Part shown: piece by piece, positions 1-64,000 of the stretch
Layout: every line of letters begins with the position of its first letter
How positions within the stretch are numbered: position 1 is the first letter of the stretch
Assembly: GCA_017471505.1 (NCBI GenBank)
Contig: JAFUTC010000002.1
Coordinates: 30,951-94,950 of the forward strand
Length of the DNA stretch: 64,000 bases
DNA from: Alloprevotella sp.
Lineage (GTDB): Bacteria > Bacteroidota > Bacteroidia > Bacteroidales > Bacteroidaceae
Reading direction: 5' to 3'
Translations under genes and position numbers: made by a program
The notes under the pieces: generated by a model
The model's input: the letters and a program-made list of their open reading frames with translations, nothing else
Database searches by the model: none
What the model was told of the DNA's origin: nothing

Positions 1-919
1 GTCGCGCCTGCTTAGCATCATCCTGACACTCGGTCTTGTGGGAGGTATTGCCACGGCTGTAGGAATGGCCATCGTGCCTGCCTTTCTCGACGAGATGAGC
101 CATCTCAAGGTGGTGGCCCATAACTACGTGACAAACGACAATAATGAAATAAAGCAGATTCCTCAACAGTTGCAGGAACTGGCCAAGACCTATCTGAGCG
201 AAGAAAAGATATCCGAGTTCATCCAGCAGTCCAACGTTCAGGAAATCATACAGAAGATGGTGCCCAAAGTATGGGGACTGCTGCGCTCTACGGCCGGCAT
301 CGTCATCAGCATCATTTCGTCGCTCATCGGCATACTCTATTTCTTCTTCCTGCTTATCGACTACGAGCGCTACTCGGAGGGATGGAAGAAACTCATACCC
401 CACAAGAACCGTTCGACTACCGTGCAGGTGGTCGGCGACGTGGAACGAAATATGAACGCCTACTTCCGCGGCCAGGCCCTGGTGGCCCTGTCGAACTGCA
501 TTATGTTTTCCATCGGTTTCGCGTTGCTGGGCCTTCCCGTGCCTGTGGCGCTGGGCATCTTCATCGGCATCATCAGTTTCGTGCCCTACCTGCAGCTCAT
601 CGGCTTTATCCCCGCCACGCTCTTGGCTTTCCTGCACAGCCTGGAGACCGGACAAAACTTCTGGCTACTCATGGGCGGCGTCTGCCTGGTCTATATTGTC
701 GTGCAAATACTGCAAGACACCATCGTGACGCCCAAGGTTATGGGCAAAATTATGGGATTGCGTCCGGCCATCGTCTTATTGTCGCTGACGGTATGGGGAT
801 ACATGCTCGGCGTAATTGGCTTGATCATCGCGCTGCCAATGACCACCCTGCTCATTTCCTACTACACGCGCTACATACAACAGACCGACCCGACGGTACA
901 ACCGTCAGACCAGTCGTAA
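1..919 (+). CDS. AI-2E family transporter, C-terminal part (5' end outside window)
   Basis: The reading frame is open back to base 2, so the gene starts before the window; the GTG at 38 lies inside a membrane segment and is not a convincing start. About 305 residues are visible. They show an N-terminal membrane segment, a soluble stretch rich in charged residues (about residues 35-90), then several long hydrophobic helices, including the run around LLGLPVPVALGIFIGIISFV and the conserved PKVMGK loop before the last two helices. This layout is that of the AI-2E exporter (PF01594) family, inner-membrane proteins of about 350 residues. Substrates vary within the family, from quorum signals to ions, so no substrate can be named. 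A strong hairpin terminator follows. Confidence 0.88.
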   Translation, partial: SRLLSIILTLGLVGGIATAVGMAIVPAFLDEMSHLKVVAHNYVTNDNNEIKQIPQQLQELAKTYLSEEKISEFIQQSNVQEIIQKMVPKVWGLLRSTAGIVISIISSLIGILYFFFLLIDYERYSEGWKKLIPHKNRSTTVQVVGDVERNMNAYFRGQALVALSNCIMFSIGFALLGLPVPVALGIFIGIISFVPYLQLIGFIPATLLAFLHSLETGQNFWLLMGGVCLVYIVVQILQDTIVTPKVMGKIMGLRPAIVLLSLTVWGYMLGVIGLIIALPMTTLLISYYTRYIQQTDPTVQPSDQS

Positions 920-998
920 GAACCGATTTGCATGGCTGTTGCTGAAGCCTGTCAAAAGATTATTGCTTCTGCCCAGCCAGTCAAAACGTCGAATGAAT

Positions 999-1045
999 AA
1001 AAAAACACAGGGCCACAAAACAAATTGTGGTCCTGTGTTTTTTAT
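999..1045. terminator. Bidirectional rho-independent terminator
   Basis: A near-perfect stem pairs AAAACACAGGGCCACAA with TTGTGGTCCTGTGTTTT, with A-runs on one side and T-runs on the other. It lies between the converging transporter gene and pheS and can serve both. Confidence 0.85.
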
Positions 1046-1187
1046 AGTGTAAGCCGTTCTGTCCGGCCCTCACCTTTACTGAGCATAACTCCTAATCAAT
1101 CCGCACCAAAGCATGATGCAATCATCTGCTTCTCATATTGGTTGTCAGGATTCAGTAAGTAGAGAAAAATGTTCAACAATGGTGCAC

Positions 1188-2231
1188 CTATCCGGCACTG
1201 GTAAATTCTTCGAGGAAACGGACGTCGTTCTCGGAGAACATACGCAGGTCGCGCACTCGATAGAGCAGGTTGGCGATACGCTCGAGTCCCATGCCGAACG
1301 CATAGCCCATATATTTTGTCGAATCGATGCCGTTGAGTTCAAGTACGTTGGGGTCAACCATACCACAGCCCAAGATTTCTACCCAACCTGTGCCCTTGCA
1401 GAGCGCACAGGTGTGGCCGTCTTCCGTGTGCCCCGTTCCGCCGCAAATGTGGCAGCTAATGTCCATTTCTGCACTCGGTTCGGTGAACGGGAAGTAGGAC
1501 GGACGCATCCGGATTTGGGTCTGCGCACCGAAGAGTTCGCGACTGAACGACAGCATTACCTGCATGAGGTCGGCAAACGACACTTTCTCGTCGATGTAAA
1601 GCCCCTCGAGCTGATGGAAGAAGCAATGGGCACGCGACGATATGGCCTCGTTGCGATAGACACGCCCCGGGCAGATGACGCGTATGGGCGGCTCCGTCTT
1701 CTCCATGACGCGAGCTTGGACGCTGCTAGTATGCGTGCGAAGCACTATGTCGGGGTGCTGCTCCACGAAGAAAGTGTCCTGCATGTCGCGGGCCGGATGG
1801 TCTTCGGCAAAGTTCATCGACGAGAACACGTGCCAGTCGTCTTCCACCTCAGGTCCGTCGGCCATTGTGAAGCCCATGTGCGAGAAGATGTCTATCAGGC
1901 GCTCCTTGACAATGTTGATAGGATGGCGCGTACCCAAGGGAAGCGGATACGGCGTACGCGTCAAGTCGGGAACGTCGGTGGCGTCGTCCTGCTGCATAAG
2001 ACTGTTGCGCAGTTCGTTAATCTTTTCCTGCGCCTGCGTCTTGAGTTCGTTCAGTTTCATACCGATGGTGCGCTTCTCCTCATTGGGAACGTCGCGGAAC
2101 TCGGTCATCAGGTCGTTCAGAAGGCCCTTCTTGCTCAGATACTTTATGCGAAGTGCCTCCAATTCCTCTGCATTTTTTGCATGGAGCTGTTGCACCTGCT
2201 GAAGCAATTCTTGTATTTTTTCTGCTAACAT
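1188..2231 (-). CDS. pheS: Phenylalanine--tRNA ligase alpha subunit
   Basis: The 347-residue product is the catalytic alpha subunit of the alpha2beta2 phenylalanyl-tRNA synthetase, which charges tRNA-Phe in the cytoplasm. The N-terminal coiled coil (about residues 1-85) binds tRNA. Class II motif 2 lies around RVYRNEAISSRAHCFFHQLEG and motif 3 around GMGLERIANLLYRVRDLR near the C-terminus. Between them, where many PheS proteins have a short turn before EILGCGMVDPNVL, this one has two CxxCxG knuckles (Cys260, Cys263, Cys275, Cys278), which probably bind zinc. I recall similar inserts in other Bacteroidota PheS sequences. The beta subunit gene is not in the window. Length is normal and the ATG start gives the expected N-terminus. 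Confidence 0.97.
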   Translation of the reverse strand: MLAEKIQELLQQVQQLHAKNAEELEALRIKYLSKKGLLNDLMTEFRDVPNEEKRTIGMKLNELKTQAQEKINELRNSLMQQDDATDVPDLTRTPYPLPLGTRHPINIVKERLIDIFSHMGFTMADGPEVEDDWHVFSSMNFAEDHPARDMQDTFFVEQHPDIVLRTHTSSVQARVMEKTEPPIRVICPGRVYRNEAISSRAHCFFHQLEGLYIDEKVSFADLMQVMLSFSRELFGAQTQIRMRPSYFPFTEPSAEMDISCHICGGTGHTEDGHTCALCKGTGWVEILGCGMVDPNVLELNGIDSTKYMGYAFGMGLERIANLLYRVRDLRMFSENDVRFLEEFTSAG

Positions 2232-2261
2232 GTGTGTATAGAAATTCAGATTATGGTGGGC

Positions 2262-2284
2262 ATAGAAAGCACAATTCTTTCTAT
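2262..2284. promoter_or_regulatory. Perfect inverted repeat upstream of pheS
   Basis: An 8-bp perfect dyad (ATAGAAAG, 7-bp spacer, CTTTCTAT) lies 31 bp upstream of the pheS start. It could be an operator or a leader hairpin of the pheS transcript. No regulator is indicated by the sequence. Confidence 0.35.
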
Positions 2285-2398
2285 CAGCGTGCTAAATTAA
2301 ACTATTTGTAGCGAAGAGAAAAACCCTCAAACAAAAAGCCTATGAAAAAATATGCGTTCTATCTGATAAAGATACGGTAAAAAACAAGTAACTTCGCC

Positions 2399-2406
2399 AG
2401 TGATTT
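2399..2406 (+). promoter_or_regulatory. Probable -7 element of lipoprotein-murB operon
   Basis: TAACTTCG, a one-base variant of the Bacteroidota -7 element TAnnTTTG, sits 24 bp before the ATG at 2431. No clear TTG -33 element is present. The same TAACTTCG occurs before the lipoprotein gene at 22061. Confidence 0.5.
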
Positions 2407-2430
2407 TGAAACATTGCAAGGTTCATTCTT

Positions 2431-3258
2431 ATGAGATTTACTGCCTACTTGTTTGTCATCCTACTTTTCCTGACAGCCTGCTCAAGGAAAGGCAACGATA
2501 TTGCCGACGAGGAGATTGCTCCGACGGACAGCGTCGTTCTGGCCGATACGACAGACTCGGTCGAGGTTAAGGAAGTGCCTGTACCCAAGGCTGCCGACCT
2601 CATGTTCGACGACTTCATCTACAATTTCATGAGCAACAAATCGTTCCAGAACAGTCGCGTCAAATTTCCGCTCAGTTATACGGCTCACGGAGAAACGAGG
2701 AAGATTGAGAAAAAACAATGGACGTTCGACTCGATATATGCCAATCAAGATATTTTCCTCATGATTTTCCCCAACGAGAGTGCCCTGGAAAAGCGCAACA
2801 CGGAGAAAACGACCAGCGTCGAAGTGCAGGAACTCGACTTCACACGCAACAACATTAAGCAGTATAATTTCAACAAGGACGAAGGCCGTTGGACACTCTC
2901 GTCCATCCAAGAAAACCATCTCGACAAGGCTCCCAACCGCGAGTTTCTGCAATTCTACCAGAAATTCGCCTCGGATTCCATCTATCGCGAGCAACATATC
3001 CACAATCCGTTCACACTTGTTTTCCAAGACGAGGATACTTTTGAGCCCGTGCAAGGCATAGCCAGTCCGGAGCAATGGTGTATCTATGCGCCCGAATTGC
3101 CTCACGAGAAAATCACCAATGTCAACTACAATCAGGACATAAAGGATCCGACGAAAGTAGTGTTGATGATTGGCACGCAAAACGGTTCGATGAGCAGCAT
3201 ATTGACTTTCCGCCAGCAAAACGGCGAGTGGAAACTCATTAAACTGGAAAACAACTAA
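2431..3258 (+). CDS. DUF4348-like lipoprotein
   Basis: The 275-residue product begins with a lipoprotein signal peptide (hydrophobic run ending LLFLTAC, lipid-modified Cys at about residue 17) followed by an acidic linker. The rest is a soluble domain with alternating hydrophobic strands and no membrane segment. It resembles the DUF4348 family of Bacteroidota lipoproteins, whose function is not known. It is the first gene of a probable operon: murB follows after 7 bp, which suggests, but does not show, an envelope role. The ATG start is supported by the signal peptide directly after it. Confidence 0.75.
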   Translation: MRFTAYLFVILLFLTACSRKGNDIADEEIAPTDSVVLADTTDSVEVKEVPVPKAADLMFDDFIYNFMSNKSFQNSRVKFPLSYTAHGETRKIEKKQWTFDSIYANQDIFLMIFPNESALEKRNTEKTTSVEVQELDFTRNNIKQYNFNKDEGRWTLSSIQENHLDKAPNREFLQFYQKFASDSIYREQHIHNPFTLVFQDEDTFEPVQGIASPEQWCIYAPELPHEKITNVNYNQDIKDPTKVVLMIGTQNGSMSSILTFRQQNGEWKLIKLENN

Positions 3259-3265
3259 ACGTCCT

Positions 3266-4288
3266 ATGCGAATCTTCCGCGACCATTCGCTGTTAGGCCA
3301 CAATACCTTTGGCATCGATGCCAAGGCCGCTTGCTTTGTGGAATACGACAACGAAGACGAACTGAAGCAACTGCTTGCCGACTACATGGATAATCGCTAT
3401 CCGTTGCCGCTTATTCACATCGGCGAGGGGTCTAATTTTCTCTTTTCCGGCAACTTTAACGGCACCGTGGCCCACTCTTGCATTCGCGGAGTGGAGGAAG
3501 TTGAGCGCGACGACCACAGCGTGTTGCTCCGGGTGGGCGCTGCCGAAAATTGGGACAGCCTTGTTGCCACCACCATCGACCGCGGTTTCTACGGATTGGA
3601 GAACCTTTCGCTCATACCCGGCGAAGTAGGTGCCGCAGCCGTCCAAAATATCGGTGCCTACGGTGCAGAAGCGGAACAGTTTATCGAAGCCGTAGAAGGA
3701 ATCACCATTCACGGCAAAGCAACCACCTATACGCACGACGAATGCCAGTATGCGTATCGTTCATCGGTCTTTAAGCACGACCTGAAAGACCGTTTCTATG
3801 TCACGCACGTGCTTCTGCGGCTGTCGCTCCAATTCATGCCGAACCTGTCGTATGGTGCGCTGCAACGGCTTCTCGAGGAAAACGGTCTCGATGCCACCAG
3901 CGTCAGCGTAGCCGACATTCGTCGCCTCATCGTCAACTTTAGAAAAGAAAAACTCCCCCAGCCTTCCGAGGTGGGCAGCGCAGGTTCGTTCTTCGTCAAT
4001 CCTGTCGTGTCGGAACAAGTCTTTGCCAAACTGCAGGCCGACTATCCCGACATGCCGCACTTCAAGGCTCCGAACGGAGTCAAGATACCTGCCGGCTGGC
4101 TAATCGAACAAACCGGATGGCGCGGCAAGAACCTGGGACGGGCCGGCGTATGGGCCAAGCAGGCACTCGTATTGGTGAACCTCGGAGGTGCCACCGGCGA
4201 AGAAATTGTAACGCTCAGTCAGACCATCCAAAAGGATGTCTACGAAAAATTCGGCATCATGCTCAACCCCGAAGCAAACATCGTGTAG
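3266..4288 (+). CDS. murB: UDP-N-acetylenolpyruvoylglucosamine reductase
   Basis: MurB is the cytoplasmic FAD and NADPH enzyme that reduces UDP-GlcNAc-enolpyruvate to UDP-MurNAc, the second committed step of peptidoglycan synthesis. The 340-residue length fits the type I (E. coli-like) form. Visible signatures are the FAD-binding IGEGSNFLF (about residues 51-59), the GLENLSLIPGEVGAAAVQNIGAYG block, and GSAGSFFVNP, whose serine is the proton donor. The type I Tyr-containing insertion (YAYRSSVFK) is present. It lies between a lipoprotein gene (7-bp gap) and a metallohydrolase gene (28-bp gap), probably in one transcript. Confidence 0.96.
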   Translation: MRIFRDHSLLGHNTFGIDAKAACFVEYDNEDELKQLLADYMDNRYPLPLIHIGEGSNFLFSGNFNGTVAHSCIRGVEEVERDDHSVLLRVGAAENWDSLVATTIDRGFYGLENLSLIPGEVGAAAVQNIGAYGAEAEQFIEAVEGITIHGKATTYTHDECQYAYRSSVFKHDLKDRFYVTHVLLRLSLQFMPNLSYGALQRLLEENGLDATSVSVADIRRLIVNFRKEKLPQPSEVGSAGSFFVNPVVSEQVFAKLQADYPDMPHFKAPNGVKIPAGWLIEQTGWRGKNLGRAGVWAKQALVLVNLGGATGEEIVTLSQTIQKDVYEKFGIMLNPEANIV

Positions 4289-4316
4289 CCACTACTACGA
4301 CACGGGGCCATCGTAT

Positions 4317-5159
4317 ATGAAACTTACATTCTTAGGTACTGGAACAAGTTCAGGCAACCCGTCGCTGGGCTGCAACTGCGAGGTGTGCCGGTCGAAAGAC
4401 CCGCACGACCACCGTTTTCGCACCTCGGCGCTGCTCGAAACCAGTTCCGGCGAGCGAATACTATTTGACTGCGGTCCGGATTTCAGGCAGCAAATGCTGC
4501 GCTGGACCGACACCCTGCCCGAAGATAGTCCCGCACGCGACTTTTTGACACAGGTTCCGCAGCCGGGACAGCCACTTCCACGCGTACTGCACGCTGTTCT
4601 CATCACACACATCCATTACGACCATGTGTCCGGACTGGATGACCTCCGGCCCTACTCCATTGCCCACCCGTTGCCCATATATTGCTCGGAAGAGGTAGCT
4701 GACACACTTCGAAAACGCTTGCCTTATTGTTTCCACAAGCCGGAAACCAACACGTTTGTGCCTCGGTTTGAACTGCATCCCGTTGAGTTGCACCAACACT
4801 ATAGTATTGCGGGCCTCGACGTCGAGCCCATCAAACTGAACCACGGACTCGTGCCCACATTCGGCTACCGCATCGGACGCTTTGCCTATCTGACCGACCT
4901 ACACGACCTGCCTGAAAGTGAATATGCCCATCTGCAGGGCCTCGACACCATCGTTATCGATGCACTCCATAAATATAAGGCGCACCCCACCCATGAATCG
5001 GTACCCGAAGCCTTGCGCGTCATCGAACGCCTCAAGCCTCGGCGAGCATACCTCGTTCACATGAGCCACCGTGCCGGACTTCACGCCGAGTCGCATAGTT
5101 TCTTGCCCGAAAACGTGCAGTACGCCTACGATACACTTACCATAGAACTTCCAGAATAA
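4317..5159 (+). CDS. MBL-fold metallohydrolase (PhnP / RNase Z-like)
   Basis: The 280-residue product has the metallo-beta-lactamase fold. After a first strand (FLGTGTSSGNP) comes a Cys-rich loop CNCEVC, then the metal-binding THIHYDH (HxHxDH), a later Asp in YLTDLHDLP and a terminal His in VHMSHR. The GTGTS-G-P start with a CxCxVC loop is typical of the PhnP-like phosphodiesterase branch, which includes 5'-phosphoribosyl cyclic phosphodiesterases; the substrate here is not known. A longer in-frame opening exists upstream but overlaps murB; the ATG at 4317 begins exactly at the family N-terminus. Confidence 0.88.
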   Translation: MKLTFLGTGTSSGNPSLGCNCEVCRSKDPHDHRFRTSALLETSSGERILFDCGPDFRQQMLRWTDTLPEDSPARDFLTQVPQPGQPLPRVLHAVLITHIHYDHVSGLDDLRPYSIAHPLPIYCSEEVADTLRKRLPYCFHKPETNTFVPRFELHPVELHQHYSIAGLDVEPIKLNHGLVPTFGYRIGRFAYLTDLHDLPESEYAHLQGLDTIVIDALHKYKAHPTHESVPEALRVIERLKPRRAYLVHMSHRAGLHAESHSFLPENVQYAYDTLTIELPE

Positions 5160-5200
5160 AAGCAGGGAAACAAACGCTTCCCTGCTTTCTTGTTTTATGC
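5158..5200. terminator. Bidirectional terminator
   Basis: AGCAGGGAA pairs with TTCCCTGCT around an 8-base loop, followed by a T-rich tail. It separates the metallohydrolase gene (+) from the nucleotidase gene (-). Confidence 0.8.
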
Positions 5201-5214
5201 CATTCGTGTTTTGG

Positions 5215-6951
5215 TTACTTGAATAAGATGACCGAGTCGCGCTGGGCTGCCGGAACCGTCCACTCCTCGGGAATAAATTTCCACTGGTTAAGTTTCTTCG
5301 GCGAAAGTTGCTTCAACTGACGAATTTCCTGCATCAAGTAGAAACGAAGATCCTTGTCTGTGCTCCACTCAATACGGTTCTTCAGTTCATCCTTATCAAT
5401 GCGGGCACCGTGAGTAAGCAACCTGCCACCGCCATTACCGCGATAAGAATTAACCGCCACGCGGTAGGTCTTCTGCATATCAAACGGCTCCCCATTTGCA
5501 AGACTGATAATTTTAACCTTATGGCCTTTCGGTTCGCGCACATCAACCGTATAGATAATACCGGCCGCCGAGTCGAAATTATAACTGGGCGTGCGCAGAC
5601 GCTGCCATGGGTCGGGCGAATCGATAGTACGACGATTGAAGAGCAATAGATGGTCTTCAGGTTTCGTCATCTGCTGTGTCCATCCGTTATAACTGTACTC
5701 CAAAAAGTCTTTGATTTCCTTTCCGGTAAGGCGCATAACATAGAGAAAGTTCTCGAATTTGTATAGGTTGAACATATCGCTCACTCGAATTTCCCCAGCC
5801 GGAATTTTCGCATCAAAACTCAACGGAGCGGCGAAACTGATGTCGGCGCCGCTAATCTTAAGTTGCAGCTGATGTATAAAGTCCACAAACTCGGATGGTC
5901 CGAAAAATGCCGCACGCGTATCAAGTTCCGTGCTACAATCTCCGATTTTCTCCTGCACATATCCATCCACGTCGTTCACGTGCTTGTCGAAGTGAGCCAC
6001 AAAATCGGCATCCGGTTCCAAGTCGCAGATGTTCACGAGTTCGCCATCAACCTGTTCGACCATCACCTTATTCTTCTGTTTCGTTACCACAATCGTTGCG
6101 GCAGCCACATATTCGGCATTGGCTCCCGTATTGAGTATCTGAACCGAATCACCATTACGGCACACCATCTTACGGCAGGCGCGGCGATGGTCGTGCCCAC
6201 AAAGTATCAAGTCAAAGCCCGGAACTTCGCGCGCCACTTGCAGACTTGCGTTTTCGTTCTTTGTCCCGGTGGCTTTCTCACTACCCACGCCACTGTGGAA
6301 TAGTCCGATGACCACATCGGATTGTGCTTTCATCTCGGGCATATACTTGCGTGCAGTCTCCACCATATCTTCAAAGTCCATGCCACTCCACAAGTTCTCC
6401 GGAAGCCAGTTGGGTATGCCCGTTGTCAGCATACCCAGAACGGCAAAGCGTATGCCATCTTTCTTCACGATAGTATACGGTTTCCAATAAGTAGACCCGT
6501 CCGTCTTCCGCACTATGTTTGCGCCCAACATCGGCATCTTGCACTGCAAACTCCACCTATCATATACTGCGTGGCCGGCTTCTACGTCGTGATTGCCTAT
6601 GGTTGCCGCATCGTAGCCCATATAGTTCAGGACAGCGGCACAGGCATGCGTGGTCACCGTATCGACATAATTATAGAAATATGCCGAGGGCTGCCCCTGC
6701 AGAATATCACCGGCATCGAACAGAAGCACGTGCGAACGCCCATGTTGCTGGCGTTGCTGCTTCACATAGGTGTAGATGCGAGCCATACTACCGTTTCCGG
6801 CCGTACAATTGATAAAATCACGGGGAAAATAGTTGCCGTGCACATCGGTAGTTTCCAGTACGCGGAAAGTAATCTTCTTCGGGCGGGCCGCACTTCCGAA
6901 GGCCACAAAGGCCAAGGCAAACAGCACCAACAAAACCTGCTTTCTTCTCAT
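5215..6951 (-). CDS. Secreted 5'-nucleotidase / metallophosphatase (UshA-like)
   Basis: The 578-residue protein has a signal peptide ending near GSAARP and is expected in the periplasm. The N-terminal calcineurin-like domain carries the dinuclear-metal motifs in order: TTDVHG (DxH), DAGDILQG (GDxxxG), IGNHD (GNHD), HSG and CGHDHR (GHxH). The C-terminal half is the 5'-nucleotidase substrate-recognition domain (about residues 340-560), with AVNSYRGNGGG near the end. The family removes phosphate from nucleotides or 2',3'-cyclic nucleotides. It is the last gene of a minus-strand run after folA (21-bp gap), so a nucleotide salvage role is plausible. Confidence 0.92.
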   Translation of the reverse strand: MRRKQVLLVLFALAFVAFGSAARPKKITFRVLETTDVHGNYFPRDFINCTAGNGSMARIYTYVKQQRQQHGRSHVLLFDAGDILQGQPSAYFYNYVDTVTTHACAAVLNYMGYDAATIGNHDVEAGHAVYDRWSLQCKMPMLGANIVRKTDGSTYWKPYTIVKKDGIRFAVLGMLTTGIPNWLPENLWSGMDFEDMVETARKYMPEMKAQSDVVIGLFHSGVGSEKATGTKNENASLQVAREVPGFDLILCGHDHRRACRKMVCRNGDSVQILNTGANAEYVAAATIVVTKQKNKVMVEQVDGELVNICDLEPDADFVAHFDKHVNDVDGYVQEKIGDCSTELDTRAAFFGPSEFVDFIHQLQLKISGADISFAAPLSFDAKIPAGEIRVSDMFNLYKFENFLYVMRLTGKEIKDFLEYSYNGWTQQMTKPEDHLLLFNRRTIDSPDPWQRLRTPSYNFDSAAGIIYTVDVREPKGHKVKIISLANGEPFDMQKTYRVAVNSYRGNGGGRLLTHGARIDKDELKNRIEWSTDKDLRFYLMQEIRQLKQLSPKKLNQWKFIPEEWTVPAAQRDSVILFK

Positions 6952-6972
6952 CGTATTCTCTTGTTAATCGGT

Positions 6973-7470
6973 TTATCTTCTCTTTTTTCGCACATATTCC
7001 ACAAAGTCGAACGCCACTTCGTTTTTCTCGTCGGCAGGATGCTCCTCACGGCTGACTTCCGTCCACTTGCTGAAATCTACCATCGGGAAAAACACATCGG
7101 CCTCTTGCGGACTGGCATGTATCTCCGTCAGATACATCCGGTCAACTATGAGAACCGCCTGCCTATAGAGCATGGCGCCACCTATGATAAAGATTTCTTC
7201 GTCGCGAGGGCAACTGTCGATGGCCTTCTTTAAGTTTGGGAACACTTCCACATTGGGAGCCGCAAATTCACTATTACGCGACAGCACAAGGTTGCGTCTG
7301 TTTGGCAACGCCCCCTTAGGTAGTGAGTCAAAAGTCCGTCGGCCCATCAAAACCGTATGGCCTGTAGTCAGTTTTTTAAATCGTTTCAGGTCGTCCGACA
7401 GGCGAAACAACAAACGGTTTTGGTATCCGATGGCGCCGTCTTCGGCTACTGCACAAATCAAGTTAATCAT
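6973..7470 (-). CDS. folA: Dihydrofolate reductase
   Basis: DHFR reduces dihydrofolate to tetrahydrofolate with NADPH, regenerating the cofactor that thymidylate synthase oxidises. The 165-residue product begins INLICAVAEDGAIGYQNRLLF, followed by GHTVLMGRRTFDSLP and IFIIGGAMLYRQAV, the standard DHFR blocks. Asp replaces Glu at the active-site acid position (LSDDLKRFK), common in bacteria. The frame can extend four codons to a TTG at 7482, but the ATG at 7470 fits the family N-terminus. It lies 20 bp after thyA, with which it functions directly. Confidence 0.96.
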   Translation of the reverse strand: MINLICAVAEDGAIGYQNRLLFRLSDDLKRFKKLTTGHTVLMGRRTFDSLPKGALPNRRNLVLSRNSEFAAPNVEVFPNLKKAIDSCPRDEEIFIIGGAMLYRQAVLIVDRMYLTEIHASPQEADVFFPMVDFSKWTEVSREEHPADEKNEVAFDFVEYVRKKRR

Positions 7471-7490
7471 GGTCTTGCTCAATAATTACG

Positions 7491-8285
7491 TTATACCGAC
7501 ACATCGGCCTTGATATGTGGCCAAGGTTCGTATCCTTCCAGTTCGAAATCTTCGTAGCGGAAAGCAAAGATATCCTTCACGTCAGGATTGATTTTCATGC
7601 GCGGAAGTGACTTGGGCTGTCGCGTCAGTTGAAGTTTTGCCTGCTCCAGGTGGTTCAGATAGAGATGCGTGTCGCCAGTTGTGTGCACAAAGTCGCCTGC
7701 TTCCAATCCGCACACCTGTGCCATCATCTGCAGCAATAAGGCATAGGAGGCAATGTTAAAAGGAACGCCCAAAAAAGTATCGGCACTGCGCTGATAAAGT
7801 TGCAGCGACAGCCGGTTTTCAGCCACATAGAACTGGAACAGCGTATGACACGGCGGCAAAGCCATATCCTTTACTTCTGCCACATTCCATGCCGAAACGA
7901 TAATCCGCCTTGAATCGGGATGATGCTTTATTAAATCTATGGCCTGGCTAATCTGGTCGATTGTTCCTCCATTGTAATCGGGCCACGAACGCCACTGATG
8001 GCCATAAACCGGCCCGAGATTTCCGTCTTCATCGGCCCATTCGTTCCAAATCCTTACGCCGTGTTCCTGCAAATAGCGCACATTGGTCGAACCCTGTAAG
8101 AACCACAACAATTCGTATATGATAGACTTCAGATGCAGCTTTTTAGTGGTCAAAACAGGAAAGCCTTCACTCAAATCGAACCGCATTTGGTGGCCGAAGA
8201 TGCTTTTTGTGCCCGTGCCGGTACGGTCGGTTTTCACAACGCCTTTATCTATGATTTCCTGCAACAAGTCTAAGTATTGTTTCAT
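7491..8285 (-). CDS. thyA: Thymidylate synthase
   Basis: ThyA converts dUMP and methylene-tetrahydrofolate to dTMP and dihydrofolate. At 264 residues it matches the length of the E. coli enzyme. Visible are [19 protein letters not shown] (phosphate and folate binding), the catalytic Cys in [13 protein letters not shown], and [18 protein letters not shown] with the dUMP-binding Asn. The ATG at 8285 gives the standard start [11 protein letters not shown]; the 25 extra upstream in-frame codons overlap the preceding gene and are not expected to be used. folA follows after 20 bp. Confidence 0.97.
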
Positions 8286-8305
8286 GACTTTTATGGTTTT
8301 GTTTC

Positions 8306-9781
8306 CTATTTGTTTTTCTGCACAAACACACCTTCGAGGGTCAGGTCTCCGTCCACCCACTCGGCAGGTATGGTAGCACAGTTGTCTTTGTCTATTTGGT
8401 CGGCTCCGATGTAGTCGTCGCGGAACTGTACGACGCCATGTATCGTTGGTTGGCCCTGATGTCCGTACCCGTGGCGTACGCGAATGCCGCTGAACGTAAA
8501 TCCGTTCTCCGGACGCAACCGCACTACGAACGATTGGCCAAATGCCTGGCGCGAACGCAACGGGGTTCCGTCGGCATTCAACACGTCTCCGTTCCGGTTG
8601 TCCTCGTGCACGCTGACAAAATCTTCGTGTACATTGAGCGTTGCATCGACCACTCCGCCGCCATTCCTCTGTAAATGGTTGTCGGCATTGACATTTCCAC
8701 CGGCATCCATATCGTCCCAGTCGCTCTTAAAGCGAATCCGATAGAAACCTTTTGACAATGTCGACGGCAGACGGAAGTTGGGCAGTTTAGCATTATTGCC
8801 GTCGGCAACTACCTTGCCCTTGCTGTCGGTGCTATTAAGGTGCGAGAAACTAACCAGTTCCGACATTTCCGCAGGTAGTCCGTCGCTGCCAATCTGTGGT
8901 TCAAACTTGCCGTCCTGATTATAGTCGATATAGCAAAAGCCGTTCATCCATTCGCCTCGCAGGCTTAAAAACGGCTCGACCTCGCTACCTATTTTTGCAC
9001 GGAACACGCGGTCAGAATGGTCGGAGTATAGTAGCGAGCCAATGGTCAGTTCCTCACCCAGGCACAACGTGTCGTTTCCAATGCCCAAATATAGTATGCC
9101 TCGGTCATCGCGTTCCTTCAGCGTCGTTTTCGCAGAGAAATTGAGCGGATAATCCTCATATTGGACGCGCGGCATATACGAGTCGTCAACAACTATATTG
9201 TCCACATAGGCCACATAGTCGGACGTGAGCGAGTGTGTACTCTCCAAGTCGGTAACAACTACCAAGCTGTAGATTTCTACGCCCTCGGCTCCTTTTACTG
9301 CGAACACGGCGTCGTCCCACTTATTGAGAGGCACCGCTGAAAGGCTCTGTTCCCAAAATTGCTCCACTTCGCTCGACTGGCCACTACGGTCGGTGCGTTT
9401 TCCAAGTCCAATCAGCATGACGCGACCGTTCTGCGGCCTGTGAAGAAGCACGTGCACGTATTTTGTAGTAGGCGTCAGCGCAAACGGACGCTTCAAGTCT
9501 ATCCGCACGCCAAAGACATTCGACCCGAAGCGCGACCTTTGAAATGCCAACACCTTTTCGCTTGCATTGGCCACCTGTCCTATCTGCTCATCGTACTGTC
9601 GGTCGGGATTGTCGGTCACGGCTACATTTCCGGCCAACTGACCCGTACGAAAAGGCGACTGTTCCCAGCGGTCGTAGATGCCGACCGATTTGAAATCGGA
9701 CACTTCAAACTGCACACATACCTGTGCGCCAAGACCGCAGGTCATTGACAGAAACAGAAAGATGAATAGTAGGCGTTTCAT
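8306..9781 (-). CDS. Secreted protein with GEVED-like domain
   Basis: The 491-residue product has a clear signal peptide ([19 protein letters not shown]) and no further membrane segment, so it is exported. The first part (about residues 20-210) looks like a beta-sandwich of the carbohydrate-binding type. The middle has [13 protein letters not shown] and [14 protein letters not shown], resembling GEVED-type domains found beside secreted hydrolases in Bacteroidota. No catalytic motif is recognised. It follows the fucosidase gene after 49 bp and precedes thyA by 20 bp, so it may be made with the fucosidase and help bind glycan. The ATG at 9781 is chosen because the signal peptide begins there. 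Confidence 0.7.
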
Positions 9782-9830
9782 TCGTAAGCAGATTTTTCGA
9801 CTCCTATATATAAAAAGTTCGTTATACAAA

Positions 9831-11291
9831 TTAATATACCGACAGCCGGCTCAGCAAGGGGCATGCCCTACTGTCGCTGATGTGCACCCTTATGCCCTTG
9901 ACGCGGAAGCCTTCGCCGTAGCTGTGCTCCACACTGCCATTGAGCGGCACTATTCGCTTGTAGCCTATTGTCGTTGTTTCTATGTTCTGAGCCACAGGCG
10001 TCCAGTGAGTTCCGTCGGTGGTAATTTCAATTTCGAAGTTTCTGACGCGCTGGCCCTTACGAATGTATTCTTGCAACATAAGGTAGCGCACCGTTTGCGG
10101 GCGTTTCCACCGCAATGTGACAGTGGCATCGGTTTCCTCATCGTTGGTAGCCCAATAGGTGTCTTTGTTTCCGTCGGTCAGGTTCTTGGCACTGTAGCGT
10201 CCTCCAGTGCGAGTTGCCGACGCGCTTATCTTTGCCTTGGGAGCAAGGTCGTTTCCGAACCGCGTCTTTAGCTTTTCGCCGAGAGCCACCAATTGTATGG
10301 AATCGGAGGCCGGCAGTTTTCCCGTTCGGTCGGGTGGAAAGTTGAGAATGAAAGTGGCATTGCGCCCCACGGACTGGAGGTACATCTTAAAAAGCTCCTC
10401 CGAATCGCGGCAAACTTCGCCCGGATGCCAGAACCAACCTTTGTCGGTGGCTTTTGTATCGACTTCGCTGGGCATCCAAAGCCAGCCGTCTTCGTTTCCA
10501 CTGAGTCCTTCGCCCATCGACCAGGTGGTTTCGTTGGTATATCCGCTTTCCGTGCCACACCAACGGGCTTCTCCGCCCAAACCCCACATGATAAGTTGCG
10601 GACAAAGCACGTGGACGCTGTCGCGAATATTGGGCATGTCGTAGTAGATACTTGCATCGATCTTGACATTGCCACCTTTTGCACCATCGAACCACATTTC
10701 GAACTGATCGCTACCGAGCGAGGCGAGTTCAACTATTTGTTTGTGAAAGACTTCCTTGACATAGCGGTCGGTGCCATAATAGGGGCTGTTGGCATCCCAC
10801 GGCGACACGTAGAAGCCATATTTCATGCCCAGCTTGCGAGCCGCTTTCTGAAAATCGCGGGGAATGTTTGTCTGGCGCCCGTAGTCGTTGCCGGCATTAA
10901 CCACGCTGTGCGAGGTGGTTGCCGTGGGCCATGTGCAAAAACCATCGTGGTGTTTGACGGTTACAATGCCGCCCCTCATTCCTCCTGCCTTCACCAGACG
11001 CAACCATTGCTCCGGATCGGGTGCGGCAGTGGGTTGGAAGAGTTTTTCATCTTCCTGTCCGTTTCCCCATTCGACATCGGTAAAGGTGTTCATTCCGAAA
11101 TGGAAAAACGCATAGAATTCGGTTTCCTGCCAACGGATCTGATTCTCGGTAGGTACGGGAAAAACTGGTCGGGGCTCGTTGTACGGATTGGCAAGTTCCT
11201 GCTTTTGAAGCGAAAACGGCTGGGCGCCAAGCATTCCACTATAGCCCACGAATAGACAAAGTAATAAGGCCTTCAATCCTGTGCGGTGCAT
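9831..11291 (-). CDS. Alpha-L-fucosidase (GH29) with discoidin-like C-terminus
   Basis: The 486-residue secreted enzyme starts with a signal peptide ending at GAQP. The GH29 barrel shows FYAFFHFGMNTFTD, TVKHHDGFCTWPT, KYGFYVSPWD and FEMWFDGAKGG, whose Asp is the expected nucleophile. The C-terminal region from about residue 350 (SASATRTGGRYSAKNLTDG, TYWAT) is an F5/8-type (CBM32-like) sugar-binding domain. The enzyme removes terminal alpha-L-fucose from glycoconjugates by a retaining mechanism; this architecture matches the GH29-B group, which tends to prefer alpha-1,3/4 linkages. It heads the minus-strand run that ends with the nucleotidase. Confidence 0.93.
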   Translation of the reverse strand: MHRTGLKALLLCLFVGYSGMLGAQPFSLQKQELANPYNEPRPVFPVPTENQIRWQETEFYAFFHFGMNTFTDVEWGNGQEDEKLFQPTAAPDPEQWLRLVKAGGMRGGIVTVKHHDGFCTWPTATTSHSVVNAGNDYGRQTNIPRDFQKAARKLGMKYGFYVSPWDANSPYYGTDRYVKEVFHKQIVELASLGSDQFEMWFDGAKGGNVKIDASIYYDMPNIRDSVHVLCPQLIMWGLGGEARWCGTESGYTNETTWSMGEGLSGNEDGWLWMPSEVDTKATDKGWFWHPGEVCRDSEELFKMYLQSVGRNATFILNFPPDRTGKLPASDSIQLVALGEKLKTRFGNDLAPKAKISASATRTGGRYSAKNLTDGNKDTYWATNDEETDATVTLRWKRPQTVRYLMLQEYIRKGQRVRNFEIEITTDGTHWTPVAQNIETTTIGYKRIVPLNGSVEHSYGEGFRVKGIRVHISDSRACPLLSRLSVY

Positions 11292-11383
11292 ACGATTAGG
11301 ATTTGACTAACAATTAGAAACCCAAAGTTCCGAAAAATTCCCTTATGAGCCAAGCACCGATGCCAATATTTCACAAAAAAAGA

Positions 11384-13294
11384 CTATGCTTTTTCATCGT
11401 CGGACGACAGGCTTTCCAATACGCACGACTCGTATAGCCGTCGATAGAACGCATGGCGGCAAAGGGTTTCTGCGGCGCCCAAAATAATCACCTTATAGCG
11501 GGCTCGGGTAATGGCCACATTCATGCGCCGAAGGTCGCGCAAAAATCCGATTTCACCCTGCTCGTTCGACCTTACCAAGGATATCAGGATGACATCGCGC
11601 TCCTGCCCCTGAAAAGAATCGACCGTGTTGATGGTAATTTGTTTGCGCAGCGGTTTCAGATAGTCGGACCGGCGGACAAGTTGGCGCATATACTGGATTT
11701 GTGCCCTATAGGGCGAGATGATGCCTATGTCCACATTCTCTTCAATAAGACGGTGGCGCGACAGGCGGTTTGCAAAGTCGTGGAGCGCACGGATGGCCGC
11801 CTTTGCCTCGGGCTTGTTGATGCGTCCGAAGTTGTGGCCCACGAATTCCTCCGTCACTTGCTGCACGACACTACCGTCGTCGGTCGGCAGGCTGCTGGTG
11901 TCTATCCATACCAGCGGATTTTCGATGTCGGCAAGTATGCTGCGCTCCCTGACCATAGGAGCGGCCTTCAGTTCGCCATGGTAGAACCATTCGGAACTAA
12001 ACCTCATCAGTTCTTCGCTCATGCGATATTGCACGTTGAGCATCGAAACGGCCGAAGGATGCTTTTCAACCAGTTGTTCCATAAGCGTCTGCCCCAGATT
12101 GCCTTTGAGGGCGGCAGGGCTCTTTATGGTGGGCGGCAGTTGGCAGTGGTCGCCCGCCAAAATCACACGGTCGCATTTCTGCATGGCTATCCAACAGGCT
12201 ACTTCCATGGCTTGTGCAGCCTCGTCGACAAAGAGTGTGTGAAAATGGGTGGCTTGCAACAACGGCGAGGCACTTCCTGCCAGCGTGCAGGCTATGACTC
12301 GGCTAGTGTCGAACAGTTCGGTGCGGATTTTCCATTCGAGTTCGTCGGCCTTTTCCCTGAGGCGTGCCACTTTCTGATGGAACGATTCGCCACGGCGACT
12401 ATGGGACTGGTCGTAAAGTTGCCGAATGGTGCGACGAATTGCCCACAGTGTGGAATAAGAAGGGTGGTTTTCGAAGCGCCGCTCATAGGTGAACGACAGC
12501 ATCTTATCGGTTACGCGCGTCGGATTGCCTAACCGAAGCACCGAAAGTCCGCGGTCGCTGAGTTGCTCGCTAATCCAGTCGACAGCCATATTGCTCTGGG
12601 CACACACCAACACCTGCGTCTCGCGGCGAAGTACCTCCGAGACGGCCTCGACCAAGGTGGTGGTCTTTCCGGTACCCGGAGGCCCGTGCACCACCATCAC
12701 GTCATGTGCCACCAGTATGCGGCGGACGGCTTCCTGCTGGCTTTCGTTGAGCCAGGGCCATCGGAGCGTCGACGGCAAGGCACCAAAGGCGGGTTTCTCA
12801 CTTCCATGTACTAGATTGCGTAGGTGGGCCAGGCTGCCGTCCTTGGCTGCCATCGTGCGCTGTAATGCCGTTGTCATGAGTTGATAGGACGTCTCGTCGA
12901 AACCCAACTGCACGCCCCACCGCTCATAAGCCACCAAACGGCTCAGTGCACTTTCGTCGGGCAGCACCACTACCATGCGCTCCGATTCGGCATAGCTGAC
13001 GACGCCTGTGAACGAGGCATAGGAAAGTTGCTCGACGGCATCGGCCTGAAAGAACTGCACCGTGCGCCCATACTCGAAGTTGTGTTCCACGTCTTCGCTA
13101 TGGTCGCGGTAGATTTCTACCACCAGGCGATTCATGGCATTATAGTAGGAGCGCCCAAGTCGGGCCGGGAACCAACAGTCGCCGCGCTTTACCTTTCGGC
13201 GAATGCCATACGTCTCCGTTTCGCGGCGAAATTCGTCGCGTTCGTAGTCGCGTTCGGCACGGAGCAGGTCGAGTTGCTGCAACAAAGTAGGCAT
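11384..13294 (-). CDS. SF1B DNA/RNA helicase (IGHMBP2-like)
   Basis: The 636-residue protein carries the motifs of superfamily 1B Upf1-like helicases in order: Walker [11 protein letters not shown] (about residue 205), motif Ia VCAQSNMAVD, Walker B LFVDEAAQA (DEAA), motif III LAGDHCQLPPT, motif IV NVQYRM, motif V VDSFQGQERDVI and motif VI MNVAITRARYK. The N-terminal 190 residues resemble the beta-barrel 1B region of the IGHMBP2 group. Helicases of this kind unwind DNA or RNA 5' to 3'; the cellular role of the Bacteroidota members is not established. It is separated by 92 bp from the fucosidase gene downstream and is probably transcribed separately. Confidence 0.9.
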   Translation of the reverse strand: MPTLLQQLDLLRAERDYERDEFRRETETYGIRRKVKRGDCWFPARLGRSYYNAMNRLVVEIYRDHSEDVEHNFEYGRTVQFFQADAVEQLSYASFTGVVSYAESERMVVVLPDESALSRLVAYERWGVQLGFDETSYQLMTTALQRTMAAKDGSLAHLRNLVHGSEKPAFGALPSTLRWPWLNESQQEAVRRILVAHDVMVVHGPPGTGKTTTLVEAVSEVLRRETQVLVCAQSNMAVDWISEQLSDRGLSVLRLGNPTRVTDKMLSFTYERRFENHPSYSTLWAIRRTIRQLYDQSHSRRGESFHQKVARLREKADELEWKIRTELFDTSRVIACTLAGSASPLLQATHFHTLFVDEAAQAMEVACWIAMQKCDRVILAGDHCQLPPTIKSPAALKGNLGQTLMEQLVEKHPSAVSMLNVQYRMSEELMRFSSEWFYHGELKAAPMVRERSILADIENPLVWIDTSSLPTDDGSVVQQVTEEFVGHNFGRINKPEAKAAIRALHDFANRLSRHRLIEENVDIGIISPYRAQIQYMRQLVRRSDYLKPLRKQITINTVDSFQGQERDVILISLVRSNEQGEIGFLRDLRRMNVAITRARYKVIILGAAETLCRHAFYRRLYESCVLESLSSDDEKA

Positions 13295-13407
13295 CGGACA
13301 GACTGAATGGTGAATGGTTTCAGAAAATACGAGGCAAAGATACAGCGAATTAAGATTTGATTAGATTTTTTACCATTTAATAGGGCGCATCCTAATGCGT
13401 TTCTGCT

Positions 13408-13415
13408 TATTTTCG
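13408..13415 (+). promoter_or_regulatory. Possible -7 element TATTTTCG
   Basis: TATTTTCG lies only 8 bp before the ATG at 13423. If it is the promoter, the leader to that ATG would be almost absent, which favours the second ATG at 13438 as the real start. Confidence 0.35.
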
Positions 13416-13422
13416 CACCAAA

Positions 13423-14121
13423 ATGAACGAAATCCTTATGCGACTGACACGCCACATAGCAGTCCTCCTCGCAGTCATGATGGTACCGACGTGCCTGATG
13501 GGCCAAGAGATGGTTGACACGATTGCAGCCTCGGCGCCTGCCGAGGTGAAGGCCGACACGCTTATGATGGCGCCCGAGGCCATCGGCATGCGCGTGGCTT
13601 CGCCCATGCCTTATGCTCCCGTCATAGGTTCCTATCTGTCGCCCTATATGTGGCAGTTGCACGAAGGCTTCAACGCGCAGTTCGGCCTTACGCTGGCAGC
13701 GGCTTTCGGTAAGCACGCGCCCCACGGCGTAGGCTTCGGCCAGTCGGTGGCTCTTGCCTACGTGCATCCGCTTACGAAAAAATTCTACTTTGCCGTCGGA
13801 CTGACTGCCAGCCACATGGCTTGGGACCACAACCAGTTCAACGAGGTGGGCATCGGGGCACTGCTGGGCTATCGCGTAAGCGAACGCCTCGACCTCTATG
13901 CCTATGCCGAGAAGAATCTGCTTACCAACCGCTCCGACCACTATTACGGCTATCCGTGGATGCGTCCTCCCAAGCACCGCATCGGTGTAGGCATGGAATA
14001 CAAAGTGAGTCCGGTATTTTCGGTAGGGCTAAACGTGGAACACGGCTCATACGACGGATTCAACCCCTACTACGCGCCGACAACCAGCCTGATAAGGCCC
14101 TACCAAGGTCTGGACTGGTAA
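13423..14121 (+). CDS. Predicted outer-membrane beta-barrel protein
   Basis: The 232-residue product (227 if the ATG at 13438 is used) has a signal peptide ending at LMGQE. The mature part is a series of amphipathic strands rich in aromatic and Gly residues (GFNAQFGLTLAAAFG, KKFYFAVGLTASHMAW, LDLYAYAEKNL, HRIGVGMEYKVS, FSVGLNVEHG), the pattern of a small outer-membrane barrel. It belongs to no family I can name. It is flanked by the divergent helicase gene and by rubrerythrin, which has its own promoter, so it is probably monocistronic. Confidence 0.65.
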   Translation: MNEILMRLTRHIAVLLAVMMVPTCLMGQEMVDTIAASAPAEVKADTLMMAPEAIGMRVASPMPYAPVIGSYLSPYMWQLHEGFNAQFGLTLAAAFGKHAPHGVGFGQSVALAYVHPLTKKFYFAVGLTASHMAWDHNQFNEVGIGALLGYRVSERLDLYAYAEKNLLTNRSDHYYGYPWMRPPKHRIGVGMEYKVSPVFSVGLNVEHGSYDGFNPYYAPTTSLIRPYQGLDW

Positions 14122-14155
14122 GCCGGACCCTACATGCAATTTATCGGCATCATCC

Positions 14156-14185
14156 TTGCTCAGACAAGAATGTTTCGTATTTTTG
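14156..14185 (+). promoter_or_regulatory. Consensus promoter of rubrerythrin gene
   Basis: TTG (14156-14158), 19 bp, then TATTTTTG (14178-14185) matches the Bacteroidota sigma-ABfr promoter. The start codon is 50 bp downstream of the -7 element. Confidence 0.75.
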
Positions 14186-14235
14186 TACCACTGATTATAA
14201 AATCTTTTTACATAACAATTTAACTACTCAATTCT

Positions 14236-14784
14236 ATGAAGAAAAAATTTGTCTGCACCGTATGTGGCTATGTTCACGAAGGTGATTCCGCTCCGGCCGA
14301 GTGCCCTGTTTGCCATGTTAAGGCTGACAAGTTCAAGGAAGTCGTAGAGGACGAACTCCCTTGGGCATCTGAGCACGTGATTGGCGTAGGCGCCGACGTG
14401 GACGCAGAGATTAAGGAAGGATTGCAAGCCCACTGGCTGGGCGAATGCTCCGAGGTGGGAATGTATCTGGCTATGAGCCGCCAGGCCGACCGCGAGGGAT
14501 ATCCCGAAATTGCCGAGGCATTCAAGCGCTACGCCTTCGAAGAGGCTGAGCATGCCGCCAAATTCTGCGAACTGCTTGGCGAAAACGTCTGGGACACTAA
14601 GACCAACGTCTACAAGCGTATGATTGCCGAGAGTGGCGCCTGCGAAGACAAGACCCGCATAGCCAAGAAAGCCAAGGCCCTTGGTCTGGACGCCATTCAC
14701 GATACCGTGCACGAAATGGCCCGCGACGAAGCACGCCACGGACAAGGTTTCCAGGGTCTCTGGAAGCGCTATTTCGACAAATAG
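14236..14784 (+). CDS. Rubrerythrin (rubredoxin domain N-terminal)
   Basis: The 182-residue protein is a peroxide-reducing non-haem di-iron enzyme that protects anaerobes. The rubredoxin-type iron site is at the N-terminus ([10 protein letters not shown] and [11 protein letters not shown]), followed by a four-helix ferritin-like domain with the di-iron ligands ([29 protein letters not shown]). This domain order is that of the reverse rubrerythrins, inverted relative to the classical Desulfovibrio protein. It has its own consensus promoter and a strong terminator, so it is transcribed alone; peroxide control is likely in this family but no operator was identified. Confidence 0.93.
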
Positions 14785-14806
14785 TCCGTCCGGCAGTTAC
14801 CACACA

Positions 14807-14842
14807 CAAAGCCGTTGCCCCGTGGCAACGGCTTTTCTTTTT
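14807..14842 (+). terminator. Rho-independent terminator after rubrerythrin
   Basis: AAAGCCGTTGCC pairs with GGCAACGGCTTT around a CCGT loop, followed by TTCTTTTT. Confidence 0.9.
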
Positions 14843-14863
14843 GCACCGTACGGAAACCGGAAA

Positions 14864-14968
14864 ATCGCATTATGAAATCGCAAAATTCCATTATACAATC
14901 TGAAAATTGCATTATGGAATTGGCAAATTGCATAATTGGATTTTTCTGCGCCATTATGCAATCCGTGC
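14864..14968 (+). repeat. 21-bp phased palindrome array A (5 units)
   Basis: Five units start at 14864, 14885, 14906, 14927 and 14948, exactly 21 bp apart. The 15-bp cores are ATCGCATTATGAAAT, ATTCCATTATACAAT, ATTGCATTATGGAAT, ATTGCATAATTGGAT and GCGCCATTATGCAAT. The spacer before the last unit is T-rich and the last unit starts GCG, a polarity shared with the arrays at 25809, 40858 and 52414. The array lies between the rubrerythrin terminator and the purA promoter. Confidence 0.9.
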
Positions 14969-15027
14969 ATCGAATGCCGTTGCTGAAAAATATTCTTACA
15001 GAATGGTGCCGAACAAGGATGTTTTCG

Positions 15028-15035
15028 TATCTTTG
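15028..15035 (+). promoter_or_regulatory. -7 element of purA promoter
   Basis: TATCTTTG matches TAnnTTTG, 33 bp before the purA ATG and 59 bp after array A. No clear TTG is present at the expected -33 position. Confidence 0.6.
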
Positions 15036-15068
15036 TAAAGTTAAGCGAACCAAAAAGACAACACTGAC

Positions 15069-16337
15069 ATGACAAAAGGAAAGGTCGACGCGCTGCTGGG
15101 CATAGTTTTCGGCGACGAAGGTAAGGGTAAAGTGGTTGATTTCTTTACGCCACGCTACGATGCGGTAGCCCGCTATGCCGGAGGTCCCAATGCCGGGCAC
15201 ACCATCTTGTTCGAAGGTAAGAAATTCGTACTGCGCTCCATTCCCTCGGGCATCTTCTGCGAAAACACGCAGAACTTCATCGGCAACGGGTGCGTGATAG
15301 CCCCGGACCTGTTTATGAAAGAAGCGCGCGAACTTGAGGCAGCAGGCTACGACCCCGCCAAGCGCATCCACATCAGTATGCGCGCTCACCTCATCCTGCC
15401 CACGCACCGCGTGCTGGACCTTGCCTACGAAGCCGCAAAAGGCAAAAACAAGGTTGGCACCACGGGAAAAGGCATCGGCCCTACCTATTCGGACAAAGCG
15501 GCCCGCATCGGCTTGCGCGTGGGAGACATCCTGGAAAACTTCACCGAGAAATATGCCGCGCTGAAAGCCCGCCACGAGCAGATATTGCGCGACCTGAACT
15601 ACACGAACTATGACCTGGCAGAAACGGAGCGTGAATGGTTCGAAGGCGTCGAATATATGAAACGATGCCACCTGTGCAACACCGAAACGGAACTGAACCG
15701 CCTGCTGGCAGAAGGCAAGAACATACTGGCAGAAGGCGCACAGGGCTCGTTGCTCGATATCGACCACGGCACTTACCCGTTCGTATCGTCGTCGTCGACC
15801 ACGATAGGCGGCGTCTGCACTGGCCTGGGCGTGGCGCCGAGGGACATCGGCCGCGTCTTCGGCATCTTCAAGGCCTATTCCACACGCGTAGGCGCCGGTC
15901 CGTTCCCCGTAGAACTGTTTGACACGGTGGGCGACGAAATCCGCCGTATCGGCCACGAATACGGAGCCGTGACGGGACGCAACAGAAGGTGCGGATGGCT
16001 CGACCTGGTAGCCTTGAACTACGCCATCACCATCAACGGCGTGAGCGACCTTGTGCTGATGAAGAACGACGTACTCGACACGTTCGACACCATAAAGGTA
16101 TGCACGGCCTACACGAAAGACGGCGTCACCACCACCGACATGCCCTACGACACCGCAGGCTGGCAGCCCATCTACGAAGAACTGCCGGGCTGGAAGACTC
16201 CGCTCACCGACATCAGGCAAGAGGAATACTTCCCCGAACGCTTCAAAAACTACATCAACTACATCGAAACCCACACGAACACGCCCATACACATTGTCAG
16301 TGTGGGGCCCGACCGCGAAGCAACCATTCTTCGCTGA
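15069..16337 (+). CDS. purA: Adenylosuccinate synthetase
   Basis: PurA joins IMP and aspartate with GTP to make adenylosuccinate, the first step from IMP to AMP. The 422-residue protein is slightly shorter than the E. coli enzyme (432). Visible are the P-loop GDEGKGK, NAGHTI with the IMP-contacting residues, TGKGIGPTYSDKAARIGLR, EGAQGSLLDIDHGTYPFVSSS, and GAVTGRNRRCGWLDLVALNYA near the C-terminus with the GTP-binding region. It has its own promoter and is separated from corA by a 219-bp leader region. Confidence 0.97.
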   Translation: MTKGKVDALLGIVFGDEGKGKVVDFFTPRYDAVARYAGGPNAGHTILFEGKKFVLRSIPSGIFCENTQNFIGNGCVIAPDLFMKEARELEAAGYDPAKRIHISMRAHLILPTHRVLDLAYEAAKGKNKVGTTGKGIGPTYSDKAARIGLRVGDILENFTEKYAALKARHEQILRDLNYTNYDLAETEREWFEGVEYMKRCHLCNTETELNRLLAEGKNILAEGAQGSLLDIDHGTYPFVSSSSTTIGGVCTGLGVAPRDIGRVFGIFKAYSTRVGAGPFPVELFDTVGDEIRRIGHEYGAVTGRNRRCGWLDLVALNYAITINGVSDLVLMKNDVLDTFDTIKVCTAYTKDGVTTTDMPYDTAGWQPIYEELPGWKTPLTDIRQEEYFPERFKNYINYIETHTNTPIHIVSVGPDREATILR

Positions 16338-16360
16338 AATTGCATAAATCACTCAATTCG

Positions 16361-16392
16361 TTTGGATGTTTCAACAAAAAACACCACTTTTG
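16361..16392 (+). promoter_or_regulatory. Probable promoter of corA with long leader
   Basis: TTTG (16361-16364), 20 bp, then CACTTTTG (16385-16392) is one base from the Bacteroidota consensus. It would produce a transcript with a leader of roughly 155-160 nt before corA. Confidence 0.55.
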
Positions 16393-16421
16393 CGCTCACA
16401 AATCAAACTATAGCCAAACGT

Positions 16422-16531
16422 CCGTGCCCGCCTTGACGGCACACGGCCATAGGCAAACCGAACAAATGGACGACTATTACGCGGAAAACCAAAACTGATT
16501 CGACCGGAAACTACGCATAGCTTTCCGATCG
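16422..16531 (+). promoter_or_regulatory. Structured corA 5' leader with two hairpins
   Basis: Hairpin 1 (16422-16446) pairs CCGTGCC with GGCACACGG, with one bulge. Hairpin 2 (16501-16531) pairs CGACCGGAAA with TTTCCGATCG, with one mismatch. Neither is followed by a T-run. They lie inside the predicted leader of a magnesium transporter gene and may be regulatory; they do not look like a known riboswitch class to me. Confidence 0.35.
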
Positions 16532-16556
16532 GACTATCTTATTTTAGCAGAAAGTT

Positions 16557-17483
16557 ATGCGAACCTACTGGAACATCAGCCAAACGCTGCGTATGCTTGA
16601 TGAATGGCAGCCCAACTGCTGGACTCAAGTCACCTGCCCTACTACCGACGACGAAGAGTTCCTCTTCAACAAGTTGGAAATCCCTACCTACTTTCTCGAC
16701 GACATACGAGACAAGGACGAACGCTCACGCTATGAATACGACGAAGGGTGGACGCTCATCATCTTGCGTATCCCATACGTGAAAGAAGTACGCAGCCGCA
16801 CTCCGCACACTACCATCCCTCTCGGCATCATACTGAACAAGGGCATATGCGTTACGGTGTGCAACTACGAGACGAACATGATGATTGACTTCGTATCGTA
16901 TCAGCAGAAACGCAATAGCGGATTCACCGACTCGGTGGACCTGGTGTTCCGCTTATTCCTGTCAAGCGCCGTATGGTACCTGAAACGACTCAAGCAGATA
17001 AACGTGCTCATCGAAGAGGCAAAGCGCAACCTGGACCACAGTATCGACAACGAGGACCTCATAAACCTGAGCCGTCTCCAAGATAGCCTGACTTACTTTA
17101 CCACCTCCATTCGCGGCAACGAAACCTTGCTAGCGAAACTGAAGTTTAAGCTGCCTGTCGACGAGCTTGATGCCGACCTGATTGAGGACGTGAACATTGA
17201 GATGAACCAGGCCCGGGAAACGACTAACATATACGCAAACATCCTTGACTCCACGATGGAGACCTACGCCAGTATCATCAACAACAATATGGCCGGCGTG
17301 ATGAAACAACTCACAAGCGTGAGCATCATCCTCATGTTCCCGACGCTCATCGCCAGTATTTTCGGCATGAACCTCTTTAGCGGAATGGAGACCGCCGTAT
17401 GGGGATTCCCCACCGTCATAGTCGGCTCGCTCCTCGTGACAGGTGTATTCTATTGGTGGTTCCGTCGGAAAACCTGGCTGTAG
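16557..17483 (+). CDS. corA: CorA-type magnesium/cobalt transporter
   Basis: The 308-residue inner-membrane protein has the CorA layout: a large cytoplasmic alpha/beta domain (about residues 1-240), a long helix leading to the membrane, and two C-terminal transmembrane segments. The first ends in the signature GMN (IFGMNLFSG), the second is VGSLLVTGVFYWWF, followed by a short basic tail. CorA works as a pentamer and mediates passive uptake of Mg2+ (also Co2+ and Ni2+). The gene is preceded by a long structured leader and appears to be transcribed alone. Confidence 0.92.
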   Translation: MRTYWNISQTLRMLDEWQPNCWTQVTCPTTDDEEFLFNKLEIPTYFLDDIRDKDERSRYEYDEGWTLIILRIPYVKEVRSRTPHTTIPLGIILNKGICVTVCNYETNMMIDFVSYQQKRNSGFTDSVDLVFRLFLSSAVWYLKRLKQINVLIEEAKRNLDHSIDNEDLINLSRLQDSLTYFTTSIRGNETLLAKLKFKLPVDELDADLIEDVNIEMNQARETTNIYANILDSTMETYASIINNNMAGVMKQLTSVSIILMFPTLIASIFGMNLFSGMETAVWGFPTVIVGSLLVTGVFYWWFRRKTWL

Positions 17484-17654
17484 CATTCTGAGACACAAAA
17501 AGTCTGCAAAAAAGACCGCGAGAATTTTCCTATCCCGCCAAAAATCCTTTTATTTGCATTGAATAAGTAACCAGCAACTATCTGCCGTAAGCCTATCGGC
17601 ACGACAGACGGTTGCCTATGCACATTTTATTACCCTCTCACTGCTTTCAAAACT

Positions 17655-19547
17655 ATGGAAGAAAAAAAACTCACCGAAAACGAAGAAATCAAAGAAGTAA
17701 TCGTTGAAAACGAAAATCCAGTTGTCGCCGACGAGCAACCTGCTGCCGAACCCGACCCCACAGTCGAGCCGGAAGACACACCTGCCGACAGCGACAATAA
17801 AGATGAGGAGAAAAAAACACCTCAGTCGAAAGCAGACGTACTTGACATCCTAAAGGAAGTGGCTCAGAACGGCGGCAACATTCGTCGTCAGGACCTGGAA
17901 GCCCTTAAACAGGCCTACCATCGCTATCGCACGGCCGAAATAGCCAAAGAACGCGAAGATTACCTGGCTGGCGGCGGACAAGAAGACACCTTTATCCCCA
18001 CGCCCGACCCCGATGAGCAGAACTTCAAGGCACAATACAACCTGATTCGCGAACAAAGAGCAAAATTTGCCGAAGAAGAAGAAAGCGAAAAGAAACAAAA
18101 TCTGGCACGCAAACTTGAAATCATTGAACAAATCAAGCAAGCCGCCACGTCGCCCGATGAAGCCGACAAAAACTACGAACTTGTCAAGCAACTGCAAGCC
18201 AAGTGGAAAGAGATTAAATTAGTGCCGGCCGAGAATGCCACTGAGTTGTGGAAGAATTACCAGCACCATGTGGAGCAGTTCTACGACCAACTGCACCTCA
18301 ACTACGAGGCACGCCAGTACGACTTTAAGAAAAATCTCGAAATCAAACTCCGCCTGTGCGAGGCCGTAGAGAAACTGGCCAACATGGACGATGTAATCTC
18401 TGCATTCCACCAACTTCAGAACCTGCACCAGCAATTTCGCGAGACAGGCCCCGTTGCAAAAACCGAGCGCGAAGCAGTATGGAATCGATTCAAGGATGCT
18501 TCCACCGTCATCAATAAGCGTCATCAGGCATACTTCGAGGAGCAGAAAAAAGCCGAATTAGAAAACCTGGAGAAAAAAACGGCACTCTGCGAAGAAATCG
18601 AGCAAATCGACGTCGACCAAATAAGCGGACGCAGCGAATGGGAAAAGTTTACCAAGAAAATCATAGACATACAGACCCGCTGGAGAGCCATCGGCTTCAC
18701 TCCGCGTAAGCAAAACGCCGAAATCTTTGAGCGTTTCCGCGCCGCCTGCGACAAATTCTTCCAGAAGAAAGCCGCTTTCTTCAAGGAACAGCGTGAAAGC
18801 TTTGCCGCCAACCTTCGCGCCAAGAACGAACTCGTTCAAGCCGCCGAAGAACTCAAGGACAGCACCGAATGGAATAAAACTACCAACAAAATCATCGAAC
18901 TTCAGAAACGATGGAAAGAAATTGGTCCGGTAGCCCATAAAGCAAGCGAAACCGTTTGGCAACGTTTCAACGACGCATGTAATTATTTCTTCGAGAAGAA
19001 GAATGAAGCCACCTCGGGCCAACGGCAAGAAGAGGCCGAGAACCTTGCAAAGAAGTTGCAGATTATTGCCGACCTTGAAAAACTGGCTGAAGAAAAAGCC
19101 GACGATATTGCCGAAAAATTCCACCAACTGCAAGATGAGTGGGCCAATACGGGGCATGTTCCGTTCCGTAAGAAAGAAAAAATCTATCGCCAATATCGCG
19201 AAGTGTGCGACAAGCTTTACGAAGAATTCCACCTTTCTGCCCGTCGCCGCGAGGTAGAAAACTTCCGCAAGCACGTATCCGAGAAATCCGGAAGTTCGCT
19301 CGAACGCGAGATTGCACGCTTGCAGGCCGCTTTCGAAGCCAAAAAGGAAGAGATAAAGAACTACGAGACCAATCTTTCATTCTTCAGCAGCAAATCGAAA
19401 ACGGGCAATTCGCTGGTAGAAGAGATTAACAAGAAGATTGAACACTTGAAGCAAGACCTCCAAGTATTGGCCGACAAAATCAGTGCCGCACAATCGCAGG
19501 AAACTACTGAGCAGTCCGCCGACGAAACGGCTGAAACTGAAGTCTAA
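17655..19547 (+). CDS. DUF349 repeat protein
   Basis: The 630-residue cytoplasmic protein has an acidic, low-complexity N-terminus (about residues 1-60), then a highly helical body with repeats built around W-x-x-I-G or W-K-E-I followed by F-x-x-A-C and F-F-x-K-K (for example TRWRAIGFTPRKQNAEIFERFRAACDKFF and KRWKEIGPVAHKASETVWQRF), about 70-75 residues each. These are DUF349 repeats, predicted three-helix coiled units. A C-terminal coiled coil ends the protein. DUF349 proteins are common in Bacteroidota; their function is unknown to me. Codon use is A-rich because of the Lys and Glu content. Confidence 0.88.
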   Translation: MEEKKLTENEEIKEVIVENENPVVADEQPAAEPDPTVEPEDTPADSDNKDEEKKTPQSKADVLDILKEVAQNGGNIRRQDLEALKQAYHRYRTAEIAKEREDYLAGGGQEDTFIPTPDPDEQNFKAQYNLIREQRAKFAEEEESEKKQNLARKLEIIEQIKQAATSPDEADKNYELVKQLQAKWKEIKLVPAENATELWKNYQHHVEQFYDQLHLNYEARQYDFKKNLEIKLRLCEAVEKLANMDDVISAFHQLQNLHQQFRETGPVAKTEREAVWNRFKDASTVINKRHQAYFEEQKKAELENLEKKTALCEEIEQIDVDQISGRSEWEKFTKKIIDIQTRWRAIGFTPRKQNAEIFERFRAACDKFFQKKAAFFKEQRESFAANLRAKNELVQAAEELKDSTEWNKTTNKIIELQKRWKEIGPVAHKASETVWQRFNDACNYFFEKKNEATSGQRQEEAENLAKKLQIIADLEKLAEEKADDIAEKFHQLQDEWANTGHVPFRKKEKIYRQYREVCDKLYEEFHLSARRREVENFRKHVSEKSGSSLEREIARLQAAFEAKKEEIKNYETNLSFFSSKSKTGNSLVEEINKKIEHLKQDLQVLADKISAAQSQETTEQSADETAETEV

Positions 19548-19576
19548 ATCTATTGTTCCTATCAATCAATCTATAG

Positions 19577-19622
19577 CAGAAAGGGAAGCGCCATGACCAT
19601 TGGCGTCTCCCTTTCTTTTTCC
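19577..19622 (+). terminator. Terminator after DUF349 gene
   Basis: AGAAAGGGAAGCGCCA pairs with TGGCGTCTCCCTTTCT (one mismatch) and a T-run follows. A TTG that could extend the next reading frame lies inside this hairpin, which argues against using it as a start. Confidence 0.85.
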
Positions 19623-19656
19623 GCTCCGCAACCCATTCACCCACGCCATTTCCCCT

Positions 19657-21924
19657 ATGCGTCCCTTCCACCCCATACTCCGACGACTTGCGCTCATAAG
19701 CCTGTTCACCGTCCTGCCCGCTTTCCTGTCGCAAGCCCTGGCCGAATCGTCCGACCCCATTGGCGCACTGCTCCACCGCATACTTCCGCGCCACCACGAT
19801 GCCGACCGATTCTCCTACCGGATTATTACCTCCGACCGACCGCACGACTTCTTCACGCTTTCGTCCGACGGACAGACCGTTCGCATTGAGGCAAACAGTC
19901 AACTCTCTGTCGCCACGGCCGTCAACTGGTTCTTGCAGCACCACGCCGGCGTGCAAATCGGGTGGAACCATATGCAGGGCGAACTTCCTACGGACCTTCC
20001 CATCGTCAAGTCCGAGACCCACGTGGCCACGGCCGACCTCCGCTACTATCTGAACTTCTGCACCCACAGTTACACAATGCCGTTCTGGGATTGGACGCGG
20101 TGGGAACAGGAAATCGACCTCATGGCGCTCCACGGCATAAACCTGCCACTCATCACCACAGGCTTCGAGTGCGTCTGGAAACGAGTTCTCGAGTCATACG
20201 GCTATCGGGACAGCGACGAGGTGGGCACTTTCATCCCGGGACCCACTTATCTGGCGTGGTTCTATATGGCAAACATGAGCCAGTACGGCGGTCCTTTACC
20301 CAGGCAATGGTACCACAGGCAGGAACAACTGGCCCGCAAGATTTTCCGACGCCTCCGCGACTTCGACATCACCCCTGTCGTACCCGGTTGGAACGGCATG
20401 ATTCCGCACGACTTCCTACGGCATGCCCGCAAGGCCGAGGGATGGACCGACACCACTATCGTGCCGACCGGCACATGGAATGCGTTCGAACGCCCGGCCT
20501 TAGTGGCCGACACCGCCCATATTGCCGAGTTCGCCAAAGCCTATTACGAAGCCGTCGACCATATTTACGGCGACGTGCTTCATACTCATTTCTATGCGCT
20601 CGACCCATTCCACGAGGGAAACGTGCCTGCCACCCTGCAACCGCAGCCACTTGTCGATGCACTCTATAAGTCGCTGCTCCGCCACGACAGTCGTTCCGTG
20701 TGGGTTGCACAGTGCTGGGAAGGCAATCCACAAGGGTTCGTCACGAAAACCATACCCAAGCACCGCCTTCTCCTGCTGCACCTGAACGGCGACACGGAGA
20801 ATCCGACCAACCCGCATATTCTCCACACCGACCGCCAAGACCTGCCACACGACTGGCTATTGGGATGCGTCAACAACTTTGGCGGAAACACCGGCTACTT
20901 CGGCCGTCTCCGCCAAATGTCCGGACACTATGCACAGGCCATGGCGCAATCGTCGCACAACGCACTCCGCGGCATTGCCTACCTGCCCGAAGGTATCGAA
21001 AACAACGAGATGCTCTTCGACTTCCTCTTTGCCCTGCCGTGGTATGCCGAGATTCCGTCGCAAGAGGAATGGGTGCAGACCTACGCCACTATGCGCTACG
21101 GGCTTCCCCTAAAAGAAAACCAACAGGGGCACGACCTTCTGACCCAAGCCTGGCAGCTGTTGGCCGACGGCATCTACAACTGTCCGAACCCGAGGCAGCA
21201 AGGTGCCACCGAGAGTGTGTTCCTGATGCGTCCGAGCCATCAGCCGGGCAGCGTCAGTACGTGGGCTAACTCTTCCTGGTATTGGTCGGCCGATAGTCTT
21301 ACGAAAGCCGTCGGCCTGTTTGCCGAAGCCGCCCCCTACTTTATGCACAACGATCGCTATGCCTACGACCTGGTCGACATCACGCGCCAATGGCTCGGCG
21401 ACAAGGGCAAACTCGTGCTCGACTCGCTCCAGTCGTCCGATGCGGCTTGTCGCCCGTGTCTGCAACACTATTTCCTCAGTCTGATTCTCGATGCCGACAC
21501 GCTGCTGGCCACTCGTCCGGAGTTCCGGCTCGGACACTGGACCGAACCGGCCCGTCGCGCCGGACATACACATAGGCAGGCCGACCGATACGAACGTCTT
21601 GCACGCACGCTTCTCACCACCTGGGCCGACAGTGCTGCCTGCAATGTGGGCCGACTACACGACTACGCCAACCACGAGTATGCAGGTCTGCTTTCGGCCT
21701 ACTATTACCCGCGCTGGATGGCCTATTTCTCCGGTCAGCACACTACGCCGGCCGAATGGTTTGCCTATTTTGAGCGTCCGTTCGCCGAGGGCATCGAAAG
21801 TCGCAACAAGGTTTTCATGCCAAAAGGTGCCGCCTATCGACTCGGTCGTTTCTCCGAGCGCCGAAAAGGTCAGTCGGTGCCCACCGCGCTGCGCCTCATA
21901 CGGAAACATTGGCTTCTTCCATAG
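19657..21924 (+). CDS. Alpha-N-acetylglucosaminidase (GH89, NAGLU-like)
   Basis: The 755-residue secreted enzyme begins with a signal peptide (RRLALISLFTVLPAFLSQALAE). It shows the GH89 three-domain plan: an N-terminal domain with TAVNWFLQHHAGVQIGW, a barrel with YYLNFCTHSYTMPFWDWTRWEQEIDLMALHGIN and TGFECVWKRV (one catalytic Glu) and YALDPFHEG (the second), and a helical C-terminal domain with DLVDITRQWL and GRLHDYANHEYAGLL. GH89 enzymes cleave terminal alpha-linked GlcNAc, as in heparan sulfate or gastric-type mucin. The ATG at 19657 is chosen because the signal peptide begins there and the upstream extension runs through a terminator. Confidence 0.93.
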   Translation: MRPFHPILRRLALISLFTVLPAFLSQALAESSDPIGALLHRILPRHHDADRFSYRIITSDRPHDFFTLSSDGQTVRIEANSQLSVATAVNWFLQHHAGVQIGWNHMQGELPTDLPIVKSETHVATADLRYYLNFCTHSYTMPFWDWTRWEQEIDLMALHGINLPLITTGFECVWKRVLESYGYRDSDEVGTFIPGPTYLAWFYMANMSQYGGPLPRQWYHRQEQLARKIFRRLRDFDITPVVPGWNGMIPHDFLRHARKAEGWTDTTIVPTGTWNAFERPALVADTAHIAEFAKAYYEAVDHIYGDVLHTHFYALDPFHEGNVPATLQPQPLVDALYKSLLRHDSRSVWVAQCWEGNPQGFVTKTIPKHRLLLLHLNGDTENPTNPHILHTDRQDLPHDWLLGCVNNFGGNTGYFGRLRQMSGHYAQAMAQSSHNALRGIAYLPEGIENNEMLFDFLFALPWYAEIPSQEEWVQTYATMRYGLPLKENQQGHDLLTQAWQLLADGIYNCPNPRQQGATESVFLMRPSHQPGSVSTWANSSWYWSADSLTKAVGLFAEAAPYFMHNDRYAYDLVDITRQWLGDKGKLVLDSLQSSDAACRPCLQHYFLSLILDADTLLATRPEFRLGHWTEPARRAGHTHRQADRYERLARTLLTTWADSAACNVGRLHDYANHEYAGLLSAYYYPRWMAYFSGQHTTPAEWFAYFERPFAEGIESRNKVFMPKGAAYRLGRFSERRKGQSVPTALRLIRKHWLLP

Positions 21925-21949
21925 ACTGACACCATACTACGGCACAGAA

Positions 21950-21964
21950 ATTGCATTATGTAAT
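21950..21964 (+). repeat. Solo copy of the 21-bp array palindrome
   Basis: ATTGCATTATGTAAT followed by TTTGAA is a single unit of the array family. No second unit occurs 21 bp on. It lies between the GH89 gene and a lipoprotein promoter. Confidence 0.7.
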
Positions 21965-21998
21965 TTTGAAAAACCAGCGTTTTTTCGCCCAAAAGAAG

Positions 21999-22006
21999 TA
22001 ACTTCG
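21999..22006 (+). promoter_or_regulatory. Probable -7 element TAACTTCG
   Basis: The octamer is identical to the one upstream of the lipoprotein at 2431 and lies 54 bp before the ATG at 22061. Confidence 0.45.
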
Positions 22007-22060
22007 CTTTTCATACCATCACACAATCCATCCACACCACCCATCTTTTCACCCCAAACA

Positions 22061-22429
22061 ATGAAGTACACTCTCTTCGCCCTATCGACCCTGCTGCTAT
22101 TCCTATTGTGGGGCTGCATTCCCGAGGACCGTTCGGGCGAACAGCCGTTTGCTCCGACAGTTGTCACATTGGGCGCTACGCCTCAAGCCAACTCCGTAGT
22201 GGTAGAGGGCGAGATTCAACTCTCGCCCAATAGCCTCATAACTGGTTGCGGCTTCACCTGGGGCAACGACACACTCCGCCGACAAGAACTCATAGCCGGC
22301 GACATTGAGAACTACTTCAGCACGGTCATCGAAGACCTCGAGCCGGGCGACTACTTCGTGGCCGCATTTGCCACCAATGGTGTGGGAACCAGTTATGGCG
22401 ACACGCTGGTCTTCACCATTGACAACTAA
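22061..22429 (+). CDS. Small lipoprotein with fibronectin-like fold
   Basis: The 122-residue product has a lipoprotein signal (LLLFLLWGC, Cys at about residue 19). The remainder is one beta domain: APTVVTLGATPQANSVVVEGEI, followed by GCGFTWGND, IEDLEPGDYFVAAFATNGVGTSYGDTLVFTI. This resembles the Bacteroidota lipoprotein domains built on a fibronectin III-like sandwich, in which the phrase xFATNxxGTxYG recurs. Its function is unknown. The longer in-frame opening upstream overlaps the GH89 gene in another frame and is a shadow; the ATG at 22061 gives the signal peptide. rsfS follows after 45 bp. Confidence 0.75.
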   Translation: MKYTLFALSTLLLFLLWGCIPEDRSGEQPFAPTVVTLGATPQANSVVVEGEIQLSPNSLITGCGFTWGNDTLRRQELIAGDIENYFSTVIEDLEPGDYFVAAFATNGVGTSYGDTLVFTIDN

Positions 22430-22474
22430 GCCGCTCCCCTATTTCCATCCATCCAGAAACCTAACCAACCCAAC

Positions 22475-22834
22475 ATGACTCCTACAGAAAAACTCGTTGA
22501 CAGCCTCGTTCGTGGCATGCAAGAGAAGAAAGCATTCGACATCATAACCATAGACTTGCGCAACACGCCATCTGCACCCGCACAGTTCTTTGTCATCTGC
22601 TCGGGCAATACGCCCACGCAGGTGGATGCTATTGCTGGCAGTGCGTCCGACTTTGCCCGCAAAGAATTGGCCGAGAAGCCCACGTCGGTAGCAGGTTTGC
22701 GCAATGCCGAATGGATAGCCTTCGACTACGGCACCGTAATGGTGCATGTCTTCATCCCGCAGAAACGCGAGTACTACGATATCGAATCGCTGTGGAACGA
22801 TGGCATCTTCCACGAAATCCCAAACCTCGATTAG
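22475..22834 (+). CDS. rsfS: Ribosome silencing factor
   Basis: RsfS (Iojap/YbeB) binds ribosomal protein L14 on the 50S subunit and blocks joining of the subunits under starvation. The 119-residue product shows the family core: KKAFDIITIDLRNT, FFVICSGNTPTQVDAIAGSASDFAR and the conserved EWIAFDYGTVMVHVFIPQKREYYDIESLW. It precedes ftsH by 21 bp, and the order rsfS-ftsH-cdsA is usual in Bacteroidota. Confidence 0.95.
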   Translation: MTPTEKLVDSLVRGMQEKKAFDIITIDLRNTPSAPAQFFVICSGNTPTQVDAIAGSASDFARKELAEKPTSVAGLRNAEWIAFDYGTVMVHVFIPQKREYYDIESLWNDGIFHEIPNLD

Positions 22835-22855
22835 CAAACAACCCTTTTACGCTCT

Positions 22856-24934
22856 ATGGCAAACGCACCAAAGAAAAAAGGAAAGGTACCCCATTTCAGT
22901 GCCACCTTGCTCTATGTGCTCATCCTTATCGGCATACTGACGGCCATCAATCTGCCGTCTTTCCAGAATGCCTCTGTCAACAAGGATGTCACTTACACAG
23001 AGTTGCAGAACTATATCAAGAAAGGCTACGGTAAGAATATCGCCATCAACAAGACGGATGGCACGGCCAAGCTGTATATCAAGGGCGAACACATCCGTGA
23101 CGTGTTCCAGCAAACCTCCAATGAGGTGGGCAAGGAGCCATCTGTCAGCGCACAGGTGCCTTCTCCCGAATTAATCTACCAGTTTCTCAACGAACAGGGC
23201 TTTGCCGGAAAAATTGAGTATAAGACGTCGAGCGGACTGGTTACCAGCATCATCATGAATGTAGGCTGGATTCTGTTGTTCTTCGGTTTTTGGTATTTCA
23301 TCTTCGGACGTATCGGCCGCTCGTCTAAGGGCGGTGGCATCTTCAGCGTGGGAAAGAGCCAGGCCCGACTATTTGAGAAAGAAAACGGAACCAACGTATC
23401 TTTCAAGGACGTAGCCGGACAGGAAGGTGCCAAGCAAGAAGTGCAGGAAATCGTGGACTTTCTGAAAAATCCGGGGCACTACACCGAACTGGGCGGTAAG
23501 ATTCCCAAAGGCGCCTTGCTGGTAGGTCCTCCGGGAACGGGCAAGACGCTCTTGGCAAAGGCTGTGGCTGGCGAGGCAAACGTTCCGTTCTTCTCGCTCT
23601 CAGGCTCCGACTTCGTTGAGATGTTTGTCGGCGTCGGTGCCAGTCGTGTTCGCGACCTGTTCCGCCAAGCCAAAGAAAAAGCGCCCTGCATTATCTTCAT
23701 CGACGAGATTGATGCCATCGGACGCGCCCGTGGTCGGAACATGAACGTCGGCAGCAACGACGAACGCGAGAGTACGCTCAATCAGTTGCTCACGGAAATG
23801 GACGGCTTCGATACGAACAGCGGTGTCATACTGCTTGCCGCCACCAACCGCGCCGACATTCTCGACAAGGCACTGCTTCGCGCCGGCCGCTTCGACCGTC
23901 AGATTCATGTCGACCTGCCCGATTTGGCCGAGCGTGTCGCCATTTTCAAGGTACATCTGCGTCCTGTGAAATACGACCAGAGCATTGACGTCGAACTGCT
24001 GGCTCGCCAGACGCCGGGCTTCAGTGGTGCCGACATCGCCAACGTGTGCAACGAGGCTGCCCTCATTGCCGCACGCCACAAGCATACCACCGTCGTCAAG
24101 CAAGACTTTATCGACGCCGTCGACCGTATTATTGGCGGCCTGGAGAAGAAGACAAAGGTGATGACGGAAGAGGAAAAGCGTGTCATTGCCTTACACGAGG
24201 CCGGCCATGCCAGCGTGTCCTGGTTGCTGGAATATGCCAATCCGCTGGTCAAGGTAACCATCGTGCCGCGCGGACAGGCCCTCGGCGCTGCCTGGTACTT
24301 GCCCGAAGAGCGCACCATAACCACACGCGAGCAGATGCTCGACGAACTCTGCGCCTTGCTTGGCGGACGTGCCGCCGAAGAGGTGTTCACGGGCCACATC
24401 TCAAGCGGAGCGCTCAACGACCTTGAGCGAGCCACGAAGAGCACATACGGAATGGTGGCCTACCTTGGCATGAGCGACAAACTCTCTAACCTCTGCTACT
24501 ACAACAACGAGGAATACGGATTTACGAAGCCCTATTCCGAGAAAACCTCCGAGACTATCGACGCCGAAGTCCAGCGCATCATCAGCGAACAGTATGAACG
24601 CGCCAAGCAAATACTGACCGAGCACGCCGAACAACACGCCGAACTGGCTCGCGTGCTTACGGAGCGCGAGGTAATCTTTACCGAAGACGTCGAGAAGATA
24701 TTCGGCCCGCGTCCGTGGAAGAGTCGCGCCGACCAGCTGCTCGAAGAACAAGAGGACGCCAAGCGCAAAAAGGCCGAGGCCATGGCTGAAGCCCACGCAC
24801 GCGCCAAGGCTGCGAAAGCCGAAGCCGAAGCAAGCGCAGCCGGCATGCCTGCCGACGAGTCGCAACTGCCACCTCCGCCCCCGACGCCCAATGGCACCAG
24901 TCCGCAACCTACTAACGAACCTACTCATGAATAA
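22856..24934 (+). CDS. ftsH: ATP-dependent zinc metalloprotease FtsH
   Basis: FtsH is a hexameric inner-membrane AAA protease that degrades misfolded membrane proteins and some soluble regulators. The 692-residue protein has an N-terminal transmembrane segment, a periplasmic domain (about residues 40-130), a second membrane segment ([16 protein letters not shown]), then the AAA module with [20 protein letters not shown] and the second region of homology ([21 protein letters not shown]), and the zinc site HEAGH. The C-terminus is an Ala/Lys/Glu-rich helix ending in a Pro-rich tail. cdsA begins 8 bp before its end, so the two are translationally linked. Confidence 0.97.
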
Positions 24935-25775
24935 CCTTCTGCTGCGCACCCTTACGGGCATAGCCTTTCTCATTGTGATGATTGGCGGCATCGTGCTTTC
25001 GCCCGTCACGTTCATCCTACTCTTTGCCGCCGTCACAGGACTAGTGACGTGGGAGTTTGTCACGCTCGTCAACAACCATACCGAAGCCAGCGTCAACCGC
25101 GTCATCTGCACGGCCGGTGCCGTCTATTTGTTTTTTGCCTTTGCAGCCTACTGCGGGGCATGGCAAGGTGTCGAAGTGTTTGTGCCTTATGTGCTCACAC
25201 TCATCTATCTGCCCATTGCCGAACTCTATCTGAAAAACAAGCGGCCCATCGAAAGCTGGGCATACGCCTTTGCCGCGCACCTGTATGTGGCTCTGCCGTT
25301 CGCACTGCTCTCTGCCCTTGCCTTCATCGGCAACGATGTTAACGGACTGAACACTTACAACTGGCAGTTGCCCCTGAGCATTTTCGTGTTCTTGTGGGTA
25401 AACGACACGGGCGCCTATTGCGTGGGTTCGTTGCTCCGAAATCGGTTCAAGGCCAAGTTGTTTGAGCGCATATCGCCTAAGAAAAGTTGGGTGGGCAGTA
25501 TTGGCGGCGGCCTATTCGTGCTTATGGCAGCCGCCCTGTTCTATGCGCTCACTCCGCTCAATATGTCGCTGCTCCAATGGCTCGGACTGGGACTGACGGT
25601 AGCCGTATTCGGCACGTGGGGCGACTTGGTGGAGAGCCACATCAAACGCACCTTCGGCGTGAAAGACAGCAGCAACGTCCTGCCAGGACACGGCGGTTTT
25701 CTCGACCGCTTCGACAGCAGCCTGATTGCCATACCGGCCGCCGTGCTCTACCTTTACACCCTCATGTTCCTGTAA
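24927..25775 (+). CDS. cdsA: Phosphatidate cytidylyltransferase
   Basis: CdsA makes CDP-diacylglycerol from phosphatidic acid and CTP, the precursor of all bacterial phospholipids, in the inner membrane. The 282-residue product has about eight membrane segments and ends with the family signature SHIKRTFGVKDSSNVLPGHGGFLDRFDS (around residues 233-260), which holds the metal-binding acidic residues. The ATG at 24927 starts [11 protein letters not shown], typical for the family, and overlaps the ftsH stop by 8 bp; upstream in-frame codons lie inside ftsH. Confidence 0.95.
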   Translation: MNNLLLRTLTGIAFLIVMIGGIVLSPVTFILLFAAVTGLVTWEFVTLVNNHTEASVNRVICTAGAVYLFFAFAAYCGAWQGVEVFVPYVLTLIYLPIAELYLKNKRPIESWAYAFAAHLYVALPFALLSALAFIGNDVNGLNTYNWQLPLSIFVFLWVNDTGAYCVGSLLRNRFKAKLFERISPKKSWVGSIGGGLFVLMAAALFYALTPLNMSLLQWLGLGLTVAVFGTWGDLVESHIKRTFGVKDSSNVLPGHGGFLDRFDSSLIAIPAAVLYLYTLMFL

Positions 25776-25808
25776 GCCCGTCGGCCGACGGCATAGGACA
25801 GTTGTCCG

Positions 25809-25934
25809 ATTCAATTATGGAATGAAAAAATTGCATAATTGAATTTTGAAATTGCATTATGGAATTTTCCGATTTCATAATGCAATTTTTTTGTCGCATA
25901 ATCGAATTTCCAGCCGCCATAATGCAATCTGCCG
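25809..25934 (+). repeat. 21-bp phased palindrome array B (6 units)
   Basis: Six units start at 25809, 25830, 25851, 25872, 25893 and 25914 without any drift from 21 bp. Cores: ATTCAATTATGGAAT, ATTGCATAATTGAAT, ATTGCATTATGGAAT, ATTTCATAATGCAAT, GTCGCATAATCGAAT, CCGCCATAATGCAAT. The spacer after unit 4 is TTTTTT and the next unit starts with a GC-richer half, the same order as in other arrays. It is the longest array in the window. Confidence 0.92.
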
Positions 25935-26065
25935 GCATCCCATTTCAGCCAGTCGGCAGGAGGGTCGCGCGCGCCCGTATGCGTACTTTATGGAGCAGGC
26001 GCACGGACAAACGAACCTACAGGAGTATCGTATGGTTAAAAAATCTTAAATTATTTTATTTTTAC

Positions 26066-26088
26066 AGTACTTTGTATTGCATAGTACT
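26066..26088. promoter_or_regulatory. Dyad operator overlapping the PadR promoter
   Basis: AGTACT (26066-26071) and AGTACT (26083-26088) flank a partly symmetric 11-bp centre; about nine of eleven pairs match overall. AGTACT is itself palindromic. The dyad covers the predicted -33 region (TTG at 26077-26079) of the PadR gene, the classic position for autorepression. Confidence 0.6.
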
Positions 26089-26108
26089 AAAATAAACATA
26101 TATCTTTG
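26077..26108 (+). promoter_or_regulatory. Promoter of padR-pspC genes
   Basis: TTG (26077-26079), 21 bp, then TATCTTTG (26101-26108), a full match to TAnnTTTG. The PadR ATG is 47 bp downstream. Confidence 0.7.
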
Positions 26109-26155
26109 CGGTGTAATAGAACTATTGTATTATAAAATCACCCAAAAACAAGGAT

Positions 26156-26491
26156 ATGAACACTGACAACCAAAAGATGCAGATGCGCAAGGGTATGTTG
26201 GAATACTGCGTGCTCTTGCTGCTGAGCCGCCAGCCCTACTACGCCTCGGACATCATAGGCGAGCTGAAGCAGGCCAGGCTCATCGTGGTGGAAGGAACGC
26301 TCTATCCACTACTCACTCGCTTGAAAAAAGACGGGCTGCTTAGTTACGAATGGCGCGAGAGCACACAAGGGCCTCCGCGCAAGTATTATGCGCTCACCGA
26401 CGAAGGGCGGATGGTGCTGACGGACCTCGATGCGGCCTGGAACGAACTGGCCGAAACCGTCGGACTGCTGAAGTCGGCACGCGAGGCATAG
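26156..26491 (+). CDS. PadR family transcriptional regulator
   Basis: The 111-residue protein is a short PadR repressor consisting of a winged helix only, with one C-terminal helix for dimerisation. Visible are RKGMLEYCVLLLLSRQPYYASDIIGELKQ (helices 1-3), VEGTLYPLLTRLKKDGLLSYEW (recognition helix) and GPPRKYYALTDEGR (wing). PadR proteins of this size repress nearby transporter or stress operons and themselves. Here a dyad overlaps its own promoter, and a PspC-type membrane protein and an efflux system lie downstream. The next gene begins 49 bp on and is probably co-transcribed. Confidence 0.93.
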   Translation: MNTDNQKMQMRKGMLEYCVLLLLSRQPYYASDIIGELKQARLIVVEGTLYPLLTRLKKDGLLSYEWRESTQGPPRKYYALTDEGRMVLTDLDAAWNELAETVGLLKSAREA

Positions 26492-26540
26492 ACTCCCCCA
26501 CCCGTTCAACTTATCTATCAACCCCAAACACCGAAACACC

Positions 26541-28208
26541 ATGAAGAAGAATATCACCATCAACCTGTTCGGCCAACTCTACCACATCGACGAAGATGCT
26601 TTCGAACTGCTCGACAAATATCAGAAGAACATGCAGTCTTATTTCTCGCGCCAGGAAGGTGGCGACGAGATAGCCGACGATATTGCCCACCGCGTGGCCG
26701 AACACTTTTCCGAACTGACCCAGCAGGGCGTGAGCGCCATCACTATCGAACACGTGCAACACATTATCGAGCAGATTGGCAACCCCGAGGACCTGGGCGA
26801 CACCACCGACGCGACGGACGACAGCACCACCCCGCCGCCAAGTCCCGCTATGGGAACCGCACAGAAGAAACTCTACCGCGACGGCGACGACAAGATGCTG
26901 GGCGGCGTCATAAGCGGACTCTGCCGCTACTTTGGCGGAAACGACTCGCTGCCTTGGCGCGTGCTCTTCCTGATGGCTTGCATCTTCTCGTACAGCGGAC
27001 TTTTCTGGGTCTATCTGGTGATGTGGGCACTCATTCCCGAGGCCAAAACGGCCGAAGAGCGCCTGCTCATGAAAGGAACTCCGGTCAACGCCTCGACGCT
27101 CAACCAGGAAATCATGACCGGCATACGCAAGGCACGCAACGAAATAATAAAACCGGAAAACCGCTCGGCCATGCGCGGCTGCGTGACGGGGCTGCTGAAC
27201 GTGCTCATACTCCTGCTGAAACTATTATTTGTCCTGTTGCTCGTCAGCTGTACCGTAGCCGCACTCTTCTTTGTCATCGCGTCGGCAATGACCGTCATTC
27301 CGTCCGGCGACACCTTTGCCGGTGGTCCTTTCGGCGACATAGCCGAGGCCTCTAAAGGTCTGGACGGCGTCAAGTGGCTCATCCTGGCCACCTGCATCTG
27401 CATGTTGCTCGTCGTGGCCATTCCGGCTTTCATCACCATACGCGGACTGTTCGGTCGCAAGAATCCAGAAACCGAAGGAAAGAAGACGTCGAAGACGCTC
27501 TGGTTCGCATGGGCCGGCATCTTACTTGCCTTCTTCGTGCTCCTGCCCCTGTCGATTGTCAAGTCTACACAAACGCTGGCCAACTATGAGGACAAGAGAA
27601 ACACCCGCGACGGCATCACGCTCTACTACGACAACTGGGAATGGCTCGATAATAACAACCTCAAACTCGTCCAACTTCAGCAGGCAGAAAACCGTGTCAA
27701 GGGCTACGACGACGACCCGAGAAGTGACCGCAACATGAAACTTCTCCGCATCAAAGGACTTGACAACGGCGACTTGCTTCCCATCTATCAGTTCGACCGC
27801 GAAGCCGACGTAGAACCCGGACTTTACCGCGTAGAGATGCTCTACCGCATCTTCGACAATAAGTCGGCACTCGTGCGCGTCACTGTCCCCGGCAGCGAGA
27901 AGGCTCTCACCGACACGCTGAGTTATGAATCCAAAAGAAACAAGTTCTCCGACTATTCGTGGGAGGAAGCAGCCAACCGGCCCGCCCTTTCCAAAAAGGT
28001 AGAGAAAGAAGACTGGACCGCCGTGCAGGCTAACGCCGACTCGCTCGACTGGCACTACTACAGCTACGACTTTGCCGTCAAGCAACCGGGCAAGGCTGTC
28101 GTTTCGCTCCTGCAAGATGCCGACTTCTGTCAAAGTCCGAAAGCGTCGTCGCACCTTAATTTTGCCAACATCCGTATTCTGAAGATTTCGTCCGATAAAG
28201 TTAAATAA
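26541..28208 (+). CDS. PspC domain membrane protein
   Basis: The 555-residue protein has a cytoplasmic N-terminal domain (about residues 1-85, MKKNITINLFGQLYHIDEDAFELLDKY ... HVQHIIEQIGNPEDLGD) that occurs before PspC in Bacteroidota. The PspC domain follows (KKLYRDGDDKMLGGVISGLCRYFGGNDSLPWRVLFLM), then several membrane segments to about residue 340. A C-terminal part of about 200 residues follows the last membrane helix and is probably periplasmic. PspC proteins sense envelope stress in enterobacteria; the role of the long Bacteroidota versions is not established. Pairing with PadR is common in this phylum. Confidence 0.88.
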   Translation: MKKNITINLFGQLYHIDEDAFELLDKYQKNMQSYFSRQEGGDEIADDIAHRVAEHFSELTQQGVSAITIEHVQHIIEQIGNPEDLGDTTDATDDSTTPPPSPAMGTAQKKLYRDGDDKMLGGVISGLCRYFGGNDSLPWRVLFLMACIFSYSGLFWVYLVMWALIPEAKTAEERLLMKGTPVNASTLNQEIMTGIRKARNEIIKPENRSAMRGCVTGLLNVLILLLKLLFVLLLVSCTVAALFFVIASAMTVIPSGDTFAGGPFGDIAEASKGLDGVKWLILATCICMLLVVAIPAFITIRGLFGRKNPETEGKKTSKTLWFAWAGILLAFFVLLPLSIVKSTQTLANYEDKRNTRDGITLYYDNWEWLDNNNLKLVQLQQAENRVKGYDDDPRSDRNMKLLRIKGLDNGDLLPIYQFDREADVEPGLYRVEMLYRIFDNKSALVRVTVPGSEKALTDTLSYESKRNKFSDYSWEEAANRPALSKKVEKEDWTAVQANADSLDWHYYSYDFAVKQPGKAVVSLLQDADFCQSPKASSHLNFANIRILKISSDKVK

Positions 28209-28218
28209 AGTTAAAAAT

Positions 28219-28226
28219 GGGGGGGG
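28219..28226 (+). repeat. G8 homopolymer tract
   Basis: Eight consecutive G lie between the pspC stop and the start of the efflux operon, 24 bp before a possible -7 element TATCTTCG (28251-28258). Such tracts can change length by slippage. A C8 tract occurs at 60079-60086. Confidence 0.6.
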
Positions 28227-28357
28227 TAGCGTCTTTCTTGTGGCAATTCGTATCTTCGCCGCGTCCTATAGAAACACACCCTAATGGGAAACGGACAAGG
28301 AATTGTATGACACGCACTTTGCATAAGAAGACGCACCCGTGTCTGCCACCTATCGTC

Positions 28358-28365
28358 TAACTTTG
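28358..28365 (+). promoter_or_regulatory. Possible -7 element of efflux operon
   Basis: TAACTTTG fits TAnnTTTG and lies 33 bp before the ABC ATPase ATG. No TTG is seen 19-21 bp upstream. TATCTTCG at 28251-28258 is an alternative. Confidence 0.45.
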
Positions 28366-28398
28366 TAACACATTCTCCTGACGCCAATATTCCGCACT

Positions 28399-29118
28399 AT
28401 GATTCACTTAGAAAACATACACAAAACCTACTACGCCGGTTCGCCGCTACACGTCTTGAAAGGCATCTCATTAGACATTGCAGCCGGAGAATTCGTCTCT
28501 ATCATGGGCGCAAGCGGTAGCGGGAAAAGTACACTGTTGAACATTCTCGGAATACTGGACACGTACGACGCCGGACAGTACATGCTGAACGACGTGCTTA
28601 TCAAAGACCTCAGCGAGAACCGCGCCGCCGACTACCGCAATAGGATGATTGGATTTATCTTCCAGTCGTTCAACCTCATCCCGTTCAAAAACGCCATGGA
28701 GAACGTGGCGCTGCCGCTCTACTATATGGGATGGTCGCGCAAGAAAAGAAACGCGCTCGCCATGGACTACCTGGAGCGCCTCGGACTTAAGGAATGGGCC
28801 CATCACCTACCGTCGGAACTCAGCGGTGGGCAGAAACAGCGCGTGGCCATAGCGCGAGCCATCATCACCAAGCCACAAATCATCCTGGCCGACGAACCTA
28901 CCGGCGCGCTCGACTCGAAGACGAGCGAGGAAGTCATTAATCTGCTCAAGCAACTCAATGAGGAGGAGAAAATGACTATCGTCGTCGTCACACACGAGAG
29001 TGGCGTGGCCTACCACACCAATAAAATCGTCCACATCAAGGATGGCATCATCGGAAACATCGAAGAAAACGTCAGCCTCGACACTTCTCCGTTCGGACAG
29101 GGCGGACTCATGAAATAA
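28399..29118 (+). CDS. ABC transporter ATP-binding protein (MacB/LolD type)
   Basis: The 239-residue ATPase has Walker A GASGSGKST (about residues 35-43), Q-loop FQSFNLIPF, signature LSGGQKQR, Walker B IILADEPTGALD and switch His in VVTHESG. The sequence is of the MacB/LolD group, which powers lipoprotein release or tripartite efflux. Two FtsX-type permease genes follow at once (13 and 8 bp), then an adaptor and a TolC-like gene, so it is the motor of a MacAB-TolC-type exporter in which the ATPase and permease are separate chains. Confidence 0.93.
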   Translation: MIHLENIHKTYYAGSPLHVLKGISLDIAAGEFVSIMGASGSGKSTLLNILGILDTYDAGQYMLNDVLIKDLSENRAADYRNRMIGFIFQSFNLIPFKNAMENVALPLYYMGWSRKKRNALAMDYLERLGLKEWAHHLPSELSGGQKQRVAIARAIITKPQIILADEPTGALDSKTSEEVINLLKQLNEEEKMTIVVVTHESGVAYHTNKIVHIKDGIIGNIEENVSLDTSPFGQGGLMK

Positions 29119-29131
29119 ACGCAGCCACTAC

Positions 29132-30388
29132 ATGTTCGACGACCTTATCGAAATATTCAGCAACCTAAAGCGCAACAAGCTCCGCACTATCCTGACGGGG
29201 CTCAGCGTAAGCATGGGCATCTTTTTGCTTATCGTGGTGCTGAGCGCGGGCAACGGACTGATTCACGCCATAGAGTTCAACAGTGGCAACATGGCACTCG
29301 ACGTCATGGAGGTGTATGCAGGATACACGTCTAAGCCATACGGCGGCCTGGAAGCCAATCGAGAGATTGAATTCGACAACAGGGACATCGGCATCGGACC
29401 GTCCAACTTCCCGAAAGAAGTAGAGGCCGCCTCGGGCATATTAGAAGTGTGGGGCTCAACCCTGCACGTTGGCTCGAAAAGTTCGTCGGTCAACCTGACC
29501 GGATGCTACCCCGAACACGCAGACATAAACAAAATCAACATCACCTACGGTCGGTTCATCAACCACTCGGACTTGTCGGACCGCCGGAAGAACCTGGTCA
29601 TCGGCGAAAAGACCGCGCTGGAATTTTTCCCGAGTGCCGCCGAGGCATTGGGCAAGGTTGTCAGCATCGACAGCACCATCTACACGATTGTAGGCCTATA
29701 CGGCGGCAACACAGGGTTTGGCGCCGCGAACGGATACATACCCTTCACAACGCTCCAAACCATCTATAAAAAAGGAGTCAAGCTCGACGGACTCAAACTA
29801 CGGACACGTGGCATCACAGAAGAGGCCGACGACACGGTTTTCCAAAATAAGTTCCGTGCAGCCCTGTCCGCTCAGCACCGATTTGCGCCCGACGACAAGA
29901 GCGCAGTATGGATGTACAATACCAGCGTAGGCGCAGCGCAGCAGTCGAAAGGCATGAACTACATCCGCACAAGCCTGTGGATTGTCGGCCTATTGACGTT
30001 GCTCAGCGGCATAGTGGGCATCTCGAACATCATGCTCATAACCGTCAAGGAGCGTACCCACGAGTTCGGCATCCGCAAGGCGTTGGGCGCCAGGCCTTGG
30101 CAAATCTTGCGCAGCGTACTGATAGAGAGTATGCTCATAACCTTCGTGTTCGGCTACATTGGGTTGCTGCTGGGCATCATAGCCTCAGAATACATGAATT
30201 ATGTGGCGGGAATTAGCGTCATAGAGTTCGACGGCAACAAGATGTACACGTTCCTCAATCCGACTATCGACTTGACCATTGCCATGGAGGCCCTGGCTGT
30301 CCTGATTATTGCCGGACTGCTCGCAGGCTTCTTCCCTGCCCGCAAAGCCGTCAAAGTGAAACCCATCGAGGCACTGCACGCCAAATAG
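29132..30388 (+). CDS. ABC transporter permease (MacB/FtsX type), first
   Basis: The 418-residue protein has one N-terminal membrane segment (RTILTGLSVSMGIFLLIVVLSAGNGL), a large periplasmic MacB_PCD domain (about residues 45-250), and three C-terminal membrane segments forming the FtsX domain, with VKERTHEFGIRKALGARPWQILRSVLIESMLI. Four membrane helices in all match the mechanotransmission permeases of the MacB family. It probably forms a heterodimer with the second permease encoded 8 bp downstream. Confidence 0.93.
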   Translation: MFDDLIEIFSNLKRNKLRTILTGLSVSMGIFLLIVVLSAGNGLIHAIEFNSGNMALDVMEVYAGYTSKPYGGLEANREIEFDNRDIGIGPSNFPKEVEAASGILEVWGSTLHVGSKSSSVNLTGCYPEHADINKINITYGRFINHSDLSDRRKNLVIGEKTALEFFPSAAEALGKVVSIDSTIYTIVGLYGGNTGFGAANGYIPFTTLQTIYKKGVKLDGLKLRTRGITEEADDTVFQNKFRAALSAQHRFAPDDKSAVWMYNTSVGAAQQSKGMNYIRTSLWIVGLLTLLSGIVGISNIMLITVKERTHEFGIRKALGARPWQILRSVLIESMLITFVFGYIGLLLGIIASEYMNYVAGISVIEFDGNKMYTFLNPTIDLTIAMEALAVLIIAGLLAGFFPARKAVKVKPIEALHAK

Positions 30389-30396
30389 ACTATACC

Positions 30397-31641
30397 ATGC
30401 GACTGTTCGACCTAAATAGTTTTGAAGAAGTACTGGAAACGCTCCTGCGCAACAAGTCGCGCTCGCTGCTTACTGCGTTCGGCATATTCTGGGGCATATT
30501 CCTGCTGGTGTTCTTCATAGGCGGCGGCAACGGCCTGAAGTATCTGCTGTCCAAAAACTTTGACGGCGTGGCACAAAACTCCTGTATCATCGGCACGCGC
30601 CCTACGAGCATCGCCTACAAAGGCTATCAGACGGGCCGAAACTGGGAACTTGACGTGGCCGACGCGCAACTTATCATGCAGAAAGTGCCTGAAGTGGCCG
30701 TAGCCACGAGTGCAAATATGCGCTACCGCGTTAGTATGCAGGTAGGCAATACTACTGAATCGCGTTCCGTCAAAGGTGTCTTTCCAGAGTATGCTACCAT
30801 CGACAACCCGCACCTATACGTGGGCCGCTACATCAATCAAACCGACATCGAGCAGCGCAGAAAAGTGTGCGTCATAGGCAAGAACATCGCCGAAACCTTC
30901 TTCCCCGACACGAAAGATCCGTGCGGCCGGCAGATAAACATAGGCAACATCCCGTTTACCATTATCGGCGTGAGCCACAGCTCCAACAACATGAGCATCG
31001 GAAGTAACGCGGAACGCACCGCCGTTATACCGCGCACGACGATGCAGCAGTTGTACAACCTCGGCACAAAGGCCGCCCTGATTTGCTATACTGCGAAAGA
31101 AGGTTACACGGTCACGTCGATTGCGAAGTCCGTCGAGAATGTCGTCAAGTCGGAGCATCTAATTGACCCCAACGACAAACAGGCCGTCATGTCCTACAAC
31201 ATGGAGGAGATGTTCCAGATGATTAACGCCCTCTTTAGGGGAGTGGCGTGGCTGATATGGATTATCGGCATCGGCACGCTCCTTTCCGGCGCCGTGGGCG
31301 TTTCAAACATCATGATGGTAACGGTACGCGAGCGCACTACGGAGATAGGCATCCGCAGGGCTATCGGAGCGCACCCCAGCCACATACTTTGGCAGATTAT
31401 CATGGAGAGCGTCGTGCTCACCATAATGGCCGGCCTCAGCGGCATTATCTTCGCCATCCTCATCCTCTATGGTGTCGAGACCGTAGTGGCTATGATGGGC
31501 GCGCAGGCTAATTTCCAAATCCCGTTCAGCATGGCCGCCGGCGCTGCCGCACTATTGACCTTGCTCGGCGCATTGGCCGGCCTGGCTCCCGCATACCGCG
31601 CCCTGGCGATAAAACCGATTGACGCCATGCGCGAAGAATAG
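30397..31641 (+). CDS. ABC transporter permease (MacB/FtsX type), second
   Basis: At 414 residues it has the same layout as its neighbour: N-terminal helix (SLLTAFGIFWGIFLLVFFIGGGNGL), periplasmic domain, and FtsX domain with VRERTTEIGIRRAIGAHPSHILWQIIMESVVLT followed by two more helices. The two proteins share the core motifs but are clearly diverged, which suggests an old duplication and a heterodimeric transporter. Confidence 0.93.
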   Translation: MRLFDLNSFEEVLETLLRNKSRSLLTAFGIFWGIFLLVFFIGGGNGLKYLLSKNFDGVAQNSCIIGTRPTSIAYKGYQTGRNWELDVADAQLIMQKVPEVAVATSANMRYRVSMQVGNTTESRSVKGVFPEYATIDNPHLYVGRYINQTDIEQRRKVCVIGKNIAETFFPDTKDPCGRQINIGNIPFTIIGVSHSSNNMSIGSNAERTAVIPRTTMQQLYNLGTKAALICYTAKEGYTVTSIAKSVENVVKSEHLIDPNDKQAVMSYNMEEMFQMINALFRGVAWLIWIIGIGTLLSGAVGVSNIMMVTVRERTTEIGIRRAIGAHPSHILWQIIMESVVLTIMAGLSGIIFAILILYGVETVVAMMGAQANFQIPFSMAAGAAALLTLLGALAGLAPAYRALAIKPIDAMREE

Positions 31642-31691
31642 AAACCACACGAAAACATATCATATCCATCCATAACACTCACCTATCAATC

Positions 31692-32789
31692 ATGAAAAAG
31701 TTGCTAAAATGGGTTTTCATCGTCCTTGCGGCCTTCATCTTTATCATGACGTTTGTCTTCCTCTACAAACGCTCACAGCCCAAGGAGATTGTGTACGAAA
31801 CAATTACGGCCGAGACGCGCACCATAGAGCGCACGAGCATCGTCACGGGTACTATCGAGCCGCGCAACGAGGTAAACATCAAACCGCAGATTTCCGGCAT
31901 CATCTCCGAACTGCTTCACGAGGCAGGCGATAAGGTAAATGCCGGCGACATCATTGCCCGCGTCAAAGTGATCCCCGACATGGCCCAATTGTCCAGTACG
32001 GAGAACCGGGTTCGCCTTTCTAAAATCAACTTGGACCAGGCTAAGAAAGAATTCGAGCGTGAACAGAATCTGTTCAACGAGAAACTCGTGAGTGCAGAAG
32101 AATACGAGAAATCCAGACAAACCTACCTTCAGGCCAAAGAAGAAGTGTCGGCAGCGCAGGAGTCGTTCGAAATTGCCAAGAACGGTGTGTCGTCGCGCCA
32201 GAAAGACGTCGGATCGACGCTTGTCCGTAGCACCGTGAGCGGCCTGATACTCGACGTGCCCGTCAAGGTAGGCACGAGCGTCATCATGAGCAACTCGTTC
32301 AACGATGGTACTACCATAGCCACCGTGGCCAATATGAACGACCTGATTTTCAAAGGCTCTATCGACGAGACCGAAGTGGCGCGGCTCAAGCCGGGTATGC
32401 CCATGATTATTCGCATAGGCGCCTTGCAGGACCAGACCTTCAGCGCGACGCTCGAGTACGTGGCGCCGCAGGTTACGAGTGGCACGACGGCGGCCAACCA
32501 ATTTGAAATAAAGGCGGCCGTAAAGCTGTCGAACGACATCACCATCCGCGCAGGCTACAGTGCCAACGCCGAGATAGTCATCAACCGCCAATCGGATGTT
32601 TGCAGCGTGCCCGAGGGCTGCGTCAGCCACGAAGACGGCAAGAACTATGTCTATGTGCTCACCAAGTCCGCTCCGCAGACCTACGAGAGGCGCGAGGTGA
32701 CCACCGGCCTTAGCGACGGCATCCACATCGAGGTGAAAAGCGGACTCAAGCCGGGCGAAAAAGTGCGCGGCAACGTGTTGACGCAGTAG
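31692..32789 (+). CDS. Periplasmic adaptor (membrane fusion protein, MacA-like)
   Basis: The 365-residue protein is anchored by an N-terminal membrane segment (LLKWVFIVLAAFIFIMTFVFLY). It then shows the lipoyl half-motif VTGTIEPRNEVNIKPQISGIISELLHEAGDKVNAGDIIA, a coiled-coil hairpin (about residues 100-170), the second lipoyl half (VRSTVSGLILDVPVKVGTSV), a beta-barrel domain and a membrane-proximal domain ending GLKPGEKVRGNVL. This is the architecture of adaptors that bridge the ABC permease to TolC. It lies 50 bp after the second permease. Confidence 0.93.
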   Translation: MKKLLKWVFIVLAAFIFIMTFVFLYKRSQPKEIVYETITAETRTIERTSIVTGTIEPRNEVNIKPQISGIISELLHEAGDKVNAGDIIARVKVIPDMAQLSSTENRVRLSKINLDQAKKEFEREQNLFNEKLVSAEEYEKSRQTYLQAKEEVSAAQESFEIAKNGVSSRQKDVGSTLVRSTVSGLILDVPVKVGTSVIMSNSFNDGTTIATVANMNDLIFKGSIDETEVARLKPGMPMIIRIGALQDQTFSATLEYVAPQVTSGTTAANQFEIKAAVKLSNDITIRAGYSANAEIVINRQSDVCSVPEGCVSHEDGKNYVYVLTKSAPQTYERREVTTGLSDGIHIEVKSGLKPGEKVRGNVLTQ

Positions 32790-32837
32790 TCCCCTATCGT
32801 TTCCGTTCATCCCATTCAGCAACAATTTCCCATCGGT

Positions 32838-34145
32838 ATGAAACACATCTTTATTCTCGCACTCTCGCTCACGTCCATAGGGCTTTCGGCCCAGCGCACC
32901 ATGACCTTGCGCGACTGCATAGACTATGCGATCGAACGCAATGTGCAAGTCAAGTTGCAAGAGGTTCAGCGACGCAGCCAGGAGGTCAATCTCTCGTCGG
33001 CCCGTAATGCCCGCCTGCCGCAGCTGGCTGGCGGCGTCAACCAGAGTTTCTCTTTCGGCCGCGGCCTTACTGCCGACAACACCTATGCCAATCGCAACAC
33101 GATGTCCACCAGTTTCAACGTCGGAATGGAGGTTCCTTTGTTCACAGGATTCCGTCTGCCCAACCAGAAGAAGCAGGCAGAACTCGACCTGCAGGCAGCA
33201 ACGGCCGAACTCGACCATCTGCGCGACAACTTGTCCGTTCAGGTGACCCAGGCCTACCTTCAGGCACTCTATCAGCAGGAACTTATCCGCGTGGCCGAGC
33301 ATCAAGTCGAACTGGGCAAGGCACAGCAATATCGCGTGGAACGCTTCTACGCCAACGACAAAGTATCGGGCCTGGAGGTAAGCGAGGCCAAGAACGTGGT
33401 GGCACAGGACGAACTGCAACTCGTACAGCAACAAAACGCCTACAACCTTGCGTTGCTCGACCTGGCCCAACTCATCGAGATGGAAAACCCCGACTCGCTC
33501 GCCATCGTGTCCCCCACGTCGGCCGACATATCGGCCATCCTGTCAACGCCGCAGACCATTTTCCAGCAAGCACTTATGCAAAAGCCCGCCATCAAGGCCC
33601 AGCAGATTCGCATCGAAAGCGCCGAGCGCGGCATTGCTATTGCCCGCTCCGGCTACTGGCCCACTCTCTCGCTGTCGGCCGGACTTGGCAGCAGCTACTA
33701 TAAGGTAAGCGGCTACGATGCTACAGCTTTCCACCGCCAACTCAAGGACAACTTCAGCAAGAGTATCGGACTCTCGCTCAGCATCCCCATCTTCAACGGG
33801 TTTTCCACTCGCAACCAGATTCGCCAGGCCAAGTTGCAGGCCGAAACCGCACGCCTGCAACTCGACCAGGTAGAGAAAGACCTGTTCAAGGAGATTCAGA
33901 CGGCCTGGTACAACGCCCGCGCCGCCCAGAAGAAATATGAGGCCAGCCAGCAGGCCGAGGCCGTGGCGCTCGAGAGCTTTCAGATGATGACCAAGAAATA
34001 TGAGTTCGGCAAGGCCAACGCCACCGAATTCAGCGAGCAAAAGACCAAATATGCCAACGCCGTATGCGAGCGGCTCCAAGCCCAATACGAATTTCTGTTC
34101 CGAATGAAAATTCTCGAATTTTACAAGGGCAACGAAATACGCTGA
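32838..34145 (+). CDS. TolC family outer-membrane efflux protein
   Basis: The 435-residue protein has a signal peptide ending at GLSAQR and two structural repeats of the outer-membrane efflux protein domain, with long amphipathic helices (LRDCIDYAIERNVQVKLQEVQRRSQEV; AKNVVAQDELQLVQQQNAYNLALLDLAQLIE; TEFSEQKTKYANAVCERLQAQYEFLFRMKILEFYKG). As a trimer it forms the outer-membrane channel for the preceding adaptor and ABC transporter. It is the last gene of the operon; a palindrome array follows with no evident terminator. Confidence 0.93.
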   Translation: MKHIFILALSLTSIGLSAQRTMTLRDCIDYAIERNVQVKLQEVQRRSQEVNLSSARNARLPQLAGGVNQSFSFGRGLTADNTYANRNTMSTSFNVGMEVPLFTGFRLPNQKKQAELDLQAATAELDHLRDNLSVQVTQAYLQALYQQELIRVAEHQVELGKAQQYRVERFYANDKVSGLEVSEAKNVVAQDELQLVQQQNAYNLALLDLAQLIEMENPDSLAIVSPTSADISAILSTPQTIFQQALMQKPAIKAQQIRIESAERGIAIARSGYWPTLSLSAGLGSSYYKVSGYDATAFHRQLKDNFSKSIGLSLSIPIFNGFSTRNQIRQAKLQAETARLQLDQVEKDLFKEIQTAWYNARAAQKKYEASQQAEAVALESFQMMTKKYEFGKANATEFSEQKTKYANAVCERLQAQYEFLFRMKILEFYKGNEIR

Positions 34146-34160
34146 TAATCAGGCTTTAAA

Positions 34161-34238
34161 ATTGCATTATGGAATTTTGAATTTACATAAGGAAATTTTT
34201 AAATTGCATTATGAAATTTTTCGCTTTCATAACTGTCT
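34161..34238 (+). repeat. 21-bp phased palindrome array C (4 units, degenerate)
   Basis: Units start at 34161, 34182, 34203 and 34224. Cores: ATTGCATTATGGAAT, TTTACATAAGGAAAT, ATTGCATTATGAAAT, CTTTCATAACTGTCT. Units 2 and 4 have decayed but stay in the 21-bp register, and the TTTTCG spacer before the last unit keeps the shared polarity. It fills most of the gap between the tolC-like gene and the NatA-type ATPase gene. Confidence 0.85.
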
Positions 34239-34258
34239 AAAAATCAAGCATTATAAAA

Positions 34259-35209
34259 ATGGACCAAAACCCTATTCCCCCTGTTCCTCCCCGTATGGAG
34301 GACGACATTTTCCTTGAGGCCCGGCACATTGTCAAAGCCTATTCGGCCCACAAGGCCCTCGACGACGTGAGCATCCAGGTGCCGCGCGGCAAGATATTCG
34401 GCCTGCTGGGCCCCAACGGCGCCGGAAAGACCACGCTCATACGCATCATCAACCACATCAGCATGCCCGACGCCGGCGAGATTGTGTTCAACGGCCACGC
34501 CCTATGCGCCGACGACGTGCAGCATATCGGATATCTGCCCGAAGAGCGCGGACTCTACAAGAAGATGAAGGTGGGCGAACAGGCCATATACCTGGCGCAG
34601 CTTCGCGGGCTCTCTGCGGCCGAAGCCACAAGCCGGCTGAAAGAATGGTTTGAGAAATTCGACATCATGCCTTGGTGGAACAAGAAACTGGAGGAACTTT
34701 CGAAAGGAATGCAGCAGAAAGTGCAGTTTATCATCACGCTTGTCCACCAGCCCGAACTGCTTATCTTCGACGAGCCCTTTAGCGGATTCGACCCGGTCAA
34801 TGCCGAACGGCTGAAGAAAGAGATTCTCGAACTGCGCGATAAGGGCCACACCATCATATTCAGTACGCACAACATGGCGAGCGTAGAAGAAATCTGCGAC
34901 CATATCGTGCTGATTGACCACTCTAAGGTAGTGCTGTCGGGCAACGTGGCCGAAATCAAGAGCCGCTATCGCACCGGCCTCTACGAACTGCTTACGCCCA
35001 ACGCCTACCTTACCGCCGAGCCAGGCGTCTATGACATCATCGAAAGCAAGCGCCTCGGCGTGGGCTGCCGCTATCTGGTGAAGAAAGCCGACGCACTCAG
35101 CAACAGCCAACTCATTGCCCACCTGGCCGAAAAGGCAGAAATCGTGCATTTCTCCGAACAAATGCCGAGCATGAACGACATCTTCCTGCAGATTGTAGGG
35201 CAGAAATAA
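34259..35209 (+). CDS. ABC transporter ATP-binding protein (NatA type)
   Basis: The 316-residue protein has Walker A LGPNGAGKTT, signature ELSKGMQQK, Walker B LLIFDEPFSGFDP and switch His in STHNMASVEE, followed by a C-terminal extension of about 90 residues (DUF4162-like) typical of NatA. NatA works with NatB as a sodium or drug exporter in Bacillus, but the substrate in Bacteroidota is unknown. A second in-frame ATG at 34295 (MEDDIFLEARHIVKAY) is closer to the usual family start; the extra 12 residues are Pro-rich and uncertain. The permease gene follows after 45 bp. Confidence 0.92.
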   Translation: MDQNPIPPVPPRMEDDIFLEARHIVKAYSAHKALDDVSIQVPRGKIFGLLGPNGAGKTTLIRIINHISMPDAGEIVFNGHALCADDVQHIGYLPEERGLYKKMKVGEQAIYLAQLRGLSAAEATSRLKEWFEKFDIMPWWNKKLEELSKGMQQKVQFIITLVHQPELLIFDEPFSGFDPVNAERLKKEILELRDKGHTIIFSTHNMASVEEICDHIVLIDHSKVVLSGNVAEIKSRYRTGLYELLTPNAYLTAEPGVYDIIESKRLGVGCRYLVKKADALSNSQLIAHLAEKAEIVHFSEQMPSMNDIFLQIVGQK

Positions 35210-35254
35210 TCGCGCCCACTATCGCAGACACCGTCCAACCAATTGCATCCCGAC

Positions 35255-36565
35255 ATGAACAAGATATTCATCATCATCCAACGCGAGTTTCTCAAACGCG
35301 TCAATAAGAAAAGTTTCATCATCATGACCTTGCTGATGCCGTTCCTTATGGCAGCACTGGTCTTCGTACCGTTGTGGCTCTCTACCCTTAACGAGACAGG
35401 CGACCGCGTCGTGTACGTGGTCGACAAGACGGGCCGCTACTCCCCATCCATAGTGTCGACGAGCGAGTTCACCATAGTGCCCGTGGCCGACATGCTCCCC
35501 GAGTTCAAAAACGACAGTTGCTCGGCCGAGGCCATACTGGTGATTGACGACGACCTGGTCAAAAATCCCAGCGCGGCTACCATCTATTCGAAGAAGGAAG
35601 TCAAGCCCGACCTGCTGCGCTATGTAGAAATGCAGCTCAACGAACATATACGAAAGGACAAACTGGAAGCGAGCGGAATACCCCAACTTGAGAAAATCAT
35701 CGATAATATAGAGACCACGATAAGCGTTTCTACCATCAAGTGGGATAAGAGCGGCAACGAGTCGGAGAGTTCCACCGGCGTGGCCATGGTTGCAGGATTT
35801 CTGGTAGCCTTGCTCATCTACATGTTTGTCTTAATTTATGGTGCAATGGTCATGCAGAGCGTCATGGAAGAAAAGACCAACCGAATTGTCGAACTGATGG
35901 TTTCGTCGGTAAAGCCGTTCCAACTGATGATGGGCAAGATTATCGGCATCGCCCTCGTGGGCTTCCTGCAGATTATAATATGGGGCGTGATGCTTGCCGT
36001 GATACTCAGCGTCGGAATGGCAATGTTCGGAGGCGACGCAGCCAGCGCCACCGCTGCCGCACAGATGGGCCCGGGCATGGCAATGACCGCCCAGCCGGAA
36101 ATAGTATCGGAGACGGCAGCCATACAGTCGGCCATCGCCAACCTGCCGTTCTTCGAACTCGGCGTAATGTTCATCCTGTCGTTTGTAGGCGGCTACCTGC
36201 TCTATGCCTCGTTGTATGCTGCCATCGGAGCCAGCGTCAACGAGCAAGAAGACAGCCAGCAGTTCATGATGCCTATGATGCTGATTATGATCTTTGCCCT
36301 CTACGCCGCCATGTATAGTATTGAGAATCCCGACGGACCACTTGCGTTCTGGTGCAGTATGATTCCGCTCACATCGCCCGTAGTAATGGTCATGCGCGTA
36401 CCGTTCGGCGTGCCGTTCTGGCAAGAGTTACTGAGCATGATTATATTGTTTGCCGCCGACATACTATTGGTATGGCTCGCCGGAAAGATTTACCGAGTCG
36501 GCATACTGATGTACGGCAAAAAACCCACGTGGAAAGATCTTGCCAAGTGGGTGCGCTACAAATAA
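35255..36565 (+). CDS. ABC-2 type permease (NatB type)
   Basis: The 436-residue protein has an N-terminal membrane segment (SFIIMTLLMPFLMAALVFVPLWL), a large extracytoplasmic domain (about residues 45-180), and five to six C-terminal membrane segments from VAMVAGFLVALLIYMFVLIYG on, with EEKTNRIVELMVSSVKPFQLMMGKI, the conserved cytoplasmic element of ABC-2 permeases. It pairs with the ATPase just upstream. The frame extends to a TTG at 35243, but the ATG at 35255 gives the standard start MNKIFIIIQREF. Confidence 0.92.
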   Translation: MNKIFIIIQREFLKRVNKKSFIIMTLLMPFLMAALVFVPLWLSTLNETGDRVVYVVDKTGRYSPSIVSTSEFTIVPVADMLPEFKNDSCSAEAILVIDDDLVKNPSAATIYSKKEVKPDLLRYVEMQLNEHIRKDKLEASGIPQLEKIIDNIETTISVSTIKWDKSGNESESSTGVAMVAGFLVALLIYMFVLIYGAMVMQSVMEEKTNRIVELMVSSVKPFQLMMGKIIGIALVGFLQIIIWGVMLAVILSVGMAMFGGDAASATAAAQMGPGMAMTAQPEIVSETAAIQSAIANLPFFELGVMFILSFVGGYLLYASLYAAIGASVNEQEDSQQFMMPMMLIMIFALYAAMYSIENPDGPLAFWCSMIPLTSPVVMVMRVPFGVPFWQELLSMIILFAADILLVWLAGKIYRVGILMYGKKPTWKDLAKWVRYK

Positions 36566-36591
36566 ACGATAAGCATATCTGTTGATACGAC

Positions 36592-36632
36592 AAAAGTGCT
36601 CGGCTACCTCACAGTGTAGCGGAGCACTTTCA
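36592..36632. terminator. Bidirectional terminator overlapping tilS 3' end
   Basis: AAAGTGCTCGGCTAC pairs with GTAGCGGAGCACTTT with one mismatch. It sits between the converging permease and tilS genes, and its right part includes the last codons of tilS. Confidence 0.75.
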
Positions 36633-37944
36633 TTATGCGCGTGTCGGCCGTGATACTGACACGCTGCGAAATCCTTTCGCCGACGACCCACACGATACCC
36701 TCGTCATCGCACACCACAAGGGTTCTCATCTTCTCGATACGCGAGCGATGGCGGTCGGTAAGGAAGTCGCTCAGCAACTTAGTGCCCTTCATCCCGAAAG
36801 GCTGGAAACGGTCGCCCTCCATAGCGGAACGCACATAGAGGCTGCCGCAAATTTTCTGTGCATCAAGCGTCGCGGTCAGCGGGTCGCGGCTGACGGCCAC
36901 GTCCAGCGAGGTTTCGACGCCAATCATCCTTCCGTCGGCCAACGCCGTAATGCCGTCCGTCAGCACGACCGGCGAAAGCGCTTGCGGCCTTATTCCAATC
37001 TCCAGCGCCCCATTGCAAATGGTCGCCACATAGTCCGCAGCCTCGAACAATGCACCTGTCCGCTGCTCAAAGTCCGACCAGATTTGCTCCACCTGGCTTG
37101 CGTTGAACCCGTAGTGGCTCAGCCAGTCGAAAAGCAGGTAGTTTCCGTGCGGCTCCTTACGCAAGGCCGTCAGGTCAATACGACAACCAGTTCCGTTGAC
37201 GGTGCAATACTCACCGCACTTCGTCCGGCTAAATTCCACCACTATGCGGTCGGCCTCGGCTATATGGCGCAAATTGGCGTCCATAGTCTGGTCGAAGTGC
37301 GGATTAAGTTCGCGCAAGCGGGGCATTATCTCGTGACGCAGGAAGTTACGCCGGTATTTCCGGTCGTCATTGCTGCTGTCGTTTACAAAAGTCTGACGAT
37401 TTGCCTGCAGATAGTTTTCAATCTCTTGCCGCGTGGTGTGCAGCAACGGGCGCAGGATGCCATCGTGCTCCACAACCATGCCGCGCAGCCCGCTTATGCC
37501 CGTGCCGCGCAAAAGGTTGAGAAACACCGTTTCGATATTGTCCTCGATGTGATGGCCTATGCAAACATAGCGCAGGTCGTTCTGCCGGCAGATTTCGTCA
37601 AAGTAGGAATAGCGCAACTGCCGTGCGGCCATCTCGATGCTCAGTCCGTGTTGCGCGGCGAAAGATGCCGTATCGAAAGAAGTCTCGAAGAGAGGAACGC
37701 CCAATGCTTGGCAGAGTTCGCGGACAAAGGCTGTGTCGCGGTTCGACTCTTCTCCGCGCAAATGGAAGTTACAATGCGCCGCATAGACCTTTGCACCCAG
37801 TTCGCGCAAGGCATGCAGCAGGCAGACGGAGTCTGCTCCGCCGCTGAGGGCTACCAGCACGCGCTGCCCCGACACACTTATGTGCGCATCGGATAGGGTT
37901 TGGCGGATTTTGTCTAAGAAGGCCGTCGGATTGAATGGTGGCAT
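36604..37944 (-). CDS. tilS: tRNA(Ile)-lysidine synthase
   Basis: TilS uses ATP and lysine to modify C34 of tRNA-Ile(CAU) to lysidine, so the tRNA reads AUA and is charged with Ile. The 446-residue protein has the N-terminal PP-loop LVALSGGADS (about residues 28-37), HCNFHLRGEESNRD, CIGHHIEDNIET, GTGISGLRGM, and the C-terminal TilS domain (FQPFGMKGTKLLSDFLTDRHR). The start ATG lies 5 bp after the radical SAM gene, so the two are probably co-transcribed. Confidence 0.96.
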   Translation of the reverse strand: MPPFNPTAFLDKIRQTLSDAHISVSGQRVLVALSGGADSVCLLHALRELGAKVYAAHCNFHLRGEESNRDTAFVRELCQALGVPLFETSFDTASFAAQHGLSIEMAARQLRYSYFDEICRQNDLRYVCIGHHIEDNIETVFLNLLRGTGISGLRGMVVEHDGILRPLLHTTRQEIENYLQANRQTFVNDSSNDDRKYRRNFLRHEIMPRLRELNPHFDQTMDANLRHIAEADRIVVEFSRTKCGEYCTVNGTGCRIDLTALRKEPHGNYLLFDWLSHYGFNASQVEQIWSDFEQRTGALFEAADYVATICNGALEIGIRPQALSPVVLTDGITALADGRMIGVETSLDVAVSRDPLTATLDAQKICGSLYVRSAMEGDRFQPFGMKGTKLLSDFLTDRHRSRIEKMRTLVVCDDEGIVWVVGERISQRVSITADTRIMKVLRYTVR

Positions 37945-37949
37945 ACTCT

Positions 37950-38726
37950 CTAATAAAAGGCTTCTGCCTCGATGCCATTATCCTTCAGCAATGCTACAAT
38001 ACGATCCAATTCTTCGGCACTGACTTTCTCCAATCCTTCTACGGCCGTTTCGCGGGCAATCGTATAGACCTGCACGGCCTGTGGCTTGATTTGCTTCAGG
38101 GCATTGAGCCACGGACCTACATATGCCTCGCCTGTATTGTCGAGACTATGGCCTTCGTAGGTTCCCTTGAGGAACATGGTTTGAACAATGCAGTGTCCGT
38201 TGAAAGCCTTGAGTTCCTTGACGACATTCTTGACATCGTAGGGGAAAGCAGGACGATTCACCAATTTGATATAATCGGCATCGACGGTGTCTAACTTCAA
38301 TATGTTGTAATCTACCTTCATCAGCGCAGCACGCACGTTGGGCCGTACGGTCAGAGTAGCATTGCTGAGCACGGCAATCTTGGCCTGCGGACAATAACGG
38401 TCGCGCAGAATCATTGCATCGCCTATTATTCCCAGAAATTCGGGATGCGTGGTCGGTTCGCCATTGCCGGCGAACGTCAGCACCGTGGGAGCAGTGCCGG
38501 CCATATGCATTTCGCGCAATTTCTGCTCCAAGGCTTTTTGCACGTCCTTGCGAGTGGGCCGCGGCGTATGGGCCACAAAGTCTTTGTTAAGACCGCACTC
38601 ACAATAGAGGCAGTCGAACGTGCAAACCTTACCATCGCGAGGCATCAGGTTTATTCCAAGCGAAATTCCGAGCCTGCGACTTTCGACGGGCCCAAAGATA
38701 GGCGATGGGTAGATAACTGTAGGCAT
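37950..38726 (-). CDS. Radical SAM protein
   Basis: The 258-residue protein has the radical SAM cluster motif CTFDCLYC (CxxxCxxC, about residues 34-41), the GNGEPTTHPEF element that contacts SAM, and a beta/alpha barrel. It begins PSPIFGPVESRRLGISLGINLMP, the start of the COG0731-like Fe-S oxidoreductases distantly related to wyosine enzymes. The reaction is unknown. It is too short for an anaerobic sulfatase-maturing enzyme, which needs two additional cluster sites. Close linkage to tilS hints at RNA modification, but this is inference. Confidence 0.88.
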   Translation of the reverse strand: MPTVIYPSPIFGPVESRRLGISLGINLMPRDGKVCTFDCLYCECGLNKDFVAHTPRPTRKDVQKALEQKLREMHMAGTAPTVLTFAGNGEPTTHPEFLGIIGDAMILRDRYCPQAKIAVLSNATLTVRPNVRAALMKVDYNILKLDTVDADYIKLVNRPAFPYDVKNVVKELKAFNGHCIVQTMFLKGTYEGHSLDNTGEAYVGPWLNALKQIKPQAVQVYTIARETAVEGLEKVSAEELDRIVALLKDNGIEAEAFY

Positions 38727-38810
38727 AGATTAAAGGTTGTTTATGCGAATATAAACAGAGCCATTCAATAATGCAAACGGATTTTCGAAAATCGTGCTAT
38801 TTTGCTGAAT

Positions 38811-40292
38811 TTATCTATTATTTCTGTCAGACTGTGACAATATGTCGGTTCTGCCCTGCCCTAAGGAAAGCATCCACAGCCCCATGAAGGTGATGGCTCC
38901 GTTAAGCATGAGCAGTTCGTAGCCAAAGCGATAGTTCCACCAAACTGGGGAATAGTGGTCGAGCAACCCGCAAGCAACCGGTGCCATAATGCAAACGGCT
39001 GGCACGAGCCAGTCGCGCACCGACCGGCGGGTGAATAGTCCGAATGCAAACAAGCCGAGCAGCGGTCCGTAGGTGTAGGAGGCGAGCACATATATGGCAT
39101 GGATGGCATTGCCCGAGTTGACGGCCCGGAACACAATGGTGCAGAGCAGGCACATAAGCACCACGCCGGCATGCACTATGCGACGGATGCGAATCTGCTT
39201 CCACTCGTCCCATTGCCTTGTGGGCATGGACAGCAGGTCTATGCAAGTGGTGGTGGTAAGTGCTGTAAGCGCCGAATCGGCACTCGAAAAGGCCGATGCC
39301 ATAATGCCCAGGGCAAACGGCACTATGACCCAGGCTCCCAGGTGCCCCCCGCCGACCAGGAACGGCAACAGGCGGTCCGACTGCTCAGGCGGGTTGAGCC
39401 CCTGCTGGCTGCAAACCATGTAGAGCAGTATGCCGAGCAGCAGCAGCACAAAGTTGACCGGCAGAAAACCGAGGCCATAGGTGCACATGTCCTTCTGGGC
39501 CGCCCGCAGACTGCGGCACGACAAGTTTTTCTGCATCATGTCCTGATCGAGGCCCGTCATGACAATCACTATGAATATACCGCTGAAAAATTGCCTCCAG
39601 AACGACTGCATGCCCGACCATCGGAACACTTCCGACATCTCGTGCTGCGTGGCCACACGCCAAAGCCCGCGGGCATCCAGTCCGAGCGTGTGGGCCGCAG
39701 CATAGAGCAACGCACCGATGGCAGCCAGCATGAACGCGGTCTGAAGCACATCGGTATAGACAAGTGCGCGGATGCCGCTGCGATGCGTATAGAGCCAGAT
39801 GAGCAGCAGCGTGGTCACGGCCGTCAGTATAAAGGAGCAGCCCAGCGGCCTAAAGACCATTTCGTGGAGCACAAGCACGACGACATAGAGCCTTGCGCTG
39901 GCGCCCACCAACTTACTGGCCACAAAAAAAAGCGAGCCGGTGCGGTGGGACATCTGCCCGAAGCGCCCGCGAAGGAAGGCGTAGATGCTGGGCTGGCCTA
40001 TGCGCCAATAGAGCGGCAATAGGACATAGGCCACTATCAGATAGCCCGGCACAAATCCGAGGCACATCTGCAGATAGGTCATATGGGTCTGCTCCACCCA
40101 GCCAGGCACGCTGATGAAAGAGACTCCGCTGACGCTCGCCCCAATCATGCCGAACGCCACCAGAAGCCAGTTGCTCCGGCGCTCACCTATGAAAAAAGTA
40201 GGGTTGTCGGACTTGCGTGCAAACAGCCGCGACCATGCCGTCAGCAAAACGGCATAGGCCACCAGCACGCCTATCGTCCACCATCCAGTCAT
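38811..40292 (-). CDS. Sodium:solute symporter family protein
   Basis: The 493-residue inner-membrane protein has about 13 hydrophobic segments and the SSS family pattern: FARKSDNPTFFIGERRSNWLLVAFGMIGASVSGVSFISVPGWV at the N-terminus (helix 1 with the broken sodium-site region), and GIMASAFSSADSALTALTTT for the second sodium-site serines in helix 8. Substrates of the family include sugars such as sialic acid, amino acids and vitamins; nothing here decides which. The frame reaches a GTG at 40295, but the ATG at 40292 directly after it is the likelier start. Confidence 0.9.
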   Translation of the reverse strand: MTGWWTIGVLVAYAVLLTAWSRLFARKSDNPTFFIGERRSNWLLVAFGMIGASVSGVSFISVPGWVEQTHMTYLQMCLGFVPGYLIVAYVLLPLYWRIGQPSIYAFLRGRFGQMSHRTGSLFFVASKLVGASARLYVVVLVLHEMVFRPLGCSFILTAVTTLLLIWLYTHRSGIRALVYTDVLQTAFMLAAIGALLYAAAHTLGLDARGLWRVATQHEMSEVFRWSGMQSFWRQFFSGIFIVIVMTGLDQDMMQKNLSCRSLRAAQKDMCTYGLGFLPVNFVLLLLGILLYMVCSQQGLNPPEQSDRLLPFLVGGGHLGAWVIVPFALGIMASAFSSADSALTALTTTTCIDLLSMPTRQWDEWKQIRIRRIVHAGVVLMCLLCTIVFRAVNSGNAIHAIYVLASYTYGPLLGLFAFGLFTRRSVRDWLVPAVCIMAPVACGLLDHYSPVWWNYRFGYELLMLNGAITFMGLWMLSLGQGRTDILSQSDRNNR

Positions 40293-40326
40293 CACACAAA
40301 CGCGGCCACGCCATCGTGGCGCAGTA

Positions 40327-40812
40327 CTATAGGCCTACGTAGTCGCCACCGGCTCCTATGTAACCGGAAGAGAGCACAAATACCGTATAAAAAATAGTGG
40401 ATACAAGTCCGCAGACAAATGAGGCCAATGCCCAGTTTCTTGCCCGGCGGCTGGACACAAGTGCCTCGTCGTAGTAGCCACTATTATACAATGAGTTGAC
40501 ACGCGAGGCATAGACAATCGAAATGACACCGAAAGGCATACAGCAGCATATGGTTGCCAAAATGGCCCATATAAGGTACGTTTCGGGCGCGGCAGGTTTC
40601 GGTTCGTCCGAAGCGGGCCGGACCTCCTCCACCTGTGGCGGCTGCGCATAAAAAAGGTCGGCCAGTTCGGGCACTTGGGATGCGGGGGCCCACTGAGGCA
40701 TTCCCTGCTTCCACACCAATGTTTCCGGCCGAACGCCAAAGGCGACGAGCCGGTCGGCCTCTACCGGACCCTGCTGCAAACCTGCATTGTCAATGTAATA
40801 GTATTGTTCCAT
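40327..40812 (-). CDS. GYF_2 and CD225 domain membrane protein
   Basis: The 161-residue protein starts with a GYF_2-type domain (YYYIDNAGLQQGPVEADRLVAFGVRPETLVWKQGMPQW, about residues 4-42), a Pro/Glu linker, then a CD225/dispanin membrane domain (YLIWAILATICCCMPFGVISIVYASRVNSLYNSGYYDEALVSSRRARNW), which is the fold of eukaryotic IFITM proteins, and a final hydrophobic helix. CD225 is thought to sit partly in the membrane and affect curvature; the bacterial role is unknown. It diverges from rplU across an array-bearing region. Confidence 0.88.
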   Translation of the reverse strand: MEQYYYIDNAGLQQGPVEADRLVAFGVRPETLVWKQGMPQWAPASQVPELADLFYAQPPQVEEVRPASDEPKPAAPETYLIWAILATICCCMPFGVISIVYASRVNSLYNSGYYDEALVSSRRARNWALASFVCGLVSTIFYTVFVLSSGYIGAGGDYVGL

Positions 40813-40857
40813 TTGATTCTATATGTTTGGATTTCAAATTGATAAGTCTGCCCGAAA

Positions 40858-40962
40858 ATAGCATTATGGAATCGAAAAATTGCATAATTGAATTTCAAAA
40901 TTGTATTATGGAATTTCAGAATTGCATTATGTAATTTTTTCGCCGCATTATGCAACGGCAAA
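40858..40962 (+). repeat. 21-bp phased palindrome array D (5 units)
   Basis: Units start at 40858, 40879, 40900, 40921 and 40942. Cores: ATAGCATTATGGAAT, ATTGCATAATTGAAT, ATTGTATTATGGAAT, ATTGCATTATGTAAT, GCCGCATTATGCAAC. TTTTTC precedes the GC-starting last unit, as in arrays A and E. It lies upstream of both divergent genes. Confidence 0.92.
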
Positions 40963-41019
40963 CAAAGATAGGAAAACCGACGGAAAACTGGGGTTTGCAA
41001 AGAAAAAATATTAAAAGAC

Positions 41020-41050
41020 TTGCTCATGTCGCTGAGGTTTGCTACTTTTG
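41020..41050 (+). promoter_or_regulatory. Consensus promoter of rplU-rpmA
   Basis: TTG (41020-41022), 20 bp, TACTTTTG (41043-41050): full match. The transcript would have a leader of about 90 nt before rplU, long enough for ribosomal-protein feedback, though no specific motif was identified. Confidence 0.8.
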
Positions 41051-41144
41051 CACCCGCTAAAGAGTCCGCAGGGGCCAGAAAAGTGGCGACAGGCTTATGC
41101 AATCGTTGCCCGCCTCCCGGAAAAATCCGTTTAAAATTATCAAA

Positions 41145-41462
41145 ATGTACGCAATCGTAGAGATTAACGGTCAGCAGTTTAAGGCAGAAGAGGGCAAGAA
41201 GCTCTTCGTGAACCGTCTGCAGGACGTGGAAAACGGCCAGACTGTTGAATTTGACAAAGTGCTCTTGGTAGATGCCGACGGCACGGTCACGGTAGGCGCT
41301 CCCACCGTAGAAGGCGCAAAAGTAGTAACCGAAGTTGCCGAGAAACTCGTGAAAGGCGACAAAGTGCTTGTGTTCCACAAGAAACGTCGTAAGGGTTATC
41401 GCAAACTCAACGGATACCGTCATCAATTCACTCAGCTTGTAATCAAACAAGTTATTGCTTAA
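41145..41462 (+). CDS. rplU: 50S ribosomal protein L21
   Basis: The 105-residue protein begins [22 protein letters not shown], has [23 protein letters not shown] in the middle and ends with [28 protein letters not shown], all standard L21 blocks. It binds 23S rRNA near L20. The ATG at 41145 matches the family N-terminus; 16 extra upstream codons belong to the leader. rpmA follows after 19 bp, the usual pair. Confidence 0.98.
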
Positions 41463-41481
41463 CCCCTAAAACTTAAAGAAA

Positions 41482-41745
41482 ATGGCACATAAGAAAGGTG
41501 TAGGTAGCTCTAAGAACGGCCGCGAATCGGCTTCCCAGCGGTTAGGCGTAAAAATCTTTGGCGGACAGGCCTGCGTAGCAGGTAACATCATCGTACGCCA
41601 GCGTGGTACGGTTCATTATCCCGGTAAAAACGTGGGAATGGGTAGCGATCATACCCTGTATGCCCTTGTTGACGGTGTAGTGAAGTTTCATCGTGGCAAC
41701 AGAGACCGCAGTGTGGTTTCGGTAGAGCCACAAGCCGAAGCATAG
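41482..41745 (+). CDS. rpmA: 50S ribosomal protein L27
   Basis: The 87-residue protein starts [16 protein letters not shown], whose N-terminal tail reaches the peptidyl transferase centre, and continues with the conserved [46 protein letters not shown]. It lacks the cleavable N-terminal extension found in many Firmicutes. A terminator follows. Confidence 0.98.
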
Positions 41746-41767
41746 CACGCTCCGACCACTCAACCAC

Positions 41768-41807
41768 ACAGCAGGCATTGCCCCAAAGGACAGTGCCTGC
41801 TTTTTTT
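41768..41807 (+). terminator. Terminator of rplU-rpmA
   Basis: GCAGGCATTG pairs with CAGTGCCTGC (one mismatch), followed by a run of seven T. Confidence 0.85.
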
Positions 41808-41842
41808 ATGCCCATAGTGCGCTCAGATACAAACGATTTTTA

Positions 41843-41850
41843 TATATTTG
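41843..41850 (+). promoter_or_regulatory. -7 element of MerR-type gene
   Basis: TATATTTG matches TAnnTTTG, 31 bp before the ATG at 41882. The -33 region has no clear TTG. Confidence 0.5.
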
Positions 41851-41881
41851 CTCATCGTAAACTAAAAGAAAAGTCGCAACC

Positions 41882-42229
41882 ATGGCTTACAACCCCAATA
41901 AAGAGCTCAAACTCTACTATTCGATTTCGGAGGTGGCCGAATATTTCCACGTGCAGCCCTCGCTGCTGCGCTACTGGGAAACTCAGTTTCCGCAAATATC
42001 CCCTCGGAAATCCGGACGCAACGTTCGTCAGTACACAAAAGACGACATCGAGCAAATCCGACTCATATACAATCTGGTGAAAGAACGCGGACTAAAACTC
42101 GACGCAGCGGCCAAACTGCTCCGCAGCAATAGGCAAGGCGTCGAGAGAAAGTCGGAAGCCATGGACAAGTTGCAGGAAATACGCAGCGAACTCGTAGCAT
42201 TGCGACAAGCCCTGGCTACAATTGAATAA
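41882..42229 (+). CDS. MerR family transcriptional regulator
   Basis: The 115-residue protein has a winged-helix MerR domain (YYSISEVAEYFHVQPSLLRYWETQFPQISPRKSGRNVRQYTKDDIEQIRLIYNLVKERGLKLDAAAKLL, about residues 13-80) and a C-terminal coiled coil of 30 residues for dimerisation. There is no Cys-rich or drug-binding domain, so no inducer can be suggested. It has its own promoter and terminator. This short MerR is conserved near ribosomal or radA genes in Bacteroidota as far as I recall. Confidence 0.92.
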   Translation: MAYNPNKELKLYYSISEVAEYFHVQPSLLRYWETQFPQISPRKSGRNVRQYTKDDIEQIRLIYNLVKERGLKLDAAAKLLRSNRQGVERKSEAMDKLQEIRSELVALRQALATIE

Positions 42230-42239
42230 CCCTCTTATA

Positions 42240-42266
42240 ATGCCCGTCGGAAGCGGGCATTTTTCT
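42240..42266 (+). terminator. Terminator after MerR-type gene
   Basis: TGCCCG and CGGGCA form a short stem around CGGAAG-type loop bases, followed by TTTTTCT. Confidence 0.75.
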
Positions 42267-42286
42267 ACCTAAAGACCCCTACTGTC

Positions 42287-43666
42287 ATGGCAAAACCCAA
42301 AACCGTATACGTGTGCGACAACTGCGGACAGGAATCGGCCAAATGGCTTGGCCGGTGCCCCTCATGCGGACAATGGAACACCTATAAGGAAATAACCATA
42401 CACCCTGCCGCCAGTTCGCCGCGCGAATCTGCAGCCGACATTGTGCTGAGCGGAAAGGCAAAGAAGCCACAACCCGTGCTGCTACGTAATGTGTCGGCCA
42501 CCGACGTGCCTCGCATCAACCTGCACGACACGGAACTCAACCGAGTTCTCGGAGGCGGACTCGTGCCCGGCAGTCTGGTGCTCATAGGCGGCGAACCTGG
42601 CATCGGAAAGAGTACACTCCTGCTGCAAACGGTGCTTTCGCTGCCGCAGAAAGTCCTCTATGTGAGCGGCGAGGAAAGCGAAGCACAGATAAAACTGCGT
42701 GCCGACCGCATCGGACAGGCATCCGACCAATGCCTGCTCCTATGCGACACAAGCCTCGAACAAATCTTTACACAAATAAAAAACACCCATCCCGACATCG
42801 TCATAGTCGACTCGATACAAACCCTGCAGTCCGAAAGCGTAGACTCGTCGCCCGGCAGCATTACCCAAATCCGCGAGTGCACGGCTGCCTTGCTCAAATT
42901 CGCCAAAGAGACCTCGACGCCGGTCATTATAGTGGGCCACATCACAAAAGACGGTTCCATAGCCGGACCAAAGGTGTTGGAACACATTGTAGACTGCGTG
43001 CTGCAATTTGAAGGCGACCGCAACTATTTCTACCGCATACTCCGCGCCCACAAGAACCGCTTCGGAAGCACAAGCGAACTCGGAATCTACGAAATGCGTA
43101 GCGGAGGACTGCGAGCCGTAGAGAACCCGTCGGAGATGCTTATCTCGCAGAACGACAACTCACTGAGCGGCATCGCAATAGCCGCTGCGATGGAGGGAGT
43201 CCGCCCATTTTTGATTGAAGTGCAGGCACTTGTCAGCACGGCCGCCTATGGCACGCCCCAACGCTCCGCCACCGGTTTCGACCTGCGACGGCTCAACATG
43301 CTGTTGGCCGTACTGGAGAAGCGCGTAGGATTTAAGTTGGCAGCAAAAGACGTATTCCTCAACATTGCAGGTGGACTGCGAGTGACCGATCCGGCTATCG
43401 ACCTGGCTGTCATGTCGGCCGTATTGTCAAGCAACGTAGACACGCCGATAGAACGCAGCGTGGCACTGGCCGGCGAAATAGGCCTCAGCGGCGAAATCCG
43501 CCCCGTGGTGCGCATTGCCCAAAGGATTGCCGAAGCCGAGAAACTCGGATTCCAGCGGTTCATAATGCCCGAACAGAACATGAAAAGCCTGGAAAGCCAG
43601 CCGAAGCACATTGAACTCGTTCCTGTAAAGACCGTCACCGAAGCCCTAAGGGCCTTGTTCGGATAG
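42287..43666 (+). CDS. radA: DNA repair protein RadA
   Basis: RadA (Sms) is a hexameric DnaB-like helicase that promotes branch migration in recombination. The 459-residue protein has the N-terminal zinc finger (CDNCGQESAKWLGRCPSCG), Walker A GGEPGIGKST (about residues 104-113), the RadA signature AHKNRFGSTSELGIYEM (KNRFG), and a C-terminal Lon-like domain (ALVSTAAYGTP ... IAGGLRVTDPAIDLAVMSAVLSS) without protease residues. The next gene follows after 19 bp. Confidence 0.97.
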   Translation: MAKPKTVYVCDNCGQESAKWLGRCPSCGQWNTYKEITIHPAASSPRESAADIVLSGKAKKPQPVLLRNVSATDVPRINLHDTELNRVLGGGLVPGSLVLIGGEPGIGKSTLLLQTVLSLPQKVLYVSGEESEAQIKLRADRIGQASDQCLLLCDTSLEQIFTQIKNTHPDIVIVDSIQTLQSESVDSSPGSITQIRECTAALLKFAKETSTPVIIVGHITKDGSIAGPKVLEHIVDCVLQFEGDRNYFYRILRAHKNRFGSTSELGIYEMRSGGLRAVENPSEMLISQNDNSLSGIAIAAAMEGVRPFLIEVQALVSTAAYGTPQRSATGFDLRRLNMLLAVLEKRVGFKLAAKDVFLNIAGGLRVTDPAIDLAVMSAVLSSNVDTPIERSVALAGEIGLSGEIRPVVRIAQRIAEAEKLGFQRFIMPEQNMKSLESQPKHIELVPVKTVTEALRALFG

Positions 43667-43685
43667 CCTATCCTCCCCACCGGAA

Positions 43686-45323
43686 ATGATATACACCTAC
43701 AGCCTGCGACTGTCGCCCGACATGGCCTATCAGTCGGATAAACTCGAAGCCTACATTGCCCGCGAAAAAGGCATTGATGCCCGTACGATAAAAGCCGTTC
43801 GCATCGTCCGCCGCAACATTGACGCGCGCCAACGCCATATTTTTGTCAACCTCGAAGTCGAGGTTTTTGTCAACGAAGAACCTCCCACCCAATGGTTCGA
43901 ACCAATAGTCTATCCCGATGTGTCGGGCAAACCGGCCGTCATAGTAGTGGGCGCCGGACCTGGCGGCTTGTTTGCGGCACTCCGCCTTATCGAACTGGGC
44001 TGCAAGCCTATTGTCGTGGAACGCGGAAAAGACGTCCACGCTCGCCGCAAGGACATTGCGCTCATCAGCCGTACGCAGCAGGTCGACCCCAATAGCAACT
44101 ACGCATTCGGCGAGGGCGGAGCGGGCGCTTACTCGGACGGAAAACTGAACACCAGGAGCAAGAAACGCGGCGACACAAAGAAAATACTCCGCGTGTTCTG
44201 CCAATTTGGCGCCAGCACAAACATTCTGGCCGATTCGCACCCGCACATCGGCACGGACAGACTTCCACGCGTCATCGAGAATATGCGCAACCAGATTATC
44301 CAAAGCGGAGGCGAAGTTTACTTTGAGACCCGCTTCGACGGCTTTATCTGTCAGGGCGACCGCATAGTGGGCATCCACACGGCCAACGGCAAGACGTTTC
44401 GCGGACCCGTGATTCTGGCTACGGGCCACTCGGCACGCGACGTCTTCACCTACCTACACGACAACCACATTGAAATTGAGGCCAAGTCCATAGCAGTGGG
44501 CGTTCGCCTAGAGCACCCGTCGGTGCTTATCGATAGGCTGCAATACCATAGTCCTATGGGTCGCGGCCGCTACCTGCCTGCCGCCGAGTATTCAATAGTG
44601 GCGCAGGTCGAGGGGCGAGGCGTTTACAGTTTTTGCATGTGCCCCGGCGGATTTGTCGTACCTGCGGCAAGCGGTCCGAACCAACTGGTGGTTAACGGTA
44701 TGAGCCCGTCGCACCGCAACTCGGCCTGGTCGAACAGCGGCATAGTGGTAGAAACCCGCGTCGAGGACCTTGCCGGCGAACTGAAGCCATTTATGGATTC
44801 CATGAAGCAAGATGAGCGTTTCGCCGATACGCATAGCGGCGCATTCGAACCAGACAATCCGCTGCAACTCATGTATATGCAGGAAGCCCTCGAACAAATC
44901 TGCTGGCAACAGGCAGGTTTCAGCCAACGCGCCCCTTCCCAGCGCATGACCGACTTTGTAAGCAACCGATTGAGCGCAGACCTTCCTTCGTCCAGTTATG
45001 CCCCGGGCCAGATAGCCTCTCCCCTGCATTTCTGGATGCCCGACTTCTTCACCAATCGACTACAGAACGCCTTCATCGTATTCAATAAACGACAGCGGGG
45101 ATTCTTGTCGAAAGAGGCAGCTCTATTGGCCATTGAGACACGAACCTCCTCGCCCGTCAGAATCCTACGCAACCGCGAAACCTATCAGCACATCCGACTC
45201 GAAGGACTATTCCCCTGTGGCGAAGGTGCGGGCTATGCTGGCGGCATCGTATCGGCCGCTGTCGACGGAGAAGCCTGCGCCGATATGGCCGCGACCTATA
45301 TCGCAGAAACACCGCAGGCATAG
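43686..45323 (+). CDS. FAD-dependent dehydrogenase (COG2509-like)
   Basis: The 545-residue protein starts with a domain of about 80 residues (YSLRLSPDMAYQSDKLEAYIAREKGI ... RRNIDARQRHIFVNLEVEVFV), then the Rossmann dinucleotide motif VVGAGPGGLFAALRLIELG (GxGxxG) and the family block NYAFGEGGAGAYSDGKLNTRSK. ILATGHSARDVF and a C-terminal GEGAGYAGGIVSAAVDGE complete the FAD site. Such proteins are widespread and uncharacterised; the substrate is unknown. It lies 19 bp after radA and may share its transcript. Confidence 0.9.
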   Translation: MIYTYSLRLSPDMAYQSDKLEAYIAREKGIDARTIKAVRIVRRNIDARQRHIFVNLEVEVFVNEEPPTQWFEPIVYPDVSGKPAVIVVGAGPGGLFAALRLIELGCKPIVVERGKDVHARRKDIALISRTQQVDPNSNYAFGEGGAGAYSDGKLNTRSKKRGDTKKILRVFCQFGASTNILADSHPHIGTDRLPRVIENMRNQIIQSGGEVYFETRFDGFICQGDRIVGIHTANGKTFRGPVILATGHSARDVFTYLHDNHIEIEAKSIAVGVRLEHPSVLIDRLQYHSPMGRGRYLPAAEYSIVAQVEGRGVYSFCMCPGGFVVPAASGPNQLVVNGMSPSHRNSAWSNSGIVVETRVEDLAGELKPFMDSMKQDERFADTHSGAFEPDNPLQLMYMQEALEQICWQQAGFSQRAPSQRMTDFVSNRLSADLPSSSYAPGQIASPLHFWMPDFFTNRLQNAFIVFNKRQRGFLSKEAALLAIETRTSSPVRILRNRETYQHIRLEGLFPCGEGAGYAGGIVSAAVDGEACADMAATYIAETPQA

Positions 45324-45363
45324 GCAACGCCATTATGCCACCCACACAAAAACCAGTTCTATT

Positions 45364-45395
45364 TTTGCCCATAAATAGCAAATCCACTACTTTTG
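45364..45395 (+). promoter_or_regulatory. Consensus promoter of nucleotidyltransferase gene
   Basis: TTTG (45364-45367), 20 bp, TACTTTTG (45388-45395): full match to the Bacteroidota consensus, 45 bp before the ATG at 45441. Confidence 0.8.
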
Positions 45396-45440
45396 CTATA
45401 CATTCAAACCATTGCACAAAACTATAAACACATAACAACT

Positions 45441-46352
45441 ATGAAACCAACCCTATTCTTATTGGCCGCAGGCATGGGAAGCCGCTACGGAGGACTCAAA
45501 CAGTTGGACGGCCTCGGACCACACGGAGAAACCATCATGGACTATAGCATCTACGACGCTATCAATGCCGGATTTGGCAAACTCGTATTTGTCATCCGCA
45601 AGGACTTTGAGGAAGACTTCCGTCAGAAAGTGTTGTCGAAATACGAGTCAAAGATTCCGTGCGAAGTCGTATTCCAATCGCTCGACGCCCTGCCAGAAGG
45701 ATTTTCGGTTCCTAATGGAAGAACGAAACCCTGGGGCACTAACCACGCGGTCCTAATGGGTAAGGACGCCATTAAAGAGCCTTTTGCCGTCATTAACTGC
45801 GACGATTTCTACGACAGAGACGCTTATCGCGTCATGGCACAGTTCCTCAGCAATCTGCCAGAGGGTTCCACCAGAAAATATGCCATGGTCGGCTTCCGCG
45901 TGGGTAACACGCTGTCCGAAAGCGGTACGGTAAGTCGCGGTGTCTGCGAGAAAAACGACAACAACCTACTCACGTCGGTCGTTGAGCGTACGAAAATCAA
46001 ACGCATTGACGGAGTTGTAAAATTCCTGGACGAAGAAGAAAATTGGCAGGCTATTTCCGACGACACGCCAGTCTCTATGAATTTCTGGGGCTTTACTCCA
46101 GATTACTTCGCACATAGTGAAGCCTACTTCAAGACCTTCCTTTCCGACCCGAAGAACCAGGAAAATCTGAAAAGCGAGTTCTTTATTCCCCTGATGGTCG
46201 ATACGCTCATCCGACAGGGTAAGGCAACCTGCGAAGTGCTCGATACGACCAGCAAATGGTTCGGTGTAACCTATCCGGAAGACCGTCCCGAGGTGGTAGA
46301 GAAGTTCGAAAAACTCCACGCCGATAAGATTTATCCCGAAAAGATGTTCTAA
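45441..46352 (+). CDS. Sugar-phosphate nucleotidyltransferase
   Basis: The 303-residue protein starts with the NTP-binding motif FLLAAGMGSRYGGLKQLDGLG (GxGxRxGGxKQ), followed by GETIMDYSIYDA and the metal-binding INCDDFYD. These are features of nucleotidyltransferases that join a sugar phosphate to NTP. The variant with YGGLKQ is not a close match to glucose-1-phosphate uridylyltransferase, so the sugar is unknown. The ATG at 45441 sits at the family N-terminus; upstream codons lie between promoter and start. Confidence 0.88.
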   Translation: MKPTLFLLAAGMGSRYGGLKQLDGLGPHGETIMDYSIYDAINAGFGKLVFVIRKDFEEDFRQKVLSKYESKIPCEVVFQSLDALPEGFSVPNGRTKPWGTNHAVLMGKDAIKEPFAVINCDDFYDRDAYRVMAQFLSNLPEGSTRKYAMVGFRVGNTLSESGTVSRGVCEKNDNNLLTSVVERTKIKRIDGVVKFLDEEENWQAISDDTPVSMNFWGFTPDYFAHSEAYFKTFLSDPKNQENLKSEFFIPLMVDTLIRQGKATCEVLDTTSKWFGVTYPEDRPEVVEKFEKLHADKIYPEKMF

Positions 46353-46372
46353 ACCGAATCATCCCATAAAGC

Positions 46373-46408
46373 AACGTCCCCGGCTCATTGTGAGTCGGGG
46401 ACGTTTTC
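46373..46408. terminator. Bidirectional terminator
   Basis: AACGTCCCCGGCTCA pairs with TGAGTCGGGGACGTT (one mismatch) around a three-base loop, followed by TTT. It separates the nucleotidyltransferase gene from the converging transglutaminase-like gene. Confidence 0.85.
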
Positions 46409-46438
46409 GTATCGGGCCATCCCGTCCGCACGGCCTTT

Positions 46439-49108
46439 CTACAGTTGCGATATGACCCTACGCAGTTGCGAGCCAATTCCGATGGTATAGCCCTGCACTC
46501 CGAAGACAATTCGATTAAAGGAGTCGGCCACTACTATAGCGGGCAACTGTTTGGCACGGACCCATTCATTGGCAAGCACGTCGGCCACACTGGCTCCATT
46601 AAGGTCGATGCCAAACCGAACGTTCTTCGGCAGGTTGGGATATTCCGACCTGCGGTTTTCAAAGGCCTTATAGTCGGCTTCGTTAGGAAACAGCAGCAAA
46701 ATAGTACGCCCCCAGGCCTCAAGTGCTTCCTTTTCCTGCTCAAGGTCATGGAGCAGATGGGTTGAAGGTTCGTCGGAGGCTTTTAGCAGTCCCACTACAA
46801 AGAAACCTCGGCCCGTGGTCGAGAGAACAGACTTCTCCGCACCGCTTTCAATGTCGTAGTAAAGATTTTCAGCATTGTACGAACCGATGACGCTGACTTT
46901 TCGGTCGTCGCGATTGAGTTGCAGGCTCACGGTCGTATCGTGCCGGAGTGCAAATGCCGACACGTGCGCCAACACGCTACCACTTGCCAGGCGCGTGCCG
47001 CTTATCAGAAAATAATTTCCCTTTTCCACCGGCGCACCCGACTGGAATGTCGATTCGCAGGTAGCTTCCTCGGGATACTCCAACAGTTGCGGCTGCCCGT
47101 TCTCCAATCGGCACAGCGTGAAATGCGTATAGTATTTGGGATTGGTCACGACATCGGTGGGTGCGAAAGCCAGTTTCAGTCCGGCCGCATCCACCTTCGC
47201 GCCGACCTCCTTATGCTCGAACTCCACCGTACGCCATCCGTCGGCAAAATAGGCTACGCGCCCGGTCACTTCGTCAATGCGGGCGGGAAGTCCCACGGTG
47301 CGAGCCAGCGCCACAAAGAACAACTGCTTCGAATACGAGTCGATAGGCAACATTCGGGCGGCTCTTTCGGGCCATACATTTATATAGCGGGTGCTTTCGT
47401 CGGTGGGCAGAGTCGGCCACATATTCACGAAATCCACCACCTTCGTCGGATGCTGCCGAAGCATTGTGCGGATGTCTTGCGGAATGGAGTCGCAGAAAGC
47501 CCGGCGCCAGTCGGAGAGGCTTTCCATGGCAATGCGTGGCGACAGCACATACTTGCGGACCATCTGCCCATAGTCGTCGAGCGGCAGGTCAAGCGAATCG
47601 GTCAGTTCCTGACTCTCAAGCACCGCCATGTGCCCCGCAACGGTTTCTTCGGGTAGGTCGCGCAGGTCTTTCTCTGTCAGGGTTTCCAGCAAGTCTAAGA
47701 GCCAAATGCGCTCCTCCTGTCGGATGCCGCAGAAGGTCAGCGAAGTCGGCTGGCCCCATTGTGCCAGCATTCGAAATAGGCTGTCGTAGTTGCCTTTGCT
47801 GTTATGTATCAGCGGAATCACCCGGTCGGAGGGGTAGCCGTACTTATGGCAGAACCGCGCAATTGCCTTGTCTGTCGGAAACGAAGCCACGTATTTGGCC
47901 CGCAATGCATCCTCCTCGGCCAGCCGCTTGTTGCACGCCGTCTGAGCCTTGGCGTCGACCACCGGCAGACTATTCGACTCGGGCGGCGGAACGATTTCCA
48001 GGTCGGTTTCATAGGCATCGCCGTCGCGATGGCTGAGGGCCACGACGACCGTATCTTCCCGCCCGACGCTTACCTTCTCGAATCCGTATGTGCCATCCTT
48101 CGAGGCCCACACAATCATATCGCCCCTGCCGGCAAGCATACTAGCCGTGCCGTCGGAAGCGGTCTTTGTCTGGAAAACCGGGTAGAACTCCGCATAGTTA
48201 TAAAGGCGGAAACTGACGGAAGCATCGGGCACGGCCGTCCCCTTTCCGTCCACCACTTTCACATAGGCACGCGCGACGGGGGCATAGTTCTCCGTCACGT
48301 TGATAGTAGTCTGCCGCTCTTTCTGAACGATGACGTCCTCCGGCCCCTTATAGCGGCCAAGCACCGTCGTATTCATCAACATTCCGCGAGCAGCCGGCTG
48401 GTTGAACCAAGCCACATCCAGTTGCGGAGCAGGTTCGCAGGCTCCCATAAAATGCCACTTTCCGTCAATCCATGCCTCCACCCACGCATGATTATCATCG
48501 GTGTGGGCCCAACGAGGGGTGTAAACCTGCCGGGCAGGGATGCCCACGGCTCGAAGTGCGGCCACCGTGAGCGTAGATTCCTCGCCACAGCGCCCGGTAG
48601 CGGTCTTCAGACTGGTAAGCGGCGACGACGTGCGTGCGTCACTGGGCTGGTAGGTCAGATGTTCGTGGCACCAGTGGTTTACTTCGAGGGCGGCCTCGGC
48701 CATACTGAGTCCTTTCACTCTTGCAGCCAGTTCGTCGTAGTAAAGTTCGCGAAATCGGTCCAAGTGTTCGTTGTTCACTCGGATGGGCAGCACAAAGTGA
48801 AACCACTCCCTGTCCGGCACACTGGCAGCCCACGCCGTCGCGTGGCGGGCACGGACTGACGCGGCGGTCTGCTTCAGGTAGAAGTCGGCCGGATAGTTGA
48901 GCACGTCGGGCCAGGCCATGTAGGCATAGAGGAAAACAATGGCATCGCGCTGTTCGCCTGAGGTGGCGGCTTGCAATGCCTCGAAAACCGTCGATATGCG
49001 AGTCGATTCGTAACGGCCGACAAAGTCGCGGTAGTATTCCATAGTGGGCTGGGCCGACAGCCGAAGACTGATTGTCAGCAGCAGGCAGAAAAAGGTGCGT
49101 CGGAGCAT
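46439..49108 (-). CDS. Secreted transglutaminase-like protein
   Basis: The 889-residue protein has a signal peptide ending near RLSAQP. A transglutaminase-like core lies around residues 150-230: TATGRCGEESTLTVAALRAVGIPARQVYTPRWAHTDDNHAWVEAWIDGKWHFMGACEP, with the Cys-His-Asp triad. Beta-sandwich regions follow, with NVTENYAPVARAYVKVVDGKGTAVPDASVSF reminiscent of a carboxypeptidase-regulatory-like domain, and a C-terminal thioredoxin-like region. Bacterial members often act as proteases or amidases and not as cross-linkers; the substrate is unknown. It diverges from the GHL10-type gene. Confidence 0.87.
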   Translation of the reverse strand: MLRRTFFCLLLTISLRLSAQPTMEYYRDFVGRYESTRISTVFEALQAATSGEQRDAIVFLYAYMAWPDVLNYPADFYLKQTAASVRARHATAWAASVPDREWFHFVLPIRVNNEHLDRFRELYYDELAARVKGLSMAEAALEVNHWCHEHLTYQPSDARTSSPLTSLKTATGRCGEESTLTVAALRAVGIPARQVYTPRWAHTDDNHAWVEAWIDGKWHFMGACEPAPQLDVAWFNQPAARGMLMNTTVLGRYKGPEDVIVQKERQTTINVTENYAPVARAYVKVVDGKGTAVPDASVSFRLYNYAEFYPVFQTKTASDGTASMLAGRGDMIVWASKDGTYGFEKVSVGREDTVVVALSHRDGDAYETDLEIVPPPESNSLPVVDAKAQTACNKRLAEEDALRAKYVASFPTDKAIARFCHKYGYPSDRVIPLIHNSKGNYDSLFRMLAQWGQPTSLTFCGIRQEERIWLLDLLETLTEKDLRDLPEETVAGHMAVLESQELTDSLDLPLDDYGQMVRKYVLSPRIAMESLSDWRRAFCDSIPQDIRTMLRQHPTKVVDFVNMWPTLPTDESTRYINVWPERAARMLPIDSYSKQLFFVALARTVGLPARIDEVTGRVAYFADGWRTVEFEHKEVGAKVDAAGLKLAFAPTDVVTNPKYYTHFTLCRLENGQPQLLEYPEEATCESTFQSGAPVEKGNYFLISGTRLASGSVLAHVSAFALRHDTTVSLQLNRDDRKVSVIGSYNAENLYYDIESGAEKSVLSTTGRGFFVVGLLKASDEPSTHLLHDLEQEKEALEAWGRTILLLFPNEADYKAFENRRSEYPNLPKNVRFGIDLNGASVADVLANEWVRAKQLPAIVVADSFNRIVFGVQGYTIGIGSQLRRVISQL

Positions 49109-49188
49109 AGCGGTGGGTTTTTAGATGTTTCTGCGAATTTATAGAATAATCGAATAATGGAAAAGTACTGATATAGCGCAATTTTTTC

Positions 49189-49196
49189 TAATTTCG
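49189..49196 (+). promoter_or_regulatory. Possible -7 element TAATTTCG
   Basis: One base from TAnnTTTG, 46 bp before the ATG at 49243, in the divergent gap between the transglutaminase-like and hydrolase genes. Confidence 0.45.
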
Positions 49197-49242
49197 CAGT
49201 CATATTGCCGTATGGCATCCTTCAATTAACATACTCTACCGA

Positions 49243-50766
49243 ATGAAACGAACCGTTGTTTTTCTGCTCACCCTGCTCTTCTCGCTCAGTCTCTATGCCC
49301 AACTCCCCCAGCCCAAGCGCGAATTCCGCGGTGCCTGGATTCAAATGATTAACGGGCAGTTCATGGGAATGGACCGCGACCAGATGCAGCAGAATCTGAC
49401 CCACCAACTCGACGAATTGAAAGCCTGCCGGGTCAACACCATTATCTTTCAGGTGCGTGGCGAGGCCGACGCGATGTATGCCAGTCAGTTGGAGCCGTGG
49501 ACACGCTTTCTCTCTGGTCAGCAGGGCGTGGCGCCGAACCCCTACTGGGACCCGTTGGAATGGATGATAAAGGAGTGCCACCGTCGCGGTATGGAACTGC
49601 ACGCCTGGATAAATCCGTATCGTGCAAAGACTAAGACAACCAACCAGTTGGCCACTTCTCACCCCTACAACAAGCATCCTGAGCGATTTTTCGCCTACGA
49701 CAATCTGCTGCTCTTTAATCCGGGCTTGCAAGAAAACCGCGACTACATCTGCCAAGTCGTTGCCGACATCGTGTCGCGCTACGATATCGACGGACTGCAT
49801 ATTGACGACTATTTCTACCCCTATCCCAACGGCACGCCGTTGCCCGATGCCGACACGTTCAAGGCGCATAGCAACGGATTTACCGACATTGCCGACTGGC
49901 GCCGCTATAATGTCAATCTGCTCATCCGTCAGATTCATGCCACCATCAAGCAAATCAAGCCGTGGGTGGCTTTCGGCGTCTCGCCCTTCGGCATCTACCA
50001 CAATTCCAAAACCACCAACAGCACGCAAGGCGGGGTTAATCTGCCAGGCTCAGCCACCAACGGACTGCAAAACTACGACGACCTGTACGCCGACATATTG
50101 TATTGGACGCAACAAGGCTGGTGCGACTACCTCGTACCGCAGTTGTACTGGGAAATAGGCCACAAGGCGGCCGACTACACTACGCTGGTGAAGTGGTGGA
50201 GTAAGCATGTGGACAACTGCCCGCTCATAGTGGGTCAGGACATAGAGCGCAGCGTACGCGCAAAAGACCTGAACAATCCGCAGATAAACCAGTTGCCCGA
50301 AAAGTTCCGCCTGCAGCGCACCTTGCCCCACATTCAGGGAAATTGCCTATGGTACAGTGCCGCCGTCGTACGCAACGAGGGAAATGCGGCCGTGGCCCTG
50401 AAGGAAATGTTCCAGTCCGAATACGCTTTGCCTATAGCCTACGACAACGACCATAAGCGCCTCCCCGCAAAGGTGAAGAGTCTGGGACTGCACAACAAGG
50501 ACGGCAAACTATATCTCTACTGGTTGCCGCCAAAGTATAAGAATGTGGCTCAGGAGGCCGTGAAGTATGTGGTCTATTGCTTTGGCAAGGGCGAGAAAAT
50601 CGACCTCGGACGCAACGACCGCATTATTGCCGTCACTCCCACCAACGTGCTCGACATCAGTACCTATGCACAAAACGGGCCGCAGACCTATGTAGTGACT
50701 GCCTTCGACCGTATGCGCCACGAGTCGAAGCCTGCAAAGGTCAAGTACAAACCTCAGACGCGCTGA
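49243..50766 (+). CDS. Family 10-like glycosylhydrolase (GHL10 / DUF187)
   Basis: The 507-residue secreted protein has a signal peptide (TVVFLLTLLFSLSLYAQ) and the GHL10 domain: KREFRGAWIQMINGQF, NTIIFQVRGEADAMY, MELHAWINPYR, DIVSRYDIDGLHIDDYFYPYP and WVAFGVSPFGIY. The barrel is related to glycoside hydrolases, and the acidic pair in DGLHIDDYFYP is likely part of the active site. A C-terminal fibronectin-like domain (about residues 410-507) follows. E. coli YngK/DigH of this family cleaves denuded peptidoglycan glycans, so a cell-wall role is possible. Confidence 0.9.
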   Translation: MKRTVVFLLTLLFSLSLYAQLPQPKREFRGAWIQMINGQFMGMDRDQMQQNLTHQLDELKACRVNTIIFQVRGEADAMYASQLEPWTRFLSGQQGVAPNPYWDPLEWMIKECHRRGMELHAWINPYRAKTKTTNQLATSHPYNKHPERFFAYDNLLLFNPGLQENRDYICQVVADIVSRYDIDGLHIDDYFYPYPNGTPLPDADTFKAHSNGFTDIADWRRYNVNLLIRQIHATIKQIKPWVAFGVSPFGIYHNSKTTNSTQGGVNLPGSATNGLQNYDDLYADILYWTQQGWCDYLVPQLYWEIGHKAADYTTLVKWWSKHVDNCPLIVGQDIERSVRAKDLNNPQINQLPEKFRLQRTLPHIQGNCLWYSAAVVRNEGNAAVALKEMFQSEYALPIAYDNDHKRLPAKVKSLGLHNKDGKLYLYWLPPKYKNVAQEAVKYVVYCFGKGEKIDLGRNDRIIAVTPTNVLDISTYAQNGPQTYVVTAFDRMRHESKPAKVKYKPQTR

Positions 50767-50786
50767 CGCAAATAGCATCTACGCAC

Positions 50787-50826
50787 AAGCGCCTCCTTTT
50801 CGGCTGAAAGGGAGGCGCTTTTTTGC
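50787..50826. terminator. Bidirectional terminator
   Basis: AAGCGCCTCCTTT pairs with AAAGGGAGGCGCTT (one bulge), followed by TTTTT. It lies between converging GHL10-type and sulfatase genes. Confidence 0.85.
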
Positions 50827-50841
50827 AGGCGGCACCATGGC

Positions 50842-52365
50842 CTATCGTCCCTGCAGAGTGCGGTTGAGTTGCTGCATCATGCGGTTCACCACCTTGGGGT
50901 TCTTCTGCGCCAGGTTGACCCCTTCGTAGCGATAGCGGTCGATGTCGTAGAGTTGCGGCTCGGAGGAGTAGCCCAGTTCAATATGTGTTTGCCAGGCTTC
51001 CTTGGGTCCCTTGCTGGGCGGGATTAGTTTCCATCGGTCTTGCCGCATCACGATGCTGCGGTTGTTAGGCATGGTGAGCGCAAAGGGGCAGTTGCGGTGA
51101 CTTCGGCCCGTCATGACGGCCAACAGCGCACGGCTGTCGGGCAGTGCGTCGGCAGGTACCGACTGGTTCAATAGTTGTGCCAGCGAGCGCGACAGGTCGA
51201 TGTGCGAGGCAAGTGCGTCAGACGTGGTGCCGGCAGGCACTTTCCCCGGCCAATAGACGATGTACGGGACGGCCGAACCGCCTTCGTAGGCACTATACTT
51301 ACCGCCTCGATAGGGACCGCTGGGGTTGTGGCTACCGGCCAGTTCCCATGCGCGGTCGGCATAGCCGTCGTCGAGCACGGGCCCGTTGTCGCTGGTGATG
51401 ATAAGCAGGGTGTTTTGGTCGAGACCAAGCCGGCGGAGCGACTCGCTTATCTGCCCCACCGTCCAGTCGAATTGCAGGATGGCTTCGCCCCGTAGTCCCA
51501 TCGGCGAAGTGCCGCGGAACCGTTCGTTCGGCATACGCGGCACGTGCACATCGTTGGTGCACAGGTAGAGGAAAAAGGGTTCGGCGCGGTTTGCCTCTAT
51601 GTATCGCACGGCATGAGCCACAATCGAGTCGGCAATATCCTCGTCGCGCCACAGTGCATGCCCGCCGCCTTTCATATAACCTATGCGGCCTATGCCGTTG
51701 ACGATGGCCTGGTCGTGTCCGTGCGAGGAGCGCAGTTGCAGCATCTCGGGATGCTCGCGTGCAATAGGCTCGCCGGCGAACGGATGCTGATAACTGACGG
51801 AAATGGGCGCATTGGCGTCCCAGTCGCATACGCGGCCGTCCTCAATCCATACGCAGGGCACGCGGTCGGCCGTTGCCGCCATCAAATAGTGGTAGTCGAA
51901 CCCGATGTCGCGAGGGGTTATGTCGAGCGGAGCATTCCAGTCCTGCTCGCCGGTCTTGTCGCCCAGCCCCAGGTGCCATTTGCCTATGGCCGCGGTCTTA
52001 TAGCCGGCCTGTCTGAACAGTTCGGCCATGGTAAACTGACCGGGGCGTATGATCATGCCCGCATCACCCGGTGCCACGTCCGTGCCCGGTCGGCGGAAAG
52101 GATATTCGCCCGTGAGCAGCGCATAGCGCGACGGTGTGCTGGTAGAGGCGCACGCGTGCATGTCAGTAAAGCGCACGCCGTGCCGAGCCAGACTGTCCAC
52201 CACGGGCGTATGCACCCGCGTGGCTCCATAGCACGACAGGTCGCCGTAGCCCAGGTCGTCGGCCACAAGCAGTATGACGTTGGGACGCTCGGTGCGTTGG
52301 GCCCATCCGCAAGTGGCGGCCGCCAGTCCGCACCCCAAGAGCATGCCGTGTTTTCCTATTCTCAT
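50842..52365 (-). CDS. Arylsulfatase, serine type
   Basis: The 507-residue secreted enzyme has a signal peptide ending at GWAQR and the sulfatase fold: NVILLVADDLGYGDLSCYGA (two metal-binding Asp), the modification motif CASTSTPSRYALLTGEYP, GKWHLGLGD, and LLIITSDNGPVLDDGY (third and fourth metal ligands). Ser76 in STPSR is the residue to be converted to formylglycine, so this is a serine-type (S1 family) sulfatase that needs the anaerobic radical SAM maturase; no such gene is in the window. Substrates may be sulfated host glycans. Array E lies just upstream. Confidence 0.94.
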   Translation of the reverse strand: MRIGKHGMLLGCGLAAATCGWAQRTERPNVILLVADDLGYGDLSCYGATRVHTPVVDSLARHGVRFTDMHACASTSTPSRYALLTGEYPFRRPGTDVAPGDAGMIIRPGQFTMAELFRQAGYKTAAIGKWHLGLGDKTGEQDWNAPLDITPRDIGFDYHYLMAATADRVPCVWIEDGRVCDWDANAPISVSYQHPFAGEPIAREHPEMLQLRSSHGHDQAIVNGIGRIGYMKGGGHALWRDEDIADSIVAHAVRYIEANRAEPFFLYLCTNDVHVPRMPNERFRGTSPMGLRGEAILQFDWTVGQISESLRRLGLDQNTLLIITSDNGPVLDDGYADRAWELAGSHNPSGPYRGGKYSAYEGGSAVPYIVYWPGKVPAGTTSDALASHIDLSRSLAQLLNQSVPADALPDSRALLAVMTGRSHRNCPFALTMPNNRSIVMRQDRWKLIPPSKGPKEAWQTHIELGYSSEPQLYDIDRYRYEGVNLAQKNPKVVNRMMQQLNRTLQGR

Positions 52366-52413
52366 TTTTACCGTTCCTAATAGTTGGTTTTCAGCGTGTT
52401 ATGTGTTCCGAAA

Positions 52414-52518
52414 ATTGTATTATGGAATAAAATTATTGCATTATACAATTTCGAAATTCCATAATGCAATTTTCCGATTGTATAATGCAATTTTTTCGCG
52501 CAATTATGCCATTTTTCA
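52414..52518 (+). repeat. 21-bp phased palindrome array E (5 units)
   Basis: Units start at 52414, 52435, 52456, 52477 and 52498. Cores: ATTGTATTATGGAAT, ATTGCATTATACAAT, ATTCCATAATGCAAT, ATTGTATAATGCAAT, GCGCAATTATGCCAT. TTTTTC precedes the GC-starting last unit. Although both flanking genes (tdk and sulfatase) run on the minus strand, the array has the same plus orientation as the others. Confidence 0.92.
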
Positions 52519-52545
52519 GCCTTCGTATCGTGCTGATTGACAGCC

Positions 52546-53154
52546 TTATTCGTCGAACAGTTTTCCCTCGGTGGCCGACTGGGCCGAGAGGGTTTCGTTG
52601 TAGCAGTGGCGGCATAGGGGCTCGTACTCCTGCTTTTCGCCGAGCAACACCTGCTTGTCGCCGGCCACGATACGGTGGGAGATGTGGGCCAGACTACCAC
52701 AACGCACGCAAATTGCATGCACCTTGGTCACTTCCTCGGCGATGGCGAGCAACGCGGGCATCGGACCGAACGGCTTGCCAAGGAAATCCATGTCGAGGCC
52801 TGCCACGATGACGCGCTTGCCGCGATTTGCCAATTCGTTGCATACGCTGACCAGCGAATCGTCGAAGAATTGTGCCTCGTCAATGCCTACTACCTCGGCC
52901 TCGGAAGCCAGCAGCAGGATGCTCTGAGGCGAATCGACAGGCGTTGAAGGGATATGCTTGCTGTCGTGAGAGACTACGTCTTCCTCCGAATAGCGCGTGT
53001 CGACGGTGGGCTTATATATTTCGACGCGCTGACGCGCAAACTGGGCGCGACGAAGGCGGCGTATGAGTTCTTCGGTCTTGCCCGAGAACATGGAACCGCA
53101 CACCACCTCAATGCGACCGCGCAAATTGGTTTCTTCTTGGAACACTGAGTGCAT
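52546..53154 (-). CDS. tdk: Thymidine kinase
   Basis: Tdk phosphorylates thymidine to dTMP with ATP, the salvage counterpart of thyA. The 202-residue type II enzyme has P-loop [14 protein letters not shown] (about residues 20-33), DEAQFFDD (Walker B), a flexible loop with [13 protein letters not shown], and the structural zinc site with Cys residues in CVRCG and CRHC. It diverges from argR; the two start codons are 143 bp apart. Confidence 0.96.
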
Positions 53155-53203
53155 AAGTGGTTCGAATGGATTGATTACATAAGCAAAGATAAAAAAATCT
53201 CAA

Positions 53204-53218
53204 ATTGCATTATGCAAT
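53204..53218. repeat. Solo palindrome ATTGCATTATGCAAT in tdk-argR gap
   Basis: This copy is a perfect dyad apart from its central base and lies in the divergent promoter region, 27 bp before the argR -7 element. No second unit follows at 21 bp. Confidence 0.75.
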
Positions 53219-53244
53219 ATGCCTATAATTATTATCAAAAAAAT

Positions 53245-53252
53245 TAACTTTG
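53245..53252 (+). promoter_or_regulatory. -7 element of argR promoter
   Basis: TAACTTTG matches TAnnTTTG, 45 bp before argR. The -33 region is AT-rich without a TTG. Confidence 0.6.
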
Positions 53253-53297
53253 CAAATACATATCACAATTGTAGCAACCTGAAAGTCAATTTGCTCT

Positions 53298-53789
53298 ATG
53301 AAAAAACGAGAACAACGCCTCGATGCCATACGCACCCTGTTGCAGGCAATGCCTATCTCGAATCAGGCCGAACTTGCCGAGGCCCTGAAACGCAATGGCT
53401 ATGTAGTGTCGCAACCTACTCTTTCTGCCGACCTCAAGCGCCTCGGCGTGGCCAAGGTACGCACACAGAAAGGCGACCGCTACAAGGTGCGCGAAGGACA
53501 AGGCTATCAGCGCGTGATAGAGAAGAAACTGGCGTTTGAATACTTGGAGAACTCCGCCGTGCAGACTATCGAATTCGCAAACCACGTGGCCGTCATCAAA
53601 ACACGCCCCGGCTTTGCAGCAGGCATAGCCATCGAAATCGACCGCAAGCACCTGCAGAGCGTTCTCGGTACAATAGCCGGATTCGACACGGTGCTTGTAG
53701 TCTGCAGCAACGAGGTAGCCCCCGACATCCTACGCGCCGAACTCATGCAAATTATGCCCGCCTTCGATTCGCTACTCAACCACCAATAG
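53298..53789 (+). CDS. argR: Arginine repressor
   Basis: ArgR is a hexameric, arginine-dependent repressor of arginine biosynthesis genes. The 163-residue protein has an N-terminal winged helix (MKKREQRLDAIRTLLQAMPISNQAELAEALKRNGYVVSQPTLSADLKRLGVAKV) and a C-terminal oligomerisation domain (residues about 80-155) with TRPGFAAGIAIEID and GTIAGFDTVLVVC, where the arginine-binding Asp lies. A regulator gene follows after 27 bp and is probably in the same transcript. Confidence 0.95.
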   Translation: MKKREQRLDAIRTLLQAMPISNQAELAEALKRNGYVVSQPTLSADLKRLGVAKVRTQKGDRYKVREGQGYQRVIEKKLAFEYLENSAVQTIEFANHVAVIKTRPGFAAGIAIEIDRKHLQSVLGTIAGFDTVLVVCSNEVAPDILRAELMQIMPAFDSLLNHQ

Positions 53790-53816
53790 AATGCCAACCC
53801 GTCAGCCCGTCGCACT

Positions 53817-54425
53817 ATGAACCCGCATGAAATGCCCCACGACTTCGTCCCCCACATAGCCATCGTTGCGCAAAACTCGCTCGAGGGACTCGGACTGATG
53901 GGACTGTTCCAGCGCATCGTGCCCCAATGCCAATGCAGCTTGTTCGCATCGAACAAGGCCATGCTGGAAGAGCACGAAAACGCGCACTTCGTCCATTTTT
54001 TCATCGACACTCCCTCGCTCATCGAAGGGCTTTCGTTCTACCAGACTGTGCCCACACGAACCATCCTTATCGTGCACGGACAGCCCACCGACAAACTGGT
54101 GCAGGACTTTAAGCAAATCGACGCCAACCAGCCCGAAAAACAAATTGTCAAAGACCTGCTGACAAGAATGCAGCACGACCACGGCCATCACCCAGTGCCG
54201 TCGGCCAGACAGACTGGCGAACAGCTCACCATGCGTGAGAAACAGGTGCTTGCCCTTATCGTGAAAGGCTACATCAACAAGGAAATTGCCGACAAACTGA
54301 AGGTGCAGCCCACCACCATAATCACCCACCGCAAAAACCTTACTCAGAAAATCGGTTCGAAAGCCATAGGCGCACTGACCATCTATGCCGTGATGCACGG
54401 CATAGTGAACGTGGAGGAAATCTGA
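53817..54425 (+). CDS. LuxR-type regulator with degenerate receiver
   Basis: The 202-residue protein ends in a clear LuxR helix-turn-helix (LTMREKQVLALIVKGYINKEIADKLKVQPTTIITHRKNLTQKIGSKA, about residues 138-184). The N-terminal part begins like a receiver domain (IAIVAQNSLEGLGLMGLF), but the acidic pocket and the phospho-accepting Asp are not recognisable (VHFFIDTPSLIEG replaces the usual hxhhDhxMP block). It may be controlled by something other than phosphorylation. Its position 27 bp after argR suggests a shared transcript; its target is unknown. Start: ATG at 53817; a second ATG at 53829 is possible. Confidence 0.82.
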   Translation: MNPHEMPHDFVPHIAIVAQNSLEGLGLMGLFQRIVPQCQCSLFASNKAMLEEHENAHFVHFFIDTPSLIEGLSFYQTVPTRTILIVHGQPTDKLVQDFKQIDANQPEKQIVKDLLTRMQHDHGHHPVPSARQTGEQLTMREKQVLALIVKGYINKEIADKLKVQPTTIITHRKNLTQKIGSKAIGALTIYAVMHGIVNVEEI

Positions 54426-54437
54426 GACCTACGGAAA

Positions 54438-54475
54438 AAGCCACCTGCGATGCTCGTCGACAGGTGGCTTCTTTC
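54438..54475. terminator. Bidirectional terminator
   Basis: AAGCCACCTG pairs with CAGGTGGCTT around a 13-base loop, followed by CTTTC. It separates converging argR-operon and M48 genes. Confidence 0.8.
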
Positions 54476-54494
54476 AATCGGAATGTCAAGACCG

Positions 54495-55355
54495 CTATTT
54501 TTTCTTAGTGGTCGTTTTTTTGGCCGTCTTAGTCGTGGTGGCGACAGGTGCGGGATTGTAGTACTTAAGTGCCTCGGGCAGTCGCGCCTGAATATCGCTT
54601 ATGCGTCTTTCATCGCTGGGGTGATCGGAAAAGAACTCCGGCTTTTTCGTCGTACTGCCTGCCGACATTCTTTTCCAGAAGTCTACGGCCACAGAAGGGT
54701 CGTATCCGGCCATTGCCGCAAAGATTAGACCCATATAATCGGCCTCCGACTCATTCGAACGCGAGTTCTTGCGCAAAAGGCTACTGCTGCCGAAACTGAA
54801 AGCGGCTGCGCCAATCTGCTGCCACGTGGCGCCGGCGGCCTGGCCTAAGACCGTACTCAAAATCTGACTGCCGTACTGCGCTTTCAGTTGCGAACTGAGT
54901 TGTTCGGCACTGTGCTTGGCCACGGCATGGGCAATTTCATGGCCCAGCACTATGGCGAGCGACGGCTCGTCCTTGGTGTAGGGCAAAATGCCTTCGTAAA
55001 CGACAATTTTCCCGCCCGGCATGCAGAACGCATTAGCCGAATAATCCTGCACAAGGTTAAATTCCCACGCGAAGTTCTTCACGTCGGCCGAATAGCCATT
55101 GGCGTTGAGATATTGCTCTACGGCAGTGGCCAGTTTCTGCCCCACACGCTTCACCATCTCCGTGTTTTCCTTGTTGGTAGAAGGCTTGGCAGTCTTCATG
55201 TAACTTGAATATTGCTCGTTGCTAAGGCTGAGCACCTGCGCATCGGACACCAGCAACCGTTGCGTACGGCCCGTGATGGGAACCTTTGTGGCAGTGCCAC
55301 ATCCTACGAACGTTGCAGTGACGGCCATAATCAGGCCAAACAGAATCTTTCTCAT
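54495..55355 (-). CDS. M48 family metalloprotease, lipoprotein
   Basis: The 286-residue protein has a lipoprotein signal peptide (FGLIMAVTATFVGC, Cys at about residue 19). The M48 domain carries the zinc site HEIAHAVAKHS (HExxH) and a downstream Glu in NESEADYMGLIFAA. Its C-terminus is a Lys/Thr-rich tail. This is the LoiP/YggG-type periplasmic quality-control protease of the outer membrane. A TATTTTTG on the minus strand (55394-55401) is a likely promoter -7 element. Confidence 0.93.
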   Translation of the reverse strand: MRKILFGLIMAVTATFVGCGTATKVPITGRTQRLLVSDAQVLSLSNEQYSSYMKTAKPSTNKENTEMVKRVGQKLATAVEQYLNANGYSADVKNFAWEFNLVQDYSANAFCMPGGKIVVYEGILPYTKDEPSLAIVLGHEIAHAVAKHSAEQLSSQLKAQYGSQILSTVLGQAAGATWQQIGAAAFSFGSSSLLRKNSRSNESEADYMGLIFAAMAGYDPSVAVDFWKRMSAGSTTKKPEFFSDHPSDERRISDIQARLPEALKYYNPAPVATTTKTAKKTTTKKK

Positions 55356-55434
55356 AATTATAGTTAGGTTTGATATTTATTTCATTCGTCCTACAAAAAT
55401 AGAAAATTGTATAACTTAGATGCTCAAAATCCCA

Positions 55435-55442
55435 TAATTTTG
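55435..55442 (+). promoter_or_regulatory. -7 element of sialidase gene
   Basis: TAATTTTG, 24 bp before the ATG at 55467. The divergent M48 gene has CAAAAATA (its -7 on the minus strand) at 55394-55401. Confidence 0.5.
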
Positions 55443-55466
55443 CACTTGTTGTATAAGAATCTGCCC

Positions 55467-56768
55467 ATGAATCCCACGCACTCATCCCTGTGGCACCGCA
55501 CTTCCCGGTTCGTCGCCCTATTCATTGCGGCGACAGCCTGCATGGTAGCCGTCGCCCAGCCTATCGTGCTGTTCGGCAACACGCCTGCCGGCTATCCGGT
55601 GCGTATTCCCGCCATCGCACAGCATAGGGATGGCGCCCTGCTGGCCTTTGCCGGCAGTCTGAAGTGCGGCACCGACATCGGATTCGGACGGTGCGACATT
55701 CTCGTGCGAACCAGCAACGACCAGGGACAAACATGGAGCGAGCCTGCGGAAGTAATCTGCGGCACCGGAAGTCCTGACATCCGCACCGACGGACGCATCT
55801 ACGACGACTTCACCTATGGTTTCGGCGACATCGCAGTGGTCTGCGACGACGAAACCGGCTCCGTCCTGGCGCTATGTGCGGCGGGCGGAGTGGCATGGCC
55901 GTTCTCCGAAGTGACAAGTGGCTTGGACAAAGTGCTGCGATGCGGACAATTTCGCGGCAAGCCCGACGCGTCGGGACGCTGGACCTGGTTTCCGCCCGAG
56001 GACATAAGCGCAACCGTCTACGGCCTTATCCCCGCCTCGGCCAAGGCCGCATTCGTGGGCAGCGGCAAACTATGCCAGAGTCGCCGAATAAAGGCTGGTA
56101 CGCACCGCCGTATCTATGCGCCGTTTTGCACGCGCAACGGCAACTACGTGCTTTATAGCGACGACTTCGGCCATAGTTGGAAACCGCTGGGACACGGTGC
56201 CGGCGGTGCACAACTGGCTATTGCCGGCGGCGACGAACCTAAGTGCGAGGAACTTCCTAATGGCGACGTCCTGCTCAGCAGCAGAAAGGCACACGGCCGA
56301 TACTACAACATATTCAAATACCAGGACATCGAGTCGGCAAGTGGCTCGTGGCAAGACGCAGCCGACTCCGACTCGTTTGCCGATGGTTTGCATCTGGGCG
56401 GAAATGCCTGCAACGGCGAAGTGCTAATAGTCGATGCTGTCAGAAATGCCGACAGCCGCCCCGTGGCCCTGTTGCTCCAGTCGCTGCCTGCGGCCGACAC
56501 GCGCGCCGAAGTATCGATTGCCTATAAAGAACTGCCCGACCGTCCTACGCCTGCCGACATCGCGGCCCATTGGCCTACGGAAAACGTATGCCGCATAACC
56601 TCCCGCACCAGCGCCTACTCTACTATGTGCGTGCAGCATAACGGAACCATCGCGTTCTACTATGAAGAGAACTACACGCAGCAAGTAAAAATCGGCGACG
56701 GCTATGATCTCGTCTATCGCAACCTTACTCTCAACGAAATCACCCGTGGTGCCTACCGCATGAAGTAA
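55467..56768 (+). CDS. Exo-alpha-sialidase (GH33)
   Basis: The 433-residue secreted enzyme has an N-terminal signal peptide (FVALFIAATACMVAVAQ). The sialidase six-bladed propeller is shown by VRIPAIAQHRDGALLAFA (the FRIP-type arginine), Asp boxes SNDQGQTW and SDDFGHSW, the catalytic Glu in CEELPNGDVLLSSR, and a Tyr near the C-terminus (FYYEENY). It removes terminal sialic acid from glycoconjugates. The ATG at 55467 is chosen because the signal peptide begins there; an upstream in-frame ATG at 55407 precedes the predicted -7 element. Confidence 0.93.
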   Translation: MNPTHSSLWHRTSRFVALFIAATACMVAVAQPIVLFGNTPAGYPVRIPAIAQHRDGALLAFAGSLKCGTDIGFGRCDILVRTSNDQGQTWSEPAEVICGTGSPDIRTDGRIYDDFTYGFGDIAVVCDDETGSVLALCAAGGVAWPFSEVTSGLDKVLRCGQFRGKPDASGRWTWFPPEDISATVYGLIPASAKAAFVGSGKLCQSRRIKAGTHRRIYAPFCTRNGNYVLYSDDFGHSWKPLGHGAGGAQLAIAGGDEPKCEELPNGDVLLSSRKAHGRYYNIFKYQDIESASGSWQDAADSDSFADGLHLGGNACNGEVLIVDAVRNADSRPVALLLQSLPAADTRAEVSIAYKELPDRPTPADIAAHWPTENVCRITSRTSAYSTMCVQHNGTIAFYYEENYTQQVKIGDGYDLVYRNLTLNEITRGAYRMK

Positions 56769-56791
56769 CCCCTCGCAGCTAATCACTATCC

Positions 56792-57568
56792 GTGGAACCG
56801 ATACTCCGCTTCGACCAACTCACTACTGGCTACTCCGCCGGCCGACGACAGCACCTCGTGGGCCGCAACCTTAGCGCGCAGTTGCAAAGCGGGGTGCTGA
56901 CGGCCATCTTCGGGCTCAACGGCAGCGGAAAGACTACCTTGCTACGCACGCTGGCAGGCTTGCTGGCTCCCTTGTCGGGCCAACTGACCTACGGCAATAT
57001 GCCCCACACCGAAATCACACCCAAGCAGCTGGCTCGCACCATCGCGGTAGTGCTTACCGAAAGGCCGCAGACCGGCTACCTTAGGGTGCGCGAAATTGTC
57101 GAGATGGGACGGATGCCCTACACCTCGTTTTCGGGCCGCATCTCGGAACTGGACCGCCACGTGGTTATGGAGTCGATGCGACTGACAGGCATTGAGAAAC
57201 TTTCGCGCAGGCTGCTGTCGAGTTTGTCCGACGGAGAACGCCAACGCGTTATGATAGCGAAGGCTTTGGCACAGCAAACGCCCATCATCTTACTCGACGA
57301 GCCCACTGCCTTTCTTGATTTTGCGGCAAAAAACTATTTGCTGGACCTGCTTGTGCGGCTGGCGCACGAAGCGCATAAGACCATCCTGCTGAGTACCCAC
57401 GACGTGGGCCACGTAGTCGGTTGCGTGGACCAATGCTGGCTACTTTCGCGCGACGACCTCACCACCGGCACGCCTGCGGCCCTGTCGGCCGACGGCACAC
57501 TGGCCAGATTTCTGGGCGAAGATGCCTTCCAACGACTGGCCGGAACTACCTTTCAACCCACCACATAA
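56792..57568 (+). CDS. ABC transporter ATP-binding protein (FecE/BtuD type), orphan
   Basis: The 258-residue ATPase starts at GTG 56792. It has Walker A GLNGSGKTT, Q-loop, signature LSDGERQR (D in place of the common G), Walker B IILLDEPTAFLDF and STHDVGH. The sequence is of the iron-siderophore/cobalamin importer group. No substrate-binding or permease gene is adjacent: it lies 23 bp after the sialidase gene and 9 bp before topB. Either it serves a transporter encoded elsewhere or it is a remnant. Confidence 0.9.
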   Translation: MEPILRFDQLTTGYSAGRRQHLVGRNLSAQLQSGVLTAIFGLNGSGKTTLLRTLAGLLAPLSGQLTYGNMPHTEITPKQLARTIAVVLTERPQTGYLRVREIVEMGRMPYTSFSGRISELDRHVVMESMRLTGIEKLSRRLLSSLSDGERQRVMIAKALAQQTPIILLDEPTAFLDFAAKNYLLDLLVRLAHEAHKTILLSTHDVGHVVGCVDQCWLLSRDDLTTGTPAALSADGTLARFLGEDAFQRLAGTTFQPTT

Positions 57569-57577
57569 CTGAACGAA

Positions 57578-59638
57578 ATGATTGTATGTATTGCTGAAAA
57601 ACCCAGCGTAGCCCGCGACATTGCCCGCATATTGGGCGCCACGAAATCGTGCGAGGGCTATCTCGAAGGCAACGGCTACCAGGTGACTTGGACGTTCGGA
57701 CACTTGTGCGAACTTAAGTACCCGGAAGACTACACCGAGACCTGGAAGCGCTGGACACTCGGACAACTGCCCATGATACCCGCCCGCTTCGGCATTCGCC
57801 TCAAAGACGACTCCGGCATAAAGAAACAGTTCGCCACAATAAAGCAGCTCTTCGAAAAGGCCGAGCTGATTATCAATTGCGGTGATGCCGGACAAGAAGG
57901 CGAACTGATACAGCGCTGGGTGAAGCAGCAATCGGGCGCCACCTGCCCAGTAAAGCGTCTGTGGATCTCTTCGATGACCGACGAGGCTATTCGCGAGGGC
58001 TTCGAAAACCTGCAAACCGAGCAGAAGTACGACGGTCTGTATCAAGCCGGCCTTTGCCGCGCCATAGGCGACTGGATTCTGGGCATGAACGCCACTCGTC
58101 TCTACACGCTGAAGTATGGCCGGCGTGAACGCGGTGCTACTCCGCTCTCGGTGGGCCGTGTACAGACGCCGACCCTGGCTCTGATTGTGCGGCGGCAGCA
58201 GGAAATCGACCAGTTTGTGCCTACTCCCTACTGGGTGCTGGCTACGGAATACCGGCAAGTGCTTTTCACGGCGCAGGTGGACAGCGACGGCGACGCACAG
58301 GCCAGTCGGGCCACGCGCAATGCCTTTCTGAGCGAGGACGAGGCCAAGGATGCGCTCCGGCAGATTGAGGGAAAGCCGTTCGAGGTAGTATCGGTGCAGC
58401 AGAAAAACGGTTCTGAGGCTCCGCCGCGACTGTTCGACCTGACGTCGCTACAGGTGGAATGCAACAAGAAGTTCGGGTTCTCAGCCGAGCAGACCTTGCA
58501 ACTGGTGCAGAGCCTATACGAAAAGAAAATCACCACCTACCCGCGCGTCGACACCACCTATCTGCCCGACGACGTCTATCCTCGCTGTGCCCAGATGCTC
58601 AATGGGCTGAACGAATACTACGAGCCGCTGCTCCTGCCGTTGCGTGGAAAGAAACTGAAGAAGAGTGGAAAAGTGTTCGACACCAAGAAAGTGACCGACC
58701 ACCACGCCATAATCCCCACGGGCCATAAGCCCAACAACCTGACCGATATGGAGCGCAAGGTGTTCGACCTTGTTGCACGCCGCTTCATCGCCATCTTCCA
58801 CGACGACTGCCTATTCTCCACGACCACCGTAACGGGCCGCATCGAAAAAACCGATTTCCGCGCCACTGGCAAACAGATACTGCAGCCCGGCTGGAGGGTA
58901 GTTTTCGAAAAAGAAAAGGCGCAGACCGACGAGGACGAGGCAGAAACGAAAGACGAGGAACGAGTGCTGCCGGCATTCAACAAAGGCGAGAGCGGACCGC
59001 ACAAGCCCACGCTGACGCAGAAGCAGACACAGCCGCCCAAGCCCTATACCGAGGCCACCCTGCTCCGTGCGATGGAGACAGCCGGCCGTCAAGTGGACGA
59101 CGAAGACCTGCGCGACGCACTGAAAGACAACGGCATCGGACGCCCTTCTACCCGCGCAGCCATCATTGAGACTCTCTTCCGCCGCCGCTACATAGTGAAA
59201 GCAAAGAAGGCACTAATGCCCACGGCCACCGGCACCGACCTGATTGCCATCATCAAGGAAGAACTGCTCAAGAGCGTAGAACTGACCGGACAATGGGAAC
59301 GTAAACTGCGCGAGATTGAGCGTGGAACCTACGACGCCGCTACTTTCATCGGAGAGATGAAAGACATGGTACAGCAGATTGTCAATGAAGTGCTCAGCGA
59401 CAACAGTCAGCGCATCATCGAGAACGCACCTGCGCCGCAGCCCAAGCGAGCCGCTAGAAAACCGGACAGCACCCCGGCGGCCAAACGCATACGCGTCGGG
59501 TCGAAATGCCCCGTGTGCGGCGAGGGAAAAGTAATCAAGGGCAACACCGCCTACGGCTGCTCGCGCTGGCGAGAAGGATGCACGTTCCGACAACCCTTTG
59601 CCGCCAAGACTGCCAAGAGCCGCAAAAAACAAGCATAA
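57578..59638 (+). CDS. topB: DNA topoisomerase III
   Basis: TopB is a type IA topoisomerase that decatenates and relaxes negatively supercoiled DNA. The 686-residue protein starts MIVCIAEKPSVARDIARILGA (Toprim domain), has the metal-binding CGDAGQEGELIQRW and the active-site tyrosine in TTYPRVDTTYLP (Tyr321), and ends with one zinc finger (CPVCGEGKVIKGNTAYGCSRWREGCTF) and a basic tail. The 9-bp spacing to the orphan ABC ATPase gene suggests one transcript. Confidence 0.96.
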   Translation: MIVCIAEKPSVARDIARILGATKSCEGYLEGNGYQVTWTFGHLCELKYPEDYTETWKRWTLGQLPMIPARFGIRLKDDSGIKKQFATIKQLFEKAELIINCGDAGQEGELIQRWVKQQSGATCPVKRLWISSMTDEAIREGFENLQTEQKYDGLYQAGLCRAIGDWILGMNATRLYTLKYGRRERGATPLSVGRVQTPTLALIVRRQQEIDQFVPTPYWVLATEYRQVLFTAQVDSDGDAQASRATRNAFLSEDEAKDALRQIEGKPFEVVSVQQKNGSEAPPRLFDLTSLQVECNKKFGFSAEQTLQLVQSLYEKKITTYPRVDTTYLPDDVYPRCAQMLNGLNEYYEPLLLPLRGKKLKKSGKVFDTKKVTDHHAIIPTGHKPNNLTDMERKVFDLVARRFIAIFHDDCLFSTTTVTGRIEKTDFRATGKQILQPGWRVVFEKEKAQTDEDEAETKDEERVLPAFNKGESGPHKPTLTQKQTQPPKPYTEATLLRAMETAGRQVDDEDLRDALKDNGIGRPSTRAAIIETLFRRRYIVKAKKALMPTATGTDLIAIIKEELLKSVELTGQWERKLREIERGTYDAATFIGEMKDMVQQIVNEVLSDNSQRIIENAPAPQPKRAARKPDSTPAAKRIRVGSKCPVCGEGKVIKGNTAYGCSRWREGCTFRQPFAAKTAKSRKKQA

Positions 59639-59680
59639 TGCAGACGATTTGCACAAAAAAGCCACTTTTTTTTTGAAAAA

Positions 59681-59712
59681 TTTGTTCATATAATCCGAAG
59701 CATATATTTTTG
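59681..59712 (+). promoter_or_regulatory. Consensus promoter of tRNA-Gln
   Basis: TTTG (59681-59684), 20 bp, TATTTTTG (59705-59712), 38 bp before the tRNA. Confidence 0.8.
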
Positions 59713-59749
59713 CACCGCATTTGGGAAGGAACCCCCAAAGCCATACGAT

Positions 59750-59823
59750 TGGGGTATGGTGTAATGGTAACACTGCAGATTCTGGTCCTGCCTTTCCTGG
59801 TTCGAATCCGGGTACCCCAACCA
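59750..59823 (+). tRNA. tRNA-Gln (anticodon CTG)
   Basis: Acceptor stem TGGGGTA pairs with TACCCCA, the discriminator is A and CCA is encoded. The D arm is GTG/CAC with a TAATGGTAA loop. The anticodon loop is TTCTGGT, giving CTG (reads CAG). The T arm is CCTGG/CCGGG around TTCGAAT. The anticodon stem GCAGA/CCTGC has an A.C mismatch at 31-39. Length is 74 nt. Confidence 0.93.
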
Positions 59824-59828
59824 ATAGA

Positions 59829-59861
59829 GAAGTCCGCTGAAAAGTCAGCGGACTTTTTTTG
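59829..59861 (+). terminator. Terminator after tRNA-Gln
   Basis: AAGTCCGCTGA pairs with TCAGCGGACTT around an AAAG loop, followed by a run of T. Confidence 0.92.
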
Positions 59862-59902
59862 TAGCCCCTTGCAACCGGTTCACGCCAACGGACTACCTGA
59901 AA

Positions 59903-60007
59903 ATTGCATAATCGGACAGAAATATTGCATAATACGATTTCAAAATTGCATTATGGAATTTGAAAATTCAATTATACAATTTCACGATTTCATAATCCAA
60001 TTTTCCC
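59903..60007 (+). repeat. 21-bp phased palindrome array F (5 units)
   Basis: Units start at 59903, 59924, 59945, 59966 and 59987. Cores: ATTGCATAATCGGAC, ATTGCATAATACGAT, ATTGCATTATGGAAT, ATTCAATTATACAAT, ATTTCATAATCCAAT. It lacks the GC-starting final unit, but the CG-ATTTCATAAT junction aligns with array B in the plus orientation. Confidence 0.9.
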
Positions 60008-60078
60008 AAATCACGGTGCCACGCATCCGTTTCTTTATGGAATTGCCATGCCAAGTTGGCAAACAATGTCAAAAATTA

Positions 60079-60086
60079 CCCCCCCC
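60079..60086 (+). repeat. C8 homopolymer tract
   Basis: Eight consecutive C lie 58 bp upstream of the GH85 -7 element. It is the counterpart of the G8 tract at 28219-28226; on the opposite strand both read GGGGGGGGTA. Confidence 0.6.
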
Positions 60087-60144
60087 GATTGTTAAATAAT
60101 ACTAATTTCCCCGAAAAAAGTTACGAAATACAAACATATATCTA

Positions 60145-60152
60145 TACATTTG
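60145..60152 (+). promoter_or_regulatory. -7 element of GH85 gene
   Basis: TACATTTG matches TAnnTTTG, 122 bp before the ATG at 60275. No clear -33 TTG is present. Confidence 0.5.
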
Positions 60153-60274
60153 CCCAACTCTATATGCGTACGCGCGCAAATGTCAGAGATGGCAGCCGGC
60201 GCGAGCCGCAAGCCAACCTGCAACCCCTGCAAATTGGTACACAACATATTTCACTTAATTAACTTAATTTTATC

Positions 60275-63200
60275 ATGAGTCTTAAACATTACTTTCTGCT
60301 TGCTTTCCTTGCCATGGGTAGCCTCGCAGCATCCGGACAGACAATCAAAGCAGGGTATGTGGAAGAAGGCGACGGTAACATTCAATTCCTTAACACCGTC
60401 CAGACCTGGAATTCCACGTACAAAGTGACTGACGACGATAACTTCTTCGTCAGCCGCATTAAGTCGAAGCCTCGTTTCCGCAACACCGCCACTCAGGTGA
60501 TGACGACTTTGACCGAAGCAAACGACAAGCGCCTCTGCGCATGGTTCCCCTGGGAAGACCAGGAGAAGGGCGTAGGTCAGAACGCACTGCCTCACGGAAA
60601 CTTCGATACCGAAGTGTTCTCGATGTGGTCTTACGTGAGCCACTGGGGTAACTACAGCGCCCCGCTCGGCCGTGTTCCCGCCGCATTGCTCGATGTGGCC
60701 CACAAGAACGGCGTATCTGTCAGCGGAACGGCCTTTGTTGCCAACGGACCGCTCTCTTCTTCGCCCTACGACACTTACATGGCCAGCCTGACAGAAGACT
60801 TGGGCCGACAGACTGCAAACTTGCTCTACTATTTTGGTGACGATGGCGTAGGCTACAACTCTGAGTTCTCGACCACCACCTCTACGATGGACAAAATCAT
60901 TACCTATCACAAAGCGCTGATGAAGCAGCTTTTGACGCTGGGCAACGATTTGGCCGAATGTATCTGGTATGAAGGCACCACCGATGGCGGTCAAATCAGT
61001 TTCAACTCTGGCTTGGCCAGTTCGAAGAGCCTATGGGGCACCGCCGAAAATCCGGGTTTCAACCTGATTTCCGACTACCAGACGATGAATACCTCTACGC
61101 TGAGCAAGATTGTGACTAATGCAAACAGCACGGGCCGTAGTTCTCTGAACTTCTATGCCAGCTGTAACTTGCAGACCGGTATTAGCGGCGGTTGGCAGAC
61201 CTTGAAGGACTATCCCGTTTCCATAGGTCTGTGGGGCGCACACAAGAACAACATGTTCTTCCAACAGCGCTACCGCGGCGGAAGTGCGCCGGCCACTCAG
61301 CAGCGAACCTACCTTCTGTCCACCGAACGCTGGTTCGGCGGCGGTTACCGCAACCCTGTCAAGGCACAAACGCCTTTCCAGAACCTTAACTATGCCCACA
61401 CGAACATTACCAAGAACCCGGGTATGTGTTCCATGATGTCGGCACGCAGCACCTTGTGCTGGGACCTTTCGTCCGAACCTTTTGTGACCTTCTTCAATAT
61501 TGGTAACGGCACGTTCCTCAACTATAAGGGCGAGCGCGCCAATAACAACGAATGGGGCAACGTAGGTGTGCAGGACTATCTGCCTACCTGGCGCTTCTGG
61601 TTCCATAACAACTGGCTGGGCCGCGATGCAGCGAATGTGCCCGACGGCATTGACGCCCAATTCGTTTGGGACGATGCTTACGTAGGCGGTTCTTGCCTTG
61701 AAATAAGCGGTACGAACAGCGGATCCTACCTGCACCTGTTCAAGACGCAGTTTGCCCTGCAGGCCGGCGACGTGATTACCGTTCGCTACAAACTGGCAGG
61801 CGGTTCGGGCGACGTTGACCTCGCCTTCTCGACCGTTGGTGCAGAAGACACTCCTATCACTGGCAACGAATTCAACCTCATTGCCAGCAGCCAGCACCAT
61901 GACGGCGACGTATGGGAAGAACGCACGTTCACCGTTGGCGACGGCAACACGCTGGCAGGCAAGACCCTTGCCGTGGTTGCCCTGCACTTCAACAACCTTT
62001 CCGACGCGAAGATTTACCTCGGAGAATTCAGCATCGTTCGCGGCACGTCCGCCACGCCGGCTGCTCCGACAGACCTGCGCACCAGCGTAGTCTACAAGGG
62101 TGTATCTGGTATCGATGCCAAACTGCTCTGGGAGATGCCGGGCAAGAAGGCTATGCCGGAACCCACCTACAACCTCGATGTCAACACATCGCTCTTTAAG
62201 GTTTACTCGCAAATCGATTCCAACGAGCCGGTTCTTATGGCTCTGACCACGTCCTGGGCAGGTTTCTCCTTCCAGACCCCGACCAACGGAACGAAAGTAC
62301 GCTTCGGCGTTAGTGCAGTAAGCACCGACTTCGCAAGCGAAAGCGCCATCACGTGGGGAGAATGGTACACCATCGGCGACTTGACCTACGACTACAACGA
62401 CAACATACAGATAGACAATCCCGTGGTACACCCGGGTGAAGAATTCACTATCTCGTACGTTGATCCCGCCCACGAAGATGCCACCTGGACCATCCTCGAC
62501 AAAGACGGCGTGGAGAAAGCAACCGGCACAGGCAAGAGCATCACCGCCACCCTTGACGAAGCAGGCCTCTACGACCTTGTTGTCAACGGATATGTCCACG
62601 AAGACGGCGTGACGGCTACTCCCAACACGACCACCTACGGCGAATACATTTCCATTTCTCCGGCCAGCACCGGTTCGAAGCCTGAAATCTACACCTTCAC
62701 CCTTGACGGACAGACCGAAGGCATAAAGATCAACAAGAATGAAGACCACTTGCTGGAATTCACCGCACGCCAAACTGACGGTAAGGTATCGACGGGTATC
62801 AACACCATGAGCCGCTTCTTCGGTCCGAAGATGGCCGACATTGGCTTGCCCGCTGCCTGCACCGTTTGGAGTACGACAAAGGCTGCCCAGAAGGCAACTG
62901 CCTCCAACACCAAGAGTTGGACCATTTCGTTCTGGATGAAACCGCACATCTTATCCGGTAGTTGGATCAACATCGTCAATCCGGCCGGCGACTGGCCCCG
63001 CAACAACTGGGGACGTTCCTATGGTACGATTCACGAAGACGGTAAGATGGACCTGTATGTATCGGGCTCCGGTTCGCACTCCATATATGGTACTTCCATC
63101 TTTACCTACGACGCACAACTTGCTGCCGAGAAGTGGACCCATGTCTGCCTCGTCAACGAGTTCAAGACCGACTACTACCTCAAGCAGGCAAGCAATCAGG

Positions 63201-64000
63201 ACTCCTTGCAAGACGTACTGTCCACCAAGACGGCCTATGTATTCACTCCGCATATCTACATCAACGGTAAGAAACTCGAACCGATCGACTACGCATGGGC
63301 ATCCTACCAGACCTCTATCTACGGTGAATATCGCCACCACACCTATCTTGACGGCTATACCAACAGAGAGAAGGCCTATAACCTGCAGAGCCGCATGCCT
63401 TACATGATCAACAGTTACATTATGTTGAGCGGTCCTACCCGCCTTGGCGGTCTTGAGGCAACCATCGACCACATCATGGTCTTTGACAAAGCGCTCAACG
63501 ACGCCGAGGTTCTGACCACCATGAACGACATTACCAGTGCACCGTCTAATATCAAGGGCTACTGGGACTTCGACAATACCGAGATTGACACCGACTTCGG
63601 CGCCAAGTCACTATACGGCGACTCCAACCACAAGATCTACCTCTACGATAGTGAGGCCGGTTCGGGCGAAGGCGTAGCAATCGTGACGCCAACCGAATTG
63701 GACGAGGTGGCAGGTTACCCCTTCCTCGATGCAAACCACGAGGTAAAGACCATTCCCACATGGGATGTGCCCGGAGCCGATATTAAGTCGTCTTCGCTCA
63801 CCACGTCTTCCAAGAAGATTAAAGCCGCCGGCGATCTGACAGGTAGCGCTACCGTAAGCTGGCCGACCGACGCTTACCGCGACATCACCCTCACGCTGAC
63901 CAACGACTACGGTTCGGACAGCAAGACCATTACGGCTGTTCGCGTAGGCGACCCCGTCAGCGGCATCGACGATATCTGGGCCGACCAGGACAAACTGCAA
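60275..64000 (+). CDS. Endo-beta-N-acetylglucosaminidase (GH85), large multidomain, 3' end outside window
   Basis: The frame is open from ATG 60275 to the window end (1,242 codons). A signal peptide ends near LAASGQ. The GH85 catalytic domain (about residues 30-450) has FSMWSYVSHWGNYSAPLGRVP, the catalytic Asn-x-Glu pair (Asn195, Glu197, in GYNSEF), and CIWYEGTTDGGQISFN (residues 229-244). A jelly-roll carbohydrate-binding region (about 455-595), fibronectin-like and PKD-like domains (about 600-800) and a LamG/concanavalin-like domain (about 805-1080) follow. GH85 enzymes cut the chitobiose core of N-glycans, leaving one GlcNAc on the protein. The last residues (VSGIDDIWADQDK) resemble the lead-in to a type IX secretion sorting domain, which would lie beyond the window; that is inference. 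Long open frames on the opposite strand are shadows. Confidence 0.92.
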   Translation, partial: MSLKHYFLLAFLAMGSLAASGQTIKAGYVEEGDGNIQFLNTVQTWNSTYKVTDDDNFFVSRIKSKPRFRNTATQVMTTLTEANDKRLCAWFPWEDQEKGVGQNALPHGNFDTEVFSMWSYVSHWGNYSAPLGRVPAALLDVAHKNGVSVSGTAFVANGPLSSSPYDTYMASLTEDLGRQTANLLYYFGDDGVGYNSEFSTTTSTMDKIITYHKALMKQLLTLGNDLAECIWYEGTTDGGQISFNSGLASSKSLWGTAENPGFNLISDYQTMNTSTLSKIVTNANSTGRSSLNFYASCNLQTGISGGWQTLKDYPVSIGLWGAHKNNMFFQQRYRGGSAPATQQRTYLLSTERWFGGGYRNPVKAQTPFQNLNYAHTNITKNPGMCSMMSARSTLCWDLSSEPFVTFFNIGNGTFLNYKGERANNNEWGNVGVQDYLPTWRFWFHNNWLGRDAANVPDGIDAQFVWDDAYVGGSCLEISGTNSGSYLHLFKTQFALQAGDVITVRYKLAGGSGDVDLAFSTVGAEDTPITGNEFNLIASSQHHDGDVWEERTFTVGDGNTLAGKTLAVVALHFNNLSDAKIYLGEFSIVRGTSATPAAPTDLRTSVVYKGVSGIDAKLLWEMPGKKAMPEPTYNLDVNTSLFKVYSQIDSNEPVLMALTTSWAGFSFQTPTNGTKVRFGVSAVSTDFASESAITWGEWYTIGDLTYDYNDNIQIDNPVVHPGEEFTISYVDPAHEDATWTILDKDGVEKATGTGKSITATLDEAGLYDLVVNGYVHEDGVTATPNTTTYGEYISISPASTGSKPEIYTFTLDGQTEGIKINKNEDHLLEFTARQTDGKVSTGINTMSRFFGPKMADIGLPAACTVWSTTKAAQKATASNTKSWTISFWMKPHILSGSWINIVNPAGDWPRNNWGRSYGTIHEDGKMDLYVSGSGSHSIYGTSIFTYDAQLAAEKWTHVCLVNEFKTDYYLKQASNQDSLQDVLSTKTAYVFTPHIYINGKKLEPIDYAWASYQTSIYGEYRHHTYLDGYTNREKAYNLQSRMPYMINSYIMLSGPTRLGGLEATIDHIMVFDKALNDAEVLTTMNDITSAPSNIKGYWDFDNTEIDTDFGAKSLYGDSNHKIYLYDSEAGSGEGVAIVTPTELDEVAGYPFLDANHEVKTIPTWDVPGADIKSSSLTTSSKKIKAAGDLTGSATVSWPTDAYRDITLTLTNDYGSDSKTITAVRVGDPVSGIDDIWADQDKLQ

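What the first reader, a model, noticed from the sequence alone, without database searches (positions are those of the whole stretch)
14864..60007. Dispersed arrays of a 15-bp palindrome at an exact 21-bp period
Six intergenic arrays (A 14864, B 25809, C 34161, D 40858, E 52414, F 59903) contain 30 units in all. Each unit is a near-palindrome, ATTGCATWATGNAAT with a central W, followed by a 6-bp spacer, and every unit is exactly 21 bp from the next even where the sequence has decayed. Twenty-one bp is two helical turns, so all dyads face the same side of the DNA. This fits an array bound cooperatively by a dimeric protein, or a mobile repeat with nested units like the BrickBuilt elements I recall from Porphyromonas gingivalis. 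I recognise no published family with this consensus.
Basis: partly seen in the sequence, partly recalled or inferred. Interest (0 to 1): 0.8.

Follow-up and report, generated by a model that had tools for sequence, protein, structure and literature searches.

The report
Evenly spaced palindrome arrays, probable HU-protein sites
Short DNA palindromes, repeated every two turns of the helix, sit about every ten thousand bases between the genes of this uncultured bacterium, and related species carry arrays of the same design but different letters beside genes for a special HU-type DNA-binding protein, so they are probably docking stations that help organise the chromosome.

Summary
The six arrays belong to a genome-wide set: 73 in 843 kb, all intergenic by my gene calls, 46 of them chains of five 21-bp units. 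The strict motif is absent from 60 related genomes, yet 12 of 20 genus mates sampled carry intergenic arrays of period 21-23 bp with other palindromes.

The decisive lead is a protein. Genes for a ~200-aa HU-plus-winged-helix protein (HU-HIG, PF18291) often carry such an array upstream: 16 of 20 loci fetched by protein alone, against 34 of 232 genes with long upstream gaps. The period follows the protein clade. In the window's own genome this gene's promoter array belongs to a second dispersed family: 13 arrays, all of three units. The two families together are spaced more evenly than chance (mean 9.9 kb; CV 0.44 against 0.92).

No target duplications, near-identical copies or tandem-amplification signature were found, so a recent mobile element is unlikely. 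Best reading: cooperative docking arrays for HU-wHTH nucleoid proteins. Binding is inferred. The paralogue for the window's own motif was not found in the 77%-complete assembly, and the organising role rests on spacing alone.

The parts
14864..14962 (.). Array A: five 15-bp palindromes at 21-bp period, between genes 14236-14784 (+) and purA 15069-16337 (+)
   Evidence: adenylosuccinate synthetase by Pfam
25809..25928 (.). Array B: six units, upstream of a PadR-family gene (26156-26491 +)
34161..34217 (.). Array C: three clear units (a fourth decayed at about 34224), between an outer membrane efflux gene and an ABC transporter ATPase gene
40858..40956 (.). Array D: five units between gene 40327-40812 (-) and the ribosomal protein L21 gene 41145-41462 (+)
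52414..52512 (.). Array E: five units between a sulfatase gene (50842-52365 -) and gene 52546-53154 (-)
59903..60001 (.). Array F: five units, with a further in-register weak site at 60029; convergent gene pair
21950..21964 (.). Lone unit ATTGCATTATGTAAT, no clear in-register neighbours, intergenic
53204..53218 (.). Lone perfect unit ATTGCATTATGCAAT, no clear in-register neighbours, intergenic

Best explanation
The arrays are cooperative docking sites for a dimeric, sequence-specific nucleoid protein of the HU-wHTH type (HU domain plus C-terminal winged helix; Pfam HU-HIG). Each 15-bp palindrome would take one dimer. The 21-bp period puts all dimers on one face of the helix, so five of them coat about 105 bp in phase. 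Such arrays, one about every 10 kb between genes, would act as fixed chromosome organisers (loop anchors or supercoil-diffusion barriers), and a copy in the promoter of the protein's own gene would set its level. Species differ in their palindromes because the proteins multiply and change specificity, and their sites turn over with them. SHOWN by computation: the arrays, their geometry, intergenic placement, even spacing, lineage specificity, the HU-wHTH promoter arrays, the tie between period and protein clade, and one dispersed family in this genome sharing its motif with the HU-wHTH promoter. INFERRED: physical binding; the identity of the paralogue for ATTGCATWATGCAAT; the organising role.
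For: (1) HU-HIG loci of the long type: 22 of 28 scored (27 of about 200 aa, one of 136 aa; two more dropped at first for a strand mistake) have a 20-23-bp-lag array of at least 27/42 identity in the 450 bp upstream, against 37 of 515 ordinary genes (Fisher P 2.6e-18). Eight of the 28 had been seen before the test; of the 20 fetched by protein alone, 16 of 20 pass, against 34 of 232 genes with an upstream gap of 200 bp or more (P 1.7e-9); with the two restored, 23 of 30. (2) Period follows the protein: one clade has 21 bp (5 of 6, the sixth 23), the other clades with an array 22 or 23 bp (0 of 22 at 21; P 6e-5, related genes counted apart). (3) Own genome: the HU-wHTH gene (C4:172970-173590) has three TTTCAAGSCTTGAAA units at 21 bp in its promoter; 12 further three-unit arrays of this motif are dispersed and intergenic in the 843 kb read. 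A weaker HU-HIG match of this genome (contig C15, 20.4 bits, below the cut-off of 26.2) has three AAGTATACTT units at 22 bp about 110 bp upstream. (4) In G080 an array of a family with 13 arrays at 21-23-bp steps (of 15 clusters) in 440 kb lies upstream of an HU-HIG gene at 314862. (5) Spacing: family 1 CV 0.57-0.62 against 0.98-1.00 by chance; families 1+2 0.44 against 0.92; G080, all families pooled, 0 of 36 gaps under 3.5 kb against 7.5-8.2 expected. (6) Selection, not copying: near-invariant core, near-independence of units, palindromes kept at the same place in two species 84% alike although units changed.
Against: No gene for an HU-wHTH protein with an ATTGCATWATGCAAT promoter array was found in the assembly (6 PF18291 hits, 3 over the cut-off). 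The PF18291 model also rings on ordinary HU (9 of 14 control genomes). No binding data exist. Of 31 HU-wHTH genes of 190-222 aa, 3 fall below the array threshold and 3 more sit one match short of 27/42. Many array families in relatives have no linked HU gene in the stretches read, and HU-HIG genes of about 140 aa mostly lack a promoter array. The AAGTATACTT motif has only one other site in the 843 kb, so it is not a dispersed family there. Elements are a little more alike than independent columns predict (best pair 0.84 against 0.80, median best match 0.78 against 0.75; units within arrays z 2.2), so some copying is not excluded. The largest G080 family taken alone is not evenly spaced (CV 0.85 against 0.88, P 0.47). 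The organising role rests on spacing alone.
Confidence: 0.62

Rival explanations
1. The arrays are MITEs: non-autonomous mobile elements whose 21-bp units are transposase-binding sites (as in Mu, Tn7 or IS21 ends, recalled), spaced out by transposition target immunity.
For: Multicopy, intergenic, species-specific, symmetric element of common length; two syntenic gaps of 57 and 59 bp in the own genome are 546 and 186 bp with arrays in G077; target immunity would give a minimum spacing; elements are slightly more alike than independent columns predict.
Against: No target duplication above shuffled flanks, no conserved sequence beyond the units, no near-identical pair among 45 elements (best 84%), position-specific conservation, and arrays kept in place in sister species. 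Spacing holds across different families, which family-specific immunity would not explain. No transposase gene was tied to the arrays; only the Y1 family was searched.
Confidence: 0.13
2. The arrays are operators of an ordinary regulon: sites of a transcription factor (HU-wHTH or another, for example PadR) acting on neighbouring promoters.
For: Arrays lie in HU-wHTH promoters and upstream of a PadR gene in the window; its best match in G008 (79% identical) also lies beside an array.
Against: 13 of 73 lie between convergent genes, where no promoter is expected; intergenic gaps of at least 150 bp hold an array in 38 of 114 tandem, 16 of 62 divergent and 9 of 22 convergent cases; spacing is even along the chromosome.
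Confidence: 0.15
3. RNA or DNA hairpins: transcription terminators or REP/BIME-like elements spread by RAYT transposases.
For: Intergenic palindromes; BIMEs are themselves proposed supercoil barriers (PMC6907758, passages).
Against: Pairing is poorer than chance for unit hairpins (z -3.7) and for the whole-element hairpin (z -4.6); 16 of 73 lie between divergent genes; no Y1_Tnp hit in the own genome; of 20 Y1 loci in relatives 2 have a period-20-24 repeat within 1 kb, one of them with a motif seen elsewhere in its genome.
Confidence: 0.04
4. Minisatellites made by local replication slippage and kept neutrally.
For: Relatives such as G010 and G077 have arrays with near-identical units; G015 and G017 differ by about one whole 23-bp unit at the same site.
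Against: In the own genome units of one array are hardly more alike than units of different arrays (0.738 against 0.731, z 2.2); common unit numbers (five in 46 of 73 chains; three in 13 of 13 of family 2); even spacing.
Confidence: 0.04

Closest known systems
BrickBuilt of Porphyromonas gingivalis (PMC4596501; abstract, section 5 and found passages read)
   Same: Bacteroidales, intergenic, species-limited, tandem repeats with two-turn period (23 nt), 19 dispersed copies; one copy (BrickBuilt_14) beside an HU-family gene, PGN_0872.
   Different: Described with leader/tail segments, terminal inverted repeats and some target duplications, and with 1 to 22.8 repeats per copy; here 15+6-bp palindromic units, mostly five, no leader/tail, no duplications. 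Described as a MITE with promoter activity; the passages read do not treat it as protein-binding arrays.
REP/BIME elements of enterobacteria (features recalled; role as supercoil-barrier candidates from passages of PMC6907758)
   Same: Intergenic palindromic repeats, hundreds per genome, candidate topological barriers.
   Different: Longer units, tagged hairpins, RAYT-linked; here no RAYT link, no hairpin selection, exact 21-bp phase.
MatP/matS, Noc/NBS, ParB/parS (recalled)
   Same: Dedicated nucleoid protein with dispersed palindromic sites.
   Different: Those use single or few well-conserved sites; here phased arrays whose palindromes differ between species, with several families in one genome.
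HU-HIG proteins (Pfam PF18291)
   Same: The linked protein: HU domain plus wHTH.
   Different: I know of no published DNA target; my searches found none, but the library lacks most subscription papers.

Membership tests
BrickBuilt-type MITE | Leader and tail segments with terminal inverted repeats around the repeats | tested here: not met
   Flank columns beyond the units carry almost no conservation in 45 five-unit elements; only weak in-register site remnants.
BrickBuilt-type MITE | Intergenic, species-limited tandem repeat of about two helical turns | tested here: met
   73 of 73 arrays intergenic by my gene calls; strict exact pattern in 0 of 60 relatives.
MITE in general | Target-site duplication and recently copied near-identical members | tested here: not met
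   Duplication counts do not exceed 20 shuffles of the flanks; best pair 84% identical.
REP/BIME with RAYT | Cognate Y1 transposase flanked by the repeats | tested here: not met
   0 hits in the own genome (77% complete); of 20 loci in relatives, 2 have a period-20-24 repeat within 1 kb (L196, L209), only L196 with a motif seen elsewhere in its genome.
REP/BIME with RAYT | Selected hairpin (compensatory pairing) | tested here: not met
   Unit pairing below shuffled expectation, z -3.7.
HU-wHTH docking arrays (class proposed here) | Palindromic units at 21-23 bp in intergenic DNA | tested here: met
HU-wHTH docking arrays (class proposed here) | Same motif in the promoter of an HU-wHTH gene of the same genome | tested here: inconclusive
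   Met for family 2 of the own genome and for a G080 family; not found for the window's family 1 in a 77%-complete assembly.
HU-wHTH docking arrays (class proposed here) | Protein binds the array | not testable with these tools
   Needs gel shift or ChIP-seq.
HU-HIG protein family (linked gene, L286) | PF18291 above its curated cut-off, with a C-terminal HTH | tested here: met
   59.2 bits against 26.2; C-terminal stretch weakly matches DIP2311-like_C (22.5 bits, cut-off 27) and other HTH models, all below their cut-offs, so the HTH rests on weak matches and on Pfam's description of the family.

The most novel reading that the evidence does not exclude
Bacteroidales carry a genome-wide, regularly spaced grid of phased palindromic arrays read by a multiplying family of HU-wHTH proteins. 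The grid (about one array per 10 kb, whichever family supplies it) is what selection keeps, while the code of each protein and its arrays drifts and is replaced from species to species: a bacterial counterpart of rapidly evolving centromere or insulator systems, and a site-specific identity for the unknown barriers between supercoil domains.
Probability: 0.35. Interest if true: 0.95.

Novelty: new variant of a known kind. Interest (0 to 1): 0.86.

Why it matters
A review read here in passages (PMC6907758) says that the identities of supercoil-domain barriers in E. coli remain to be established. Here is a bacterium whose genome marks evenly spaced places about 10 kb apart with phased arrays, together with a candidate protein family, so the idea becomes directly testable. 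It gives HU-HIG proteins a likely DNA target, recasts 'minisatellite' repeats of Bacteroidales such as BrickBuilt as possible protein sites, and offers a case of fast protein-DNA co-evolution in which HU-wHTH genes seem to show their own code in their promoters.

Tried and rejected
Whole-element and unit hairpins: rejected by negative covariation. MITE: no duplications, no recent copies. Local tandem amplification: within-array unit identity 0.738 against 0.731, z 2.2. RAYT/Y1 transposase: no hit in the own genome, not tied to arrays in relatives. Terminator-only or promoter-only role: all three gene orientations used. Shared neighbour genes as cause: 12 of 32 relative genes beside arrays, against 48 of 169 others, have best matches beside arrays in the own genome; weak. 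PF14848 added only sub-threshold hits. Solved structures: best hits are distant HU chains for the HU domain (best E 0.043). Viral contigs and GTDB contigs: 0 matches to the strict pattern (own records may be left out). Syntenic test in relatives: only 61 adjacent pairs, little power. HU-like proteins in 27 loci of other Bacteroidales: one weak hit, no use. No structure prediction was run.
Full report
WHAT IS THERE. The window is part (C14:30951-94950) of a 1.44-Mb, 77%-complete genome assembly of a member of the Bacteroidales. The nearest named purA relatives are metagenome-assembled Prevotellaceae and Bacteroidales such as Candidatus Caccomonas pullistercoris (79%), and one genus mate (G016) has a contig of the same length as a record titled uncultured Alloprevotella sp.. 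A matrix built from the family finds 299 sites in 464 kb against 32 in one Markov-simulated copy, and the dominant spacing is 21 bp (123 successive sites; the 8/13-bp pairs are the secondary register of the same arrays). In 843 kb read from the same genome there are 73 arrays, none overlapping a predicted gene by more than 30 bp; 44 lie between tandem, 16 between divergent and 13 between convergent genes; 46 chains have five units, 12 six, 6 four, 2 three and 7 two. Gene calls are from my own simple caller.

ANATOMY. In 45 five-unit elements the central ATWAT is almost invariant over 225 units (222 to 225 of 225 at its four fixed letters), while positions 3, 4, 5, 11, 12 and 13 vary; the units were found with a matrix that rewards this core, which inflates the contrast. 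Unit 1 is the mirror image of unit 5, and A-tracts flank the left units as T-tracts flank the right ones, so the consensus element is symmetric. Perfect palindromes are avoided: complementarity within units and across the element is lower than in shuffled pairings (z -3.7 and -4.6), which argues against a hairpin function. Units of the same array are hardly more alike than units of different arrays (0.738 against 0.731, z 2.2), no pair of elements is nearly identical (best 84%), flanks are not conserved, and there is no target duplication above shuffles. Against full independence: the best and median best matches (0.84, 0.78) lie above an independent-column null (0.80, 0.75), so a faint trace of common descent remains. 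Weak in-register sites continue for up to seven units on either side of the centre, ranking first of 21 registers at distances 3 to 7 and not at 8. The picture is one of protein-binding sites under selection, not of recently copied or slipped DNA.

SPACING. Family-1 arrays are evenly spread: CV 0.62 (69 gaps) or 0.57 (61 gaps, stronger arrays), against 0.98-1.00 when arrays are dealt at random to intergenic gaps (none of 2000 trials as low); gaps under 4 kb are 3 of 69 or 0 of 61, where about 20 or 16 are expected.

RELATIVES. The strict, exact two-unit pattern is absent from 36 genus mates and 24 other Bacteroidales genomes, from GTDB contigs and from viral contigs. Yet stretches of 20 genus mates (790 kb) show intergenic arrays with other sequences whose lag is 21-23 or 42-44 bp in 33 of 42 cases, none at any lag in one shuffled copy; 12 of the 20 genomes have at least one. 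In 72 loci of distant bacteria (1.26 Mb) 0 of 6 arrays have such a lag. In 20 stretches of other Bacteroidales families 3 of 4 arrays have lag 22-23. In one relative, G080, all 37 arrays found in 440 kb have lag 21, 22, 42 or 44 and fall into more than ten mostly palindromic families by eye. In G008 and G020, which are 84% identical and syntenic, arrays of palindromes TGGCAAGGCYTGCCA stand at the same place although the units have changed, and in a second array one unit is inverted; G015 and G017 share an array that differs by about one unit. Against positional conservation over larger distances: none of 61 syntenic adjacent pairs has an array in both the own genome and a relative; 5 have it only in the own genome (one locus, five relatives) and 2 only in the relative.

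THE PROTEIN. Of 12 rare-family arrays in G080 whose neighbours I read, 3 stand beside an HU-like gene and one beside a broken HU-like frame; Pfam names the three HU-HIG. PF18291 hits occur in 58 of 58 genus genomes, but the model also rings on ordinary HU in 9 of 14 control genomes. I therefore looked at the long members, about 200 aa (HU domain plus C-terminal winged helix). In 28 loci scored (27 of about 200 aa and one of 136 aa) 22 have a 20-23-bp-lag array of at least 27/42 identity in the 450 bp upstream, against 37 of 515 genes of the same genus (P 2.6e-18). Eight of the 28 had been seen before the test. Of the 20 loci fetched by protein alone 16 pass; against genes with an upstream gap of at least 200 bp (34 of 232) P is 1.7e-9, and at a cut of 34/42 it is 8 of 20 against 15 of 232 (P 8.6e-5). 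The 20 were taken from a capped list of matches. With two loci re-oriented, two G010 genes added (both had been seen to have arrays) and rounding, 28 of 31 genes of 190-222 aa pass; three of these sit at 26/42. These arrays are mostly gene-specific palindromes, such as CAACCTAGGTTG, CACAGCTGTG, CACATATGTG and GACAATTGTC at four genes of G010. The period follows the protein tree: five of six in one clade have 21 bp (the sixth 23), and none of the 22 others with an array; related genes are counted apart. Shorter HU-HIG genes (about 140 aa) mostly show no promoter array. Binding itself is not shown.

THE OWN GENOME. The own HU-wHTH gene (C4:172970-173590) belongs to the 21-bp clade and has three TTTCAAGSCTTGAAA units in its promoter. 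That motif forms 13 arrays in the 843 kb, 13 of 13 with three units by my chaining rule, 13 of 13 intergenic; one simulated copy has no such pair. Dispersed arrays of G008/G020 and promoter arrays of clade mates in G020 and G035 have related cores around CAAGGCTTG or AAGGCTT, that of G036 a looser one; this is my reading by eye. A weaker HU-HIG match (contig C15, 20.4 bits, cut-off 26.2; HU-like domain plus a further stretch) has three AAGTATACTT units at 22 bp about 110 bp upstream, seen by eye, but only one other such site lies in the 843 kb. For the window's own family, ATTGCATWATGCAAT, no such gene was found among six PF18291 hits, three of them over the cut-off. About a fifth of the genome is missing, so I infer, and do not show, a missing paralogue.

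ONE SPACING RULE FOR ALL FAMILIES. Family-2 arrays lie far from family-1 arrays, mostly in their larger gaps (mean distance 9.2 kb against 6.7 expected, P 0.004). Pooled, the spacing becomes still more even (mean 9.9 kb, CV 0.44 against 0.92; 1 of 79 gaps under 3.3 kb, 18.6 expected). In G080, pooling all families, 0 of 36 gaps are under 3.5 kb, where 7.5 to 8.2 are expected (P 0.0002 for the smallest gap), though the CV signal is weaker (0.66 against 0.86-0.90, P 0.02-0.04). The largest G080 family alone (GTTTGN7CAAAC, 15 arrays) is not evenly spaced (CV 0.85 against 0.88, P 0.47): the evenness there appears only when families are pooled. This is what one would expect if families are interchangeable suppliers of one grid, and it speaks against family-specific target immunity; it rests on two genomes.

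MECHANISM. I propose that HU-wHTH dimers read each palindrome with their winged helices while the HU domains bend or wrap the DNA, that dimers two turns apart touch and fill an array cooperatively, and that filled arrays anchor loops or stop supercoil diffusion. The promoter array would give autoregulation. All of this paragraph is inference. The review PMC6907758 (passages) says that barrier identities remain to be established and names BIMEs as candidates.

PRIOR WORK. BrickBuilt (PMC4596501; abstract, section 5 and found passages read) is the nearest published repeat; its Table 1 places BrickBuilt_14 beside an HU-family gene, which the passages I saw do not discuss. Searches for HU-HIG targets or other Bacteroidales array papers found nothing further of use (open-licence papers only; a REP survey, PMC3733652, seen in the listing alone). 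A 2017 comparative paper on HU/IHF clades is recalled, not read; the phrase 'clades of the HU' was found only in the text of other papers.

Noticed in passing
window 25809-26491: Array B lies upstream of a PadR-family gene; the best-matching gene in relative G008 (79% identical) also lies beside an array of that species' own family.
   Followed up: partly
window 58531-58573: A 21-bp tandem repeat of another kind (CACCACCTACCCGCCCGACGA), inside a predicted gene.
   Followed up: no
G080 (unnamed relative), many places, e.g. C6:214142, 472767, 800452: 30 PF18291 matches in one genome, many with open frames of equal length (140 aa), as if carried by a multiplying element; one lies beside an array of the family CTCCTATAAGACAATTTT.
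   Followed up: partly
L063 / L067 (G020 / G008), about 8350: One unit of an array is inverted between two sister species while the 21-bp register stays: units may be replaced or flipped singly.
   Followed up: no
L056 3857-3940 and L059 9742-9848 (G015 / G017): Same array downstream of purA differs by about one whole 23-bp unit between species 94% identical.
   Followed up: no
L119 5302-5920 (Prevotella oulorum): A perfect 42-bp direct repeat in an intergenic gap; another 42-bp one at 754-1145. Possible members of the same class in a named species.
   Followed up: no
L120 5343-5666 (Bacteroidaceae RGIG7250): 22-bp array of the near-palindrome CTTAACGTGTTAAG.
   Followed up: no
G080:C5, about 578970-579050 (L331 985-1065): An array of the main G080 family lies about 430 bp upstream of a tandem pair of HU-HIG genes.
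   Followed up: partly
window 21950 and 53204: Two lone, near-perfect or perfect units of the motif without in-register neighbours; possible seeds or relics.
   Followed up: partly
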